Shown in pieces: positions 1 through 64,000 of a DNA stretch of 64,000 nucleotides; positions within the stretch are counted from its first letter, which is position 1, and every line of letters begins with the position of its first letter. The translations under genes were made by a program, and so were the position numbers. This DNA comes from Bolinopsis microptera (taxonomy: Eukaryota > Ctenophora > Tentaculata > Lobata > Bolinopsidae). The stretch is taken from contig NC_087079.1 of assembly GCF_026151205.1 (NCBI RefSeq), forward strand, positions 9,040,635 to 9,104,634. The letters are read 5' to 3'. The notes under the pieces are model-generated. The model ran no database searches. It was not told where the DNA came from and worked only from the letters and a program-made list of their open reading frames with translations.

Positions 1-353
1 TTCTTTTTATTAGTTATAAGGGCGTACAAGTTATGGTGAATTATCGAATTTATTATGTATTGATAAGACTGATATAATATGGAAATGAGTAAAGTTAGTT
101 TTCTCAAACATAATTATCCACCAAAATTTTTGAAGTATGGTGGTGAAGAGGGTAGCTAGTATTCTGACACAATATACAATTTAATTTGTGCTCCATGTTT
201 TTTTGGTCGTGTTAGGGCTATAGTTTAGTAACAAGACCTTGGGTTATTGTGGTTTAGATATGTCAGAATCGGGGTCATAGTGTTGGAACTCGGACAGACT
301 AGTTGGATTAGAGCTAGCATTAAGGTGTAAATTCTGTAGTGCTTGGCAACGTG

Positions 354-560
354 TTACAAGAAAACAAGAAATATATTATATATCTCGCAGTACCCGTCAA
401 TATCTAGATGATAATATCCAACAGGCTCCACAGGGATACAGTCCAGCTGCTCCTCCGTATCATACAAGTAGCTCTCAGAGTCAGTACCGAACAAACTGTC
501 TACATCGTACAGGGTAATGTCATTCAGTGAGAAACACCGTCTTTCTATCAGCATCGGCAC
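354..560 (-). CDS. possible terminal exon, unknown protein
   Basis: On the minus strand an open frame runs from a possible splice acceptor (TTCCAG, AG at 562-561) to a TAA stop at 354-356. The peptide is acidic and has non-repetitive, protein-like composition (for example SLNDITLYDVDSLFG and EEQLDCIPVEPVGYY), unlike the repeat-derived frames elsewhere. There is no ATG-led upstream exon that I can see and no family I recognise. It could equally be a chance frame; transcript evidence would settle it. Confidence 0.25.
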   Translation of the reverse strand: MPMLIERRCFSLNDITLYDVDSLFGTDSESYLYDTEEQLDCIPVEPVGYYHLDIDGYCEIYNIFLVFL

Positions 561-1632
561 CTGGAACTGTTCTGGAACCTTCTGTAGCTCTTTTAAAACC
601 TTCCGTGGTTATTCTGGAATTTTCTGTAGTCCTTTTAATGGTTTCTAGGAATGTTCTTCTGCTGCCAGATAGTTATTTGAATAGTTTGGCCGGTGTAGAG
701 ATTAAACTTTGAGTAGACGATGTTATATCAGGTTAGGAGGAGGATGTAAGACATTTCCTTGTACAAGTGAGATCGAGATATTATCTGGGTAAAGTGGGTG
801 CCATCTTCTGTGTGTGCGGGGCGGCTACTAGGGAGTATTAATTTGCACATGTTTCTTTAATTAGTGAAATATTTACAATTCTGAAAATTCTAACTTGTAA
901 TTAGCTGATAAATACTGAATAAATGAAAAGAGTCTCGCAAAATTTATAAATGAAGGTTTTTATTTAAGACACAGTGCACATCAATCAATCTAATACTGGA
1001 TCATTTAAACTATTTAAACATCGGACAAGCTAATCGCACATCAGAAAGCACCGGAATACGGTTTTCTAACAAACAAAAAAAAGCAGAAATACGGAGAAAA
1101 CAAAATCTTGAAATATGATTTAAGCAACAAAGCAGGGTTAATTTTGTAATTACTAAATTGCAACCTACACATCTACCACCAGTAACAACAAACGTGCCCA
1201 ACTGACTACTTGGCGGACGTGATTACCGCTAGAATAACAGTATTTCTACTGAGAGGAAGTGTGTTGTAGTGACGTGGTATAGTGTATAAAATACACCGGA
1301 GATAATCTACCCAGTAATATTTACGGGAGCTTAATAGGAACTTTGTGATAAACTTGGAGCCTAGTGGCTCGTGCACCTGTATACGCGTGCAATGCAGCTG
1401 ATTAATAATTAGGACAATTGATTGCTAATTAGCGGAAATGATTGGATAATTGGTAACACACTTAGCTTCTAATTACAAATATTTGGCTGGACAGTTAATC
1501 CGCCATTTCACTAAAATTGTATTGTCGTCATTTTTATCATTAAAATGCGGTACAAGCTGTTATTATTGATGTTACCAGCTGCCAGGAACCGCACCCAACC
1601 CAAGCAAAATAAAGAACCATTGAACGTAGTAT

Positions 1633-1729
1633 TAAACAAGAAAATATACGCTACTGAAACAAGAAAATATATGCTATTGAAACAAGAAAATATACGTTAT
1701 TTAAACAAGAAAATATATGCTATTTAAAC
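1633..1729. repeat. 23-bp tandem repeat, about 4 copies
   Basis: Unit approximately AAACAAGAAAATATACGCTA plus three bases, repeated about four times with small changes (CTACTG, CTATTG, TTATTT, CTATTT endings). The 60-residue frame crossing it is produced by the repeat. Confidence 0.8.
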
Positions 1730-2179
1730 ATGATGTCAGGTGAAGAGAGACACAATCAAATCGAGTCAAATTGCTTGAGAATGCAGGAAACGCTAAAACG
1801 AGACCATTGATTTAACTTGAAACAATTATTCATGCTCCGTCAGAATACTTTAAAGTCTGAGTAAGATTCAGAAACATGAAGGATGTCAGATGAACGGTTA
1901 ACGCGGCATTTAACGTGACTACGTTTGGTTATATTATATTACATTATATATATAATATTATACAAGTGTAATTGTTGCAAGCACTAGAGGTCAGGGAGCA
2001 GGTCCCCCCTTTGAGAGCCTGTCATGCAGGGACATTGACAGTCTCGCAGTGTAGCGCAGTTCATGTCTTCTGGGGGAGCTGGGTGACGGGAATTGTGAGC
2101 GCCATTGTCAGGGTCGGAAACATTGCACGTGACTTGAACTCAACTACCACGTGACTCAAAATGAACAAACACAACTTGG

Positions 2180-2285
2180 AATAGTAGCTGGTATGGTAGC
2201 TAGTTAAGTAGCTGGCATGGTAGCTGCTTAAGTAGCTGGTACGGTAGGTGGCATGGTAGCTGGTATTGTAACTGGTATAAGGCTA
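2180..2285. repeat. degenerate GTAGCTGGTATG tandem repeat
   Basis: Imperfect 11-13 bp units such as GTAGCTGGTATG, GTAGCTAGTTAA and GTAGCTGGCATG follow one another for about 100 bp. Simple minisatellite; no function inferred. Confidence 0.7.
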
Positions 2286-5200
2286 GTTGAATGATCACAA
2301 ATTGTTGTCCATCTCAAAATAACACTGTCAGCCCTACTAAACATCAGCAAATCCAATTTTGGCAACTGAACATGGGTTTAACCCGAGAAATACAATTATA
2401 AGCAAATCACCAGGCGGCTGCAAGTGTCGACTAGTTGAGTGGTACTTGTCAAGTTGTCAACATGCCCCAGTTTATTCTATGTAGGGACTCTTATAATTTA
2501 TTAAGAAAATAGGATCTGATAGTTCACAAATTATGTCTAATCTTATAGGCTGACGCTTAGCTTGATTAGAATGTGTCTTATTTATTATTGAGCTCAAAAC
2601 GAACGTGACTATTAGACACTTCACAAACGATGTGACATTGGTCACAAAACACAATGTCACAAAACGATGTGACATCTGTCACAAAAGCTATGAGAAAAAC
2701 TGAACAATAAGACGGATTACAATGGTAAGTTATAAAGGTTCACAAAATAAATTACGACCGATCGCAAATGGACGGCTTAGGACGGCGTAGTCCAACTTTA
2801 GAGTTTATAATGTTAAACTTATGTTCAACTTGGATATTTGAATAACGTAATGTGAAATATGACTTGTAGGAATAAAAGAACTTAGGTCAGCACAGCAATC
2901 AACAGCCGGGTGTTGATAAGTCTACATTTAGTATTCACCAAGAATATGCTGATGATAAAAGGGGTGACTAAGGGGTGCCAAGAACGATTACAAGAAGAGA
3001 CGATAAGCCGTGGCGTGCGGTAAACTCTAAAATATGAGATAAAGTAAACACCGTAACATTTAAAAAAGATTTAAGTTGATTTGAGCAGGTGCTGCGTGAA
3101 TATAAAAATAAACACATGACATAATATCGAATAACACTGGTTAGTGGTTACTGGTTAGGAGGGAGAGATTGTACTGAATATTGAGGAGGAGATTGTACTG
3201 AAGGAGGAGGAGGAGATTGTACTGAAAACAGAGGCGCAAGGTGATATAATATTGTGATTTATACTCAGTATTATAGTAATGGGGGTGGTCTAATAAAAGA
3301 GAAATTTAACACCAACATCCGTCAGAAGGTATTACAAATAGTATCCTTCTTTTTGCCGGGGTGTATTTTAACACTACTCCTACGGTATTTCAGGTCAAAT
3401 TACAGGACAATTTATTTTATAGACAGGTGAAAACAGAGGGTGGTGATTTAAGGTATTTTAAGGTATGTTAAGGTATGTTGAGGTATTTGGCACGTACGTC
3501 TTGAGGAAGCCAATCAGTGGAATTATGAGATCATAGAAAAATAAATTATATAGTAAAAATAACGAGTTACAACCATGGAAATGAGCGTTATTTAACGATT
3601 ATACACGATCAAGTTAGTGATTATAACAGATAATTACGGAGTAGGAGATACTGTCAGCACGCCGTGACAATCTCCAGTGAAATTTATCAAAATTAAACGG
3701 GGGGATCACGTTCATTGTGGACAAAAATAGACAGAAAATCAGGACCCCCCTTCAATTGTACCTCGTGTAACAAGGATCACAAAGTTATATTACTATCGGT
3801 GGTGAGGTGGTGACTATCACTATTTCCTTTAACTATGATTTGCAACCCAGCAGTGGTAACTTGTTAATCAGCATTAGAGCAGGTGTGTCTGATCTGGTGA
3901 CTTGTACGGAGGAGTGGAAGTGTCAGTGATATTTACCTTATCGCTCATACGTTGAACTGATAATAAAACGCCGCTACATTATAGCGATATTATAGCGATC
4001 AACCAAGATAAGACTGGTTGGACACATAAAAAGCTGTAGCGAATATGGTATGGGAGTGAGAATGTCGTCTAATTCACAAGGTTGATGTTTACTGGAGTAT
4101 TTTCTAGCTGGTAAACGGTTGAAGGGTGTCGAGGTGACGAGGTGGTCTGATATACTGAACTTGTCGGGAATGGTAATATAGCAGAGAACTTCTCTCTCCT
4201 TATATAGATGTACAGAAGATTATATTCTCGACACTATAGATTGGATATGACTATTGATATGATTGAAATTTTACAAAGAACGGGCCGTGTATTTCTACTG
4301 TATGGGGTCGAGGAACGCGCGATGGCATTTCCAATTAGATATATCGGATCGTAGGTAACAGCTGATCAGTGGATGGTTTTTTCAAGCAAGAATAAGCTGG
4401 ATATTTCTTTGTAGACAGAAAAATACAATAGACATGCAAAAATGGGGGTGAAGGGGAAGTTGGGGAGGGGGGAGGTTGGGGGTTTAAATAATCTTGACTC
4501 ACCAAATAGCAGAACAGCAAGTAGACAGCAGTTTGATAATAGGCATATTGTCAGGTATCACACATCTCACTTCTCACACACACTCACACAGTCACACACT
4601 CACACTGTCACACGCTCACTAGTACTTAGTTGGTGTCCTCATTGTCACTCCGCTAAACCGGGGATTTTCCTCATCATTTCAACCTTAATTTCTAGGTCTT
4701 TTACAGGAGATCTTTAGTTAACGTAAGCGATATGTTTAAGGAAATGACAACTGTTTTAAATTTCATTAAGACTAGAAATTTAAATTTCGTCTTCAATGGA
4801 GACAAGAATATTATGTATGGTACTTAATATGGACTGTTCATTTCAACAAAATAGAATAACGGCAACTCGTTCGAACTGTTCCAATCGTTACTATCTGAAG
4901 ATCCCCAAAATGTTCATTAGCAAAGTTCATATTTAATTATAGCCGACAAAGTAACATGTTCGTCTTATAGCGATAAACAGAAGTTCAAAAATGATGTGGT
5001 TATGAGTGTTACATCACGCAATTTGGTGGGCAAAGTAGGGTGACAATTGACGAACAGAGCAATTAACAATTTGGACAACATTTAATATTGAGAAGTTTTT
5101 TCGTTTGGAATTGGCTACAACGGTAGATAATATGATGTGTCAGCAATATGCAATGTCAATATTTAATCCAGCATTAAATGGGACAATTTAATTGTACAAT

Positions 5201-6282
5201 TTTCAATTGCTACCTAATTACAAAACGGCACTATGACATTAAATAACTATTAACTAATTAAATAACTATTAAATCTATTTAAGACCGTTGCTTATCCAGA
5301 GAGATATAGTCAGGAACAAACGCACAATGAATGGGGGACTAGGTGGTAACATTAGACATATTATCAAGGGGCGGCTTACTTTTACACAGGGTATGACAGC
5401 CGTTATTTATTAGCGCCTTTATGTCTAGCATCCGGGACCGGGTGATCAACATATATGCGGAATATTCAGCCCAGCTGATCGCTTGTTCCGCAATTAATGC
5501 ACGTGATGTTTTACAAATCAGGCTTTTGTTTAAGCACACGGAAAACGCACCCAAATTTCCAGAAATAGCGATTATTGGAAATTTTCACAAAATTAATTAC
5601 CTCGAGCAAACGATCACATACGAACAGTATGTGAGTTTATGGATATATTATTATAAACACTGATAAGCACTGGTTCTAACTTCTAAGCATGTCGGCACAA
5701 AAATATGGGATTTTCTACGAAAATCAAACAATTATAGTTCAGCGAACAAGCCTGGGTTTGGCTAACAGCGATATGAAACAGTGAAAATGTCACATTAGAA
5801 GACAGAAGCTTTGCAGTAGTTTTGGCACATGTTTAATATGGTTAACACCTGATAGTGAGATAAAGTTGTAAATGGTTCATTTTGGCATGTAGTTTTAGAT
5901 ATTATTTTAGTATTTGATCACTGAATTCAACACTTCAAATAGGAAACATAATTGTTATCATAAATTAATCTTAAAAGCTATAATCAATACATTAAGGATG
6001 AGTACAATGAGTAACAGTAACTATCAATGATCTGCCAGGGTATATAATTCGAAGTAAAAATAGCAGAACTATTTTGACATGATCACAGCTGATTATTGTC
6101 GTTGATCGATAGGACGATACTAACATAGCAGGAAGTAAGCCACAGAACCATGAGACGAACAGTGATTTATTGTGCTGTACGTGGTTCTGCACATTCTCCA
6201 AAATAAGCCTACTTCTACTACGGAAGTTATACATAAATTAGGCACTTTCATGTTAATTTTTCAAGCATCATAATGCAAAACA

Positions 6283-6405
6283 TTGACCTCTTATTTCTAA
6301 AGTTTCTTAATTCTATCATGGGGTATTGGAATGAGATAAATATCCAGTGGAGACTGGAGATAGAAGTCCCAAGGTTCGGCTACAGGACTGAAAACAGAGT
6401 TATAC
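6283..6405. repeat. dispersed repeat, copy 1 (second copy 8584-8700)
   Basis: The stretch starting TTGACCTCTTATTTCTAAAG and continuing through GGTATTGGAATGAGATAAA, AAGGTTCGGCTACAGGACTG and AAAACAGAG recurs nearly unchanged at 8584-8700 in the same orientation. The copies differ by small indels (GGCCCATG added in copy 2, GGAGACTGGAGA shortened). It is a fragment of some interspersed repeat whose ends I could not define. Confidence 0.75.
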
Positions 6406-7811
6406 ATGAATTAGGCACTTTTATGTTTTCATCATAATGCAAAACATTGTTATAAATTATAAAATGCCCATATTTAAATGAGATCTCTTCTTTGACCGAG
6501 TTTTTGAGCGGTATTTAAAGCTTATTGCTTTCAATATCAAAAGCCAATCTGGGTAGTGTTTGCGCGGCTTCTTCTTCATTTCTTGGAAATGTAAATACAG
6601 AATTGTGCGGTAGACATTACAGAATGTACAGTTACATTACATGTGACCAATGGAGAAGGTTGAGAAATCCGTGAATAGCTGACGAAGTTAACCCATTTAA
6701 ATTCAGTTGTTTACATCATCAACTCTGAACTGACCGCTGCAATATATTACACCAAGGAGTTACATTGCCATGTAGTTCAATTCACATTTCATAGTTTGAT
6801 CATATCATGAAACCCTTAACGTACAAATCCAATCACTTACCAAAATTCACGTACTTCACTCGCATTGTTCATTCACGTACCAAATCTTATAATTCTGCTC
6901 ACGTGCGCGCAGAATATTATACAATTTTCCCACGCGCGCGTTTTATGCGCGGAAAGTATTACACATCTTTGACATCGCGCGATACGCAAAGTTTAGTTGG
7001 ATTTCGTTTAACAGTAGATGTTTTCTTCTCAAAACTGTAAAAATGTCGCTTTTCAAAACTATGATTATGCGGACAAATTTGATTCTAAATATTACAAAAA
7101 AGTAGGTGCGTGCGCGAGTTTACGTAGATAATCAATACTGTCTGGAGTAGTGAAGTCAATCAAGATGTCGATTATTATTATGGACAGGGGCGAGTTATTT
7201 TATTATTATTTTTATTATCTTGACAGTTGCTGTTGCAATGTAACTTGAGATTTGAAATTTATATTCCTTTATTCCTTGTATTCCTTGTATATATTTTAGC
7301 AGACACAAAAAAAGTTCGACTCAAACCTTATCAAATGGTTTTAATTTTATTGAGTCGGTATATGGTTCTGTGAAATCTGGTTCATTTATTTCCGGTGGAT
7401 TGGTCTTTCTATACAGTATTTAACTGGTTTCATGGTACACCGTAGTTATTAACTGAAAGTGATGAATCTATAAGGAATGAAGTTCCGAGCCAATTTCTTC
7501 ATTTAAAGTTTGAAAAAGTGACCTCTTCAACTGTAGAAAGTGACTTATTAATCCTAGCAGGTAATTAACTCTGGATCCTCATCACATTGATTCCATTCTA
7601 AATTCTAGCCATAAACAAAACAAACATTACCAGATAACTCCGTTTACCATTTGACATGTTCCAGTGCGAACGAGGCCTTCCCCGGACAAATCCTTGAAGG
7701 CAATCCTTCCCTAGCTAAAGTTCGAACAGTATAATTTATCTGATGAAGTGTATTACTAAGGTGCTCTGCTGATAATTGTAGTAAAGCAATTAATAAATGC
7801 CAAAAAAATGA

Positions 7812-7886
7812 CCTCCGCCGAGGCTCGATCCGGGGTGTTCTTCTTGGAAACGGCGACTAGACCGCCGAGCTACGAAAGGCTCAGCA
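7812..7886 (-). repeat. tRNA-derived SINE remnant (tRNA-like head)
   Basis: Read on the minus strand, the segment has an A-box-like TAGCTCGGCGGTCTAGTCG and, about 40 bases on, a B-box-like GGATCGAGCC. This is the spacing of an internal RNA polymerase III promoter. The acceptor-stem halves (GCCTTTC and CGGAGGT) do not pair, so it is not a functional tRNA gene. A SINE head is the best reading; a decayed tRNA pseudogene is the alternative. Confidence 0.45.
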
Positions 7887-8583
7887 GATTTACAATATGT
7901 AACAATTTAAAGTTCATAAAAATACGCGCACGCACGTAACTTTTCGTTATTTATGGATCCAAATAATAGCGACATTTTTACAATTCTGAGAAATAAACCT
8001 CGCGCGACATAAAGCGACATTTTTACAATTTCGTTTACAATTTTGCTAGAACACCTCCTCTCGTTTAAACCGAAAGAAAGTTCACATTTTGTTTCAATTG
8101 GGTGTCCTAACTGAAAACCAAAAGCATATAAAACACAATCGCTATTGTTAATTGACGAACACCTTTATTTTGGTATTTACAGATATCATGATACTCATTT
8201 ATTTGAATTGATGTCTTAATGAAGTTGCGAAGGAACCTCATGGGTGATGGAACAAAGAAACATTGATAAATTCTTGACATTCCCTCCAATGAAACATAAG
8301 AATGGCAAACAGCCAAGTAGTCGACATAAGAGACTAGACACTCGGTTAACTTGACCGGGTTAAGTCTTTAAATATCAAATATTTCTTTCGCAACATTTGT
8401 ATTATATTACTGGTTACCACTACAAACACGTACTTCAAATATGAATCTAAACCGCGCCGTTGCGATGTTATTGATATAGTCTCTTATTTCAAAACCAAAC
8501 CATTGACTCAGAAAGCAGTACATTGAGATTACTTGAAAAATAAAATAGAACAACTGAGCGAATGAATCGATTAAGAATTCATT

Positions 8584-8700
8584 GTTGACCTCTTATTTCT
8601 AAAGTTTCTTAATTCTATCATGGCCCATGGGGTATTGGAATGAGATAAACATCCAGTGGAAATAGAAGCCCAAAGGTTCGGCTACAGGACTGAAAACAGA
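8584..8700. repeat. dispersed repeat, copy 2 (first copy 6283-6405)
   Basis: Same sequence and orientation as 6283-6405, with an 8-base insertion after CTATCATGG and a short deletion in the GGAGACTGGAGA segment. It shows the repeat is mobile or segmentally duplicated over about 2.3 kb. Confidence 0.75.
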
Positions 8701-9552
8701 GAAAACACTACACTCCTAAAAAAATACGAACAGTCTTACTGGCAAGGGAAAAAGAAAATGGAAGAAATAAATATCAGTAATCGATGTGCGTTGTGGCTAC
8801 TCAACTTATAATTTGTGCAACGATGCGTAATTATTTACGGGATATAACAGACACTCACAAAACGAGAATATAGTTAGAGTCTTATTTGTGGGAGTAACCA
8901 AAACGGTTACAATAAAGCCATGGAGAAGGGAAGCGCTATGAGAAGGGATGCGCTATGTTTATAATGTAAAAGCATGTAACCCACATGAACATTCTGAATA
9001 TTAAATAAGTTAAGTAAATATTTTTGACGTCTGTTTATTGTTACTTGCAGCGACACATCAAATTATTCAAGCGTGGCTGGCTTCTTGAGAAAAAATAAGT
9101 AATTCTTGACGTTTTATAGGGGGGGGGGGGATCATGTTATTTTTTGTCCGTTTTTGTCCGTTTTTGTCCGTTAATTTTTGTCCGTTTTGAAAATATAGCT
9201 GCCAAACGGACAAAAACGGACAAAAACGGACAAAAATTGTAACTTTTGATTTAAATTTTCTCCACAATTTGTAACAGGCTATCTGCAGAAATGGGTAGCC
9301 CGGTTAATGACCATGGTCCTTTCTCAAACTTTTAATCTTCAATTAGGCACAAAGAATACCTAGTCTACACATTTTTTAATTACATAAAAAGGGATGAAAA
9401 GTTTTATTACTGGAGAGTAAAACTTTGTTAAACACAAAGATTCTTGAGCACATTTTGAGTCAGACTCAAATGCGCTTAAAAACATTTTAGTATATAACAA
9501 TAAATTATGTTAACAATAACACCAACAATAATTATAAATTGAACAAATTATT

Positions 9553-11862
9553 GAGAGATGAAAGAGAGGAAAAGGAGGAGGGGGGACTGAGGAGGGGGAC
9601 TGAGGAGGGAGAGGAGGGGGGCTGAGGAGGAGTGAGACTGAGAAGGAGAACTGAGGAGGAGGAATGAATAGGAGGAGGAGAAGAAGGACTCAAGAGAAGG
9701 AGGACCCAAGAGGAGGAGGACTTAGGAAAAGGCCCCATGAGGAGGACTGGGGAGGAGGAGGACCGATGAGGACTGATGAGGACTGATAAAGAGGACTAAG
9801 GACGAGGAGGAGGAGGAGGAGGAGGAGAAGGACTGAGGAGTGAGGAGGAGGACTGATGAGGAGAAGGAGGTGTATGAGGAGGATGAGGAGGAGAAAGGAG
9901 ATAAAGGATGAGGATAAGGAGGACTGAGGAGGAGGACTGGTGAAGAGGACTGATGAGGAGGAGGACTGAGAAGGGGAGGACTTAAGAGGACTGAGGAGGG
10001 GAGGACTTAGGAGGAAGAGGAGGATTGAGCAGGAGGAGGACTGAGGAGTAGAAGGAGGAAGAAGACTGAGGAGGATCAGGAGGACCCAGGAAGAGGAGGA
10101 AGAGGAGGAGGACTGAGGAGGAGAAGGAGGACCCAAGAGGAGGAACCAGGAAGAAGAGGAGGAGGAGGACTGAGAAGGAGGAGTGAGACTGAGAAGGAGA
10201 ACTGAGGAGGAGGAATGAATAGGAGGAGGAGGAGAAGAAGGACTCAAGAGGAGGACTGAGGAGGAGGAGGACTAAGGAGAAGGATGAGGAGGAGGACCCA
10301 AGAGGAGGAGGACCCAAGAGGAGGAGGACCCAGGAGGAGGACCCAGGAAAAGGCACCAAAAGGAGGACTGGGGAGGAGGAGGACTGATGAGGACTGATGA
10401 GGACTGATAAAGAGGACTAAGGACGAGGAGGAGGAGGAGTGAGGAGGAGAACTGATGAGGAGGAGGTGTACGAGGAGGATGAGGAGGAGAAAGGAGATGA
10501 AGGAAGGAGATGAAGGATGAGGATAAGGAGGACTGAGGAGGAGGACTGGTGAAGAGGACTGATGAGGAGGAGGACTGAGAATGGGAGGACTTAGGAGGAC
10601 TGAGGAGGGGAGGACTTAGGAGGAAGAGGAGGATTGAGGAGGAGGAGGACTGAGGAGTAGAAGGAGAAAGAAGACTGAGGAGGATCAGGAGGACCCAGGA
10701 AGAGGAGGAGGACTGAGGAGGAGAAGGAGGACCCAGGAGGAGGAACCAGGAAGAAGAGGAGGAGGAGGACTGAGAAGGAGGACTGAGAAGGAGAAGGAGG
10801 ACTGATGAGGAGGATGAGGATGAGGAGGAGGGTGACTGGGGAAAGGATTGAGGAGGAGGAAGACTGAGGAGGAGGAAGAGGAGAAGGACTGAGGAGGAGA
10901 AGGACTGAGGAGAAGGAAGAGGAGGAGGACTGAGGAGGAGGACCCAGGAGGAGGAGGACACAGGAAAAGGCCCCAGGAGGAGGAGGATGACTTGGGAGGA
11001 GGAGGACTGATGAGGACTGATGAGGAGGAGAAGTAAGTGGATGAAGAGGATGAGGAGGACTGAGGAGGAGGACTGGTGAGCAGAAGGAGGAGGACCCAGG
11101 AGGAGAAGGAGGAGGAGGAGGATAACTGAGGAGGAGGAGAAGGACTGAGGAGGAGAAGAGGGATCCAGGAGGAGAACCCAGGAGGAGGAGGAGGAGGACT
11201 GAGGAGGAGGACTAAGGAGAAGGAGGACTGATGAGGAGGATGAGGAGGAGGGTGACTGGGGAAAGGACTGAGAAGGACTGAGGAGGAGAATGCGGACTGA
11301 GGAGGAGGAACCAGGAAAAGGAGGAGGAGGACTGAAGAGGAGGACTGAGAAGGCGAAGGAGGACTGATGAGGAGGATGAGGATGAGGAGGAGGGTGGCTG
11401 GGGGAGGACTGAGGAGGAGGGTGACTGGGGGAGGACTGAGGAATATGAGGAAGACTGAGGAGGCGGAGGAAGAGGAGAAGGACTGAGGAGGAGAAGGACT
11501 GAGGAGGATGACTGAGGAGGAGGAGGACTGAGGAGGAGGAGGAGGACTGAGGAGGAGGAGGACTGAGGAGGAGGAGGACTGAGAAGGAGGAGGAGGAGGA
11601 GGAGGAGGAGGAGGAGGAGGAGGAGTGAATAGGAGGAGGAGGGGGACTGGGCAGGACTGAGGAGGAGGACTGAGGAAAAGGATGAGGAGGAGGACTGAGA
11701 AGGAGGACTGAGCTGAGGAGGAGAACTGAGGACTGAGGAGGAAGAGGAGGAGGATGAAGAGGAGGTGGACCCAAGAGGAGGAGGTCCCAGGAGGAGGACC
11801 CAGGAGGAGGACTCAGGAGGAGGAGGAGGATGACTGAGGAAGACTGAGGAGGAGGAGGAAGC
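9553..11862. repeat. purine-rich GAGGAGGACT minisatellite
   Basis: About 2.3 kb in which the plus strand is almost purely A and G, apart from the C and T of the recurring ACTGA or ACCCA. Units are variants of GAGGAGGACTGAGGAG and GAGGACCCAGGAGGAG, and blocks of several hundred bases recur as higher-order copies (around 9640-10250 and 10190-10800). The minus strand reads as long Ser/Leu/Pro-rich open frames of up to 530 codons. These follow from the composition and are not proteins. Confidence 0.9.
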
Positions 11863-11892
11863 ATCTAAATATTATTTCCATTTTTGTTATTT

Positions 11893-11965
11893 TTTGTCCG
11901 TTTTTGTCCGCTCTATTTTTTGTCCGTTTTGATAATATAGGGTTCCGAACGGAAAAAACGGATAA
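11893..11965. repeat. internal TGTCCG hairpin of element A
   Basis: TTTTTGTCCG repeats, a TTTTGATAATATAGGGTTCC loop, then the complementary CGGAAAAAACGG arm and GATCCCACC. This is a decayed copy of the right terminus found at 12668-12787, at 57870-57970 and at 63340-63422. It suggests that A is composite, built from two tandem modules. Confidence 0.65.
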
Positions 11966-11982
11966 AAAACAGGATCCCACCT

Positions 11983-12614
11983 GGAGGAGGAGGAGGAGGA
12001 GGAGGAGGAGGAGGAGGAGGAGAAGGATGACTGAGGAGGAGGACTGAGGAGGACTGAGAAGGAGGAGGACTGAGGAGTACTGAGGAGGATCGCTGAAGAG
12101 GATGGCTGAGGAGGATGGCTGAGGAGGATGACTGAGGAGGATGACTGAGAGGGAGGAGGAGGAGGACTGAGAAGGAGGAGGAGAAAGAGGACCCAGGAGG
12201 AGGACTCAGGAGAAAGAGGAGGAGGAGGACTCAGAAGGAGGAATGAGGAGGACTCAGAAGGAGGAATGAGAAGGAGGAGAACTGAGGAGGAGGAGGAGGA
12301 GGACTGAATAGGAGGAGGAGGGGGACTGGGGGAGGACTGAGGGGGAGGAGTACTGACGAAAAGGATGAGGAGGAGGACTGAGGAGAAGGACTGAGGACTG
12401 AGGAGGAAGAGGAGGAGGAGGACCCAGGAGGAGGAGGACTGAGGAGGATGATGAGGACTGCAGAGGAGGAGGACTGAGGAGGACTGAGGAGGACTGAAGA
12501 GGATGGCTGAGGAGGATGGCTGAGGAGGAGGAGGAGGAGAAGGTGGAAGAGGAGGAGGAGGAGGAGGAGGAGGAGGAGGAGGAGAAGGAGGAGGAGGAGG
12601 AGGAGGAGGAGGAG

Positions 12615-12640
<26 letters not shown>
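11983..12640. repeat. second GA-rich minisatellite block of element A
   Basis: Same purine-strand repeat as 9553-11862, including near-pure GGA runs at 11983-12022 and 12550-12640. It ends at the junction GGAAGCATCTAAATGTTATT that precedes the right terminal hairpin. Confidence 0.9.
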
Positions 12641-12646
<6 letters not shown>

Positions 12647-12793
12647 TAAATGTTATTTCAATTTTTGTTATTTTTTGTCCGTTTTTGTCCGTTTTTGTCC
12701 GTTTTTGTCCGCTTTATTTTTTGTCCGTTTTGAAAATACAGCTGCCAAACGGACAAAAACGGACAAAAAAACATGAGCCCCCCCCCCTTTATA

Positions 12794-13319
12794 GCGATGG
12801 TAAGAATTTAATCCTTGGTATTTTAATACAAGCTAACTTTTTTGTTTGGATCCGGATCTAATGAATGATTATTTTAGAAATAATTCTAAAATTTGAAAAT
12901 TGAAGTAAAAATATTTTACTTAGTTTAAAGTTTGTAAATAGACTTTGTAGACTAATTGATGACTTCATACCAAAGCAGTTAAATTGTAAATTAAAGATAG
13001 CTTTCAGTATTTTTGTGACAAATCTTTAGTCCTGCTTCTCATCACATTGTATGCTTTATCATTTGAGTATCGCAAAGTTATTATCTTGGACTTATTTCAT
13101 ACAATGTAATGTGGCAACTATTGTCTTAATAGTAATACAATTTTCGATTATCATAATACAAATTCATGTAATATCCTATAAAGGCTCATGCTAACCCAGC
13201 GCGGGTTTACTACTACATTTATATGAAACTATACGAGAAAATTAAAACAATAGCTGTTCCCATTCCCCAAGCTTCGCGATAAATCGAAGTTTTCGACTGT
13301 CTTTTTTGTTCTTATTTCA
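12794..13319. other. AT-rich spacer between elements A and C
   Basis: About 525 bases without a coding signal, tandem repeat or inverted repeat that I can see. Confidence 0.6.
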
Positions 13320-13802
13320 TGTTTAGGGGGGGGGGGGGGGCCAAGTGGATATTTGTAGATATTTGTAGATTAATGTAGAATGGATAATCCACGAAAAAAG
13401 TGGATGACATTCTACAAATATCTACATTTATCTCCAAAAATTCAGTAGAATTTCTGGGCATTAACTTCAATTTCATCACGTTTTTATATATGCTAAGTGA
13501 TATTATCTGACTACTTGCACAGTTCTTCTATGTTTATTTGAGTGTATTTACATGGAGATTATGGTCCATAAACACTATCATACAATAGAGAAAAGCAATG
13601 ATCTAAAAGGGTGGAACTATCTAATTTAATGTTGCATATTATGGGGGGGCGGCGCGGGGGGGGGGGGGGGGGGGGGGGGGGGGCTAAAGTTCTGATCTCT
13701 AGTACCGGTGCTGTCAGTCTGAACTTCCAACCATGCCATCCGCCTGACTAGGGAGAGATAAAAGAGGTACTGTTAAATATGGCAAAATAAAATTGTCACA
13801 AG

Positions 13803-15905
13803 GTGGAATGAGGAGGAGGAGGTGGAAGAGGAGGCTAGGAGGACTGTGGAGAAAGAGGGGACTGAGGAGAAGGAAGAGGAGAACTGAGGAGGAGGACTGA
13901 GGAGAAGGAGGAAGAGGATGAGGACTGAGAAGGAAGAGGAGGAGGATGAGGACTGGGGAGGAGGACTAAGGAGGAATATTGAGGAGGATGAGGATCACTG
14001 ATCGGCTTAGGGCGAGGCCGAGGGGTACTTTTTTATCTTAATAGCCGAGGCCGAGGAGTGCCATCTTAGTTAAGACCGAGGCCGAGGGAAGCCGTGGGGT
14101 GCTTTTTTGACCGAGGCAGAGGTCTATCCTAGTATATGCCCTTTGAATAAACGCCATCATGTAATTAGGAAAAAAAATAGGAATACTGTTTTCAGAAATG
14201 AGAAATAAGAATGTGTCGTACATATAAGGACTGAGGAGGAAGAGGATGACTGAGGAGGAGGAGGACTGAGGAAAAAGAGGACTGAGAAAGAGGTGGAGGA
14301 GGTTGAGGAGGACTGAGGAAGAGGAGGACGGAAGAGGACTGAGGAGGAAAAACACTCAAGAGGATCAGTAGGACTGAAAAGGAGGAAGTGTTAGGAGGAG
14401 GGGGACTGAGGAGGAAGATTAAGGAGGAGGTGGACTGAGGAGGAAGTTAGGAAGAGGAGGACTGAGGAGGAAGAGTTAGGAGGATCAGGAGGGGGACTGA
14501 GGAGAAGGACTAAGGAGAAGGAGGACTGAGGAGGAGGATGAGGGGAAGGAGGAGGAGGAGGTTGAGGAGGACTGAGAAGGAGAAGGACTGAGGAGGAGAA
14601 GGAAGAGTAGGGGAGAAGGAAGCATCTAAATTTTATTTCCGTAACAGTTTTTGTCCGTTTTTGTCCGCTTGCGGATGGGGAGACGGAGGACTGAGAAGAA
14701 ACTGTACAAGCGAGGACTGAGGAGAACTGAGGAGGAAAAGGATAACTGCGGAGGAGGACTGAGGAAGAAGAGGACTGAAGGTGAGGTGGAGGGGGAGGAG
14801 GTTGAGGAGGACTGAGGAAGAGGAGGAGGAAAAATACTCAGGAGGAACAGTAGGACTGAGAAGGAGAGGACTGAGGAGGAGGAGGACTGAGTAGAAGGAG
14901 AATGACTGGGAAGAAGGAGGACTGAGGAGGGGACTGAGGAGGATGACTTAGGAGGAGGTGGAGGACTGCGGAGGATGATGGGGGAAGGAGGAGTGGAGAA
15001 GGAGGAGGAGGAAGCATCTAAATGTTATTTCCGTGAGAGTTTTTGTCCGTTTGTATCCGTTTATGTCCGTTTTTGTCCGCTTTCTGAGGAAGAGGATGCG
15101 GATGGGGAGACGGAGGACTGAGAAGGAACTGTACATGCGATGACTGAGGAGGAGGAGTTTGAGGAGGACTGAGGAGGAGGGAAGGAGGTTGAGGAGGACT
15201 GTGAAGAGAAGGACTGAGGAGGAAGAGTTAGAAGGAGGACTGAGGAGGAAGAGTTAAGAGGAGGGGGAATGAGGATGAAGAGTAAGGAGGAGGGGGACCG
15301 AGGAGGAAGAGTTAGGAGGAGGGAGACTGAGGAGGAAGAGTTAGGAGGAGGGGGACTGAGGAGGAAGACTTAGGAGGAGGAGGCCTGTAAAAATGTCCGC
15401 TTTCTGAGGAGGAGGATGCAGATGGGGAGACGGAGGACTGAGAAGGAACTGTACAATGTACATGCGATGACTGAGGAGGACTGAGGAGGGAAGGATGACT
15501 GAGGAAGAGGACTGAGGAAGAGGAGGACTGAGGATAAGGTGGAAGAGGGTGAGGAGGACGGAGGAAGAGGAGGACTGAGGAAGAGGAGATCTGAGGAGGA
15601 TGATAAGGAGGAGGATGTCAGGATGAGGAAGAGGATGAGTAGGAACACTGAGAAGGATGAGAAGGAGGATGAACCATCTAAATGTCATTTCCGTAACAGT
15701 TTTTGTTCACTCCGGACTGCGGAGGAGGATGATTGAAGAGGAGGAGGAGGAGGTTGAGGAGGACTGAGAAGGAGAAGGACTGAGGAGGAGAAGGACTGAG
15801 GAGGAGGGGGAGGTGTAGGAGGACTGAGGAGGAGGAGGAGGAGGAGGAGGAGGAGGATAAGGAGGTGGTAGACTTGGGAGGAGGAAGAGGACCAAGGAGG
15901 AGAAG
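13803..15905. repeat. GA-rich minisatellite of element C
   Basis: Purine-strand repeat of the same kind as in A and B, interrupted at about 14618-14670, 15005-15080, 15395 and 15675-15720 by the (A/C)CATCTAAATGTCATTT junction and remnants of TTTTTGTCCG. The phrase GATGCGGATGGGGAGACGGA recurs with small variation near 14674, 15096 and 15416, showing module-level duplication. A GGCCGAGG-rich patch at 14005-14120 breaks the pattern. Confidence 0.85.
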
Positions 15906-16058
15906 GAGCAGTGTGGTTGACTATTTCGTAATCACCTCATGGGCAAGAGATCATTGCTTTGTGAAATTAGTATGAATTTATCTTGAGCCGTCCTGCAGGA
16001 CATGCAAACTTTGCTGGAGTATAGTTTTGCGAAACAAACTTAACCCGACCCTTGGAAA

Positions 16059-16345
16059 TCATGACATTTGAACTCCCTCAGCTTCGCTTTCTTGATCGAA
16101 AGCTGATGCTAAAATCCCCCCCCCCCCCCCCTCCTGAAGAAGAGGAGGTCTGAGGAGGATGATAAGGAGGAGGATGTCAGGATGAGGAAGAGGATGAGTA
16201 GGAACACTGAGAAGGATGAGAAGGAGGATGAACCATCTAAATGTTATTTCTGTAACAGTTTTTGTTCGCTCCGAACAAATCATGAACATTTGAACTCTCT
16301 CAGCTCCGCTTTCTTGATCGAATGCTGATGCTAAAATCCCCAAAA
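16059..16345. repeat. duplicated module inside element C
   Basis: A phrase running GAACTCCCTCAGCTTCGCTT, CTTGATCGAA and GCTGATGCTAAAATCCCC is present at about 16071-16118 and again at 16291-16342. The GA block between them (16140-16275) repeats the one at 15580-15715. A 17-base C-run follows the first copy. The structure suggests tandem duplication with one junction at the C-run. Confidence 0.7.
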
Positions 16346-16396
16346 TTAGTTTTTCCCCCGTTCAGCAACAGAGTTTCTGCCGATCTTATGTCGATC

Positions 16397-16546
16397 GTTC
16401 CGAAGAGGGTTGTGCTGACCTCAGTTGCTGCCTCCGAATCTGCTTCCTCCGATTCTAACATATTATAAGTATACTTATAATATGTTAGAATCGGAGGAAG
16501 CAGATTCGGAGGCAGCAACTGAGGTCAGCACAACCCTCTTCGGAAC
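16397..16546. repeat. perfect 150-bp palindrome
   Basis: The sequence from GTTCCGAAGAGGG reads identically on both strands up to CCCTCTTCGGAAC. The arms are 75 bases each, with no spacer, centred on AGTATACT between 16471 and 16472. On the minus strand the right arm continues towards the 151-codon frame at 16618. Such a palindrome would extrude as a cruciform; it may be a foldback duplication or an assembly artefact. Confidence 0.85.
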
Positions 16547-16617
16547 TTAAGTATCATCAGTGCAAGTGGGACAGTCCACTTCATCATTCTCACACTCAGT
16601 CAACTCTGCAGGGTCAT

Positions 16618-17073
16618 TTATATCCTCCTCTCATTCAATCGGATGATGTTTTCATCTTCAAATATTTGCAGGAAAGGTAACTTGAACTTCTTACCATCGT
16701 CCACGACAGCCTTGGTACCTCGTTCCATGGCTTTCTTCAAGCTATCTATTTTGATGTCACTTGAACTCAAATCGTGGACCTCCTTCGTATCATTCTTCCA
16801 TGTCTCGTGTGGTAGTGGAACTTCTTCCCTGAAAATACTGCGTCCACGGGAATGGGCATAGGCTGTCATGTCATCTGCAAGAGCGAGCTCTGAGCGAAGA
16901 TTTATTTTCTCGCAGCCGTATGCTAAAGTTATGGCATCGAGATTTGTGCGGCGACCAGCAAAGATACCAGTTCGAATCCAAGCAAAGAGTTGTTCATTAG
17001 CATCAGATCCTAGTAGGTATGTTGTTACTTTTGCAGAAAAAGGAGATAGAGAATGAGTCCATCGCAAGTACAT
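16618..17073 (-). CDS. 151-codon open frame inside element C, unknown
   Basis: This open frame has ordinary, non-repetitive protein composition, from MYLRWTHSLSPFSAK to FEDENIIRLNERRI. It includes a stretch resembling a soluble alpha-helical domain (DSLKKAMERGTKAVVDDGKK). I do not recognise a transposase signature (no DDE/D triad, zinc knuckle or HTH that I can place) or a host family. It lies wholly within C, so it is either a captured host exon or a piece of the element's own protein. Pseudogene status cannot be excluded. Confidence 0.4.
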   Translation of the reverse strand: MYLRWTHSLSPFSAKVTTYLLGSDANEQLFAWIRTGIFAGRRTNLDAITLAYGCEKINLRSELALADDMTAYAHSRGRSIFREEVPLPHETWKNDTKEVHDLSSSDIKIDSLKKAMERGTKAVVDDGKKFKLPFLQIFEDENIIRLNERRI

Positions 17074-17937
17074 TTCAGATCTTTAAACGTCTGCCAAGTT
17101 ATAAACTGACAACTATCAGTTATATTAGATTTCCAGAGAACAAAAAAAGACTTGCAGTAAGAAAGCCTCAGCTAGAAAATGGATACTCTTCAGAAAAAGT
17201 CCTGTGGCTGAATATCCTTCTCTCAAAAAATACTAGTATAAGCAGGACAGATCCAGAACAAGTGAAGGATCTTGACGGTCAGTCAGATTCAAAGCACTGA
17301 GAGAAGTATAGGCAAGCATATAGGGGTTGTCCTTGATGAAATTATAGATGAGTGGTTACATCAAATATGGAACCTAATTCAGGTATTTAATGACATGTAT
17401 AATTACTAGAAGCTTTCTGGAATCCAATAGATAAAACATGTAATGGATAAGAAATCACACAAATTTCTATACATTTTTTGTAGATAAATGTAGATATTTG
17501 TAGATTATTGTCAATGGATAATTCACGAAAAAAGTGGATGACATTCTACAAATATCTACAAATATCCACTTGGCCCCCCCCCCCCTGTTTAGTTATGTTG
17601 AGGTATTTTATGTTGAGGTAATTTCTAAAAATGCAGGAAACATGCATATTGTCTGTGATCAGAACATAATGACGTTTAATGAAGACCGCAGTAGAGATAA
17701 GTTGACACATTGCTCTATACACAATTACACTGTTATATAACAAGATTGTGTGTAATAGGAGCCATCATGTTAACTGTGCGTAGAAGCATACAGCATTTTC
17801 ATCAGGGTCAATATTTGATAAGTATTTGAATGTATGTGTACATGATATTATATGTATCACGGAGGGAGTCGTGTGAAATATTTATTTTGTTTGGCAACTG
17901 TCGAAAATGTTGCATTTCAATCTTACTATGTAATATT

Positions 17938-18652
17938 GGGGGGGGGGGGGGGGGGGGGCCAACCATATTAAAGTATATTAAAATGTAGGATTTTTCCCGA
18001 TTTTGACCCGGGGATATACTTTAATATACTTTAATATACTTACAATATACTTTAATATATCCCTATCTCCTTGGAGGCCTACATCAAAAATTGTTTCCCA
18101 AAATAAGCTTGAAATGCAATTCTTAATCGATTCCAAAAAGTTCTTGAACAAATATTGAAAACTGATGGAGTTATTTCAATTTTAATGAAGTCATTTTGGC
18201 TAGTATTCCGAACCGAGATATTATGTGCAATTTTCCCAATTTTGTTCATGGAGGTCTTTTTACTTAGTATCCACTATATTCAACAAACACTGAGTTATAT
18301 CTTTCACATAGAGTTAGTCTCATTAAAAAATATTGAAATTTTATCGAATTTGGGCAAAAGCGAATTTGGGCAAAAGCGTATGCCCAAATATGGGCATATT
18401 TTTTAAAGCTCATAGCTCAGCCAATTTTTGACCAATCTGGATGGAAATTCATGTACTAGTCCTAAAACAGGCTTATCTTGCGAATCTGAGTGAAAAATAT
18501 AGTTCATCATGTAAATCTTAACGAAGAATATAAATCTTCTAATTGTAGGTATATTAAAGTATATTAAAATGTAGGATTTTTTCCGATTTTGACCCGGGGA
18601 TATGATATACTTTAATATACTTTAATATGGTTGGCCCCCCCCCCCCCCCCCC
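17938..18652. mobile_element. G-run/C-run hairpin element, type D (715 bp)
   Basis: Twenty-one G (17938-17958) open the element and 18 C (18635-18652) close it. The flanking duplication is ATATT (17933-17937 and 18653-18657). After the G-run, CCAACCATATTAAAGTATAT is matched by the inverted copy at the right end. Both ends carry a hairpin of TATTAAAGTA repeats around the same loop, AATGTAGGATTTTT(C/T)CCGAT, in the same orientation (17961-18062 and 18549-18634). The 480-bp interior has no convincing gene; an 83-codon plus-strand frame at 18155-18406 looks like chance. This is the simplest and clearest member of the family. Confidence 0.75.
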
Positions 18653-18894
18653 ATATTAGTATTCCAATAGAAGCTCAGAAAATATTTGAAAAAATTGAAG
18701 GTGTTTATATATTAACATCGTTCACGTAAGTTTAACAGGTAAACGTAGCCAAGATGCTTCAACTGTTTATGTCAACTAAAGGAATGCCAACTAAAGGAAT
18801 CTTGGCAATTTTTCAACATTTCTCAAATTCAGATTATTTCAACGTAGCATCGGTCAACTTTAATGTTATATGCTGTTATATGCTGTGTTTCTAA

Positions 18895-19211
18895 GGGTGG
18901 TTCAAAAACTAAAAGTTGCTCAAATCTAGCTTTAACCAATGTAGAATAACAAAATTCTGAAGCGTTGTTAGGTGTTGAGAACTAGAGTATTTAATAGGGT
19001 TATTCAGGCCCACCAAATTAAATGTCATTTTAGTGTAAGTTCCAACCATTACGTGCGGTGACTCTCAATCATTGACGTTTTATTTGATTAATCATGTGAA
19101 CAATTAAGCGATCGGAAAATTTGCTAAAGCAAACAAGCCAATAAAAAATACTTTAAGAGTTTAAGCTTTGGTACAGCAAGAATTGAGCAACTTTGGGTTT
19201 TTGACCCACCC
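18895..19211. mobile_element. MITE-like inverted-repeat element (317 bp)
   Basis: The left end GGGTGGTTCAAAAACTAAAA followed by GTTGCTCAA is matched in inverted orientation by TTGAGCAACTTTGGG plus TTTTTGACCCACCC at the right end, an imperfect 30-base terminal inverted repeat. I found no clear target duplication (CTAA on the left, AATTA on the right). Non-autonomous DNA transposon is the likely reading. Confidence 0.5.
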
Positions 19212-19501
19212 AATTACTATTTCTTGGTAATACAATTTTATACACTTTATTTGATACAGTTAAACCCAAAATACCACGTTTGGCCAGATTATATAGAAAT
19301 ATATCGCATCTAATAGTTACTTTGATACTTATTTGGTTTACTAATTTGAGTAATTAGTTATGTATGAGTCTATATTGAAACGAGCTTTACTTAACATTGA
19401 AGGAATATACATCAGGATCAGCTAGGTACATTATACATTATATTTTGTGGTACGTGTTATTTGGTACGGTGATTGTAATATCATAGTGTATATGAACAAA
19501 C

Positions 19502-19589
19502 CTTTCTTTTCTCTTTTCGTCTTTAGCAGTCATAGGGGGCTTCTTGTTCTTCCCCTTGTTAGCACGTCTCTTCTTTTGCAACGCCAATA
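19502..19589 (-). CDS. second coding exon of a small basic protein
   Basis: On the minus strand an acceptor (AATTTCAG, AG at 19591-19590) opens an 88-base exon that closes at a donor (AAAG|GTTTGT, GT at 19501-19500). Joined to the exon at 28746-28767 it stays in frame, giving a very basic peptide with QKKRRANKGKNKKPPMTAKD at its core. About 15 of the first 37 residues are Lys or Arg. The next exon would have to lie below 19500 and I could not identify it. The Lys/Arg-rich start could bind nucleic acid, but I recognise no family and assign no function. Confidence 0.5.
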
Positions 19590-19591
19590 CT

Positions 19592-22072
19592 GAAATTATT
19601 ACGTCAAAATAGTGACATGAGCAATTAAAGATGGATATTTAATAGACAACTCCTTTAATTTAAGATTAGCTGACTGTTAAATAAACGAAGTTCATTAGTT
19701 ACGTTTTAGTCTGTGCCACCCTGTACACAGTACACATTTCAAGTACACAGTACACTATGTAACTAATTAATATCCAAAATTTAGATCACATACGTTAAAT
19801 TGAATTTAATCATAAAATTTCGCAACACGAGTGAATATTCAATAATTCAGAAACATGAAATGGTGCATTTAATGTGTAGCAGGATGCTTCCAATAAGTGT
19901 CCTGTTCTTTTCGTGGGGAAACCTAACTAAAGACAAAATTTATATTATAAACTTATATTTACGTAATTATATACGTAGTAGGAACGTCTCGACTGTAATA
20001 ATTGTCCAACAGCTTAGCTGATTTCTAGCAGAGAAAGATTTAAAAGTAGAGGTTCAAAATTATATTTATGCTTCTCAGATGATCACAAAATTTAACAATT
20101 GCATGCCTTTCAGCAGAAAAATTGACGATTTTGATTACAGAGATTTGACTATTCATTTATCTACAATTATTGGCCAACTATCCATTCAGTACCGAAAAAT
20201 GTTGATAAAGAAGTACATAGAGGTTAAAACATTGTACACTGGGCAATTTACGATTGATAACTCTGTACCGAATGATGTAAGTACACGTGTAAATGCTGAC
20301 TTATAATGACAGATTTAAATTGCCATAACCTAAATTTAATTTAACATGAAATGATTTGGCGAAACTTACCCAAATAATCAATGCTGAAATCACACAATCT
20401 GCTGAACTCTTTAAACACCATTATAAAAACTATTGAAGATGCATTAAAATAAACGCTACTAAGCTAATTAAATTCTTTGTTGATCATTACATTTTATGTG
20501 AAAATTGTAGTTATACGTGTGAGGAGGACTAAAAAGTAGGCTTAAAAACTACCCATATCATAAACTAGATACTAGATAGTATAGATAGAAACAATTAATG
20601 AAGAGACTCAACTAGTTCACGCCCCCTTATACCGTTGTGACACTGCCAAGTTGGCAGTGGCACAAAATGTCGAAGTTAAACTATACGCTAATTAACAATA
20701 AGATTACTGAGCGGAGAGGTGGGAAGTTGGCAACCAGTTCCAAGGTGGGCGTGGGCGAGATATTGAGGTGACATTATGTTGCAAGATGAAGGAAGAACAA
20801 ATTTCCTTAGCTGACAGTTTGATAACTTTGCATTGCAAAGAGGGTAACAGCACAAGCAAATCAAGCTGCTTGCATTGAAAGAATCTTGGTAAGAACTGGT
20901 AGTTGAATATCAAGAAGTTAGATTTCTATCATATAGATAATATTGTGCTAGTACCACTTCTATACTCCACCTGAAGTGGAAGTTGGTATTTTTGACAGAT
21001 AATAGATATCGAACTGCTTGCATCTTTAATTCTAATCTCTAAACTCAGAGTAGGGGGGGGGGGGGGAAACCCCGTTGATGCCCAAGTTCATTTGACGAAA
21101 AAATAAAGTATAAATGGGAGAAATTTGTATCATTTTCAACATTTTCCGGTAGAAATAAAATAATAATCATTTCTGACACAACACTCTATTTAGCTAAAAT
21201 ATAGCTGCACTTACTAATTAGAATGAACACGATTTTGATGATTATTTTCATCATAACTCAAGTTTTAGCTGTTATTTAGCCGATGCCAATTTGACCAAAA
21301 ATTGGGGATTAAATGGGCATGGAGTCGCCTCCCTCCTTTCAAAAACTAATGCAGAATTTGACAGTTTCTGTGGAAGATACAGAAAGCAATATCCTCTGCA
21401 AAATGAATAAGAACGCATAGGCTACATCCAACAACTCCAAATCCACTTCCCCTAAAGTAATTTAATATAGTATGTAAAAATACCCCAGCGGGAGAGATCT
21501 ATTTATAAGCTAGATTTGATCTTCCTGCTTCTCTTGTACACTGCTACTAACTACTACTATACTACTAACTGCAGTTTCTTTTGAAGTGGAAGTGGTAGTT
21601 ACTCTAACCACCACTTCTCTGCAGCTTTATCTACGTCACTATTAAAAGGGCGGGTTAAGGGGTGCAACTTTACTGTCAGTGTTGTTAAGTCATAAACTCT
21701 AGTCCAGAGCTAAATTAGGTGCTATGTTTTCTGAAACAAGTTCAACTGACGACAGATTTTCAAATTACTTGTTTGATTTTGAAATTACTTGTTTGCAAAG
21801 TTGAAAGCGTTAACCATTTGAAATTTTGAAATAATTGCCATTCTTTGCTGGCACTAAATTTCCAGACGCAAATCTAAAAGTTTCCATTTCTCTTTTCAGA
21901 CACAGAACACTGACTAGAGCATGTGATATTGTGATAATGTCAGACACTTGTCACTTGTGCACGGTTGTGTTGGTGCCTAACCTGCACTGGTGAAACTAGC
22001 AGACATCCTGAGTGCATGGAAAATACCTGGGAGGTACAGATCAACATTCAACCCCCAGACGAAACTAGAACC
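19592..22072. other. AT-rich presumed intron, nothing identified
   Basis: No conserved coding sequence is visible. Short open frames of 69-75 codons at 19800-20913 lack any recognisable features. A 14-base G-run at about 21053-21066 has no matching C-run partner, so it is not called as another G-run element. Confidence 0.5.
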
Positions 22073-22197
22073 TATACGGGTAAACCACCCCTAAAACGTC
22101 ACGTGTTTTTTGGGCCCAGATTGCCGAGTTAGGGCTAAATTTACAGGGTTCTGAAGTGTCTAGGAATAATATTTAAATCTTTTTCTAGCCTGCCAGA

Positions 22198-23166
22198 CAG
22201 GAATCGACCGGGACATGATTTCAGGCCTGACCGGGACCGGGACCGGGACCAAGAATCCTGAATTAACCGGGATCATAAATCAGCATTTTACCGGGACCGG
22301 GACCGGGATGAAAAATGTGACTTGACCGGGACCCGGACCGGGATAGCTCAAAATTGCCGATCCCGGTACCGGGATTCCCGGTACCGGGAATTCCGGTCGA
22401 TTACTGGTTAATTCATGATCATAATTTATTACTCAAACTTGTTTAGCAATTTTAATCATTGTTTTATTTGGCTCAGAGGATATTTAAAGATGAAATTCAC
22501 AATGAATGAAAGGAAAAACTTAAAATCACAGTGAATGAAATTATGTAAAAGATCCAGTAAACGACCGGGGGTAGGATTTGGCCGGGGCCGGGGCCGGGGC
22601 CGGGAATGTCCAAATTTTGCCGGGGCCGGGAATTGGCCGTTCTGGAATTTGGCCGGGGCCGGGGCCGGGAATTTAATAAATCCACGGCCAAGTTATTAAG
22701 ATTTAAGGATTTAGGTGGAATATTGTAATTGTAAAAACTATCAGAGGTTACAAAAACAAAGGACTGCTCTTGAAAGTTGGCACTCTGGACATCATCCTTT
22801 CAAAATTGAAAATCCATTTTAAGATTGATATGAAAGTTTTAGGCCGATTTCGATCAAAAATTCCCGGCCAAATTCCCGGCAAAAATTGAAAATCGGCCGG
22901 GGCCGGGGCCGGGAAGAAATAGCTCCCCCGGTGCCGGGATTTCACGGCGCCGGGAATCCCGGTCGCTTACTGAAAAGATCCCGGTCAAAATCCCGGCAAA
23001 TTTGAGTGATTGACTGGGACCGGGACCGGGACCGGGACCAAGAATCCCGAATTAACCGGGACCGGGATCATAAATCAGCATTTGACCGGGACCGGGATCG
23101 GGATAGCTCAAAATTGCCAATCCCAGTACCGGGATTTCCGGTACCGGGAATCCCGGTCGATTCCTG
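22198..23166. mobile_element. non-autonomous hAT element, ACCGGG-rich (969 bp)
   Basis: Terminal inverted repeat CAGGAATCGACCGGGA at the left, matched by TCCCGGTCGATTCCTG at the right. It is flanked by a perfect 8-bp duplication CTGCCAGA (22190-22197, 23167-23174), the hallmark of the hAT superfamily. The interior is dense in ACCGGG units, which produce Asp/Arg-rich spurious frames. It contains a second hAT insertion at 22555-22972 and itself lies inside the 22077-24731 element. Confidence 0.8.
22555..22972. mobile_element. nested hAT MITE (418 bp)
   Basis: The left end CAGTAAACGACCGGGG is inverted as CCCGGTCGCTTACTG at the right. The 8-bp duplication AAAAGATC is perfect (22547-22554 and 22973-22980). 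The GGCCGG-rich interior resembles the host element, so related hAT MITEs inserted into one another. Confidence 0.8.
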
Positions 23167-24820
23167 CTGCCAGAAAGATTTGATAATTTGAAAATAAAAT
23201 CAGGTACAATTTTTTTGACGTTGAAATGGAGTTCGTTTTAAAACACCACCCCTAAAATGTTATTTCTATATGTGTGATAATTCAAAATGTACAGGAGGCC
23301 TGATTTATCTTTTGTCACTAGTACTATTTGTTTTGTCTTATTAAAACATTAAGCTACTTGAAAACATTCACTCACCTAAGATAGCACCTCAAAACCGTAA
23401 TCACCCCCTAAAATGTCACGTGCCACACCCCTAAAACGTCAGCTAAAACAGGTTGTGTAGCACTCACAATGTTGCTCAATTATTAATTTTAACCACTTCT
23501 GGGACTAATATTACCTATTTCTGAGAGGTGTTGACCAGAATTTCTCTCTCTGTTGAAAAAAAAATGGTGGAATTTAGTCAATTTACTTTTTGTGACATTT
23601 TGGGGACTTTTTTTTTGAATACCCAGAACTTACGGCAAAACACTAACTCGGTCAACAAAATTTACACCTGTAGTTAGATTATCTAGTTATAAACTAACAA
23701 TTGGCACTAAAGAAATGGATTCAATGTGATTTTAACCTTGTGCAAATCGCATGTTTTAATTGCATTTTTTGGGATTTTTAACATCATCCTGCATCTTGGC
23801 AATTTTAGTGACCTGTAGTTAACTAAGCCAACACAGTAATCGATCTGACCTTCTCTATAGACTAGATTTGACTGCTTTTAGCAAAATTGAATGTCAAAAA
23901 CTACTAGTTTATGGTAAACCTATGATATGCCCCCTATGATGTTATTTTTTTCTCCCCTAAAATGTCAAATTTGTATTTTGTTCGCATGGTGTGCGATAAT
24001 AGCTCTTGTTTTGGCACTTGTTAATTATTAACATCAACTATTAACGAAATGTGTAGTAGGGACTGGACAAATTTGGCTGGAAGGAGCTGTTCTTGTATGT
24101 AGCAATGCATTGCATCTTAGGAAAAGCCTGAGTAATTTGATCAGGTTAAAATGACATTTTAGGCTAGGGGGGATAATTAGACATGTTAGGGGATGTTTAT
24201 TGCGATTAATAAAATAAAACTAATTCCTTGAGCTGCCAAAGCTTTCCAATGCGATATTACCATTAGATGCTAAATATGATGTTTAATAGGCTGGTACCTC
24301 CATTTTATGGTGCTTGTAGTCTCAAAGCCAGAATCTGATAAAATGACATTATAGGGGGCGGCCAGGTGACATTTTAGGGGAGGGTAGTAATATTGAGTAA
24401 TGTATAACTTTCCATATCTCCAGTCATATGTACAAAGTTGCTAAAATATGTAAATATCACTATCCTAGACCAAAACTGAGTTAATATTAATGAATTCCAG
24501 AATTATAAAATTGTGCGCTTTTTTTCAAAAGTAAAAAATTCGTACAAAGTGAAAAAAATGCCCTTATGGCATCATTTAGATTCAATTTCAGGATGTGGCA
24601 GGGTCTGAATGATATTTTTTTATGTTAAGGAGTTACAAATGATTAGGTAAGATACTTTCTAAGAAGATGGGATCCAATCAATCAAGAGTGGCGTTTTAGG
24701 GGTGGGTGACATTTTAGGGGGGGTTTACCCATATAACTTGAACTCAGAAAAGCCGAATTGTTAACATTCTCTATTTAAACTCCGTGGGTGTATTTTAAGA
24801 CTAATTTAGTAAAATCAAAT

Positions 24821-25329
24821 TGACCAAAACCCATAATCATGGGTAGAGTGGACCGCTGCCAGTGTCTCTCTTTCCCGAACAAAAGGAAATGATATTAATT
24901 TGATTGACCGTTCTCAAATGCAAAATGATACCGAGAATGAAATCGGTCGCTCGCTTTTCCCATTCATTCACGGCTTACAATCAATCACATGTTGTAAAAA
25001 TTCCTTTGGGTTGCGTTCGGGTCGATATACCTAGTATTTCGGGATAAGGGTTGTACTGGTAGTTAGTGAATTAGCTAGCTAATTCACTAACTACCAGTAC
25101 AGCTATAGCTGAAGTTTATTGATTCTTTATTGCTGAGTACAGCTGCCTTCGGGTAGTTCTTCTTAATCTATTACAATTGTAAATTAATGGGAAAAGCGAG
25201 CGACCGATTTCATTCTCGGTATCATTTTGCATTTGAGAACGGTCAATCAAATTAATATCATTTCCTTTTGTTCGGGAAAGAGAGACACTGGCAGCGGTCC
25301 ACTCTACCCATGATTATGGGTTTTGGTCA
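24821..25329. repeat. foldback element with 145-bp inverted arms
   Basis: The arm starting TGACCAAAACCCATAATCAT (24821-24965) is repeated in reverse complement at 25185-25329 with almost no mismatches. The 219-base spacer contains its own 48-bp perfect palindrome at 25053-25100. It looks like a foldback or MITE-type element. Flanks share only AAT, so the target duplication is uncertain. Confidence 0.75.
25053..25100. repeat. perfect 48-bp palindrome
   Basis: GTACTGGTAGTTAGTGAATT followed by its exact reverse complement, centred on AGCTAGCT between 25076 and 25077. It sits in the loop of the larger foldback element. Confidence 0.85.
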
Positions 25330-25499
25330 AATATCATCTCTTTTTGATTATAATGTCAGGGTACTTTATAAAGTCGAAATATAAACTGATGTCTTCATTA
25401 ATAAGGAGGAAGTTTCAACGATTTCGAAATTTTTCCTTTAAAAACATTTCCTTGTGTTTAGGTAAGCATATCGGTCTATCACTGACTGAACATAAAACA

Positions 25500-26640
25500 T
25501 TATAATCATTCAAGTTGCCATTAAATTCATATATAATGACATTGAACTGTCGTGGTAAAGCAGAATTTGTTCGAAATCACGAATGAGCAAAATTCTCACC
25601 GTTCGCACGTGCAAACTTTGAGCGGTTGTTGCGTGCGCATCCAATACTGAATCGCCGTAAATTTTTGCATAGCGGTATTTTATATATAGTTTGATAAGAG
25701 TGCAAAGTTTCAAAAGATTTCAAATAGAACTTGGATCACAGCGGGACTCCAAAGTTGATAAAAATCGTGAAAACACCAATTTTCAGTGATTTTAGCAATT
25801 TTTAATCAATTTGGGCGTGTCCCCACGTGTGCAACTTTTCGATTTTCAACTTTAAAACTAGCCTAATGCACAATTTATACCTATAGAAAGCATAACTGAG
25901 CTCCACAACCCAAGGGATAGCCCAACACCAGAGAATACTAAATCGCAAAATTGACGTTTTTATAAAATAATTTTTCAAAAAAGCACTAACTTCAAAGGCA
26001 AATATCTTTATGAAGGAGTAAGATAAGAAAACTTTCCAGTAGATTTTCAGAATGCCTATACAATTATCTAATATAAAAATTTCCTCAGATGTTGAAAAAA
26101 ATTACTTTTAAATGGTGTAAAATCAATTTTAAAAGTTATTACTTTGTCGAAAATCAAGTTTTAAAAACGGTTAACTTGATGACGTCATCAAGGGGTGTTT
26201 ATGACGTCAAATAATTTTGTTATACAATATAAACTAAAGTGTAAACAATTATTTTCAAGATCTGTGGTCGGAAATGGCTGTATCTTTTATACTTTTGAAT
26301 CTATGGACACTTAAATTTAGGATACAATTGACTACATTTGACTGTCAAAGCGTCTATCCCTGAATATGTATATATCACGACAATCTGTCGTAAAACAGGG
26401 GTTCTAGAAAACCCATTTCCCGATGCTCCTGAAACCTGAAACTTTTTTTGCAGTCGATTTGGTCAACGTCTAGACGCCCTGAAAAATTTCAGATCTTTAA
26501 CTCAATTTTAACATGGTTTTTAAGGCACCTGAATATGGCGATTTTGGGTTTTTTACCGAATTTCGTATAACAGTGCTGGCGAGTATTTTATGCAAATTTC
26601 TTAAAAATCTCAACATAACTATTTTTTATTCCTGTCATCT
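25500..26640. other. non-coding AT-rich stretch with two TGACGTCA sites
   Basis: No gene is visible. TGACGTCA, the consensus cAMP-response-element octamer, occurs at 26180-26187 and 26202-26209, only 14 bases apart. Whether it binds a factor here cannot be judged; the stretch may belong to the repeat that ends in the twin hairpins at 26724-26780. Confidence 0.4.
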
Positions 26641-26723
26641 TTGACATCAAATTAGAATGTTTTCAACTAAAAATAAATCTGCTGAACGACTTCCGATTAG
26701 ACTTAATGCCTGAAAAACTCCTG

Positions 26724-26780
26724 CCGGAGGCGGCGGCCTTCGGCCGCCGCCTCCGGCCGGAGTGCACGCTTCGCGTGCAC
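26724..26780. repeat. twin GC-rich hairpins with TTC loops
   Basis: Two perfect stem-loops stand five bases apart. At 26724-26756, CCGGAGGCGGCGGCC and its complement close on a TTC loop. At 26762-26780, GTGCACGC and its complement close on the same TTC loop. They are GC islands in AT-rich DNA and are followed by three copies of AAAGGGGGTATAATAGT-type units (26804-26855). They may be the structured 3' end of a retroelement or a rho-independent-like fold; no function is established. Confidence 0.8.
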
Positions 26781-28745
26781 GAAAGAGGCGTGTAACGTGT
26801 ACCAAAGGGGGTATAATAGTAAAGGGGGTATGATAGTAAAGGGGGTACATAGTATACCCACAATAAATGCAACGGTCGTGCTTGCCAGCACTGTGATAGC
26901 CGAACATTCCATATTATACTCTTTCTATCCTTCATTACATACATCCCTCATTCCGTATATTACATTAAAATATTGTGTAATAATAACTGTTCAAATATAT
27001 GTCTCTGTTCGACTGAGTATAAATTCTGGCACAGTTTAGAAAGTTAAATTTATAGTTGGAATTTGTACAAGCGAATAGTGTTGTACAATAAAATAATATT
27101 AACATAAGTAGCATGGATGCATGCTTATCGTCAAAACGGACTGGCAAGGTGATAAAATTTGACGACCATGAACCATGACTGAAAGTCCTGGTAAAAATAG
27201 CAAAATTTAGTCTGTCTTATGCTCTCACAAATTTGGCATCAGTTGTCATTGTTGACAGTCGTCAAACACCCAAGAAACACGCTCACACTACTCGCGTTCT
27301 AGTTTTTTTCTACAACAGCTCATTCCAACTTGTTTAAGATTATAACTTTTTGTTAAAAATATTCACCACGTATGAACGTATGTTTTGAGTTGAATTGTAA
27401 AGAAACAGTGTTGTAATTATGTTAGATAATAGTATATTACAGTGTGGATAGTTCTTGTAAGTAGCACATCACACATGACATCATTCGGTCAGCTCAATAC
27501 TTGCACAAGCAAGTTACAACATAATAATATGCAGTATCTTTACACACTTTTTAAACAGAGTTTTATTGTTAAATGTGTTATCTTTTCAGTTATTTGAGGT
27601 ATTTAGTTTAATGCTTTCGACCGTAGATTAGTATCGTTACAACATTGGTGGCACCCAGCCAAGATGGGTTGAACTGGTTCACTTGACTTGATTAAGTTAC
27701 ACGCATACACACGTAATGTAGATATTGCACATGAACCACTGTTCGAGGTTACATGTTATGTCAGACAATTCTACACACATTCAAATTACATGGGGGAAGA
27801 TTCAGGATGCAACGAGCATGAAAGGGCCCTTAATCGCCCACCCCATATAATAACGATCTAAAAGTATCCTCCTAGTATATAATGTTATGTTATGTACTTT
27901 CAACCCAAGCGAATACAATTTCATTATGTCTGAGTTTGAAGAACATATCTGCATTATAATACGTATAATGTATAATACATTATTCTTGAGAGATACTCGC
28001 GGGACTTGCAGTAAGATTTGTACTTTAGTAAACAGGAAACAGACGGAGTTAGGCAGCTCGTGGTTTAAAGAGAAAGGAGCTGATTATTTGGATCAGCAAG
28101 TTGAATAGGCCTAGTCTACAATGTCTAAAGTTTATAATGTCTCATAAACGTTAGACATTATAAACTAAATGAGTCGAATAAGTTTACTAATCATGTGAAT
28201 AATCCGGAATAATTTCTATAAAATGCTTTGTGGATCTCAAATTCTCCTTGTAGAAGCTTTGTGCTATAATATTGTATAATATTATTGAATTATTCGTGTA
28301 CCAAGATCGTGTTGTCAAAAGGTTACAAGGGAAACTGACGGAAATTTCCTAATTACGTTTCGTGGCTGGTGGTAAATATCATTTTAAAAACTATATTAAT
28401 TTAAAATTTGAATATCCTTGTGAATATAACGACGTATCAAATAAAATATTAACGAAATAGATTTATTAATATATATTTATTATGATATTAACTGAATAAT
28501 TACAAAATCTGATTATTTTTTAATTGAGTCAGGATTATTTAATAAATTTGATAGTTTAAATAACTCTTCACTAGTTATTCGTACTCATTAGATTATGTTG
28601 TAATCTTGCTGCTATGTAAGCGACCAATAAATGGATTCTAAAGAATATGTTCTATTTATGGATAAAAAATATGAAATTTACTTGAACTTGAAATTGACAG
28701 CTTAAAAATATGTAAAAGTATGATAATAGTTATTTAAAAGCTTAC

Positions 28746-28772
28746 CTCTCTTTGACACATCAGCCATTGTTC
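28746..28772 (-). CDS. first coding exon (MADVSKR) of a small basic protein
   Basis: The minus strand reads TTTTAG|GAACAATGGCTG. It has a possible acceptor, a start codon in strong Kozak context (A at -3, G at +4; ATG at 28767-28765), seven codons MADVSKR, and a good donor G|GTAAGC at 28745. One base is left over, and the exon at 19502-19589 completes the codon in frame, so the two fit as consecutive exons with a 9.2 kb intron. That intron now holds several transposons. The pairing is an inference from phase and splice sites only. Confidence 0.5.
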
Positions 28773-29243
28773 CTAAAACATGTTGAAGATTAGAACATAT
28801 TGTATCAAAAATAACTGGAAAGAACATTTGACAAAATCTTTCACATTAACAGTGTTATGATAAGTCTAGCTAAGCGAGTTTCTTTTCTGGTGTTGACTCA
28901 ATGAAAAGCAATATTGGGATTAAAATCAAATGGAATTTGAAAGAAAAAAACTCGCTTAATCAGTTATTATAAGATGTGATTCCAGAACTATCCGAGGAAT
29001 CAGTCACCAACATTTTCAAAATTAAACTGTTGGAGGCCACACCCTTTAAACATTACATAACTTATTATATATATTACTGGAAAGCCCGTGGTCACAGGGA
29101 GGAAGCTAGTAGGTTTCTATTTACATTGTACAAAGGGAATTCTCTGAATTATAAGTAAGATATTATAACTGTGTGATATGATCTGCAAAAAATCATAAAA
29201 AACGGATTCGAAACGACAAAGTTATCAAGCATTTTGTATACTA

Positions 29244-29425
29244 GCAGGAACCCATATAATAATCCTAAAATGGTGACAAGACTCAAGAGACTAAAATAAT
29301 TATTACCTATTTAATTCGCGTTTTTGACACCACTTGGGGGTCCAAATTTAGGGTTCTAAAACTCCCATTTCTTGGCCAATTTATTTTTTTTTCATGCTGA
29401 TTTGGAGGCCATTAAAGCATTTGGC
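29244..29425. repeat. dispersed repeat, copy 1 (second copy 55228-55417)
   Basis: Contains CAAGACTCAAGAGACTAAAA, TTATTACCTATTTAATTCGC and TGACACCACTTGGGGGTCC in the same order as at 55228-55417, and ends with a shared CATGCTGATTTGGAGGCCAT. It is an interspersed repeat of unknown type. Confidence 0.75.
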
Positions 29426-29586
29426 CCAGAGAAGCCGCCTGGCATGAGCCCTGGTTTCCTGCCGCATTGGTACCTCTGAAAGTACAGAAAGGTGGTGGAT
29501 TTCGGGGTCCAGGATCCTCCCTCTTTATTCTTTAAGGTGTTATCATTTCTCTGAGATGTTTACAGAGTATTTGTTTTATAGTCTTT

Positions 29587-30195
29587 CTAGTTGGCTAAGT
29601 CCTGGAGAGATTCATTTTGTTCCTTAAGAAATTCTACTCTCCTAATGAATGCTTTTTGGCTGCTGTTTTTTGTTGATATCAGAACTTCTTCTAGATAGGA
29701 ATATGGTTCAGTTCCATTTAGTTCTTGTTTAAGTTGGTGACTGGTATCTTGGGCTTCTAGACATAGCAGAAGCTGGTGTTCAGGAGAATCATCGAAGTTG
29801 TTACAGAAACGACAGGTTTCACCACTGTTTTTACCCATGATCTTCTGGATACCCGCAAAGAATGGTGAGCTGCCGTGAATATAATCCATTATTCTGCTGC
29901 CTAGATATTTACCTGTGTTGTGCCCGAATATGAAGTTATTCTTGTCTAGGAGCAGCCCACTGTTCTTCATCTTGGTGATGATACCAAGTATCTTGGTCTC
30001 CTTGCTGTTACCTATAGTTTTGCATAAGAGATTTGTCTCAATGGTATCAAACCAGACCTTTTGTTTGTAGCTTATTATGTCGGACTGCGTGTAATGAGCC
30101 AGATCTTTGTATTGTGGCTGCATTAGGTCAATCATCCTAGTTCCATGAGACTTATTTTCTTTCCAAAGGAGGTACTTTTTAAGTGACATGGTCAA
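29587..30195 (-). pseudogene. non-LTR retrotransposon C-terminal fragment
   Basis: A 202-codon frame resembles the region downstream of reverse transcriptase in R1/Jockey/L1-like LINE proteins. It has a GHNTGKYLGSRIM motif followed, about 40 residues on, by a zinc-binding CRFCNNFDDSPEHQLLLC (C-x2-C-x7-H-x4-C). In such elements this segment closes ORF2. No reverse-transcriptase core lies upstream on this strand; the hAT insertion at 30292 and unrelated LINE pieces follow instead. It is therefore a 5'-truncated remnant. The assignment rests on the motif pattern only. Confidence 0.6.
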
Positions 30196-30291
30196 AGCAT
30201 GAATGCTTGGTCTTCTGCTTTCATCAACTTGGTAGCTGTAAGATTGTCACCTTGTGTGAGTATTTTGCACATGAATTTCGAGTTGCACATC

Positions 30292-30893
30292 CAGTGGCGT
30301 AACGAAGGGCCCCCGCTGACCCCGCTGTGAGGGGGGGGGGGGGGGGGGGGGGGCGTCTTAGGGGGGCGCCAAATCGTCGTTTGAATGTGGCAGTGGCGTA
30401 ACGAAGGGCCCTGCTGACCCCGCTGTGCAGGGGGGCGCCGTCTTAGGGGGGCGCCAAATCGTCGTTTGAATGTGGGACAATTTCGAAAACTTAACTAAAG
30501 TACTAGCAAAACTGCGCGTTTTGCTCTAGATACACACTTTTTTAGAGATTTTACCAGCATATCCTCTTAAATCGCCTAATTTGTTCAATTTTAGGGAGGG
30601 GCACCAAAAGGAGAGGGGGCGCCAACAGGGGGGCGCCTTTTCGGCAGGGGGGCGCCAACAGGCAACGTTACGCCACTGGAATGTGGGACAATTTTGAAAA
30701 CTTATCTTAAGTACTAGCAAAACTGCGCGTTTCGCTCTAGATACACACTTTCTTAGAGATTTTACCGGTGTATCCTCTAAATTCACCTAATCTGTTCAAT
30801 TTTAGGGAGGGACACCAAAAGGGGAGGGGGCACCAACAGGGGGGGGGGGGCGCTATTTGGCGGGGGGCGCCAACAGGCAATGTTACGCCACTG
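30292..30893. mobile_element. hAT MITE, CAGTGGCGTAACG family (602 bp)
   Basis: Typical hAT ends (CAGTGGCGTAACG at the left, TGTTACGCCACTG at the right) and a perfect 8-bp duplication TGCACATC (30284-30291, 30894-30901). The interior is rich in GGGGGGCGCC, including a G-run of about 22 bases near 30330. A second member of the same family is inserted at 30391-30678. Confidence 0.85.
30391..30678. mobile_element. same-family hAT MITE nested in the first (288 bp)
   Basis: Left end CAGTGGCGTAACGAAGGG, right end AACGTTACGCCACTG, with the 8-bp duplication GAATGTGG at 30383-30390 and 30679-30686. The insertion interrupts the outer MITE, so it is the younger event. Confidence 0.85.
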
Positions 30894-31062
30894 TGCACAT
30901 CCAGTGGTGGGAGGTGGATAGCAAGTTCGGTTAATTCCCTTTGTGGGTTCAGGACTGATCGAGATAGTGATCAGACTTGAAGAAAGTGATCAGACTTGAA
31001 GAAAAGCAATTGAGTCTGTGTTCCATCACGTACCTTCCTCTAGCTATCACCTCCAGTAATTT

Positions 31063-31260
31063 TTGGCTACTAAATTTAGAGTTTATCATCATTATTTAAG
31101 TAATATGTTTAAATATGTCAATTATAATCATTTTATCTATTTGACTGAACCTAGAGTATATACACAGTATGGAGAAAGATCGTTTCAGAAAGTTGGCCCT
31201 AAATTATGGAATGAGCTGCCTCTAGAAATTAAGAATTGCATGTCACTGGAATCTTTTTAA
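31063..31260 (+). pseudogene. LINE ORF2 C-terminus (CR1/L2/Jockey-like)
   Basis: The frame ends with YGERSFQKVGPKLWNELP and then LESF before a TAA. It matches the widespread non-LTR tail pattern (Y-G-x-R-x-F-x-x-x-G/A-P-x-L-W-N-x-L-P). The same frame continues past the stop with VYLKMFLFKRAYDIN, so the stop may be a nonsense mutation. Only the last 60-80 residues of the protein remain. Strand is opposite to the neighbouring LINE pieces. Confidence 0.7.
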
Positions 31261-31500
31261 GTGTATCTGAAAATGTTTCTTTTTAAACGTGCTTATGATA
31301 TTAATTAATTGATAATTTATTCAATGTGAAAAATGGCCACAGGCCTAAATATTACATATCAATTTTTTTTTTGTGCTTGTTTATTCAAACAATATACACA
31401 TAATATAACAATTACCCTATATAAAATTCAATATATAAAATTCAATATAAATTCAATAGAAAACCCTTGAACACCCTTTAAGTAGTATAAGTAAGCCAGT

Positions 31501-32148
31501 TTAAAGAACTGGCTCCAAATTTATATCTAATTCTGCTATTTTTACTGCACTACTACTTTTAGACCCTCTCTCTCCTCTAAGAGCTATGATTGTTGTTCTC
31601 AATAGGTCAAATCTTACTCTCTTCCTAATAAATGTCATTGCCTCACTATATCGTTGGCCTGATTTCCTAGATAGTTTATCCGCTAACTTCTTGAAGAACT
31701 TATTAGCTTCCCTTCCCATACCCCCAGTGGTTGATAGGACTATCGGTGTAAACGTCCCATGTTCGACTTCTACAATCCTTTTATTGTATAAATTCTTTTT
31801 CTGTCTCTCGTGGCTATTGTACATAGTGGTTGGAGATCCAAGAGCCTTATTGGAAGGAGCTTGAGCATGAAATACTCTTACATCTAAAAATGCCCTTTCC
31901 AATGGGTTCCATACACTCCTAGCACTAACATCTAATCTAGCTCCATCTGCTTTGTTGGCCCCTGCAGGAAGTTCTCTCCCATTGACAGGAATGAGGAGAG
32001 GTTCAGTGGTAACATCTTTACAGCCAGCAGTTTCTAATAGCTCTGCTATCACATCTCTCAATGAATTGTGGCGGAGAGATACATACCCACCCCTTTTGCA
32101 TATCAATGAGTGGTTTATTGAGTTGTCACTTCCACATACACATATCAA
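31501..32148 (-). pseudogene. retroelement C-terminal domain, endonuclease-like
   Basis: A 215-codon frame begins at a CVCGSDNSINHSLICKRGG zinc-knuckle-like motif (C-x-C-x7-H-x3-C), then RHNSLRD, then ADGARLDV followed 15 residues on by AFLDVRV, and later VEHGTFTPIVLSTTGGMG. I have seen this order at the C-termini of reverse-transcriptase proteins in cnidarians and other invertebrates. The LDV...LDVRV pair is reminiscent of the PD...D metal-binding core of R2-type restriction-like endonucleases. That resemblance is inference. The reverse transcriptase is absent, so this is a fragment; the frame itself is intact. Confidence 0.65.
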
Positions 32149-32236
32149 TCAATTACAATTCATTAACATTACCAATATTAAAAACTGTCAAAAATATCTA
32201 AGAAAGTATTCTCTAGCCAAAGGGCTCAATATTTAA

Positions 32237-32908
32237 ATCTAAATCTTCAATATTGTCTGGTTTATATCGCAACTTGGGCCCTCTGTCCCCCCTTATCGAA
32301 ATAACTGTTGTCTTTAATACCTCAAAGCGCAAGCGCTTTCTAAGATATGTTTTATTTTTTCAATGTTCACAGTTCAATGTTTCTATACTACTACTCTGAA
32401 GTGTATATATAATACCCTTAACCTTGTAATTTAGTGAATCAAGTCTTTACAATTTTCTATGGTTTGGAACTTAAATGTGGATTGCTTTTCAGGTTTTCTT
32501 GTATCCTGACTTGTTTTCGTGGCACACCTGTGCATTTTAACATGTTGTGCCACTATAATAATCTATAAGTTTAAATTATTATTATAATTATTTATCAAAT
32601 AAGTGAGTTCCATGATAACTGAAGCCGCCCTATCAACAATTTTCCTAGGTCAACCATTTATTGTTATCAAACCAACTTGTACATTTTGTGTACTAATAAT
32701 AATAATAACAAATTAATGTAATTTTTATACAGCACCAAAAGCTTAAATAATTTGAATTTAGCTCAGCTGTAAATGATGCTTAATTGACAAAATCGTGCAT
32801 CTAGGAGCTGTGAAAGTTTTTAAAAGAGATAACTACAATTTAGTATTAACAAAATCATGTCGCCACAACTGCTTTAAGCACTTTTAAAATTGAAAATGTT
32901 CATTGACC
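32237..32908. other. AT-rich spacer, nothing identified
   Basis: No coding, tandem or inverted structure beyond AT-rich sequence was seen between the retroelement fragment and the hAT foldback element. Confidence 0.5.
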
Positions 32909-33793
32909 GTGACGATTAGTGTGGTTGGTTTTATCCGATTTTTTTAGATTTTTATGGAGGTTGTACCATTGTAAAACTTACATTGTGACAGTATAGATGG
33001 CGAAATATTTTTGAAAATGGTCCTAACACAGCTTTGATAGTAACAATAACATTGGGTGAATAGATTGGGTGAACAAACTATGAAGCAGGCAATTATATGT
33101 GCTCATCCATCATTCTGCATATGTAAGCTCAGTAGTTTAATTGCTGATTCATACTCAATGGTGAATCGATAGAATTCATGTGTCGGAGATCTCGTGAGAA
33201 CACCTTTTAATAATTATAGCCCTCAGGATCGCATTATCCCGATCCGGCCGTAATGTGTATTGAGGTATGCACTAATTGTAGTGGTGAACGGTTGCAGCTC
33301 AGGCTATGTTTCAGTATAACTATATATCAGAGATCGCAGTATATTTACATTCTACTCGGATTGCAGATTGAAATATTTTCCTGTTGGAACCATGACACAT
33401 GCAGGGGAATACCAAAATATTAATTGTAGTTGTACAACTAATATGATCAATAATTAATAACGGCAACGCTAATTTGTCCTTATTGGACTTTATTTTTACG
33501 GACATAAGTTAATAGTTGCTGCAAATGCCAAATGCTACAACTACAAGTTAAGCCCTAGGGTTCATTTTAATGTCCGTTCATTTTAATTTTAATATCCGTT
33601 CGAATATTGGCGGACGTTTTAAATTGTAATTAAATAGACCATTGAGCGGTCGCGTTTATTTTAATGTCCGCTCAAAATTATTCCCGTTCACATTATTTCC
33701 GGTTGCAGTACGGGTAAAATAACGTCCGAATAAAGCTATCCGATAAGCTCAGGCAGAGCTTTCGGACTGCGTAAAACTAAACAACTTGAAACG

Positions 33794-34140
33794 TTGAAGA
33801 ACGCCGTTAAGACATCTGTTGTTAACTCACCTAAAACACAAACATACAGTCCAATGGCGAAGAATTCACAGCCAACTGAGCAAGTCATAAGCTCGGAAAC
33901 GCTCAAAAGCGTAGTAAAACGTGTTGTCGAGGAAGAGGACCGCAGTCTAGTCGCAACGTCATTGTATTTGGTCTGTTACAAGGGAGTGAGATATATAGAG
34001 AACTTATTGACACAGTTAGCGTGATTTTCCAAAACATTGGACAGAAACCGAAGATTGTTGAAGCGTGCAAAATTGCCAGAAAATCTAAGGACAATTTAGT
34101 TACAGCATCATTAATAAATGAGCAATTACGTTATTCGTTT
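33794..34140 (+). pseudogene. LINE ORF1-like fragment, left arm (frameshifted)
   Basis: The frame encodes SETLKSVVKRVVEEEDRS, the start of a domain seen in ORF1 proteins of CR1-like and other LINEs (pattern EEEDRSxNVxVFG...IGxKPxI). A CTAGT insertion after DRS shifts the frame; the rest (VFG, then QNIGQKPKIVEACKIA) is in another frame. A mirror copy in the right arm has the same insertion, so the two arms derive from one mutated copy. Confidence 0.6.
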
Positions 34141-34280
34141 AAGTTATTGCAAAATATTTGATTCCAATAAATAAAATCCGCCTTGTGCCGCGTGCGCTAA
34201 TTTACTAATTCTGTACTCGCCTGCGTACACTGTACTGTACAGTGTACAGCAGGAGCAGGCCTGCAGGCATCATGCTACAT

Positions 34281-35432
34281 CAGAGGCACATTTTAGGTGC
34301 GGTAAAAAAATCGAAATTATGCGGTACCGCACCCGACTATAAAGGTAAAATGTGCGGTAAGGTGCGGCAAATTTTTACCAATTATGCGGCAAATGTGCGA
34401 CGATTTTTTCGAAATTTGTGCGGGAATTGTGCGGTTTTCTTTTGCATTTTCTGAAGGACTTTGGAAATTCTAAACGTATAACCGCCGCTCTTATCAAAAA
34501 TAGGTCTGTTTATGTGTTACTGAGGGTGTAGTTCTTTACTAAGACCATGATTGAACCTATATTGAGATTCAGTTATCTGAGAACAGTGACTTGATCTGGT
34601 AGAGATCAGGAGACAGTTATTTGAAGACGCCTCTTGATAGAGTCGATCAGATCCCATGCGTGATCGCAAATATGTGACACGCTTGTTGGCATTGATCGTC
34701 AGTACTTGTAAACCATTTGATCCAAGATCTATTAAGCCCACTATAAAGCCAACGCTACAACGAATAGAGCTCATTACTCGATAAAAAGGGCTGCAGGTAT
34801 GATCGAAGTACGGTAACGACGTGGGTTCCATAACGGCCTGGGTCACGGTCCCGAAAGGGCCTGGGTAACGGTCCCGAAAGGGCCTGGGTCATGGTCCCGA
34901 AAGGGCCTGGGTCACGTGGTAACCTGGTCATGTGGCCTAGGCATGAGTTCCAAAAGGGCCTGGGTCACGGTCCCGAAAGGGGTTGGGTCAGGGTCCCGAA
35001 AGGGCCTGGGTCACGTGGTAACTGGGTCACGTGGCCTAGGTATGAGTTCCAAAAGGGCCTGGGTCACGGTCCCGAAAGGGCCTGGGTAAGGGTCCCGAAA
35101 GGGCCTGGGTCAGGGTCCCGAAAGGGCCTGGGTCACGTGGTAACTGGGTCACGTGGCCTAGGTATGAGTTCCAAAAGGGCCTGGGTCACGGTCCCGAAAG
35201 GGCCTGAGTCACGGTCCTAAAAGGGCCCGACTTTTAACATATTATGGTTTTTACACTCGAAAATCTTAACGCGAAAATTTCAAAATTATGCGAAATTACG
35301 CGGAAAATGCTAGATTATGCGGAAATATGCAGAAAATTACAAAATGTGCGGAAAACAATAAATTATGCGGAAATGTGCGGAAAACGGTAAATTGTGCGAT
35401 CCCGCACCCATCGCACCTAATATGTGCCTCTG
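34281..35432. mobile_element. nested hAT element, CAGAGGCAC ends (1.15 kb)
   Basis: The left end CAGAGGCACATTTTAGGTGC is inverted at the right end as GCACCTAATATGTGCCTCTG. The flanking 8-bp duplication TGCTACAT is perfect (34273-34280, 35433-35440). The subterminal regions repeat ATGCGG/TGCGGAAA motifs, and the core is a CCCGAAAGGGCCTGGGT minisatellite (34848-35225). No transposase. Confidence 0.85.
34848..35225. repeat. CCCGAAAGGGCCTGGGTCAC minisatellite
   Basis: About 20-25 bp units with a higher-order pattern marked by GTGGCCTAGG(C/T)ATGAGTTCC (three occurrences, roughly 100-125 bp apart). It reads as an open plus-strand frame of 109 codons (GPGSRGNLV..), which is a repeat by-product. Confidence 0.85.
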
Positions 35433-35689
35433 TGCTACATGCGATTTTACAAATAATGTTCGACTTCAATTTAGACTTTCAGTTGTTGTAGTTGTACTGT
35501 ATACTAATTGTGTCGGTTTATATATTTACCAGGCGGCGCTCAAATTGCATGATCAATAACGTTAATTTGTCCTTATTGGACTTTATTATTTCCGGTTGCG
35601 GTACGGTAAAATAACGTCCGAATAAAGCTATCCGATAAACTCAGGCAGAGCTTTCGGACTGTAAAACTGGACAACTTGAAATGTTGAAG

Positions 35690-36010
35690 AACACCGTTAA
35701 GACATCTGTTGTTGACTCACCTAAAACACAAACATACAGTTCAATGGCGAAGAATTCACAGCCAAAGCTGAGCAAGTCATAAGCTTGGAAACGCTCAAAA
35801 GCGTAGTAAAACGTGTTGTTGAGGAAGAGGACCGCAGTCGCAACGTCATTGTATTTGGTCCGTCACAAGGGAGCGAGATATATAGAGAACTTATTGACAC
35901 AGTTAGCGAGATTTTTCAAAACATTGGACAGAAACCGAAGATTGTTGAAGCGTGCAGAATTGCCACGAAATCTAAGGACAATTCAGTTACAGCATCATTA
36001 ATAAGTGAGC
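35690..36010 (+). pseudogene. LINE ORF1-like fragment, middle copy with intact frame
   Basis: Same sequence as in the arms but without the CTAGT insertion. The frame therefore reads through EEEDRSRNVIVFGPSQGS, then IYRELIDTVSEIFQNIGQ and KPKIVEACRIATKSKDNS. This is the expected order of the ORF1-like domain. It then runs into the CTGT microsatellite, so no complete protein is present. Confidence 0.6.
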
Positions 36011-36061
36011 AATTACTAATTCTGTACTCGCCTGCGTACACTGTACTGCAGCAGGAACAGG

Positions 36062-36330
<269 letters not shown>

Positions 36331-36700
36331 AATTTCCGAGCGGCTTAATTAAGAAAACGGTAAGAGTTACGGCAGTCTCTATATTTACTAGGCGTTTTTA
36401 ATGCTAAATGTGTTTCACTTTCAGTGTTTATAAACACAAAAGCTGAGGTCCCCAGGTAATGAAACATATTAACATAATATTAATATTATGAATTGGGTCA
36501 TGCCATGTGAATTTTATATGCTAATCTGCATTCATCACGCTTTTTATACTAATAAATTATTCTTATGTAATGAGTAAGCACGAGAATTTACCTATGATAC
36601 TAATACTAATAATAATAATTAGAACCCATAGATTTATTTTTTCTGGCATTACCATTTAGTGACAAAATTCGTGCTACCCAGGGTCTGCAGGCCACCTGGC

Positions 36701-37329
<629 letters not shown>

Positions 37330-37439
37330 GGCCTGTTCCTGCTGCAGTACAGTGTACGCAGGCGAGTACAGAATTAGTAAATTAGCGCACGCGGCACAAG
37401 GCGGATTTTATTTATTGGAATCAAATATTTTGCAATAAC

Positions 37440-37790
37440 TTAAACGAATAACGTAATTGCTCATTTATTAATGATGCTGTAACTAAATTGTCCTTAGATT
37501 TTCTGGCAATTTTGCACGCTTCAACAATCTTCGGTTTCTGTCCAATGTTTTGGAAAATCACGCTAACTGTGTCAATAAGTTCTCTATATATCTCGCTCCC
37601 TTGTAACAGACCAAATACAATGACGTTGCGACTAGACTGCGGTCCTCTTCCTCGACAACACGTTTTACTACGCTTTTGAGCGTTTCCGAGCTTATGACTT
37701 GCTCAGTTGGCTGTGAATTCTTCGCCATTGGACTGTATGTTTGTGTTTTAGGTGAGTTAACAACAGATGTCTTAACGGCGTTCTTCAACG
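37440..37790 (-). pseudogene. LINE ORF1-like fragment, right arm (frameshifted)
   Basis: Inverted copy of 33794-34140 with the same CTAGT-type insertion and the same SETLKSVVKRVVEEEDRS start. It shares the frameshift, which shows the arms are duplicates of each other. Confidence 0.6.
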
Positions 37791-38684
37791 TTTCAAGTTG
37801 TTTAGTTTTACGCAGTCCGAAAGCTCTGCCTGAGCTTATCGGATAGCTTTATTCGGACGTTATTTTACCCGTACTGCAACCGGAAATAATGTGAACGGGA
37901 ATAATTTTGAGCGGACATTAAAATAAACGCGACCGCTCAATGGTCTATTTAATTACAATTTAAAACGTCCGCCAATATTCGAACGGATATTAAAATTAAA
38001 ATGAACGGACATTAAAATGAACGCTAGGGCTTAACTTGTAGTTGTAGCATTTGGCATTTGCAGCAACTATTAACTTATGTCCGTAAAAATAAAGTCCAAT
38101 AAGGACAAATTAGCGTTATTAATTATTGATCATATTAGTTGTACAACTACAATTAATATTTTGGTATTCCCCTGCATGTGTCATGGTTCCAACAGGAAAA
38201 TATTTCAATCTGCAATCCGAGTAGAATGTAAATATACTGCGATCTCTGATATATAGTTATACTGAAACATAGCCTGAGCTGCAACCGTTCACCACTACAA
38301 TTAGTGCATACCTCAATACACATTACGGCCGGATCAGGATAATGCGATCCTGAGGGCTATAATTATTAAAAGGTGTTCTCACGAGATCTCCGACACATGA
38401 ATTCTATCGATTCACCATTGAGTATGAATCAGCAATTAAACTACTGAGCTTACATATGCAGAATGATGGATGAGCACATATAATTGCCTGCTTCATAGTT
38501 TGTTCACCCAATCTATTCACCCAATGTTATTGTTACTATCAAAGCTGTGTTAGGACCATTTTCAAAAATATTTCGCCATCTATACTGTCACAATGTAAGT
38601 TTTACAATGGTACAACCTCCATAAAAATCTAAAAAAATCGGATAAAACCAACCACACTAGTGACGATGTCAATGGTCAACCTTA

Positions 38685-39190
38685 CTGGGCCGCGCTAACC
38701 CTGTCATTCCGCCTAATATCTATTCGGAATGTTAATGAACATGATAGCCTGAAGTCCCCAGGTAATGGTCAACCCTTCCAGATCATTGCTCTACGAATTA
38801 ACAAAACCCAGTAACAAAACAACGATATTATTTGTTATTTTTGATGCGAAGCAAGAATACTAGTTTGCGCGGCGCGTCAAAGCGGCGAAGTCCTCCAATT
38901 AAAATACTTTATTGTGTCGACTGTCATCTCATTTGACTGAACAATATAAGTTTTTCGTGTTTATAAATTGCAATGATCCAATATTTCGCGTCAAGTCATT
39001 CAGTAATATGTTGTTCTTTTTGTGGGTAACGCAGTTGTACCACGATGTGACCCAAATTAATTTCATTTGATCATATCCAACATCCATTTTCAGCCACGAT
39101 CAACGATACAGCCGCGCGCACTCTTATTGGGCCGCGCTCAGCCTGTCATTCCGCCAAATTTCTATTTATGAACATGATAGCCTGAGGTCC
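38685..39190. repeat. pair of GGGCCGCGCT...GTCATTCCG direct repeats
   Basis: GGGCCGCGCTAACCCTGTCA (38688) and GGGCCGCGCTCAGCCTGTCA (39129) head two related stretches that both run through ATTCCGCC, ATGAACATGATAGCCTGA and (A/G)GTCCC. A related GCTGAGGTCCCCAGGTAATG lies at about 36440. The region to 39380 is rich in GCGCGC. It is probably a fragment of an unidentified repeat; the 68-codon frame at 39202-39408 has no recognisable domain. Confidence 0.6.
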
Positions 39191-39409
39191 CTTGATTCAC
39201 GATGTCAATCCTTCGCAGCTCGGTGAGGCACAGTGGTGCATCTCGCCGATCTACCGGCGAGAAGCATTATTTGATGCGCGCGCGACCCAGTAGTGCATCG
39301 CGCTACAAGAGGTCCCCAGATAACGCGGCGCGCACTCATGATGCGCGGCGGGGCTGCAACAAGTGCAAAGTAACAAGTGATACCCTACAATGTCAAATGT
39401 ATACATAGT

Positions 39410-40577
39410 ATTAAAGTATTTATTTGTAAAATAATTATAACTTCGCGTCGGTAGACAGTATAGTAATAATAATCAAAGCTTCATGAATGTGCAATTCTGC
39501 ACTTACCAGGCCAGTCAATCCCCAAACATAACATACTAATTATACCATGCGCGGCGCTCTTTCTGAAATTTTGTTTTCCGCCTCAGTACAATAAAGTATA
39601 AACCTAGAAGTCCATTACACTTATCAGTTATAGCTTAAGGGTCTGGAAGATACTGATAGCTCATCTGACCCACCATGCCCTTATCTTAGAAATTATAGAG
39701 GATGCCGACCAGACGGCAGACAAGAATGATTTATGACTTAACGATTCACCTAACCATGTGCTTTCGCGCCACTGCAAGCGCAAGGGCTCTGGATACAGCA
39801 AACTTAACGACGTGAAAGCAAAAAGCACTTTTGAATTCCATCACACGAAATCTGTTTTTAAAATCATACACTTTAAATTTGGTCGTCCAAAAAAGAGATT
39901 TCAAAATAAATAAATCAGTCTTTTACAGTAATCCCGGGTTTAAACAAATTTTGTCGAAATATCATTATATAAAGACACATAATCTAAAATTGTTCAGAAG
40001 AACTGCATAAAATTCTCAAATCAACACGTTTACCAACAAAATGTCTGACACTAATAATCTCTTCTACGTTTGGAAAAATTCGTAGGTCATAATTCAACAA
40101 AAGTTCACATCAATTAAAGTGTACCAACAATCAATCAGCTATGGTTTGTGAAAAAAAAACACAATTCACAATGAAAAAGTTGTCACTTGTCAAACACGCC
40201 AGTAGTAAGCACAATAACTCAGTAATCTTTTGGGGGAGGGGAAACTTTTTTTGCAAAGGTTGTCTGCAGCTTGATAATCAATGTTTAGTCATTAAAGTAA
40301 GGGAACACGATTGCTAAGTTGTGCAGGCTTTCTACAAACATCAATCACAGCAAAAAACAATGAACAAAGTGAATATCCAGTCACAGTTAAGATTAACCAT
40401 TGGTAAGGGGAGGTGGTGCATATAACAGTAGTAAGTTCTAGAAAGTTCCAAATGGTATGGCTATAAAATGGTATGCAATTGCACCTCCTACTTACAAAAT
40501 GCGTATCATAGGCTGAAAGTAAAATCATAATGTAAACCGCTACCCCACAAAACATCATCTATATTTATACTAAGCTG
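39410..40577. other. 3' flank of the TBC gene
   Basis: This stretch contains the 3' untranslated region of the TBC gene on the minus strand (from 40577 downwards) and intergenic DNA. I could not pick a polyadenylation signal with confidence. The 88-codon minus frame at 40292-40558 starts right after the TBC stop and lies in the likely untranslated region. Confidence 0.45.
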
Positions 40578-41897
40578 CTATCTAATGTTCGTATTGATTG
40601 GGCTTTGATTGTGGAAAAATTGATAAATAACCGGTTCACTTCTCAAGGAGAAATTTAAAACTTGAAAAGGAAGCTCCCACTCCTCCTCACTCTCTATTGT
40701 CTTGTTGTTCTGATTCAGACCCTGAGCATGAGGCTGTGCTCCTTTGTTATTGTTATTGTTATTGTTATTTTTAGTCACTCCTGGTGACACTCCAGTCTCA
40801 ATAGTGGGAAGTGCTGGAGCAGATTTGTCCTGGATGCTATTACAGCTGACCATGGTCACTAAAGTGGCCTGTGGCGTGAGTTTAGGTCTGGTTCTTTGAC
40901 CGGTGTTGAAGTTGAGATGTTCATCAGACTGATTATCTGGCGTTTCGTTTTTACCTTCTGAAAGTAGGTCGGCTGCCTCTTCTGAGTTTTCTGTCTGTTC
41001 CCCCTCTGATTGCTGTTCTGTCTGTTCTCCCTTTAGATTGTCTGTTTGTAAGGAGCTGAGCCCGGAACTGGTCGGTAAAGTGATCTCCTCAGATAGTTGG
41101 CAAAGAGTCTCCACAGCATCATACCCAACTTCAGTGTCACTCGAGGCTCCACCTCCTTCAGAGGAGACAACCTCTGTGTTCTGTTGAGATGGTGGTGTTG
41201 GCAACCACTCACCAGCTTCTCCCATCTTGGTGACCTGAGCTCCGAATCTCCCGATGGCGCTGTAGATCTCAATAACGCTAGCTTCATCGTCTGGATACAG
41301 TCCATACAGACTCTTCCAGAGCTGGATAAACTGCTTCTGTTTTATCGGAGGCGTGTGAGAGGACTCCACCAGACTCACCAGCTGCGATGCCATGTTCGGG
41401 TACCGCCTGATTCCCACTGTCTTCCAGTACCGGGCTGGTCGCTCCGCAGATAGGGTGGACAGAAGCGCTGGGTCTGGTTCCGAGTCAGTTGAGCTCTGAG
41501 AGACAAACCCGTGGTCAGAGCAGGAGTCTCCACTACTGTTGTATGCACTGCAGTCACTTCCGCGCTTTTCTCCCATTTGGTCGCTGTAAGATTTCTCCAC
41601 CACTGCCGCTCTCTCCCTCTCCTCCAAGTGCATGTAGTAGAACAGCTTCAGCTTCTGGTCCAGAGATCCGTTGCACATGATGTCGAACCCAAAGACTGTC
41701 TCGTGGAACTCCACTAGCCCATCTTTGTCACTGTCCAACACGACGAATAACCTGCCAGCCAGGACACTGTCCAAACAGCCTCGACCCCAGGGTGAGAGCT
41801 GGGTGAACAGCTCGCAGTACCTCTCCATATCCACTACAAACTTCCCCGATATGTGGTTGTTTCCTTTTGTGCTCTGACTCATCTTCCGTCGGCATTC
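40578..41897 (-). CDS. TBC1D8/9-like terminal exon, EF-hand and C-terminus
   Basis: 1320 coding bases from acceptor CCCCAG|GAATG to a TAG stop at 40578-40580. A canonical EF-hand loop, DSDKDGLVEFHE, lies at 41700-41735, with Asp at positions 1, 3 and 5, Gly at 6 and Glu at 12. A long Ser/Glu-rich, probably disordered region follows, including an Asn run (NNNNNNNN, AAC/AAT repeat near 40750-40775). The protein ends in SEPVIYQFFHNQSPINTNIR, which matches the family's conserved EPALVKYFDKP-like tail. The internal ATG at 41882 is not the start; the acceptor at 41898 and frame continuity show it is an exon. Confidence 0.94.
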   Translation of the reverse strand, partial: ECRRKMSQSTKGNNHISGKFVVDMERYCELFTQLSPWGRGCLDSVLAGRLFVVLDSDKDGLVEFHETVFGFDIMCNGSLDQKLKLFYYMHLEERERAAVVEKSYSDQMGEKRGSDCSAYNSSGDSCSDHGFVSQSSTDSEPDPALLSTLSAERPARYWKTVGIRRYPNMASQLVSLVESSHTPPIKQKQFIQLWKSLYGLYPDDEASVIEIYSAIGRFGAQVTKMGEAGEWLPTPPSQQNTEVVSSEGGGASSDTEVGYDAVETLCQLSEEITLPTSSGLSSLQTDNLKGEQTEQQSEGEQTENSEEAADLLSEGKNETPDNQSDEHLNFNTGQRTRPKLTPQATLVTMVSCNSIQDKSAPALPTIETGVSPGVTKNNNNNNNNKGAQPHAQGLNQNNKTIESEEEWELPFQVLNFSLRSEPVIYQFFHNQSPINTNIR

Positions 41898-44800
41898 CTG
41901 GGGATTATTGTTCTATTAGGTACTTACTTAATTGACGGTTTTATCAAAGTAATTACTGTGATAACCTTATAATTACAAGTAATATTCCCTATTTTATAGG
42001 TGGCTTGACAAAGAAAAGTGCACTACCTCGCCATAATAGTGACATCAGGGATTTATATGTACCTGGAATTTGCGGTAGAGGAAGTCAATCTCGTGAGGTT
42101 GAAATGAGGTTATACCTCGAACACTGCGCAGAACACTTCTCTTATCTTGGTCCTCTATAGACTGTACTACCTGATAAGGAGAATTGTTAGGATCTTTACA
42201 TTAATTTCATGTTTGGAGCCATAATAAACCAACCAATATTGGGAAGTTTGACGTTTTAATACAAAGTAAGCGTTGAAGAAAGAACGACAAGCGACCAAAT
42301 ACGTCAATACGATTTATCCGGGAAAGCTTTATAATCATATTTGGTCAAGGGCGTTATAACGTTTGTCAGGGTGTATAACGGTTATCTTAATCAAATACAT
42401 TTTTATTGTTCAAAAAGCTTTATATTCATATTAGATCAAAGGCTGTCTAACGGTCCTTTTAATCAAATGACATTTAATAGTATAACCTGTCCAATGCCAG
42501 GAATAGAAATGACATTATCATTATGGCCTCCAACCCCCTGTCAAGTTATTAAATATATAACTTTTCACTCACTTCATTTCACTCATTCACTTTATATTTT
42601 ATTACCACAGTATCTGCCAAAACCAACATGGCCTAAGTAGAGAGGGGCCTTGACGTTGTTTCCCGCTTGGCCCTGCATCCCAAGCTGACGGTTGGCCTCC
42701 ACTCTAAAGAAACTTACCTTCAGTGGAGGCCGATGGTCAACAATTAGCGATGTAAGAGCTTGGCGAGTACAAATCCTGACCTCCTTTTACACCTTTGGGA
42801 CGACTTTCGCAAATGCGAGAGGAATGACCCCGAGGAGGGCTCCATTGGTTTTAGTAGGTTGCATATTATTTAAAAAAAAAAAAAAAGAAAAAAAAAAAAA
42901 AAAAAAAAGTTATTAAATATATAAATTTTTTACAACACACATTTCCTCACCTTGAGTCGCTCCGAGTTACGTAAGTTCTCCACGTGAGTCATTGAGATGT
43001 GCCCGAAGTTCCGGTAACTCATTGAGATTAGGAGTCCTATTTCGACTGATTTTGAGGAGATGGTCTGAGAAAAAGGGGACGTGTTTCATTAACTGTAAAC
43101 TAGTTTAATACATGAAGCTATCAAGCGCAATCAGAACACAATAATAATCGCTAACAACTAAATTAATGAACGATTACATCACATTTCACAACAATAAAAT
43201 CATTACAGAGACAGAGATATAGTAAGAAATAAATTATCAGTAATATCTTTATACCTGTATCTGTAAAGGAGAGTCCTTGTTGCAGATGCTCTCTGTGAAC
43301 TCAGTGAGAAGCTGCATGGCCTCCCCATCATCATGCACCTCCAGTAGTGCTGCCTGGTTGTATTGCAGGATCTGTATTGCTATCTGGAACAGGAACTTTG
43401 TACCTGTGGGACTGGTGGTTATTGGCTGTGATAAAGTGGTGAGCTACAGTTGGAACCATTATAAATAATCAATATCGATCAAGATGTACATTACAATTCA
43501 TTCTTAAATAAGTCTTCAAGCTTGAATATTTAAAATACTTAATTAAACATACCCTCGTAAAAGAAGGAGTCCACAATGTGGATAGCAGAGGAGAAAGGAA
43601 CAATGGAGAGGAAGAGAGTAAGGAACCAAGACATGGTAACCATCTTCAGTACTCCCAGATTAGCCAGATGTCGGTGTAAATCCGGTAAGTTCTCTTTCAG
43701 CAATATCTCGAAGACATTCTGATCCACAATAGCTCCCACGACCTTCTTGTTATAATAGTCAGGAAGTAGTCGCTCCACAACAGCTACCAGCAGCCAGAAG
43801 GACTCCTCTTCCGAGCCGTACAGAAGAAACACACTGGCTATCATATTCATAGCTTGACAGTATCCCACGTTGGAATTGTAGAGGGCGTAAGAGAGTAAGA
43901 CCCGTCTCAGAGCGTCAATACCTTTCTCAGATTGGTAGGCTGGGTGTTCTGGTAACGACCTGGACGGGAGGAGTTGTTTAGAGTTCTGGTCGGAAACTGT
44001 TTCGTACAATCTCTAAATGGTTTCTAATTAGAGTCAGTATTCTGCTGTGTACAGTAGTTTTTATCAGTCAATGTATGTTTCCAGTCCGAATTTAACCTAA
44101 AAGGCATCACCAATATTTAGACCGTACGTGTTTTAGAACCGTACGTGTTTTTGGAGACTCTAAATTAACACCGGTATGACGTTAATAGCTAAACTAATAA
44201 CTGTTGTAACCGGATAACCGAGCAACAACAGATGCAGATAGACCTAAACATTGTTCATTCTCAAAATTGCAAAGTAACCCAATAAGTAAAAACATGGGCT
44301 TAGACTTGAAATGTCGTTTTTATTTAAAAATCAAGAGACTTGGCGAAATGTTAGTTTTTTAACAGTTTTATTATTATTTTAATTGATTGATGGGCAAGCA
44401 AGCATGGATCCATATCATAACATGCATATGGATAATCGCCTCTGGTTAGAGTTAATATGAACACGACACACATCATTCAAAGAGAGTATGACAATTTAGA
44501 ATATTGCACATCCTGCAATTCAATACTATTTATTGATGTAGCGGTGATTAACAATAATTTAATAATCACAAATCATATTACCACATGATATATCACTGTC
44601 ACGTTGTGCTAGCTCAGTCTAGTCGGTCAAATAAAGGTTTATTAAAAGTTGAAATTTATTATGTCGCGCGATGTTTCTACAAATATATTTTTAGCGCGTT
44701 ACATATATTCCATTGCCGCGTAATTCCAGGATAGGACACACGAATGAACAAAATAAAAGAATTTTGCACCGCTATTCTTGATTTGATGAGCGACAATATG

Positions 44801-47800
44801 GCCTTGAAATCGGTACTGTCAATATGTATAACACCAACCATGCTGATAAACAAGTCAGTTCTGATTTTATTAATTGCACAGAGTGTAGCAAGCTATACAT
44901 TGCACCAGCATGAACTATAACAGACCTCCAATTATACAGCAGTTACTATTGCGGCATTGTATGTATAGCCACCATTGTCATTTCACCAATAGAATGAAGA
45001 ATATAATTACACTCATGCAGCTCACCTGTGCAGGTCTCTTTCGATCTCATCAGCGACAATGGGCGACACATTGCCCGATTTCTCTACCAGCATGTCGTAT
45101 TTTCCCCGGTATTTCTCCATGTCGAATATAGCTCCGGACAGAATTAACCACATCTCAGCTCTCAGCTTGTCTGGTATACCATGAGATATCAACTCTTGGA
45201 GCCTGGGGAGATCTTAGCTATTAAATAATGTAGTATATAAATTTAGAGCTCACCTACTGCTAAAGATCAAAGAGGTGGGGCAATGATCACATACTTGATC
45301 AAACAATTGATCACATACTCTTACTCAACATGCCCAGATCATAATAAATTTTGCAATATCTTCTAGAAGCTTGTAGAAGCTAAGTTGTTGCACCATTGAC
45401 AGTTTGACACCAACTTTTAATGAAAGGGACAAATTCACATTTTAACCTTGATCATAATCGATGAAATATGTCAAATAACCGCTACCTATGAATTTACTTA
45501 TTAGGTAGCAAATTTGTCACAATATCCCGCAAGCTGCACACCTACAACTTTCTGCGAAATACTGGAATATTCTCCGAACATTCAACTAATATTGAAGATA
45601 AAATTATGAATTGTGAGAGCTCACCTTTTAGTCCGGTACATACAGACTCCTCTACCATACTCAGAGAAATGTAGCTGCCAGAGATGCTCCTTTACAGCTT
45701 GTCTGGGCGAGATTATGTCTACAAACTGGACCTGTTGGATATTTTACATTATTACAGGAAGTAACAGGTTATATTGTTTAACCATTCAGTCACCCTTCAA
45801 ACTGCTCTGTCACAGCTATAAAGTGAACCTCTGCACTCTGAAGTAGTAGTGACACAATTTTGATTCAACAGAGCAATGGAGCAGTTTGACTCAAACTGAG
45901 TTTGAGTTAAGGGGCTATGAACTAAACAACAAGTTGTTTTTTAGTGGGAGAATATTCAATAATGATTAAATTAATGTAATTTCTCACCACAACATAGAGC
46001 CTGCAGGGAAACAAGTAGTTACAGTAGAGCATAAATCTAGAGATGTCATTTACTGAGGTACACAGCTTACTACGAATGTGCTACTGAATCACTTGACCAT
46101 TACATTGCAACCCGGTGAGAGTGAGACAGCCTATTACATTATTACAAAGTTCGGTTGAACGACTTTCTAACCCCTGCTAGATTATTATATTAAATAACCA
46201 CCTATATTATTAAATAACCACCCAACTGACATCTCCGAACCGTCTGCCGTCACGTCTTAAATATCTCTTAAAGCAGGTTACCCCGTCATAATTAGAGGGG
46301 GGTTCTTGAACCTGATTATGACGATACAAATTAACCATGTAACAGTCTCTCTCCCTCATGTTCAGGTCAAATTAGCATAATATGCAGATTCGCAGAATAA
46401 TGACAGCTTGCGAAGTTTAGTGCAGATTCCGTGACCTAAACCAGTATAATGGTGCCCCGATAATAGCTGAACCGTAATTATAAACCCCAGGCTATTAGTA
46501 TCTCAGACGGGCACTACTTGTTAACTTGAGCAGAGCGTTTATAATATCCTGCACAAATCTGCACTCAGCACTCTCTGTACAGTGCACAGTGCACAGTGCA
46601 CAGTGCACAGTGCACAGTGCACAGTGCACAATAACCATTAACCATTAACCATGATAGCAGGGTGATTACTTTATAGAACAGTTATGTTACACAACATAAC
46701 ATATTCACCATACCACTGTACTTATACCTTTATACACCACGTCAACTACTCAACTAGTAGTGTTACAGTAGACTGCACTTACTGGACAATGGCAGCTTGT
46801 AAGCTCGGTTTGTAAGCAGGTACGGTGCTTTCAAGGCACTTGGTGTGGTTGTGCTAAAATCCCCACCACCGCTATAAATTTCTTTATTGCAACAGCGTAT
46901 TGCTTAACATTTCGTCATAGTAATTGTGTTAGTAGACTGGTAGACAATGCTTTAAGGGTGATAGGGGGTGGTTGGAGCGTGCTGCAAGGGGCGGACAAAC
47001 TGACAGACAAACAGACAAACAGACAGTACATACCTGTAGACCACGCTCCGTTGGTGAGAGAGGTTTGATGCTATCAGTAGCTGTAGAGTTGTGCAGAAAG
47101 TCTGATATCTTACAACAGAGATAGTCTCGCTGGGGAACACTCCCAAACATGAACGTTATCTTGTTCTTAGCTGTAATGTGCAGAGCGTCCGGACACACTG
47201 AGCTATCGACCTGATAAAAGAGGAACATTTAAATCACGTGATCAGGTATATGCAGCATTCTCGGGAGAATCCAATCAAGAGTTTAAAATATGAAGCGTGT
47301 TAATTCGCGAGATTTGCCATTTACCCTCAACCACTGTCATTATGTCGGTAGTTAATCTCGAGCAAAGTGACAGTTCCGATGGATGATAAATCTCGACCAG
47401 CTTGATATCTCAACGTCTTAAGAGCATAATTAATTTTATGTCGCATGCGTGACAAAGTATACTGCATATAATCTGTCATTTCTTAATTCCCTCTCCTTAG
47501 TAGCTGGCGAGAGGAAACTGATAACTCTTATATACTTATATATGATTGGAACGTATTCCCTTACAATACACGCTTAGCAAAGGACAAATTAGGTTTGTAG
47601 CTACCGAATATTGATAGCAGCAAGCCTCAGAATCAACTGAGGTTAACTGAGGTTAACAACACGAAAATGAGGTAATGATACTTTACAAAAATACAAAAAA
47701 CTAACCTTTTCAACTACTGCTATTTCCTTCATGGGGATGATGACTTTACATCTGATGTCGTATTTAGAAATGAAGCATAAGTAAGAGGGGCTGCAGTATA

Positions 47801-50800
47801 ACCGTCCTAAACGATAATAAATGTTAACCAATATTTCAAACTTTCAAAACATGTTACAAAAGTGACAATAATCAGCAGAATATTAGCATTTTATAATCTT
47901 ATAAAAATACTATTACTAACCAACAAATCAGTCAATTAATTATATCTAAAAACATTATCAATAGCCAATTAAGCAATTAAGAGTTAATTACCAGGCACAT
48001 CAGATTTAGTGTAAGGGAACCAGAGGTTGCAGTTGACAAACCCGTCGAGCCGCTCCCACAAGGGCAGGTTAAACCTCTTACAGTATCCTTCACTCTGGGC
48101 TTTCGCGTCAATGTACTGCTTAACGTAGTTTTTATCTAGGGTGTGGCTAAGTTAGTTACGGTTATCAATTAGCAAAGTATTTACCTAGGGGTTAACATAT
48201 GGTATAAAAGCTTGGCTTGCACAGTTAACTGTCGTCATAAGGAAGCAACTGGAATGATGATCATGTTAATTGGGGGTGTGTTCAAAATGATGACTATGTT
48301 TGGTGGTATGCATGGAATGATGACTATGTTTGGTGGTATCATGAAGAACGCGCCAGATAATAATAAGATGTAAACCTCTGACTACAGATTGCTCCAAGAT
48401 CTTGCAAAACAAGATCTTGCTAAACAACAAGCAGTGCTTAGTTTGTGTTCAGTTTATTTCAGAGTTGGTACTAAGTTAAGACTTAAAGATCGTTCAGATA
48501 AATTCATACAATAAAGAAATGATTAAGAAATATCAAATCCTGTAACCAGACAGTTTGGGGCTTTTAAAAAATCATTTTAACATTTTAGTAGTCTGTGATC
48601 GAGCTTATATGATACTGTTATATAATGATGCATATAATTATAATTTAGAGTTCAACAGTGATGCAAGAAGAGAACGGTATTAGAATAACCTGCACAATCA
48701 GAATTTTGTAGAATTTATGATTATTTATAAGATTCCAGGAATCGAGATCTTCAAAGAATTCTATTAGCAACAGCCACTAGCCAGTGTGCGCTATTGAAAT
48801 ACGCACCCGAGAGAGAATTATGTTAATTTAAGGGTCAGGACGATTATATTTTATTAGATTATTGCAGTTAGATATTATAAGGTTGTACAGTTGCAATTAA
48901 TATTCCGCCCAATCTAACCTAGGTACTAGAGCAATATCACGAAGAATATGCAGCAGATATTTTCTATTTTCCAGATAATCAAGCTGTTCAACCTGGACAA
49001 CTTAATAAAATTATAGATTTTAAAAGAAATAGTGATGTCAAGGTAAATAAGATGGAAATATACATATTAACAGAAAATAACTCCATATTAAACGACAGGT
49101 TACAATGATGCTGTTCTGGTTATTAGGGCTCTTAAAGCCAGTACGGCGGAGAACTGTGGACTTATATTTAGATGCTCACTGCACATTGTATGGGCACTTG
49201 GCACTGGGCACTGGGCAGCGTGGCTGAGTTGCATCATAATAAAATGTATGTAATGAGCATGCAGCTGGAGTACTGGTGTAGGTCTGACTCTAAGTCTAAC
49301 TCTAAGTCTAACACTAAGTAATAGTCTCTAATATAATGGTTTACTCATTGTTTGTGTTTTGTCATTATCTTAAACAATGGGAGAAGTTATAACAATTGGA
49401 CAAGAAACATTAAAACTAATTCAGTACCAGGAATGACCTTGCAAGTCAAAGGACTAACGCGAACAGTTGTATTGTATTGGATTAAAAGTTAAGATTAACT
49501 CGGAGCCAGTAAATTCGGGACCAGTAAACTTGGAGCCAGTAAAGTATTATTTTAAGACAGCTATAGTTCATACTTCATTATGCAGTCCAACTAATTATAA
49601 TTTGTGTAGCCAAAGTTCTCAGGTAATTGGCAAAATGTTCCTCCGTATTAGCGTATGTTCCTCCGTATTGGCGTATTACCACAGGAATGCAAATTTGTAA
49701 CTAGCATGTTGATGCTGTCCACCGCAGCGCTATTCTGCCTAGACTCTTATTTCGGTGTGGTCGCATCAAATGATCTATGTACTTTGTATGTACATGTATT
49801 ATTTAGATAATTTAATGTATATAGATCGTTTAATTTTATGTATATGTTTAGTACAGGAGCTAACCTTACTACAAGTTTAGATTATTACAGAAAGTGGTAA
49901 CATGGTGGTAAAAGTGGTACAGAAATTAAAATCTAAAATTACCATTGTTCATGATCTCCTCGTCAAACTTGTAATAATCATTCTTATCTTCCACTCCGTT
50001 CAACAAACTCTTAACTGCCATCTTGCTCAACTCCTGGGACAAATAATTTCTATTTAGTACATTGGCGTAAAACTAAAACTTTGAATTGGAAACCAGAAAC
50101 TAACAGATTGAAATAGGACAAATCCAGTGCTAGTTAAAAGAAGACAAATCTCACCTGAACTAAGTGAAGAGTTTCCTCCAAGTTAAAGAAGAAGAGGAAA
50201 GCGTGTCGTTCTGTTCTGGTTAGTATCTTGAAACCTCCAGATATCTTCTCTATTCCTACTAGTTCGGTCCAGGGGATACAGTGCTGAACTGTCTTACCTG
50301 TCATTAAATTAATTAGTTGTAAAACATTTTTAAAGTTGTTTTTTAGTTTATATGCTCCTTTACAAGTAAGCGATTAATTCACACCAAAAATGTATGTAAT
50401 AATGACAACAGACACGCGGATTCTGTTACGTTTGTAGCAGTCGAAATATTTTGGATTTTGAAACCTACACTTTTTACTTTTTAAAAACTTTTTACTTTTT
50501 TTCCCATAACAATTTCCTTTATTGCTTATCTTACGCTGAGTAATTATAATCTTACCTAGGAAGTAAGAGTGAAATGAGAGATGTCGTAGCGAGAGGTAGA
50601 GCCAGCCCTGCTTCGGGAAATTACCTACAAGAACATGCGTGTTATGTTACATAAGATTAACTGTTTACATCCAAAAGTACAGACATGTTTACTTTTGGAA
50701 TTATTTCAAAACAACAGAGATAATTAAAATACATGACGCATCCTGATACACTTTCTAAATATTCAGATAGTACTGGCAACTCAGCAAGGGATAACAGTTA

Positions 50801-51421
50801 ATTGTAATTATGTAATTGTGATTATGTGATTGTGATTATGTAATTGTAATTATGTAATTGTGCTTGACGTAGACGACTCACCATGCCATATGCTGCAAGA
50901 GTAATAGTTGACCAATCTGTCATCCTCCGTAAGAGCAAATATCTTGTGAAACTTTTCAGAAGTCATCTGGAATTTGACCTCCGCTTTACTCGCTTCCTCT
51001 CCTGAGAATATAGTGTGTTAAAGCGGGTTGTCATTACTTTGTCATCAGTGTGTCATCAGTTTGTCATAAGTTTGTCAACAGTAGGATGTCTTATCAACAC
51101 GGAGTTAATATGTGAGGTGAGAACTGGTCATTTGTAAACTTAGTTGTACATTTAACATGTTTGTAGTTTGTACAGTATTTAGTTGTTATGATTACATGGT
51201 ACTAGCTTTACATTGGACGACTGACTAGTCTTACTAAGAGTTTTAAACTATCATTTACTATGATCTTATTGCTGACAGCATGGTTTTCAATTAGAGCTTT
51301 TCCTGGACAACCAGATAAACTACTAACATGATAAGTGAACTGACAAACTTACCATTCAAAAGGTACTCAATACCAAGATCATATATCTTCCAAAACTCCT
51401 TAAAAACCATCACAAGTGCTG
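40578..51421 (-). CDS. TBC1D9-like: TBC1D8/TBC1D9-like Rab GTPase-activating protein gene, 15 exons seen
   Basis: Fifteen minus-strand exons splice in frame (about 3.3 kb, 1098 codons). Domain order is GRAM 1 (exons at 50882-51001 to 49943-50033), GRAM 2 (48135 to 47034), TBC (45731 to 42951), EF-hand and a conserved C-terminus (terminal exon). This is the architecture of the vertebrate TBC1D8/8B/9/9B group (about 1140-1270 residues). TBC proteins stimulate GTP hydrolysis by Rab GTPases through an arginine in IxxDxxR and a glutamine in YxQ. Here both are present (IERDLHR and GYCQ), so catalysis is expected. GRAM domains bind membrane lipids, and the EF-hand suggests calcium input. About 100-130 N-terminal residues are not located. 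Which vertebrate paralogue it matches best is undecided. Confidence 0.93.
42063..42170 (-). CDS. TBC1D8/9-like exon, linker before the EF-hand
   Basis: 108 bases between TATCAG|GTAGT and TTCCAG|GTACA. It encodes VVQSIEDQDKRSVLRSV, then FQPHEIDFLYRKFQ, equivalent to VIQTLEDTTKRNVVR..FTIDELEELYALFK. Confidence 0.92.
42561..42906 (+). mobile_element. poly(A)-tailed retroposon in a TBC intron
   Basis: An insertion of about 345 bases ends in a tail of some 36 A (broken once by G). It is flanked by a 16-18 bp target duplication with the core GTTATTAAATATATAA (42545-42560 and 42909-42924), as produced by LINE-mediated retroposition. GAGTACAAATCC near 42765 is close to a pol III B-box, so a SINE is likely. 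No open frame is conserved. Confidence 0.7.
42951..43064 (-). CDS. TBC1D8/9-like exon, after the TBC domain
   Basis: 114 bases between TCTCAG|ACCAT and CAAG|GTGAG. It encodes MSYRNFGHISMTHVENLRNS and ERLK, matching RTSYEKFGTIRADLIEQMR in human TBC1D9. Confidence 0.9.
43255..43403 (-). CDS. TBC1D8/9-like exon, end of TBC domain
   Basis: 149 bases between CCACAG|GTACA and TACAG|GTATA. It encodes KFLFQIAIQILQYNQAALLE and then DDGEAM, as in the family's NCKDDGEAM segment. Confidence 0.93.
43553..43959 (-). CDS. TBC1D8/9-like exon, TBC catalytic core
   Basis: 407 bases between GTCCAG|GTCGT and GAGG|GTATG. It encodes SLPEHPAYQ, LRRVLLSYALYNSNVGYCQA (with the YxQ glutamine finger), FWLLVAVVERLLPDYYNKKV and MSWFLTLFLSIVPFSSA. 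This is the most conserved exon of the gene. Confidence 0.96.
43962..45024. other. TBC-gene intron, nothing identified
   Basis: The 1.07 kb intron between the two core TBC exons is AT-rich. The only structure noticed is a tandem CCGTACGTGTTTT(A/T)G at about 44125-44155. Confidence 0.5.
45026..45202 (-). CDS. TBC1D8/9-like exon, TBC domain with arginine finger
   Basis: 177 bases between CCCCAG|GCTCC and ACAG|GTGAG. It encodes GIPDKLRAEMWLILSGA and ends in EIERDLH plus two bases of Arg. The catalytic IxxDxxR arginine codon is completed by the first base of the next exon. Confidence 0.94.
45625..45731 (-). CDS. TBC1D8/9-like exon, lead into the TBC domain
   Basis: 107 bases between CAACAG|GTCCA and AAAG|GTGAG. 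It encodes HLWQLHFSEYGRGVCMYRTK, matching AWKIHFAEYGQGICMYRTEK in human TBC1D9. Confidence 0.93.
45733..47031. other. TBC-gene intron with a 7-bp tandem repeat
   Basis: A run of about six ACAGTGC units lies at 46582-46628. A short AAACAGAC repeat precedes the 47034 exon end at about 47000-47025. No further exon was found in this intron. Confidence 0.6.
47034..47210 (-). CDS. TBC1D8/9-like exon, end of GRAM 2 and linker
   Basis: 177 bases between ATCAG|GTCGA and TACAG|GTATG. It encodes KNKITFMFGSVPQRDYLCCK and ISDFL, ending GRAM 2, then a Ser/Pro linker. The linker before the TBC domain is much shorter than in vertebrates. Confidence 0.92.
47706..47806 (-). CDS. TBC1D8/9-like exon, GRAM 2 core
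   Basis: 101 bases between GTTTAG|GACGG and AAAG|GTTAG. It encodes LYCSPSYLCFISKYD and VIIPMKEIAVVEK, the strands of the second GRAM domain. Confidence 0.92.
47992..48135 (-). CDS. TBC1D8/9-like exon, start of GRAM 2
   Basis: 144 bases between CCTAG|ATAAA and CCTG|GTAAT. It encodes an RFNLPLWERLDGFVNCNLWF segment that corresponds to the FRLPKDEKLDGHTDCTLW start of the second GRAM domain. Confidence 0.92.
48136..49942. other. TBC-gene intron with a small tandem repeat
   Basis: GGAATGATGACTATGTTTGG is repeated three times with variation at about 48250-48345. A GGCACTGGGCA repeat is near 49195, and CTAAGTCTAACT units lie at 49290-49320. No exon-like sequence found. Confidence 0.6.
49943..50033 (-). 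CDS. TBC1D8/9-like exon, linker after GRAM 1
   Basis: 91 bases between CCCAG|GAGTT and AATG|GTAAT. It encodes ELSKMAVKSLLNG and an acidic linker. The 1.8 kb intron downstream (48136-49942) shows no recognisable gene or repeat. Confidence 0.88.
50155..50297 (-). CDS. TBC1D8/9-like exon, end of GRAM 1
   Basis: 143 bases between TGACAG|GTAAG and TTCAG|GTGAG. It encodes IPWTELVGIEK, then a strand region with RTERHAFLFFFNLEETLHLV that closes the first GRAM domain. Confidence 0.92.
50556..50624 (-). CDS. TBC1D8/9-like exon, GRAM 1
   Basis: 69 bases between TTGTAG|GTAAT and CTAG|GTAAG. It encodes the GRAM strand KQGWLYLSLRHLSFHSYFLG, equivalent to RQGWMYLSINHLCFYSFLMG in the human protein. Confidence 0.92.
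   Translation of the reverse strand, partial: VISRSRAGSTSRYDISHFTLTS
50882..51001 (-). CDS. TBC1D8/9-like exon, start of GRAM 1
   Basis: 120 bases between CTCAG|GAGAGG and CATG|GTGAG. It encodes FHKIFALTEDDRLVNYYSCS, matching the F-H-x-x-F...L-V-N-Y-Y-S-C-S opening of the first GRAM domain in TBC1D9. Confidence 0.92.
51353..51421 (-). CDS. TBC1D8/9-like, most 5' exon identified
   Basis: 69 bases ending at donor ATG|GTAAG. It encodes ALVMVFKEFWKIYDLGIEYL before the GRAM domain, aligning with the helical linker of the family. The acceptor is a tandem CAGCAG, so splicing could start at 51421 or 51418 without frame change, adding or omitting one residue. The codon is split after its first base, so an upstream exon must end in phase 1. 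Confidence 0.75.
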
Positions 51422-52000
51422 CTGTCGGTAGTAACGATTAAAAATAACAGTACGTACATTAAAGTAAATATTTTTTAGTAAACCTAAAAAACACTAAAGA
51501 AAAATCTCAGGTATGGTTGAAGCAGGTAACACAGTAGCACTAATATCAAGAGAGAAAGACTAAGCTTAAGAGAGATACAAGATACAACAAGATACAAGGG
51601 CAGGTCTCTCCCGCAAGTTAAGATGGCCTGAGGTGCTTATCTCCTTTTTCAGTAACCCTAAGCCAATCTGTGCCGAGGCACTATACTAGCTTTAGGGGGT
51701 AAGTCCTACGAGCCAGAGAATGTATATCACCAGCCGAAGCTGTACCAAATCACAGCTTGGTAACGAGCTCAAGAGAGAAAGACTTCAACTAACCGGAGCT
51801 GGAGCACCGCTTTATATAGTGTGTTGCTAAACGCATCTGCCTCCCCCGCTAAGGACCGTTAAAGCTACTGTGCAAGCTATTAACTGGCACGTCAAACTGA
51901 GAATCAAGTTCCACTTCTATAACCTCAAACAATCCTGATCATGACAAACTAGCTGCATTCTAGCAAGTAGCGGATATTCCCACCATTTAACTATGACTTC

Positions 52001-53290
52001 GTGGACTTCCACTTCCATATTCTCAAACTTTATTCCTACCATTTGGCCATCGTAGCTTATTTAGCGACATTTAACGTTATCAATCCATTAAGTAGCACGT
52101 CGATAAAATTAGGTTCCACTTCCATGTTCCCAAACTTTCTCTCAATGTTGGCATCACAACCTCTGATAGTGGTGATTAAGACCATTTATCTGGAGCAGCA
52201 TCTTCTTGAGCCTCACGTCATGGTAGTGCGCAAACTAAATATCAAACTCGGGGATAATTGGCGAATTATACCCTGGCATCGGAAATGTTCATATTTGATA
52301 TTTTCTGAGGTTCATAGGTTATATTATGTAGTAGATATAAGCCTGTTCTATCATGATTGATGCGAACACGTATGTCCTAATGCTATGAACAGGGATGTTG
52401 GGAGTCCCCAAAGTGACTTTTTAAAAAAGTCTTTTAGTTTTTCATCAAATTGAAAAAAACGTGACAAAACCCCTTCAGCACCCAATAAATAAGTGTTGGG
52501 TTGAAGACAAGCGTCTAAACATCCACGTTTGAAATTTTAGAAGAAAAAAATCTTCTTAAATATAACTCCCATGACAATAATTTCTCGTTCCTATTGTGAA
52601 AATGACAAATGATATTCTATCAGCCATGAGTCACAGATGTCGATTTAAGTGTCTGAAGGTTGACTCTATTTCCCGAAGAATTCAAAGATATTGGTGCAAT
52701 TTATTTTTGCGACAAAATAGCATCCATCAATAATGGCCAGGCCCATGTACAAGCTGACAGATGGAACTTAGGTGATTCCTACCGTTACAAATTTGTCAAC
52801 GACATTTAACGTTAGCAAACCTACGCAGCAATCTATTAAGTAATACGTCAATAAAACAGGTAGGACAAATCAGTTCCGCTTACTTAGTCTCAGTCCATTT
52901 ATCTGAACCGCTTCCTCTTGAGCGTCACATGTTAGTGCGTAAACTAAATATCAAGCTCAAAACTTAAAGAAATTGGTACAATTCATTATTGCGTCAAAAT
53001 AACATCCATCATGACCCTAACAATTTCCATTTACAAGATGACAGATGAAACTCTGGCGCTAAACGTTCTTCAACGACCGATAAACGTTCTTCAACGACAT
53101 TTAACGTTAGCAAAGCTACGGAGCAATATATTAAGTTACAGGGTCGACAAAGCAGAACTTCCACTTTCATATTCCCAAACTTTGTTACAGTAATATGCAT
53201 GCTGGCATCAGAATCTGTGGTAGTGGTGACTAAATCACCAGGTGATTCATGAATGGGAAATTCACCGTTATTAAAGTATTAATTCAACAA
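52001..53290. repeat. three degenerate copies of a 280-bp repeat
   Basis: Three stretches share phrases in the same order: CGACATTTAACGTTA(T/G)CAA, then (T/G)AAGTA-CACGTC, then TTCCACTT. Two also share TTGGTGCAATTTATTTTTGC / TTGGTACAATTCATTATTGC and GCTGACAGATGGAACT / GATGACAGATGAAACT. They are seen at about 52050-52150, 52690-52870 and 52970-53170. Old tandem or dispersed duplication. Confidence 0.55.
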
Positions 53291-53404
53291 TTCTTTCGTG
53301 CTCGAGGTTCATTAATTTAAGAAACGTTTACCAAAACTATCTGAGAAACTCTTGGCAAAATACTAAAAGTAATGGTGCTGGGAAAATCTTACTATTTAAA
53401 CTTT

Positions 53405-53645
53405 AAAGGTTTTTAAGCAGTGGTTAAGCAGTTTAACCACTGCTTAACCACTGTTAACGAGAAGTATGCAGTATTTATATATAGTGGAGCACAGCAAGTT
53501 ATAACACATTATATTACAATTATTGTGGATTTAACCTTTTTATACGCTATCGGACCAATAGTTCTGTAAAGTGTTTTGTGTTACAGGGGTTTACAGTGTA
53601 ACAAGTGTAACAAGTGTAACAAGTGTAACAAGTGTAACAAGTGTA
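53405..53645. repeat. short palindrome and AAGTGTAAC tandem repeat
   Basis: A small inverted repeat, AAGCAGTGGTTAAGCAG with TTTAACCACTGCTT, is at about 53414-53446. Five tandem copies of GTAACAAGT are at about 53598-53645. Confidence 0.65.
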
Positions 53646-53699
53646 TCAATGGTTTTTGGAGTTACAATTTAGTGTTACAGGTTTACAGTCTCATAGGTT

Positions 53700-56281
53700 T
53701 ACAGTGTTACAATGATAAACAGGGGCCGGGACCGCTCTAAGGGTACTTGTTTTAGTATAAAACCTAGTAATCGTGTCTGCCTTCATTTCTAATGTAATCT
53801 TAATAAAAACCAATCCCATATATTTCTCATATTACTATAAAAATGAAAGATTTAAACTGAAACCAAAGCTAAAGCCTTGGATTATGCAAAATAATTAGTG
53901 AACTTACAGTGCGGCGAGAAACGTCGCCTAGAACTGTGATTAAATAATGATTTCTACTACTCTAATAAGTTTAGTGTCAGACTTGCCAAGGGAGGTAAAA
54001 CCTGACAGGTACTCCAGTCCGAATGGCAAGAAGTTAAATTTTAAGGGCGATCTTCACTGAAACGTTGAATCTAACGCAACTGACATAAGGAGGTGACTCA
54101 GTGAATGTCTATATCATGGTGTTATAGCTGATGGCTCAGACCACCTCCCTCCATTAATTAATGAACCACCTGAGTATGTTAACAAGTACACCATAGTCAG
54201 ACTTACCTTTCACAAGTATTTTTCTTCCCGGAACTGCTACTCGCCAAAAGTTCTCACGCTCGAGCGGATCCCGAAAGTTCTCACCAGCTTGCTCGTGCGG
54301 ATCCCAAATTTTCTCGGGCCTGCTCGGGCTAATCCCGAGTTTTTCGAAAAAATTCGATTTCTCAAAATATTCCCGATAAATCAACAAACCGAGTGTAGGC
54401 AAATTCAGGTAAGAAGTCAGAGACGTCATGTAGGTGCGGAAGTATTTTGCAAATAGTGCGATTCCGCACCTGCCTGAAATTAGGTGCAGCAAATTTGTAG
54501 AGAAGAAATCATAGCAATTAAGCTCAACAATTCGCCAAATTTTCAGTCTTTAGGTACTCTCAGGTTGGATTATACGAAAGCGTTCTAATACTATAAAACT
54601 GTGCATTACACGATTGTTGAATGTTGACAAAACAAATAACTTAAAAGGTTAATGTCTTACACCGAGTTTCCTGGCATAATTGTAAAATTTTCCTCATGGA
54701 AGTTTTAGATTCCAACTCATTGTGTGTATAAGCTAAAACACCTGCAAACTATAATACTATCTTACTAAAGATACAACCTTAATACATTTAATCGCGACTA
54801 TGGTGACTTAGTTTTAATGTGTTGAGTGATTGCGATCCAGCTTGACGAATTTTTAATTTGCCAAGATTCACCAGCTTTTGTTTTTTAATCAAATATCGAC
54901 AGTATTAAAAGTCGCTGCACTATCAAATTGCCGTTTGATAATATTAATAATGACCTTTGCTTTAGCTTTCCGGGATTGTTTTTTATGAATGCTTTTCATA
55001 CAAGTTACAACAAAGTCTTCATGTTATGTATCCTGGATTTGGACAGGATATTATCCACTTTTCCTGATTTAAAAAAGTATTTCTTTCTTTCCGATGTTTT
55101 TGATGTTACGTCATGACAAATCTTTTACCGTAACCATAGTTATGGGCATTTTGATCCTATCTAATTGTACAGAGCAGTACACAATATCGGCCGATGGTGC
55201 GAAGATGTGCGGTATTAGGTCAACTAGCAGGAAGTAGGAACCCGTATAATATAACCCTCAATGGTGTCAAGACTCAAGAGACTAAAATAATTATTACCTA
55301 TTTAATTCGCGTTTTTGACACCACTTGGGGGTCCAAATTTTGGGCTCTAAAATCACTATTCCTTGGCCAATTTTTTATTTTTTCATGCTGATTTGGAGGC
55401 CATTAAAGCATTTGACCCAGTCAAAAAAGTTTCAGTTGTATATCTTTAACGGTTTTTGCTGAAAGTCGCGTTAAAGTTGATGCCGTGGTGTCTGTAAAAT
55501 GGCACAGATATATATCGTCTCGCTTTATATAGAGTAAGATAGTGCGATTCTGCACTTCTGGTCAGAGTGTCCATCAAAAGCTGCATGTTAATTACTGCAG
55601 TTCTCTAATATCTACGAAGAAGATGTCACCAGTTAAAGATCTACAGAATTTATAAGAGAGGTGAGAACTGGTCACCAGCCATACAGCATGACCTGATGAC
55701 CTGCATCTTTAAATGTAGTTGATGTTATAATATTATATTATGATTTAGTACAAAATATTTATATTCTGATTATAAACTACTCTAATAGCTAGTCCCACAG
55801 ATATTATTGATTGATCATACCTGCCAAAACCTGTGCAAATGTAAAAGATAAGAGACTGATTAACTTTGTTAAAGATACAATAATCTTGAATCCCTCTAGT
55901 AAATTGTATAGGCTGTAAATAGCACACTTTAGGAAGGGTCAGCATGTACTTTAGCTCTGTAGGACCCGCCCCTAATCATATTGTCTTGGCAATCATTGAA
56001 TCCTACATTGATATTGAATGTGTCCAATCGACTGCCAGCAGATATTATAATATAGTGACCATAAGAACATCCTGTATGATCTCAAGAAGGTTCCATGTTG
56101 GTTAAATGAATATTTCTACTAAAATGCAAGCTCTCGTATTCTGGGAAGGAAGTGAACAGCTTTACTGCCACTGAATATGGCAGCTATACTTCTTGTCTGT
56201 TAAAACTAATTCAGAATCTGTCAGACTGTCAGGAAGTAGTGATTTTCTAGTAAACGTAGAACTAGAAGTGGGATTATGTAA
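53700..56281. other. region without a confident gene
   Basis: Apart from the dispersed repeat at 55228-55417, no feature is clear. The minus strand has a good donor at 54207 (AAAG|GTAAGT) whose phase would fit the TBC gene's missing upstream exon. The peptide before it is not recognisably homologous (see findings). TGCGG/CCGCAC motifs at 54430-54485 and 55195-55212 resemble the subterminal sequence of the hAT at 34281-35432. Confidence 0.45.
55228..55417. repeat. dispersed repeat, copy 2 (first copy 29244-29425)
   Basis: Same orientation and order of phrases as at 29244-29425 (CAAGACTCAAGAGACTAAAA through CATGCTGATTTGGAGGCCAT). The copies lie 26 kb apart, which indicates an interspersed repeat. 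Confidence 0.75.
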
Positions 56282-56526
56282 TATAGGGGGGGGTGTCATG
56301 TCCGTCTATGTCCGCCTATGTCCTGTCCTTTTTGGATTCTATGAGACAACGGACGTGTTTTTTGGGACATTGGCGGACACGGACGGACATTGGCGGACTC
56401 GGACGGACATTGGCGGACTCGGACGGACATTGGCGGACTCGGACGGACATTGGCGGACCCGGACGGACATTGGCGTACTTGGATGGACATTGGTGGACAT
56501 TAGCGGACATTGGTGGACATTAGCGG

Positions 56527-57845
56527 ACAAACATTTTGAGGACTGAAGAGTACTGAAGAGTACTGAAGAGTACTGAGGAGGATGGCTGAGAAGGATGGCT
56601 GAGGAAGATGACTGAGGAGGATGACTGAGGAGGATGACTGAGAGGGAGGAGAAGGATCAGGAAGACCCAGGAGGAGGAGGAGGAGGAGGAGGACCCAGAA
56701 GGAGGACCTAGGAGGAGGAGGAGGAGAACTGAGGAGGATGACTCAGGAGGAGGAGGACTCAGGAGGAGGACTGAGGAGGACTGAGAAGGAGGAGGACTGA
56801 GGAGGATGGCTGAGGAGGATGGCTGAGGAGGATGACTGAGAGGGAGGAGGAGGAGGAAGAGGAGGAAGAGGACTGAGGAGGAGGAGGAGAAGGACTGAGG
56901 AGAAGGAGGACCCAGGAGGAGGAGGACCCAGGAGGAGGAGGACCCAGGAAAAGGCCCCAGGAGGAGGAGGAGGACTGGGGAGGAGGAGAACTGTTGAGGA
57001 CTGATGAGGAGGACTGAGGACGAGGAGAAAGAGTAGGAGGAGGACTGAGGAGGGGAGGAGGAAGAGGACTGGGGAGGATCAGGAAGACCCAGGAGGACCC
57101 AGGAGGAGGAAGAGGAGGAGGAACCAGGAGGAGGAGGAGGACTGAGAAGGAGGACTGACGATGACTGGGAAGGAGGACTGAGGAGTACTGAGGAGGATGG
57201 CTGAGGAGGATGGCTGGGGAGGATGGCTGAGGAGGATGACTGAGAGGGAGGAGGAGGAGGACTCAGGAGGAGGACTCAGAAGGAAGAGGAGCTGAGGAGG
57301 ACTCAGGAGGAGGACTTAGGAGAAACGAGAAGGAGGACTGAGGAGAACTGAGGAGGAGGAGGAGGAGGAAGACTGAATAGGCGGAGGAGAAGGAGGGGAC
57401 TGGGAGAGGACTGGGGAGGAGGAGGACTGATGAGAAGGATGAGGAGGAGGACCCAGGAGGAGGAGGACTGAGGACCGAGGAGGAAGAGGAGGAGGATTAA
57501 GAGGAGGAGGAGGACCCAGGAGGAGGAGGACTGAGGAGGAGGACTGAGGAGGACTGAGGAGGACTGAGGAGGAGGATGGAGGACTGAGGAGAATTAGAAG
57601 GATGAGGAGGAGGACTGAGGACTGAGGAGGAAGAGGAGGAGGATGAAGAGGAGGAGAAGGACCCAGGAGGAGGACTCAGGAGGAGGAGGAGGACTGGAGA
57701 GGAGGAGGACTACATTGAGGACTGATGAGGAGGACTGAGGACGAGGAGGAGGAGTAGGAGGAGGACTGAGGAGGGGAGGATCAGGAGGAAGAGGACTGAG
57801 GAAGATCAGGAATACCCAGGGGGAGGAGGAGGAAGAGTAGGAGGA
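56527..57845. repeat. GA-rich minisatellite of B1
   Basis: Purine-strand repeat starting GAGGACTGAAGAGTACTGAA and ending at the GGAAGCATCTAAATGTTATT junction. It is colinear with 61812-63307 in B2, with several indels. Confidence 0.9.
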
Positions 57846-58020
57846 GGAAGCATCTAAATGTTATTTCCATTTTTGTCCGTTTTTGTCTATTTTTGTCCGT
57901 TTTTGTCCGCTCTATTTTTTGTCCGTTTTGAAAATATAGGGTACCGAACGGACAAAAAACATGATCCCCCTATAACAGCAAAAATTGAACTTTTTATTTA
58001 GCAATTTAGGTGTCCATTAA

Positions 58021-58160
58021 TGTCCGCCTATGTCCGCCTATGTCCGTCTATGTCCGCCTATGTCCGCCTATGTCCGCCTATGTCCGTCTATGTCCGCCTA
58101 TAGGCGGACATAGACGGACATAGGCGGACATAGGCGGACATAGGCGGACATTGTCCGCCT
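58021..58160. repeat. expanded CTATGTCCGC hairpin of B1
   Basis: Eight CTATGTCCGC/CTATGTCCGT units run into their own complement (GGCGGACATA units) at CCTATAGG, giving a near-perfect hairpin before the normal terminal loop. B2 lacks the complementary part, so this arm was gained in B1 or lost in B2. Confidence 0.8.
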
Positions 58161-58668
58161 ATGTCCTGTCCTTTTTGGATTCTATGAGACAAGCGGACAT
58201 AGACGGACGTGACACCCCCCCCCCCCCCTATATTGGGGGATCAAGGACCCCTATTATTATGTATTATGTAAATTCCAAAACATCGAGTGCCCAGCGATTT
58301 CTCAGCTGTAGGGAGCTGTAGGATGTTCTTAATCGCTCCGATGTTAATTAGTTTTGTTGCAGCTCCAAATATTTTATATAACACAGTCTAATCAGTGGCG
58401 TGGTTAACACGGGTCACGGAGTGCAAGAAACGGAGAGAATTGGCATCGATTTTACACGATAGAAATTTATATTGGCTGCCAAATTGGCTGCATCTAATCA
58501 ATTAATCAATAAAGTTAAGAAATGTTAGGACCTGATCACTTCTGAAAATAAAAATAAACTTAATGTTGCTATTTCAATATGCCAGATTGTAACACTAACA
58601 GTAATGTTTCTCTAAGTACTCGTCAAGCTCGGCCAGAGTTGGAATTTCGTGATCTAATAAAAGCTTTG

Positions 58669-59785
58669 AGCAACACTGAATACATATTTGGAGGCATGTA
58701 GCTGTAGCTGCCTACTCTGAGCAACACTGGATACATGTTTGGAGGCATGTAGCTGTAACTGCCTACTCTGAGCAACACTGGATACATGTTTGGAGGCCTG
58801 TAGCTGTAACTGCCTACTCTGAGCAACACTGGATACATGTTTGGAGGCATGTAGCTGTAGCTGCCTACTCTGAGCAACACTGGATACATGTTTGGAGGCC
58901 TGTAGCTGTAACTGCCTACTCTGAGCAACAATGGATACATGTTTGGAGGCATGTAGCTGTAACTGCCTACTCTGAGCAACACTGGATACATGTTTGGAGG
59001 CCTGTAGCTGTAGCTGCCTACTCTGAGCAACACTGGATACATGTTTGGAGGCCTGTAGCTGTAATTGCCTACTCTGAGCAACACTGGATACATGTTTGGA
59101 GGCATGTAGCTGTAGCTGCCTACTCTGAGCTACACTGGATACATGTTTGGAGGCCTGTAGCTGTAGCTGCCTACTCTGAGCAACACTGGATACATGTTTG
59201 GAGGCATGTAGCTGTAGCTGCCTACTCTGAGCAACACTGGATACATGTTTGGAGGCATGTAGCTGTAACTGCCTACTCTGAGCAACACTGGATACATGTT
59301 TGGAGGCCTGTAGCTGTAGCTGCCTACTCTGAGCAACACAGGATACATGTTTGGAGGCCTGTAGCTGTAACTGCCTACTCTGAGCAACACTGGATACATG
59401 TTTGGAGGCATGTAGCTGTAGCTGCCTACTCTGAGCAACACTGGATACATGTTTGGAGGCATGTAGCTGTAGCTGCCTACTCTGAGCAACACTGGATACA
59501 TGTTTGGAGGCCTGTAGCTGTAGCTGCCTACTCTGAGCAACACTGGATACATGTTTGGAGGCATGTAGCTGTAGCTTCCTACTCTGAGCAACACTGGATA
59601 CATGTTTGGAGGCCTGTAGCTGTAGCTGCCTACTCTGAGCAACACTGGATACATGTTTGGAGGCCTGTAGCTGTAGCTGCCTACTCTGAGCAACACTGAA
59701 TACATGTTTGGAGGCATGTAGCTGTAGCTGCCTACTCTGAGCAACACTGGATACATGTTTGGAGGCCTGTAGCTGTAACTGCTCC
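58669..59785. repeat. 51-bp minisatellite, about 22 copies
   Basis: Units start GAGCAACACTGGATACATGT and continue TTGGAGGC(A/C)TGTAGCTGTA. Copies are over 90 percent alike and differ mainly at two positions (GGCATG/GGCCTG, TAGCTG/TAACTG). Because 51 is a multiple of three, the minus strand stays open with a 17-residue repeat (RPPNMYPVLLRVGSYSY). One TTG-to-TAG change near 59129 interrupts it. Coding function is possible but unsupported. Confidence 0.92.
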
Positions 59786-61530
59786 TCTTATATCCGCTCT
59801 GTCACGAGTCCTTTTTGAAAGTCTGCTCTACCAACTGTTAACTAAAACCTGTCATTTCTTGAGCAATACTCAGCAATACCAAATTCTGCAGAATACTAAG
59901 AGTTATGTTTGAATCTGTAGAATCTAAAATCTTAGACTTTCGGTCAATCGACAGTATACATGTTCAGGGTTTCAGCTACATCCCTAAATTAGAATCAAAC
60001 CATACGAGTACTGTGTAGGTGTTGTACCCTAAACTACCTACCTCACTGGGAGAAATAACACGTGCTCTACAGCTACACATGCTCTTAGTAGTACTACTGC
60101 TCTTATTAAAAGTGCACTTATTTGGATATGTTCGCCTATTAAAGGGATTAATCAAGCCCTTGGGGTAGTATTCTCTCAATATTCCACTTATTGGAGGATT
60201 ATTCTCTCAATATTCCACTTGCGATGAGGTCCAGTGGAACCCTTACAAGTATCCGCCATTAATTGACCCATCATCAATAATCACCAAATTCAGTTTTAAA
60301 ACCAGTTCAACTATGTGCATGAAGTTGAAGATGGCACGTTGGTCGGCAGAAGAGACACAGGTGACCTGATGCCCGTTTAAACTTCTTTTAAACTCCTCTA
60401 CACTCCACCATCTACACTCCTTTTAAACCCACACTAGCCCCCACACATGTCGACACACGCGAAATGAGGATATCTCACAATCACCAGGTCTCAACAGAGA
60501 CAGGACCAATAGTTGCCATGGTGATTGATCACGTGACCATAGTAACGAGCGCAGACACTACGGTCGGCTACTGACCAGACAAAAGACAAGGAGTGTGTAG
60601 TCTACAGCTTATTACTGAAGAGGCTGCTGGATTTTTACACAGGATTACACAGGATTAAAATTAAATTATAGATCCATTATCATGGACCGTCATAATTGTA
60701 CAGAGATTAATGAAAACATTCATCTTTTCTTGAAGTCAGGGCCAGGGTTATCCTTAAATCTTAATTATGACTAATTCGCGAGGTTCTCACCAAGTTGATA
60801 GTAAAATTGTTTAAGTTTCGTGCATTTGAATTACGTTGACGCATATCTTCGGTGAAGCTATTTCGCTCTTCGGAGCAGCGAAGGAAATAAGTGCACACAC
60901 AGTTGACAGCATAGGAGCGCCTTTCTTGAAATTGAATATACTGTGGGGTGTTTGGTTGAATATTAAGTGAACGGTGGCAGTGAATATGGAGGCTCTGGTG
61001 ATTTTGAGGAATTACAGTTGAGTTAGGAGACAAAATTTCCATAAGATGGACTTTGAGATTTGTCTGTTGTGACAAGGTGTGTCCCAGGTGATGTCCGAAT
61101 ATTCTCATATTTTATCTGGTTTTAACTGTAACGCGCGAATGTCACTGATCTGGGTATTCCAACTTAGCTGGTCTGTTTACTAAGGGTCATGTAATTTCAT
61201 GTATCAAGATAAGTGGTAAACTGAGTTAACTTCTGATTAAAGAGACTCCAGAACATTCCCCGTAATTAGTGCCCGTAATTAGAGGAAGGAGAGTGGAAGT
61301 AACACTAGTAATTACAGGAATAACAGTCTAGGAGGCTGCTAACATGGTGATTACCTTATCACTAATCCTGCTCACTTATCAGGCTCGTAAAGTCACTCTG
61401 ACACAACAATAGTGTTAGTGATATTAGCCAACATAGAAATATGGTCATGTCTTAAAGGAGATTGGAGGTACTCCGTCTAAGATTGGAATAAAGATTAGAG
61501 AAGAACAAGTCTTGTGACTTGTCGTTAGAT
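59786..61530. other. region between minisatellite and B2, no confident gene
   Basis: No homologous exon was identified. The minus frame of 115 codons at 60761-61108 has no recognisable domain. The stretch near 60520-60570 is less AT-rich, but I see no defined promoter element. Confidence 0.45.
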
Positions 61531-61533
61531 AAT

Positions 61534-63603
61534 GGGGGGGGGGGGGTGTCATGTCCGTCTATGTCCGCCTATGTCCTGTCCTTTTTGGATTCTATGAGAC
61601 AACGGACGTGTTTTTTGGGACATTGGCGGACACGGACGGACATTGGCGGACTCGGACGGACATTGGCGGACTCGGACGGACATTGGCGGACTTGGACGGA
61701 CATTGGCGGACCCGGACGGACATTGGCGGACTTGGATGGACATTGGTGGACATTAGCGGACATTGGTGGACATTAGCGGACATTGGTGGACATTAGCGGA
61801 CAAACATTTTGAGGACTGAAGAGTACTGAAGAGTACTGAAGAGTACTGAGGAGGATGGCTGAGAAGGATGGCTGAGAAGGATGACTGAGGAGGATGACTG
61901 AGGAGGATGACTGAGAGGGAGGAGAAGGATCAGGAAGACCCAGGAGGAGGAGGAGGAGGAGGACTCAGAAGGAGGAGGAGGAGAACTGAGGAGGATGACT
62001 GAGGAGGAGGAGGACTGAGGAGGAGGACTGAGGAGGACTGAGAAGGAGGAGGACTGAGGAGGATAGCTGAGGAGGATGACTGAGAGGGAGGAGGAGGGGG
62101 AAGAGGAGGAAGAGGACTGAGGAGGAGGAGAAGGACTGAGGAGGAGAAGGAGGACCCAGGAGGAGGAGGACCCAGGAGGAGGAGGACCCAGGAGGATCAG
62201 GAGGACCCAGGAAAAGGCCCCAGGAGGAGGTGGAGGACTGGGGAGGAGGAGAACTATTGAGGACTGATGAGGAGGACTGAGGACGAGGAGGAAGAGTAGG
62301 AGGAGGACTGAGGAGGGGAGGAGGAAGAGGACTGGGGAGGATCAGGAAGACCCAGGAGGACCCAGGAGGAGGAGGAGGACCCAGGAGGAGGAGGAGGACT
62401 GAGGGGGACTGAGGAGGAGGACTGACGATGACTGAGAAGGAGGAGGACTGAGGAGTACTGAGGAGGATGGCTGAGGAGGATGGTTGGGGAGGATGGCTGA
62501 GGAGGATGACTGAGGAGGATGACTGAGGAGGATGACTGAGAGGGAGGAGGAGGAGGACTCAGAAGGAAGAGGAGGAGGACGCAGGAGGAGGACTCAGGAG
62601 GAGGACTTAGGAGAAATGAGAAGGAGGACTGAGGAGAACTGAGGAGGAGGAGGAGGAGGACTGAATAGGAGGAGGAGAAGGAGGGGGACTGGGAGAGGAT
62701 TGGGGAGGAGGAGGACTGATGAGAAGGATGAGGAAGAGGACCCAGGAGGAGGAGGACTGAGGACCGAGGAGGGAGAGGAGGAGGATGAAGAGGAGGAGGA
62801 GGACCCAGGAGGAGGAGGACTGAGGAGGAGGACTGAGGAGGAGGACTGAGGAGGAGGACTGAGGAGGACTGAGGAGGACTGATGAGGACTGAGGAGGATG
62901 GCTGAGGAGGATGACTGAGAGGGAAGAGAAGGAGGAGGAGGAGGACTGAGGAGGACTGAGAAGGAGGAGGAGGAGGAGGAGGACTGAATAGGAGGAGGAG
63001 GAGGGGGACTGGGGGAGGACTGAGGAGGAGGATGGAGGACTGAGGAGAAGGATGAGGAGGAAGACTGAGGAGGACTGAGGACTGAGGAGGAAGAGGAGGA
63101 GGATGAAGATGAGGAGGAGGACCCAGGAGGAGGACCCAGGAGGAGGACTCAGGAGGAGGAGGAGGACTGGGGAGGAGGAGGACTGTTGAGGACTGATGAG
63201 GACTGAGGACGAGGAGGAGGAGTAGGAGGAGGACTGAGGAGGGGAGGAGTAAGAGGACTGAGGAAGATCAGGAAGACCCAGGGGGAGGAGGAGGAAGAGT
63301 AGGAGGAGGAAGCATCTAAATGTTATTTCCATTTTTGTCCGTTTTTGTCCATTTTTGTCCGCTCTATTTTTTGTCCGTTTTGAAAATATAGGGTACCGAA
63401 CGGACAAAAAACATGATCCCCCTATAACAGCAAAAATTGAACATTTTATTTAGCAATTTAGGTGTCCATTAATGTCCGCCTATGTCCGTCTATGTCCGCC
63501 TATGTCCGCCTATGTCCGTCTATGTCCGCCTATGTCCGCCTATGTCCTGTCCTTTTTGGATTCTATGAGACAAGCGGACATAGACGGACGTGACACCCCC
63601 CCC
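61534..63603. mobile_element. G-run/C-run hairpin element, type B, copy B2 (2.07 kb)
   Basis: Opens with 13 G (61534-61546) and closes with 8 C (63596-63603). Flanking bases share only AAT (61531-61533, 63604-63606). The ends, the direct-orientation loops, the GGCGGACTCGGACGGACATT array, the GA block and the internal type-A terminus are all colinear with B1. It is in the same orientation as B1, 5.2 kb away, with unrelated flanks. That argues for two insertions rather than a segmental duplication. Confidence 0.75.
61812..63307. repeat. GA-rich minisatellite of B2
   Basis: Same purine-strand array as in B1, about 180 bases longer, ending at the GGAAGCATCTAAATGTTATT junction (63308-63327). The 266-codon minus frame across its right part is a repeat artefact. 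Confidence 0.9.
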
Positions 63604-63606
63604 AAT

Positions 63607-64000
63607 ATAATATGAGCAGTTTAACTTCTACTCTTCCTAACACTCTGAACTATTATATGATACTACAAATAAATGGGTTGCTGGATTCCAGGGTAACTAT
63701 ATTACCATTACTTCCCTGTAGGTCGTACTTTAACACACCAAGTTCAATACTACTCGATTTCTCAAATCACTATTTCTCAGTACTTGTCGGCAGTTAACAA
63801 TAAACACGTAACTGTTAAAACTGGGTTGTGATTTGGTTGAGAAATGACAATTTTAGTGGCCTTTTTTGCTTCTAACCATGTGAATTCAGACGAATCAGTA
63901 TAATTACATTCCCCCAGTATAATTACAGTCCCCCAGTATAATTACTTGTTCTAGTTAAATCAGGCTGCTATCTGAAGCAGGTAGTGGTAATACAACTCTG
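63607..64000. other. right edge, AT-rich with a 19-bp tandem repeat
   Basis: CCCCCAGTATAATTACAGT-type units occur about three times at 63897-63948. Nothing else was recognised. Confidence 0.6.

Follow-up and report, generated by a model that had tools for sequence, protein, structure and literature searches.

Five G/C-capped blocks in the window

The 64-kb stretch of DNA analysed here (the window), probably from a comb jelly and consistent with Bolinopsis microptera, contains five blocks on the forward strand that begin with a G run and end with a C run. All five lie at the coordinates given in an earlier note, with runs of G8-21 on the left and C8-18 on the right. Element A (9119..12787; G12...C10) is flanked by the 6-bp target-site duplication (TSD) TTTATA and holds hairpins of TTTTTGTCCG repeats and a purine minisatellite. 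Its left terminal hairpin (9131..9240) folded with a z of -10.4, and the right one (12660..12777) aligns with it as a direct copy. Element C (13326..17585; G15...C12; 6-bp TSD TGTTTA) has terminal hairpins at 13341..13440 and 17470..17573, which again align as direct copies. On its reverse strand, an open frame of 154 aa (16618..17082) resembles the C-terminal part of a transposase-like protein and carries a SDANEQLFAWIR motif. The frame belongs to a remnant of this protein family, detectable over about 16621-17352, which is 33-48% identical to frames in other members of the group; a Pfam search with the 154-aa frame gave no match. Element D (17938..18652; G21...C18), a 715-bp MITE with the TSD ATATT, has its hairpins at 17959..18060 and 18548..18634, and these too align as direct copies. 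The remaining blocks, B1 (56286..58228) and B2 (61534..63603), are 97.8% identical over 1804 aligned bases and enclose a 3.3-kb segment (58229..61533). When 9 of the 43 listed open reading frames of the window were compared with Pfam, the one strong match was a RabGAP-TBC domain at 43539-44012.

The window contains nine G8+ and six C8+ homopolymers, the longest of 28 nt, while 30 Markov-simulated windows held at most four and two, respectively, with no run longer than 10. Chance was rejected as the source of the runs. All ten terminal stretches folded with z values of -3.3 to -10.4 (two of them being the same B sequence), and the subterminal repeat units are 10 bp long. An unguided scan of the window for a G run, an inverted repeat and a C run returned six pairings: the five blocks and the span 56286-63603. 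The same scan gave one match, with no duplication, in the reversed window. In a 200-kb sample of contig C1 it gave six matches on the forward sequence, none with a duplication, and four on the reversed sequence, among which a single match, in G-rich DNA of low complexity, had a 6-bp duplication. Most of the C1 sample was made up of other G- and C-rich repeats; it also contained a lone D-like left end (sample position 115970) with no partner. The remaining long runs of the window (G28 at 13656, C16 at 16116, and those at 21053, 30331 and 30839) were not paired as ends in the scan.

In all five blocks, the G/C runs are followed immediately inward by terminal inverted repeats (TIRs), a feature absent from the earlier note; these measure 29 bp in C, 24 bp in D and 22 bp in B (one mismatch), and are shorter and gapped in A. 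The note had described the stems as unrelated between types. This does not hold for A and B, whose stems have TCATG...GTCCG in common, and an A-type hairpin lies inside both B1 and B2.

Target-site duplications, copies and an empty site

An exact 6-bp duplication outside the runs was found in 16 of 20 rows for D, 6 of 7 for C, 10 of 13 for B and 1 of 1 for A (33 of 41 together). Among 2162 mismatched control pairs, 13 agreed over 6 bp and not one over 7-8 bp. The underlying table has 47 rows, 42 for fetched loci and five for the window elements. The D copies in it are best matches and the ten B copies come from listed end pairs on C1; rows L041-L044 were chosen for long-distance and L045-L046 for short-distance end pairing, and one D locus with two tandem copies (L039) was omitted. 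The duplicated sequences were varied and AT-rich. Exceptions included a B copy with no duplication (L065) and the window copy of D, with 5 bp vs the 6 bp of most D copies. Among six further copies of C, the duplication was 6 bp in five and 7 bp in one.

The end patterns occurred tens to hundreds of times genome-wide: 56 forward and 54 reverse for A, 99 and 100 for C (at most one mismatch) and 369 and 340 for B, with none in the reversed controls. Beyond the window, 40 near-full-length copies of D were 97-99% identical. A solo form of D, a single capped palindrome, was also present with the TSD AAATAA. The target of one D copy (L029) exists as 31 uninterrupted copies; two were read directly, and in these the element is absent and the target is present once. 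Joined flanks were searched for 8 of 30 loci, and the seven besides L029 gave no second uninterrupted site. Mobility and a single shared architecture, as the earlier note had proposed, are supported, with many copies and an empty site found. None of the outcomes that the note named as refuting (a lack of other copies, a lack of empty sites, runs at assembly joints) was borne out.

These loci also bear on the possibility that the runs are gap-filling or homopolymer errors at assembly joints. Homopolymer length is error-prone and varies between copies (G9-30 and C9-30 across the D rows), so exact run lengths are perhaps inaccurate. However, at dozens of loci the runs have a terminal repeat specific to the family on one side and a perfect duplication of the flank on the other, and the empty sites read lack both the terminal repeat and the duplication, which makes an artefact exceedingly improbable. 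G14 itself occurs at 71,502 and 78,491 overlapping places in the genome.

The two B blocks, a probable composite

Among the B pairings in the window, only the span 56286..63603 carries a 6-bp duplication (AATATA); neither B1 nor B2 has one of its own. A second copy of the intervening segment lies on contig C6 (4447662-4450782, in L080), where it has no B elements and begins and ends precisely at the positions of the B borders. The preferred reading of B1 and B2 is as arms of a single composite transposon on the forward strand, since the duplication belongs to the pair and to neither arm, and the C6 homology ends at both inner borders. The C6 copy was rejected as evidence that the whole unit had moved, because without B elements it represents the segment alone. 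Of the blocks counted by the earlier note as five insertions, two are probably parts of one unit.

The alternative is that B1 and B2 are two separate insertions. B ends are common in the genome, 1 of 10 other B copies has no TSD, and B targets are AT-rich; two other B copies also have AATATA as their TSD. A chance 6-bp match of flanks is not so rare, at 2 of 90 B pairs and 13 of 2162 pairs overall; these rates, and not the 0.00085 obtained from random window positions, are the fair control for AT-rich B targets. With them, separate insertion is judged improbable rather than very improbable, given that the duplication flanks the pair and neither arm, and that the C6 homology halts at both inner borders. 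Two elements are known to mobilise the DNA between them in maize Ac/Ds macrotransposons and prokaryotic composite transposons; the probable B composite is similar in this respect, but lies in an animal genome and has poly-G-ended elements.

Candidate transposase and placement of the group

A complete B element of 12,121 bp on contig C3 (TSD AACGTT) has terminal inverted repeats and three open frames of 407, 254 and 231 aa, which hold SIDSTPV, WGDGDTPLR, QDLLH and SDQNEQYFA. B1 and B2 match the element at both of its ends (90-97%) and in its inner minisatellite part (78-84%). Frames of the group conserve SID, DGDxPLR, QDxxH and SDxNEQxFA (candidate D, D, DxxH and E), with 23-48% identity between families. 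The element thus appears to encode a candidate transposase-like enzyme. Pfam scans with single sequences of the L047, L048, L050 and L055 frames, which a remote relation could escape, gave nothing above the cut-off, including P-type transposase, hAT dimerisation and MULE domains; the best score below it was to DUF4902 (E 0.013). One PDB search with the protein gave no match and a profile search gave a splicing protein at E 0.4 as its best, so the "DDE" assignment rests on the motifs. A scan of viral contigs gave two pattern matches and no relative. Proteins tied to the group were found in B, C and two sister families, and none was linked to A or D.

The sister families, E521 and F344, have G4-7 ends, terminal inverted repeats and 8-bp duplications, vs 6 bp in A, B, C and D. 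Five E521 elements start with GGGG(G), stop with CCCCC(C) and are flanked by 8-bp TSDs, one of them only when a C of the run is counted in, and the single F344 copy has an 8-bp TSD. In five of six families, the palindromes at the two ends gave a better alignment as direct copies. By element, the direct score was the higher one in six of eight (A, B1, C, D, E521 and F344); the scores were nearly equal in B2 (54 vs 55), and in the 12.1-kb B element the direct score was the lower one (53.5 vs 69).

The earlier note had assigned the blocks to no recognised class. Inverted repeats and fixed-length duplications are features of class II transposons, and one D insertion has in addition an empty site with a single target, so that description is not supported. 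Retroelements or Helitron-like elements with G/C tails added without template could account for the homopolymers and for terminal modules that are often direct and superficially LTR-like. However, Helitrons lack both TSDs and TIRs, and the fixed 6- or 8-bp duplications, the inverted repeats at both ends and the transposase-like gene inside the complete B element speak against either origin; of the 43 listed window frames, the 9 scanned with Pfam contained neither a reverse transcriptase nor a helicase. We consider such an origin highly improbable. Very probably, A, B, C and D are non-autonomous members of one group of TIR DNA transposons.

The transposase of this group would bind the element ends, perhaps at the 10-bp subterminal repeats beside the G tract. 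It would move the element, presumably by cut and paste, and join it to AT-rich DNA through 6-nt staggered cuts that leave 6-bp duplications, while the enzymes of the sister families would leave 8 bp. The 12.1-kb element would encode a candidate enzyme, possibly from a spliced gene. B1 and B2 would be internal deletions of an element like it, and C would keep a decayed relative of the protein. D would be a MITE, as would the short forms of C. B1 and B2 probably came to flank the 3.3-kb segment and were then moved jointly by their outermost ends. The G/C runs would be the ends proper, growing and shrinking by slippage. The earlier note had favoured recognition of structure. With a separate terminal repeat in each family and frames just 23-48% identical, structure-only recognition was set aside, and family-specific sequence recognition appears the simpler reading.

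The note's surprise at G/C termini was justified, as such ends occur in none of the named superfamilies compared. In the part of the literature drawn on here, Galileo (P superfamily) and other Foldback-type elements have inverted repeats that are long, repetitive within and able to fold back on themselves. The group shares such ends but differs in its homopolymer caps, its mostly direct terminal palindromes and the 6-bp TSD of A-D. Drosophila FB elements have 10-bp repeats. P-type duplications are about 8 bp, vs 8 bp in E521 and F344 and 6 bp in A, B, C and D. According to the cited section of PMC3706591, hAT, Kolobok, P, MuDR and Dada have a DxxH motif that lies after the second D and before the E; the section describes Dada as having 6-7-bp TSDs, a transposase gene with introns, no terminal inverted repeats and small RNA genes as targets. 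A-D resemble Dada in TSD length, DxxH and, putatively, introns, but have TIRs and scattered AT-rich targets. For IS3EU/GingerRoot, the passage cited (PMC10045372) gives TSDs of usually 6 bp, as in A-D, and TA..TA or occasionally TG..CA termini, unlike the G and C runs here.

Whether these are very divergent members of a named superfamily (P, Kolobok, hAT, MULE or Dada) is about evenly balanced: the DxxH motif, the 8-bp TSDs of the sister families and the repetitive, Galileo-like ends point that way, against the lack of a Pfam match above the cut-off or a significant PDB match with the profile, the 6-bp TSD in four families and the G-run termini. A bolder proposal, that they form a new DDE superfamily whose unit is the G/C-capped palindrome and whose cap takes part in the function of the end, is tentative and, taken as a whole, rather unlikely. 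Under it, the capped palindrome could stand alone, repeat, or flank DNA as direct terminal modules, with composites carrying host segments as the extreme form; the cap might protect cleaved ends, say, or be renewed by slippage at each insertion.

The G/C-capped elements belong to a known class of mechanism, and their lineage may be new. If the protein is a lineage of its own, reference libraries perhaps lack an animal transposon superfamily from a phylum that sits close to the base of the animal tree. Direct-orientation palindromic ends with homopolymer caps raise the specific question of what a transposase requires of an end, and the probable composite suggests a route by which such elements could carry other DNA. 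Some G14-type runs, easily taken for low complexity, mark the ends of insertions.

Structure and abundance of the five blocks

As the earlier note had described, blocks with a G-run and hairpin on the left and a hairpin and C-run on the right were present at 9119-12787 (A), 13326-17585 (C), 17938-18652 (D, a 715-bp MITE), 56286-58228 (B1) and 61534-63603 (B2). An inverted terminal repeat was located inside the G- and C-runs of every block; it read CCAAGTGGATATTTGTAGATATTTGTAGA in C, CCAACCATATTAAAGTATATTAAA in D, TGTCA(T/C)GTCCGTCTATGTCCGC in B and (A/C)TCATGTT...TTTTTGTCCG in A. The subterminal repeats had a 10-bp unit and formed hairpins on folding (z -3.3 to -10.4 in the ten stretches tested). 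Scanning the window for a G-run, inverted repeat and C-run yielded six pairings, namely 56286-63603 in addition to the five blocks. One match, lacking a duplication, came from the reversed window. The same scan of a 200-kb sample of contig C1 returned six matches, none with a duplication, indicating that element density is not uniform across the genome. Four matches were found in the reversed C1 sample, and in one of them low-complexity G-rich DNA carried a 6-bp duplication; the reversed controls thus showed that chance matches occur if the scan is used alone.

Internal G and C runs in element C (13643-13683 and 16116-16131) differed among copies L041-L044 and were not element ends. The G23 and G12 runs at 30331-30353 and 30839-30850 lay within a 'cagtggcgtaacg...ggggcgcc' repeat, and a motif resembling this repeat adjoined a 12.1-kb B element on contig C3. 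A GAGGAGGACTGAGG-type purine minisatellite interior was common to A, C and B (9540-11860, 13800-15900, 56520-57850 and 61800-63310). The window also held very long inverted repeats at 32917-38659, with arms of 773 and 546 bp that were 100% complementary and approximately 3.1 and 4.7 kb apart.

The earlier note had called for copies elsewhere in the genome, and these were found for all four types. In the 264.65-Mb genome, D had at least 40 more near-full-length copies with 97-99% identity (40 scored of 1268 first-look candidates). End patterns numbered 105 and 130 for D, 369 and 340 for B, 56 and 54 for A, and 99 and 100 for C (at most one mismatch); reversed patterns for the four types gave no match. 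D copies at C5:6766343-6771171 were spaced by approximately 2.4 kb, as if within a tandem array.

Target-site duplications and a probable B1-B2 composite

Target-site duplications were tabulated for 47 insertions, 20 of D, 7 of C, 13 of B, 1 of A, and 5 and 1 of E521 and F344, two sister families with short G/C ends. An exact 6-bp duplication flanked 16 of the 20 D copies (5 bp in three, 7 bp in one), 6 of the 7 C copies (7 bp in the remaining one), 10 of the 13 B copies (4, 3 and 1 bp in the others) and the single A copy. The duplication was exactly 8 bp in 4/5 E521 copies, in the fifth if one C of the run was counted, and in the one F344 copy examined. The families differed in duplication length, with 6 or 8 bp. 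When left and right flanks were mismatched, 6-bp agreement was seen in 13 of 2162 pairs, and agreement over 7 or 8 bp in no pair. The 6-bp duplications were AT-rich.

A comparison with empty sites had also been proposed, and an uninterrupted target without the element was found for D insertion L029, which sits in a repeat. Its junction (query position 1141) was spanned by 31 places among the matches listed (93-99%), and in the two target copies read directly the element was absent and GGTTTT single. Joined flanks were searched for 8 of 30 insertions; among the matches listed for the other seven, there was no second uninterrupted site.

B1 and B2 had been regarded as separate insertions. Both carried B-type ends; neither had a 6-bp duplication of its own (4 bp in B1, 3 bp in B2), and AATATA was instead common to the left flank of B1 and the right flank of B2. 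A 6-bp flank match is expected at 0.00085 for random window positions; it occurred in 13/2162 mismatched pairs overall and in 2/90 among B copies, the latter because AATATA is a recurrent B target. The 3.3 kb between the arms had a copy on contig C6 (95-98% identical), whose limits were the starting points of the B elements. The flanks of this copy did not match those in the window, and within the 7.9 kb fetched there was no G/C-run element. Most simply, B1, the segment and B2 would have moved as one 7.3-kb unit: two B elements would have inserted at either side of the segment at a C6-like site, and the outermost B ends would then have carried the unit into the window. Capture of the 3.3-kb segment by some other route is possible. 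A tandem array of approximately 51-bp units occupied 58654-59790, within the central segment, and was present in the C6 copy too.

A transposase-like protein in a 12.1-kb B element

The open frame inside element C had no Pfam match. When its copy in L043 was used as a tblastn query, 120 genome places were recovered (E up to 0.001), several per single element in some cases. One was a related 766-aa open frame (L047:845-3142); no inverted repeat capped by G- and C-runs was seen around it within the 5.5 kb fetched, and it may represent either a domesticated gene or an old copy. Another, on contig C3, comprised open frames of 407, 254 and 231 aa, three presumed exons. These frames sat inside an element of 12,121 bp whose B-type ends carried G12 and C8, with AACGTT on each side. 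L047 and the C3 locus (L055) had four motifs in common, SID(A/S)T, DGD(K/T)PLR, QD(P/L)LH and SD(L/Q)NEQ, the third of which agrees with the DxxH motif described in hAT, Kolobok, P, MuDR and Dada (PMC3706591). Judged from the sequence, the motif residues are candidate catalytic residues. Pfam gave only weak matches to the transposase-like frames, all below cut-offs (best E 0.013), and a PDB search gave nothing significant (one match, E 0.4).

B1 and B2 matched the 12.1-kb element at its two ends (90-97%) and in its inner minisatellite region (78-84%), indicating by alignment that they are internal deletions of an element of this kind. A minisatellite at L056:315-4295 inside the 12.1-kb element spanned 4 kb, with approximately 89 copies of a 42-bp unit. 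A second open frame of 233 aa lay upstream of the transposase-like gene (5799-6497 of concatenated L056/L055).

Sister families, hairpin orientation and classification

E521 (L048, L049 and L052-L054) had GGGG(G)/CCCCC(C) ends with CATTAATGGT repeats. The F344 copy examined (L050) had G7/C7 ends, and another F344 copy ended in C24. Both families held frames of the transposase-like family covering its C-terminal part only, so they look non-autonomous. Their ends and frames together showed that G-tract ends accompany this protein family, with run length varying among copies.

In a transposon built as a mirror image, the two end hairpins would have loops pointing opposite ways. Left and right hairpins aligned better directly in A, B1, C, D, E521 and F344, about equally in both orientations in B2, and better inverted in the 12.1-kb element. 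A solo D hairpin on contig C2 had G23, C31 and the duplication AAATAA, and a 384-bp form of C apparently contained three hairpin units. A palindromic unit usable singly, repeated or at termini would account for the direct hairpins, the solo D and the three-unit C.

The earlier note had assigned the elements to no recognised class; with inverted terminal repeats and target-site duplications, the mechanism class looks like that of an ordinary TIR DNA transposon. To our knowledge, the combination of poly-G/poly-C termini, direct palindromic ends and an unmatched transposase-like protein has not been described before, and no description of it was found among the titles and opening lines of abstracts listed from an open-access library. 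There is a real chance that the elements with poly-G/poly-C ends are a new superfamily.
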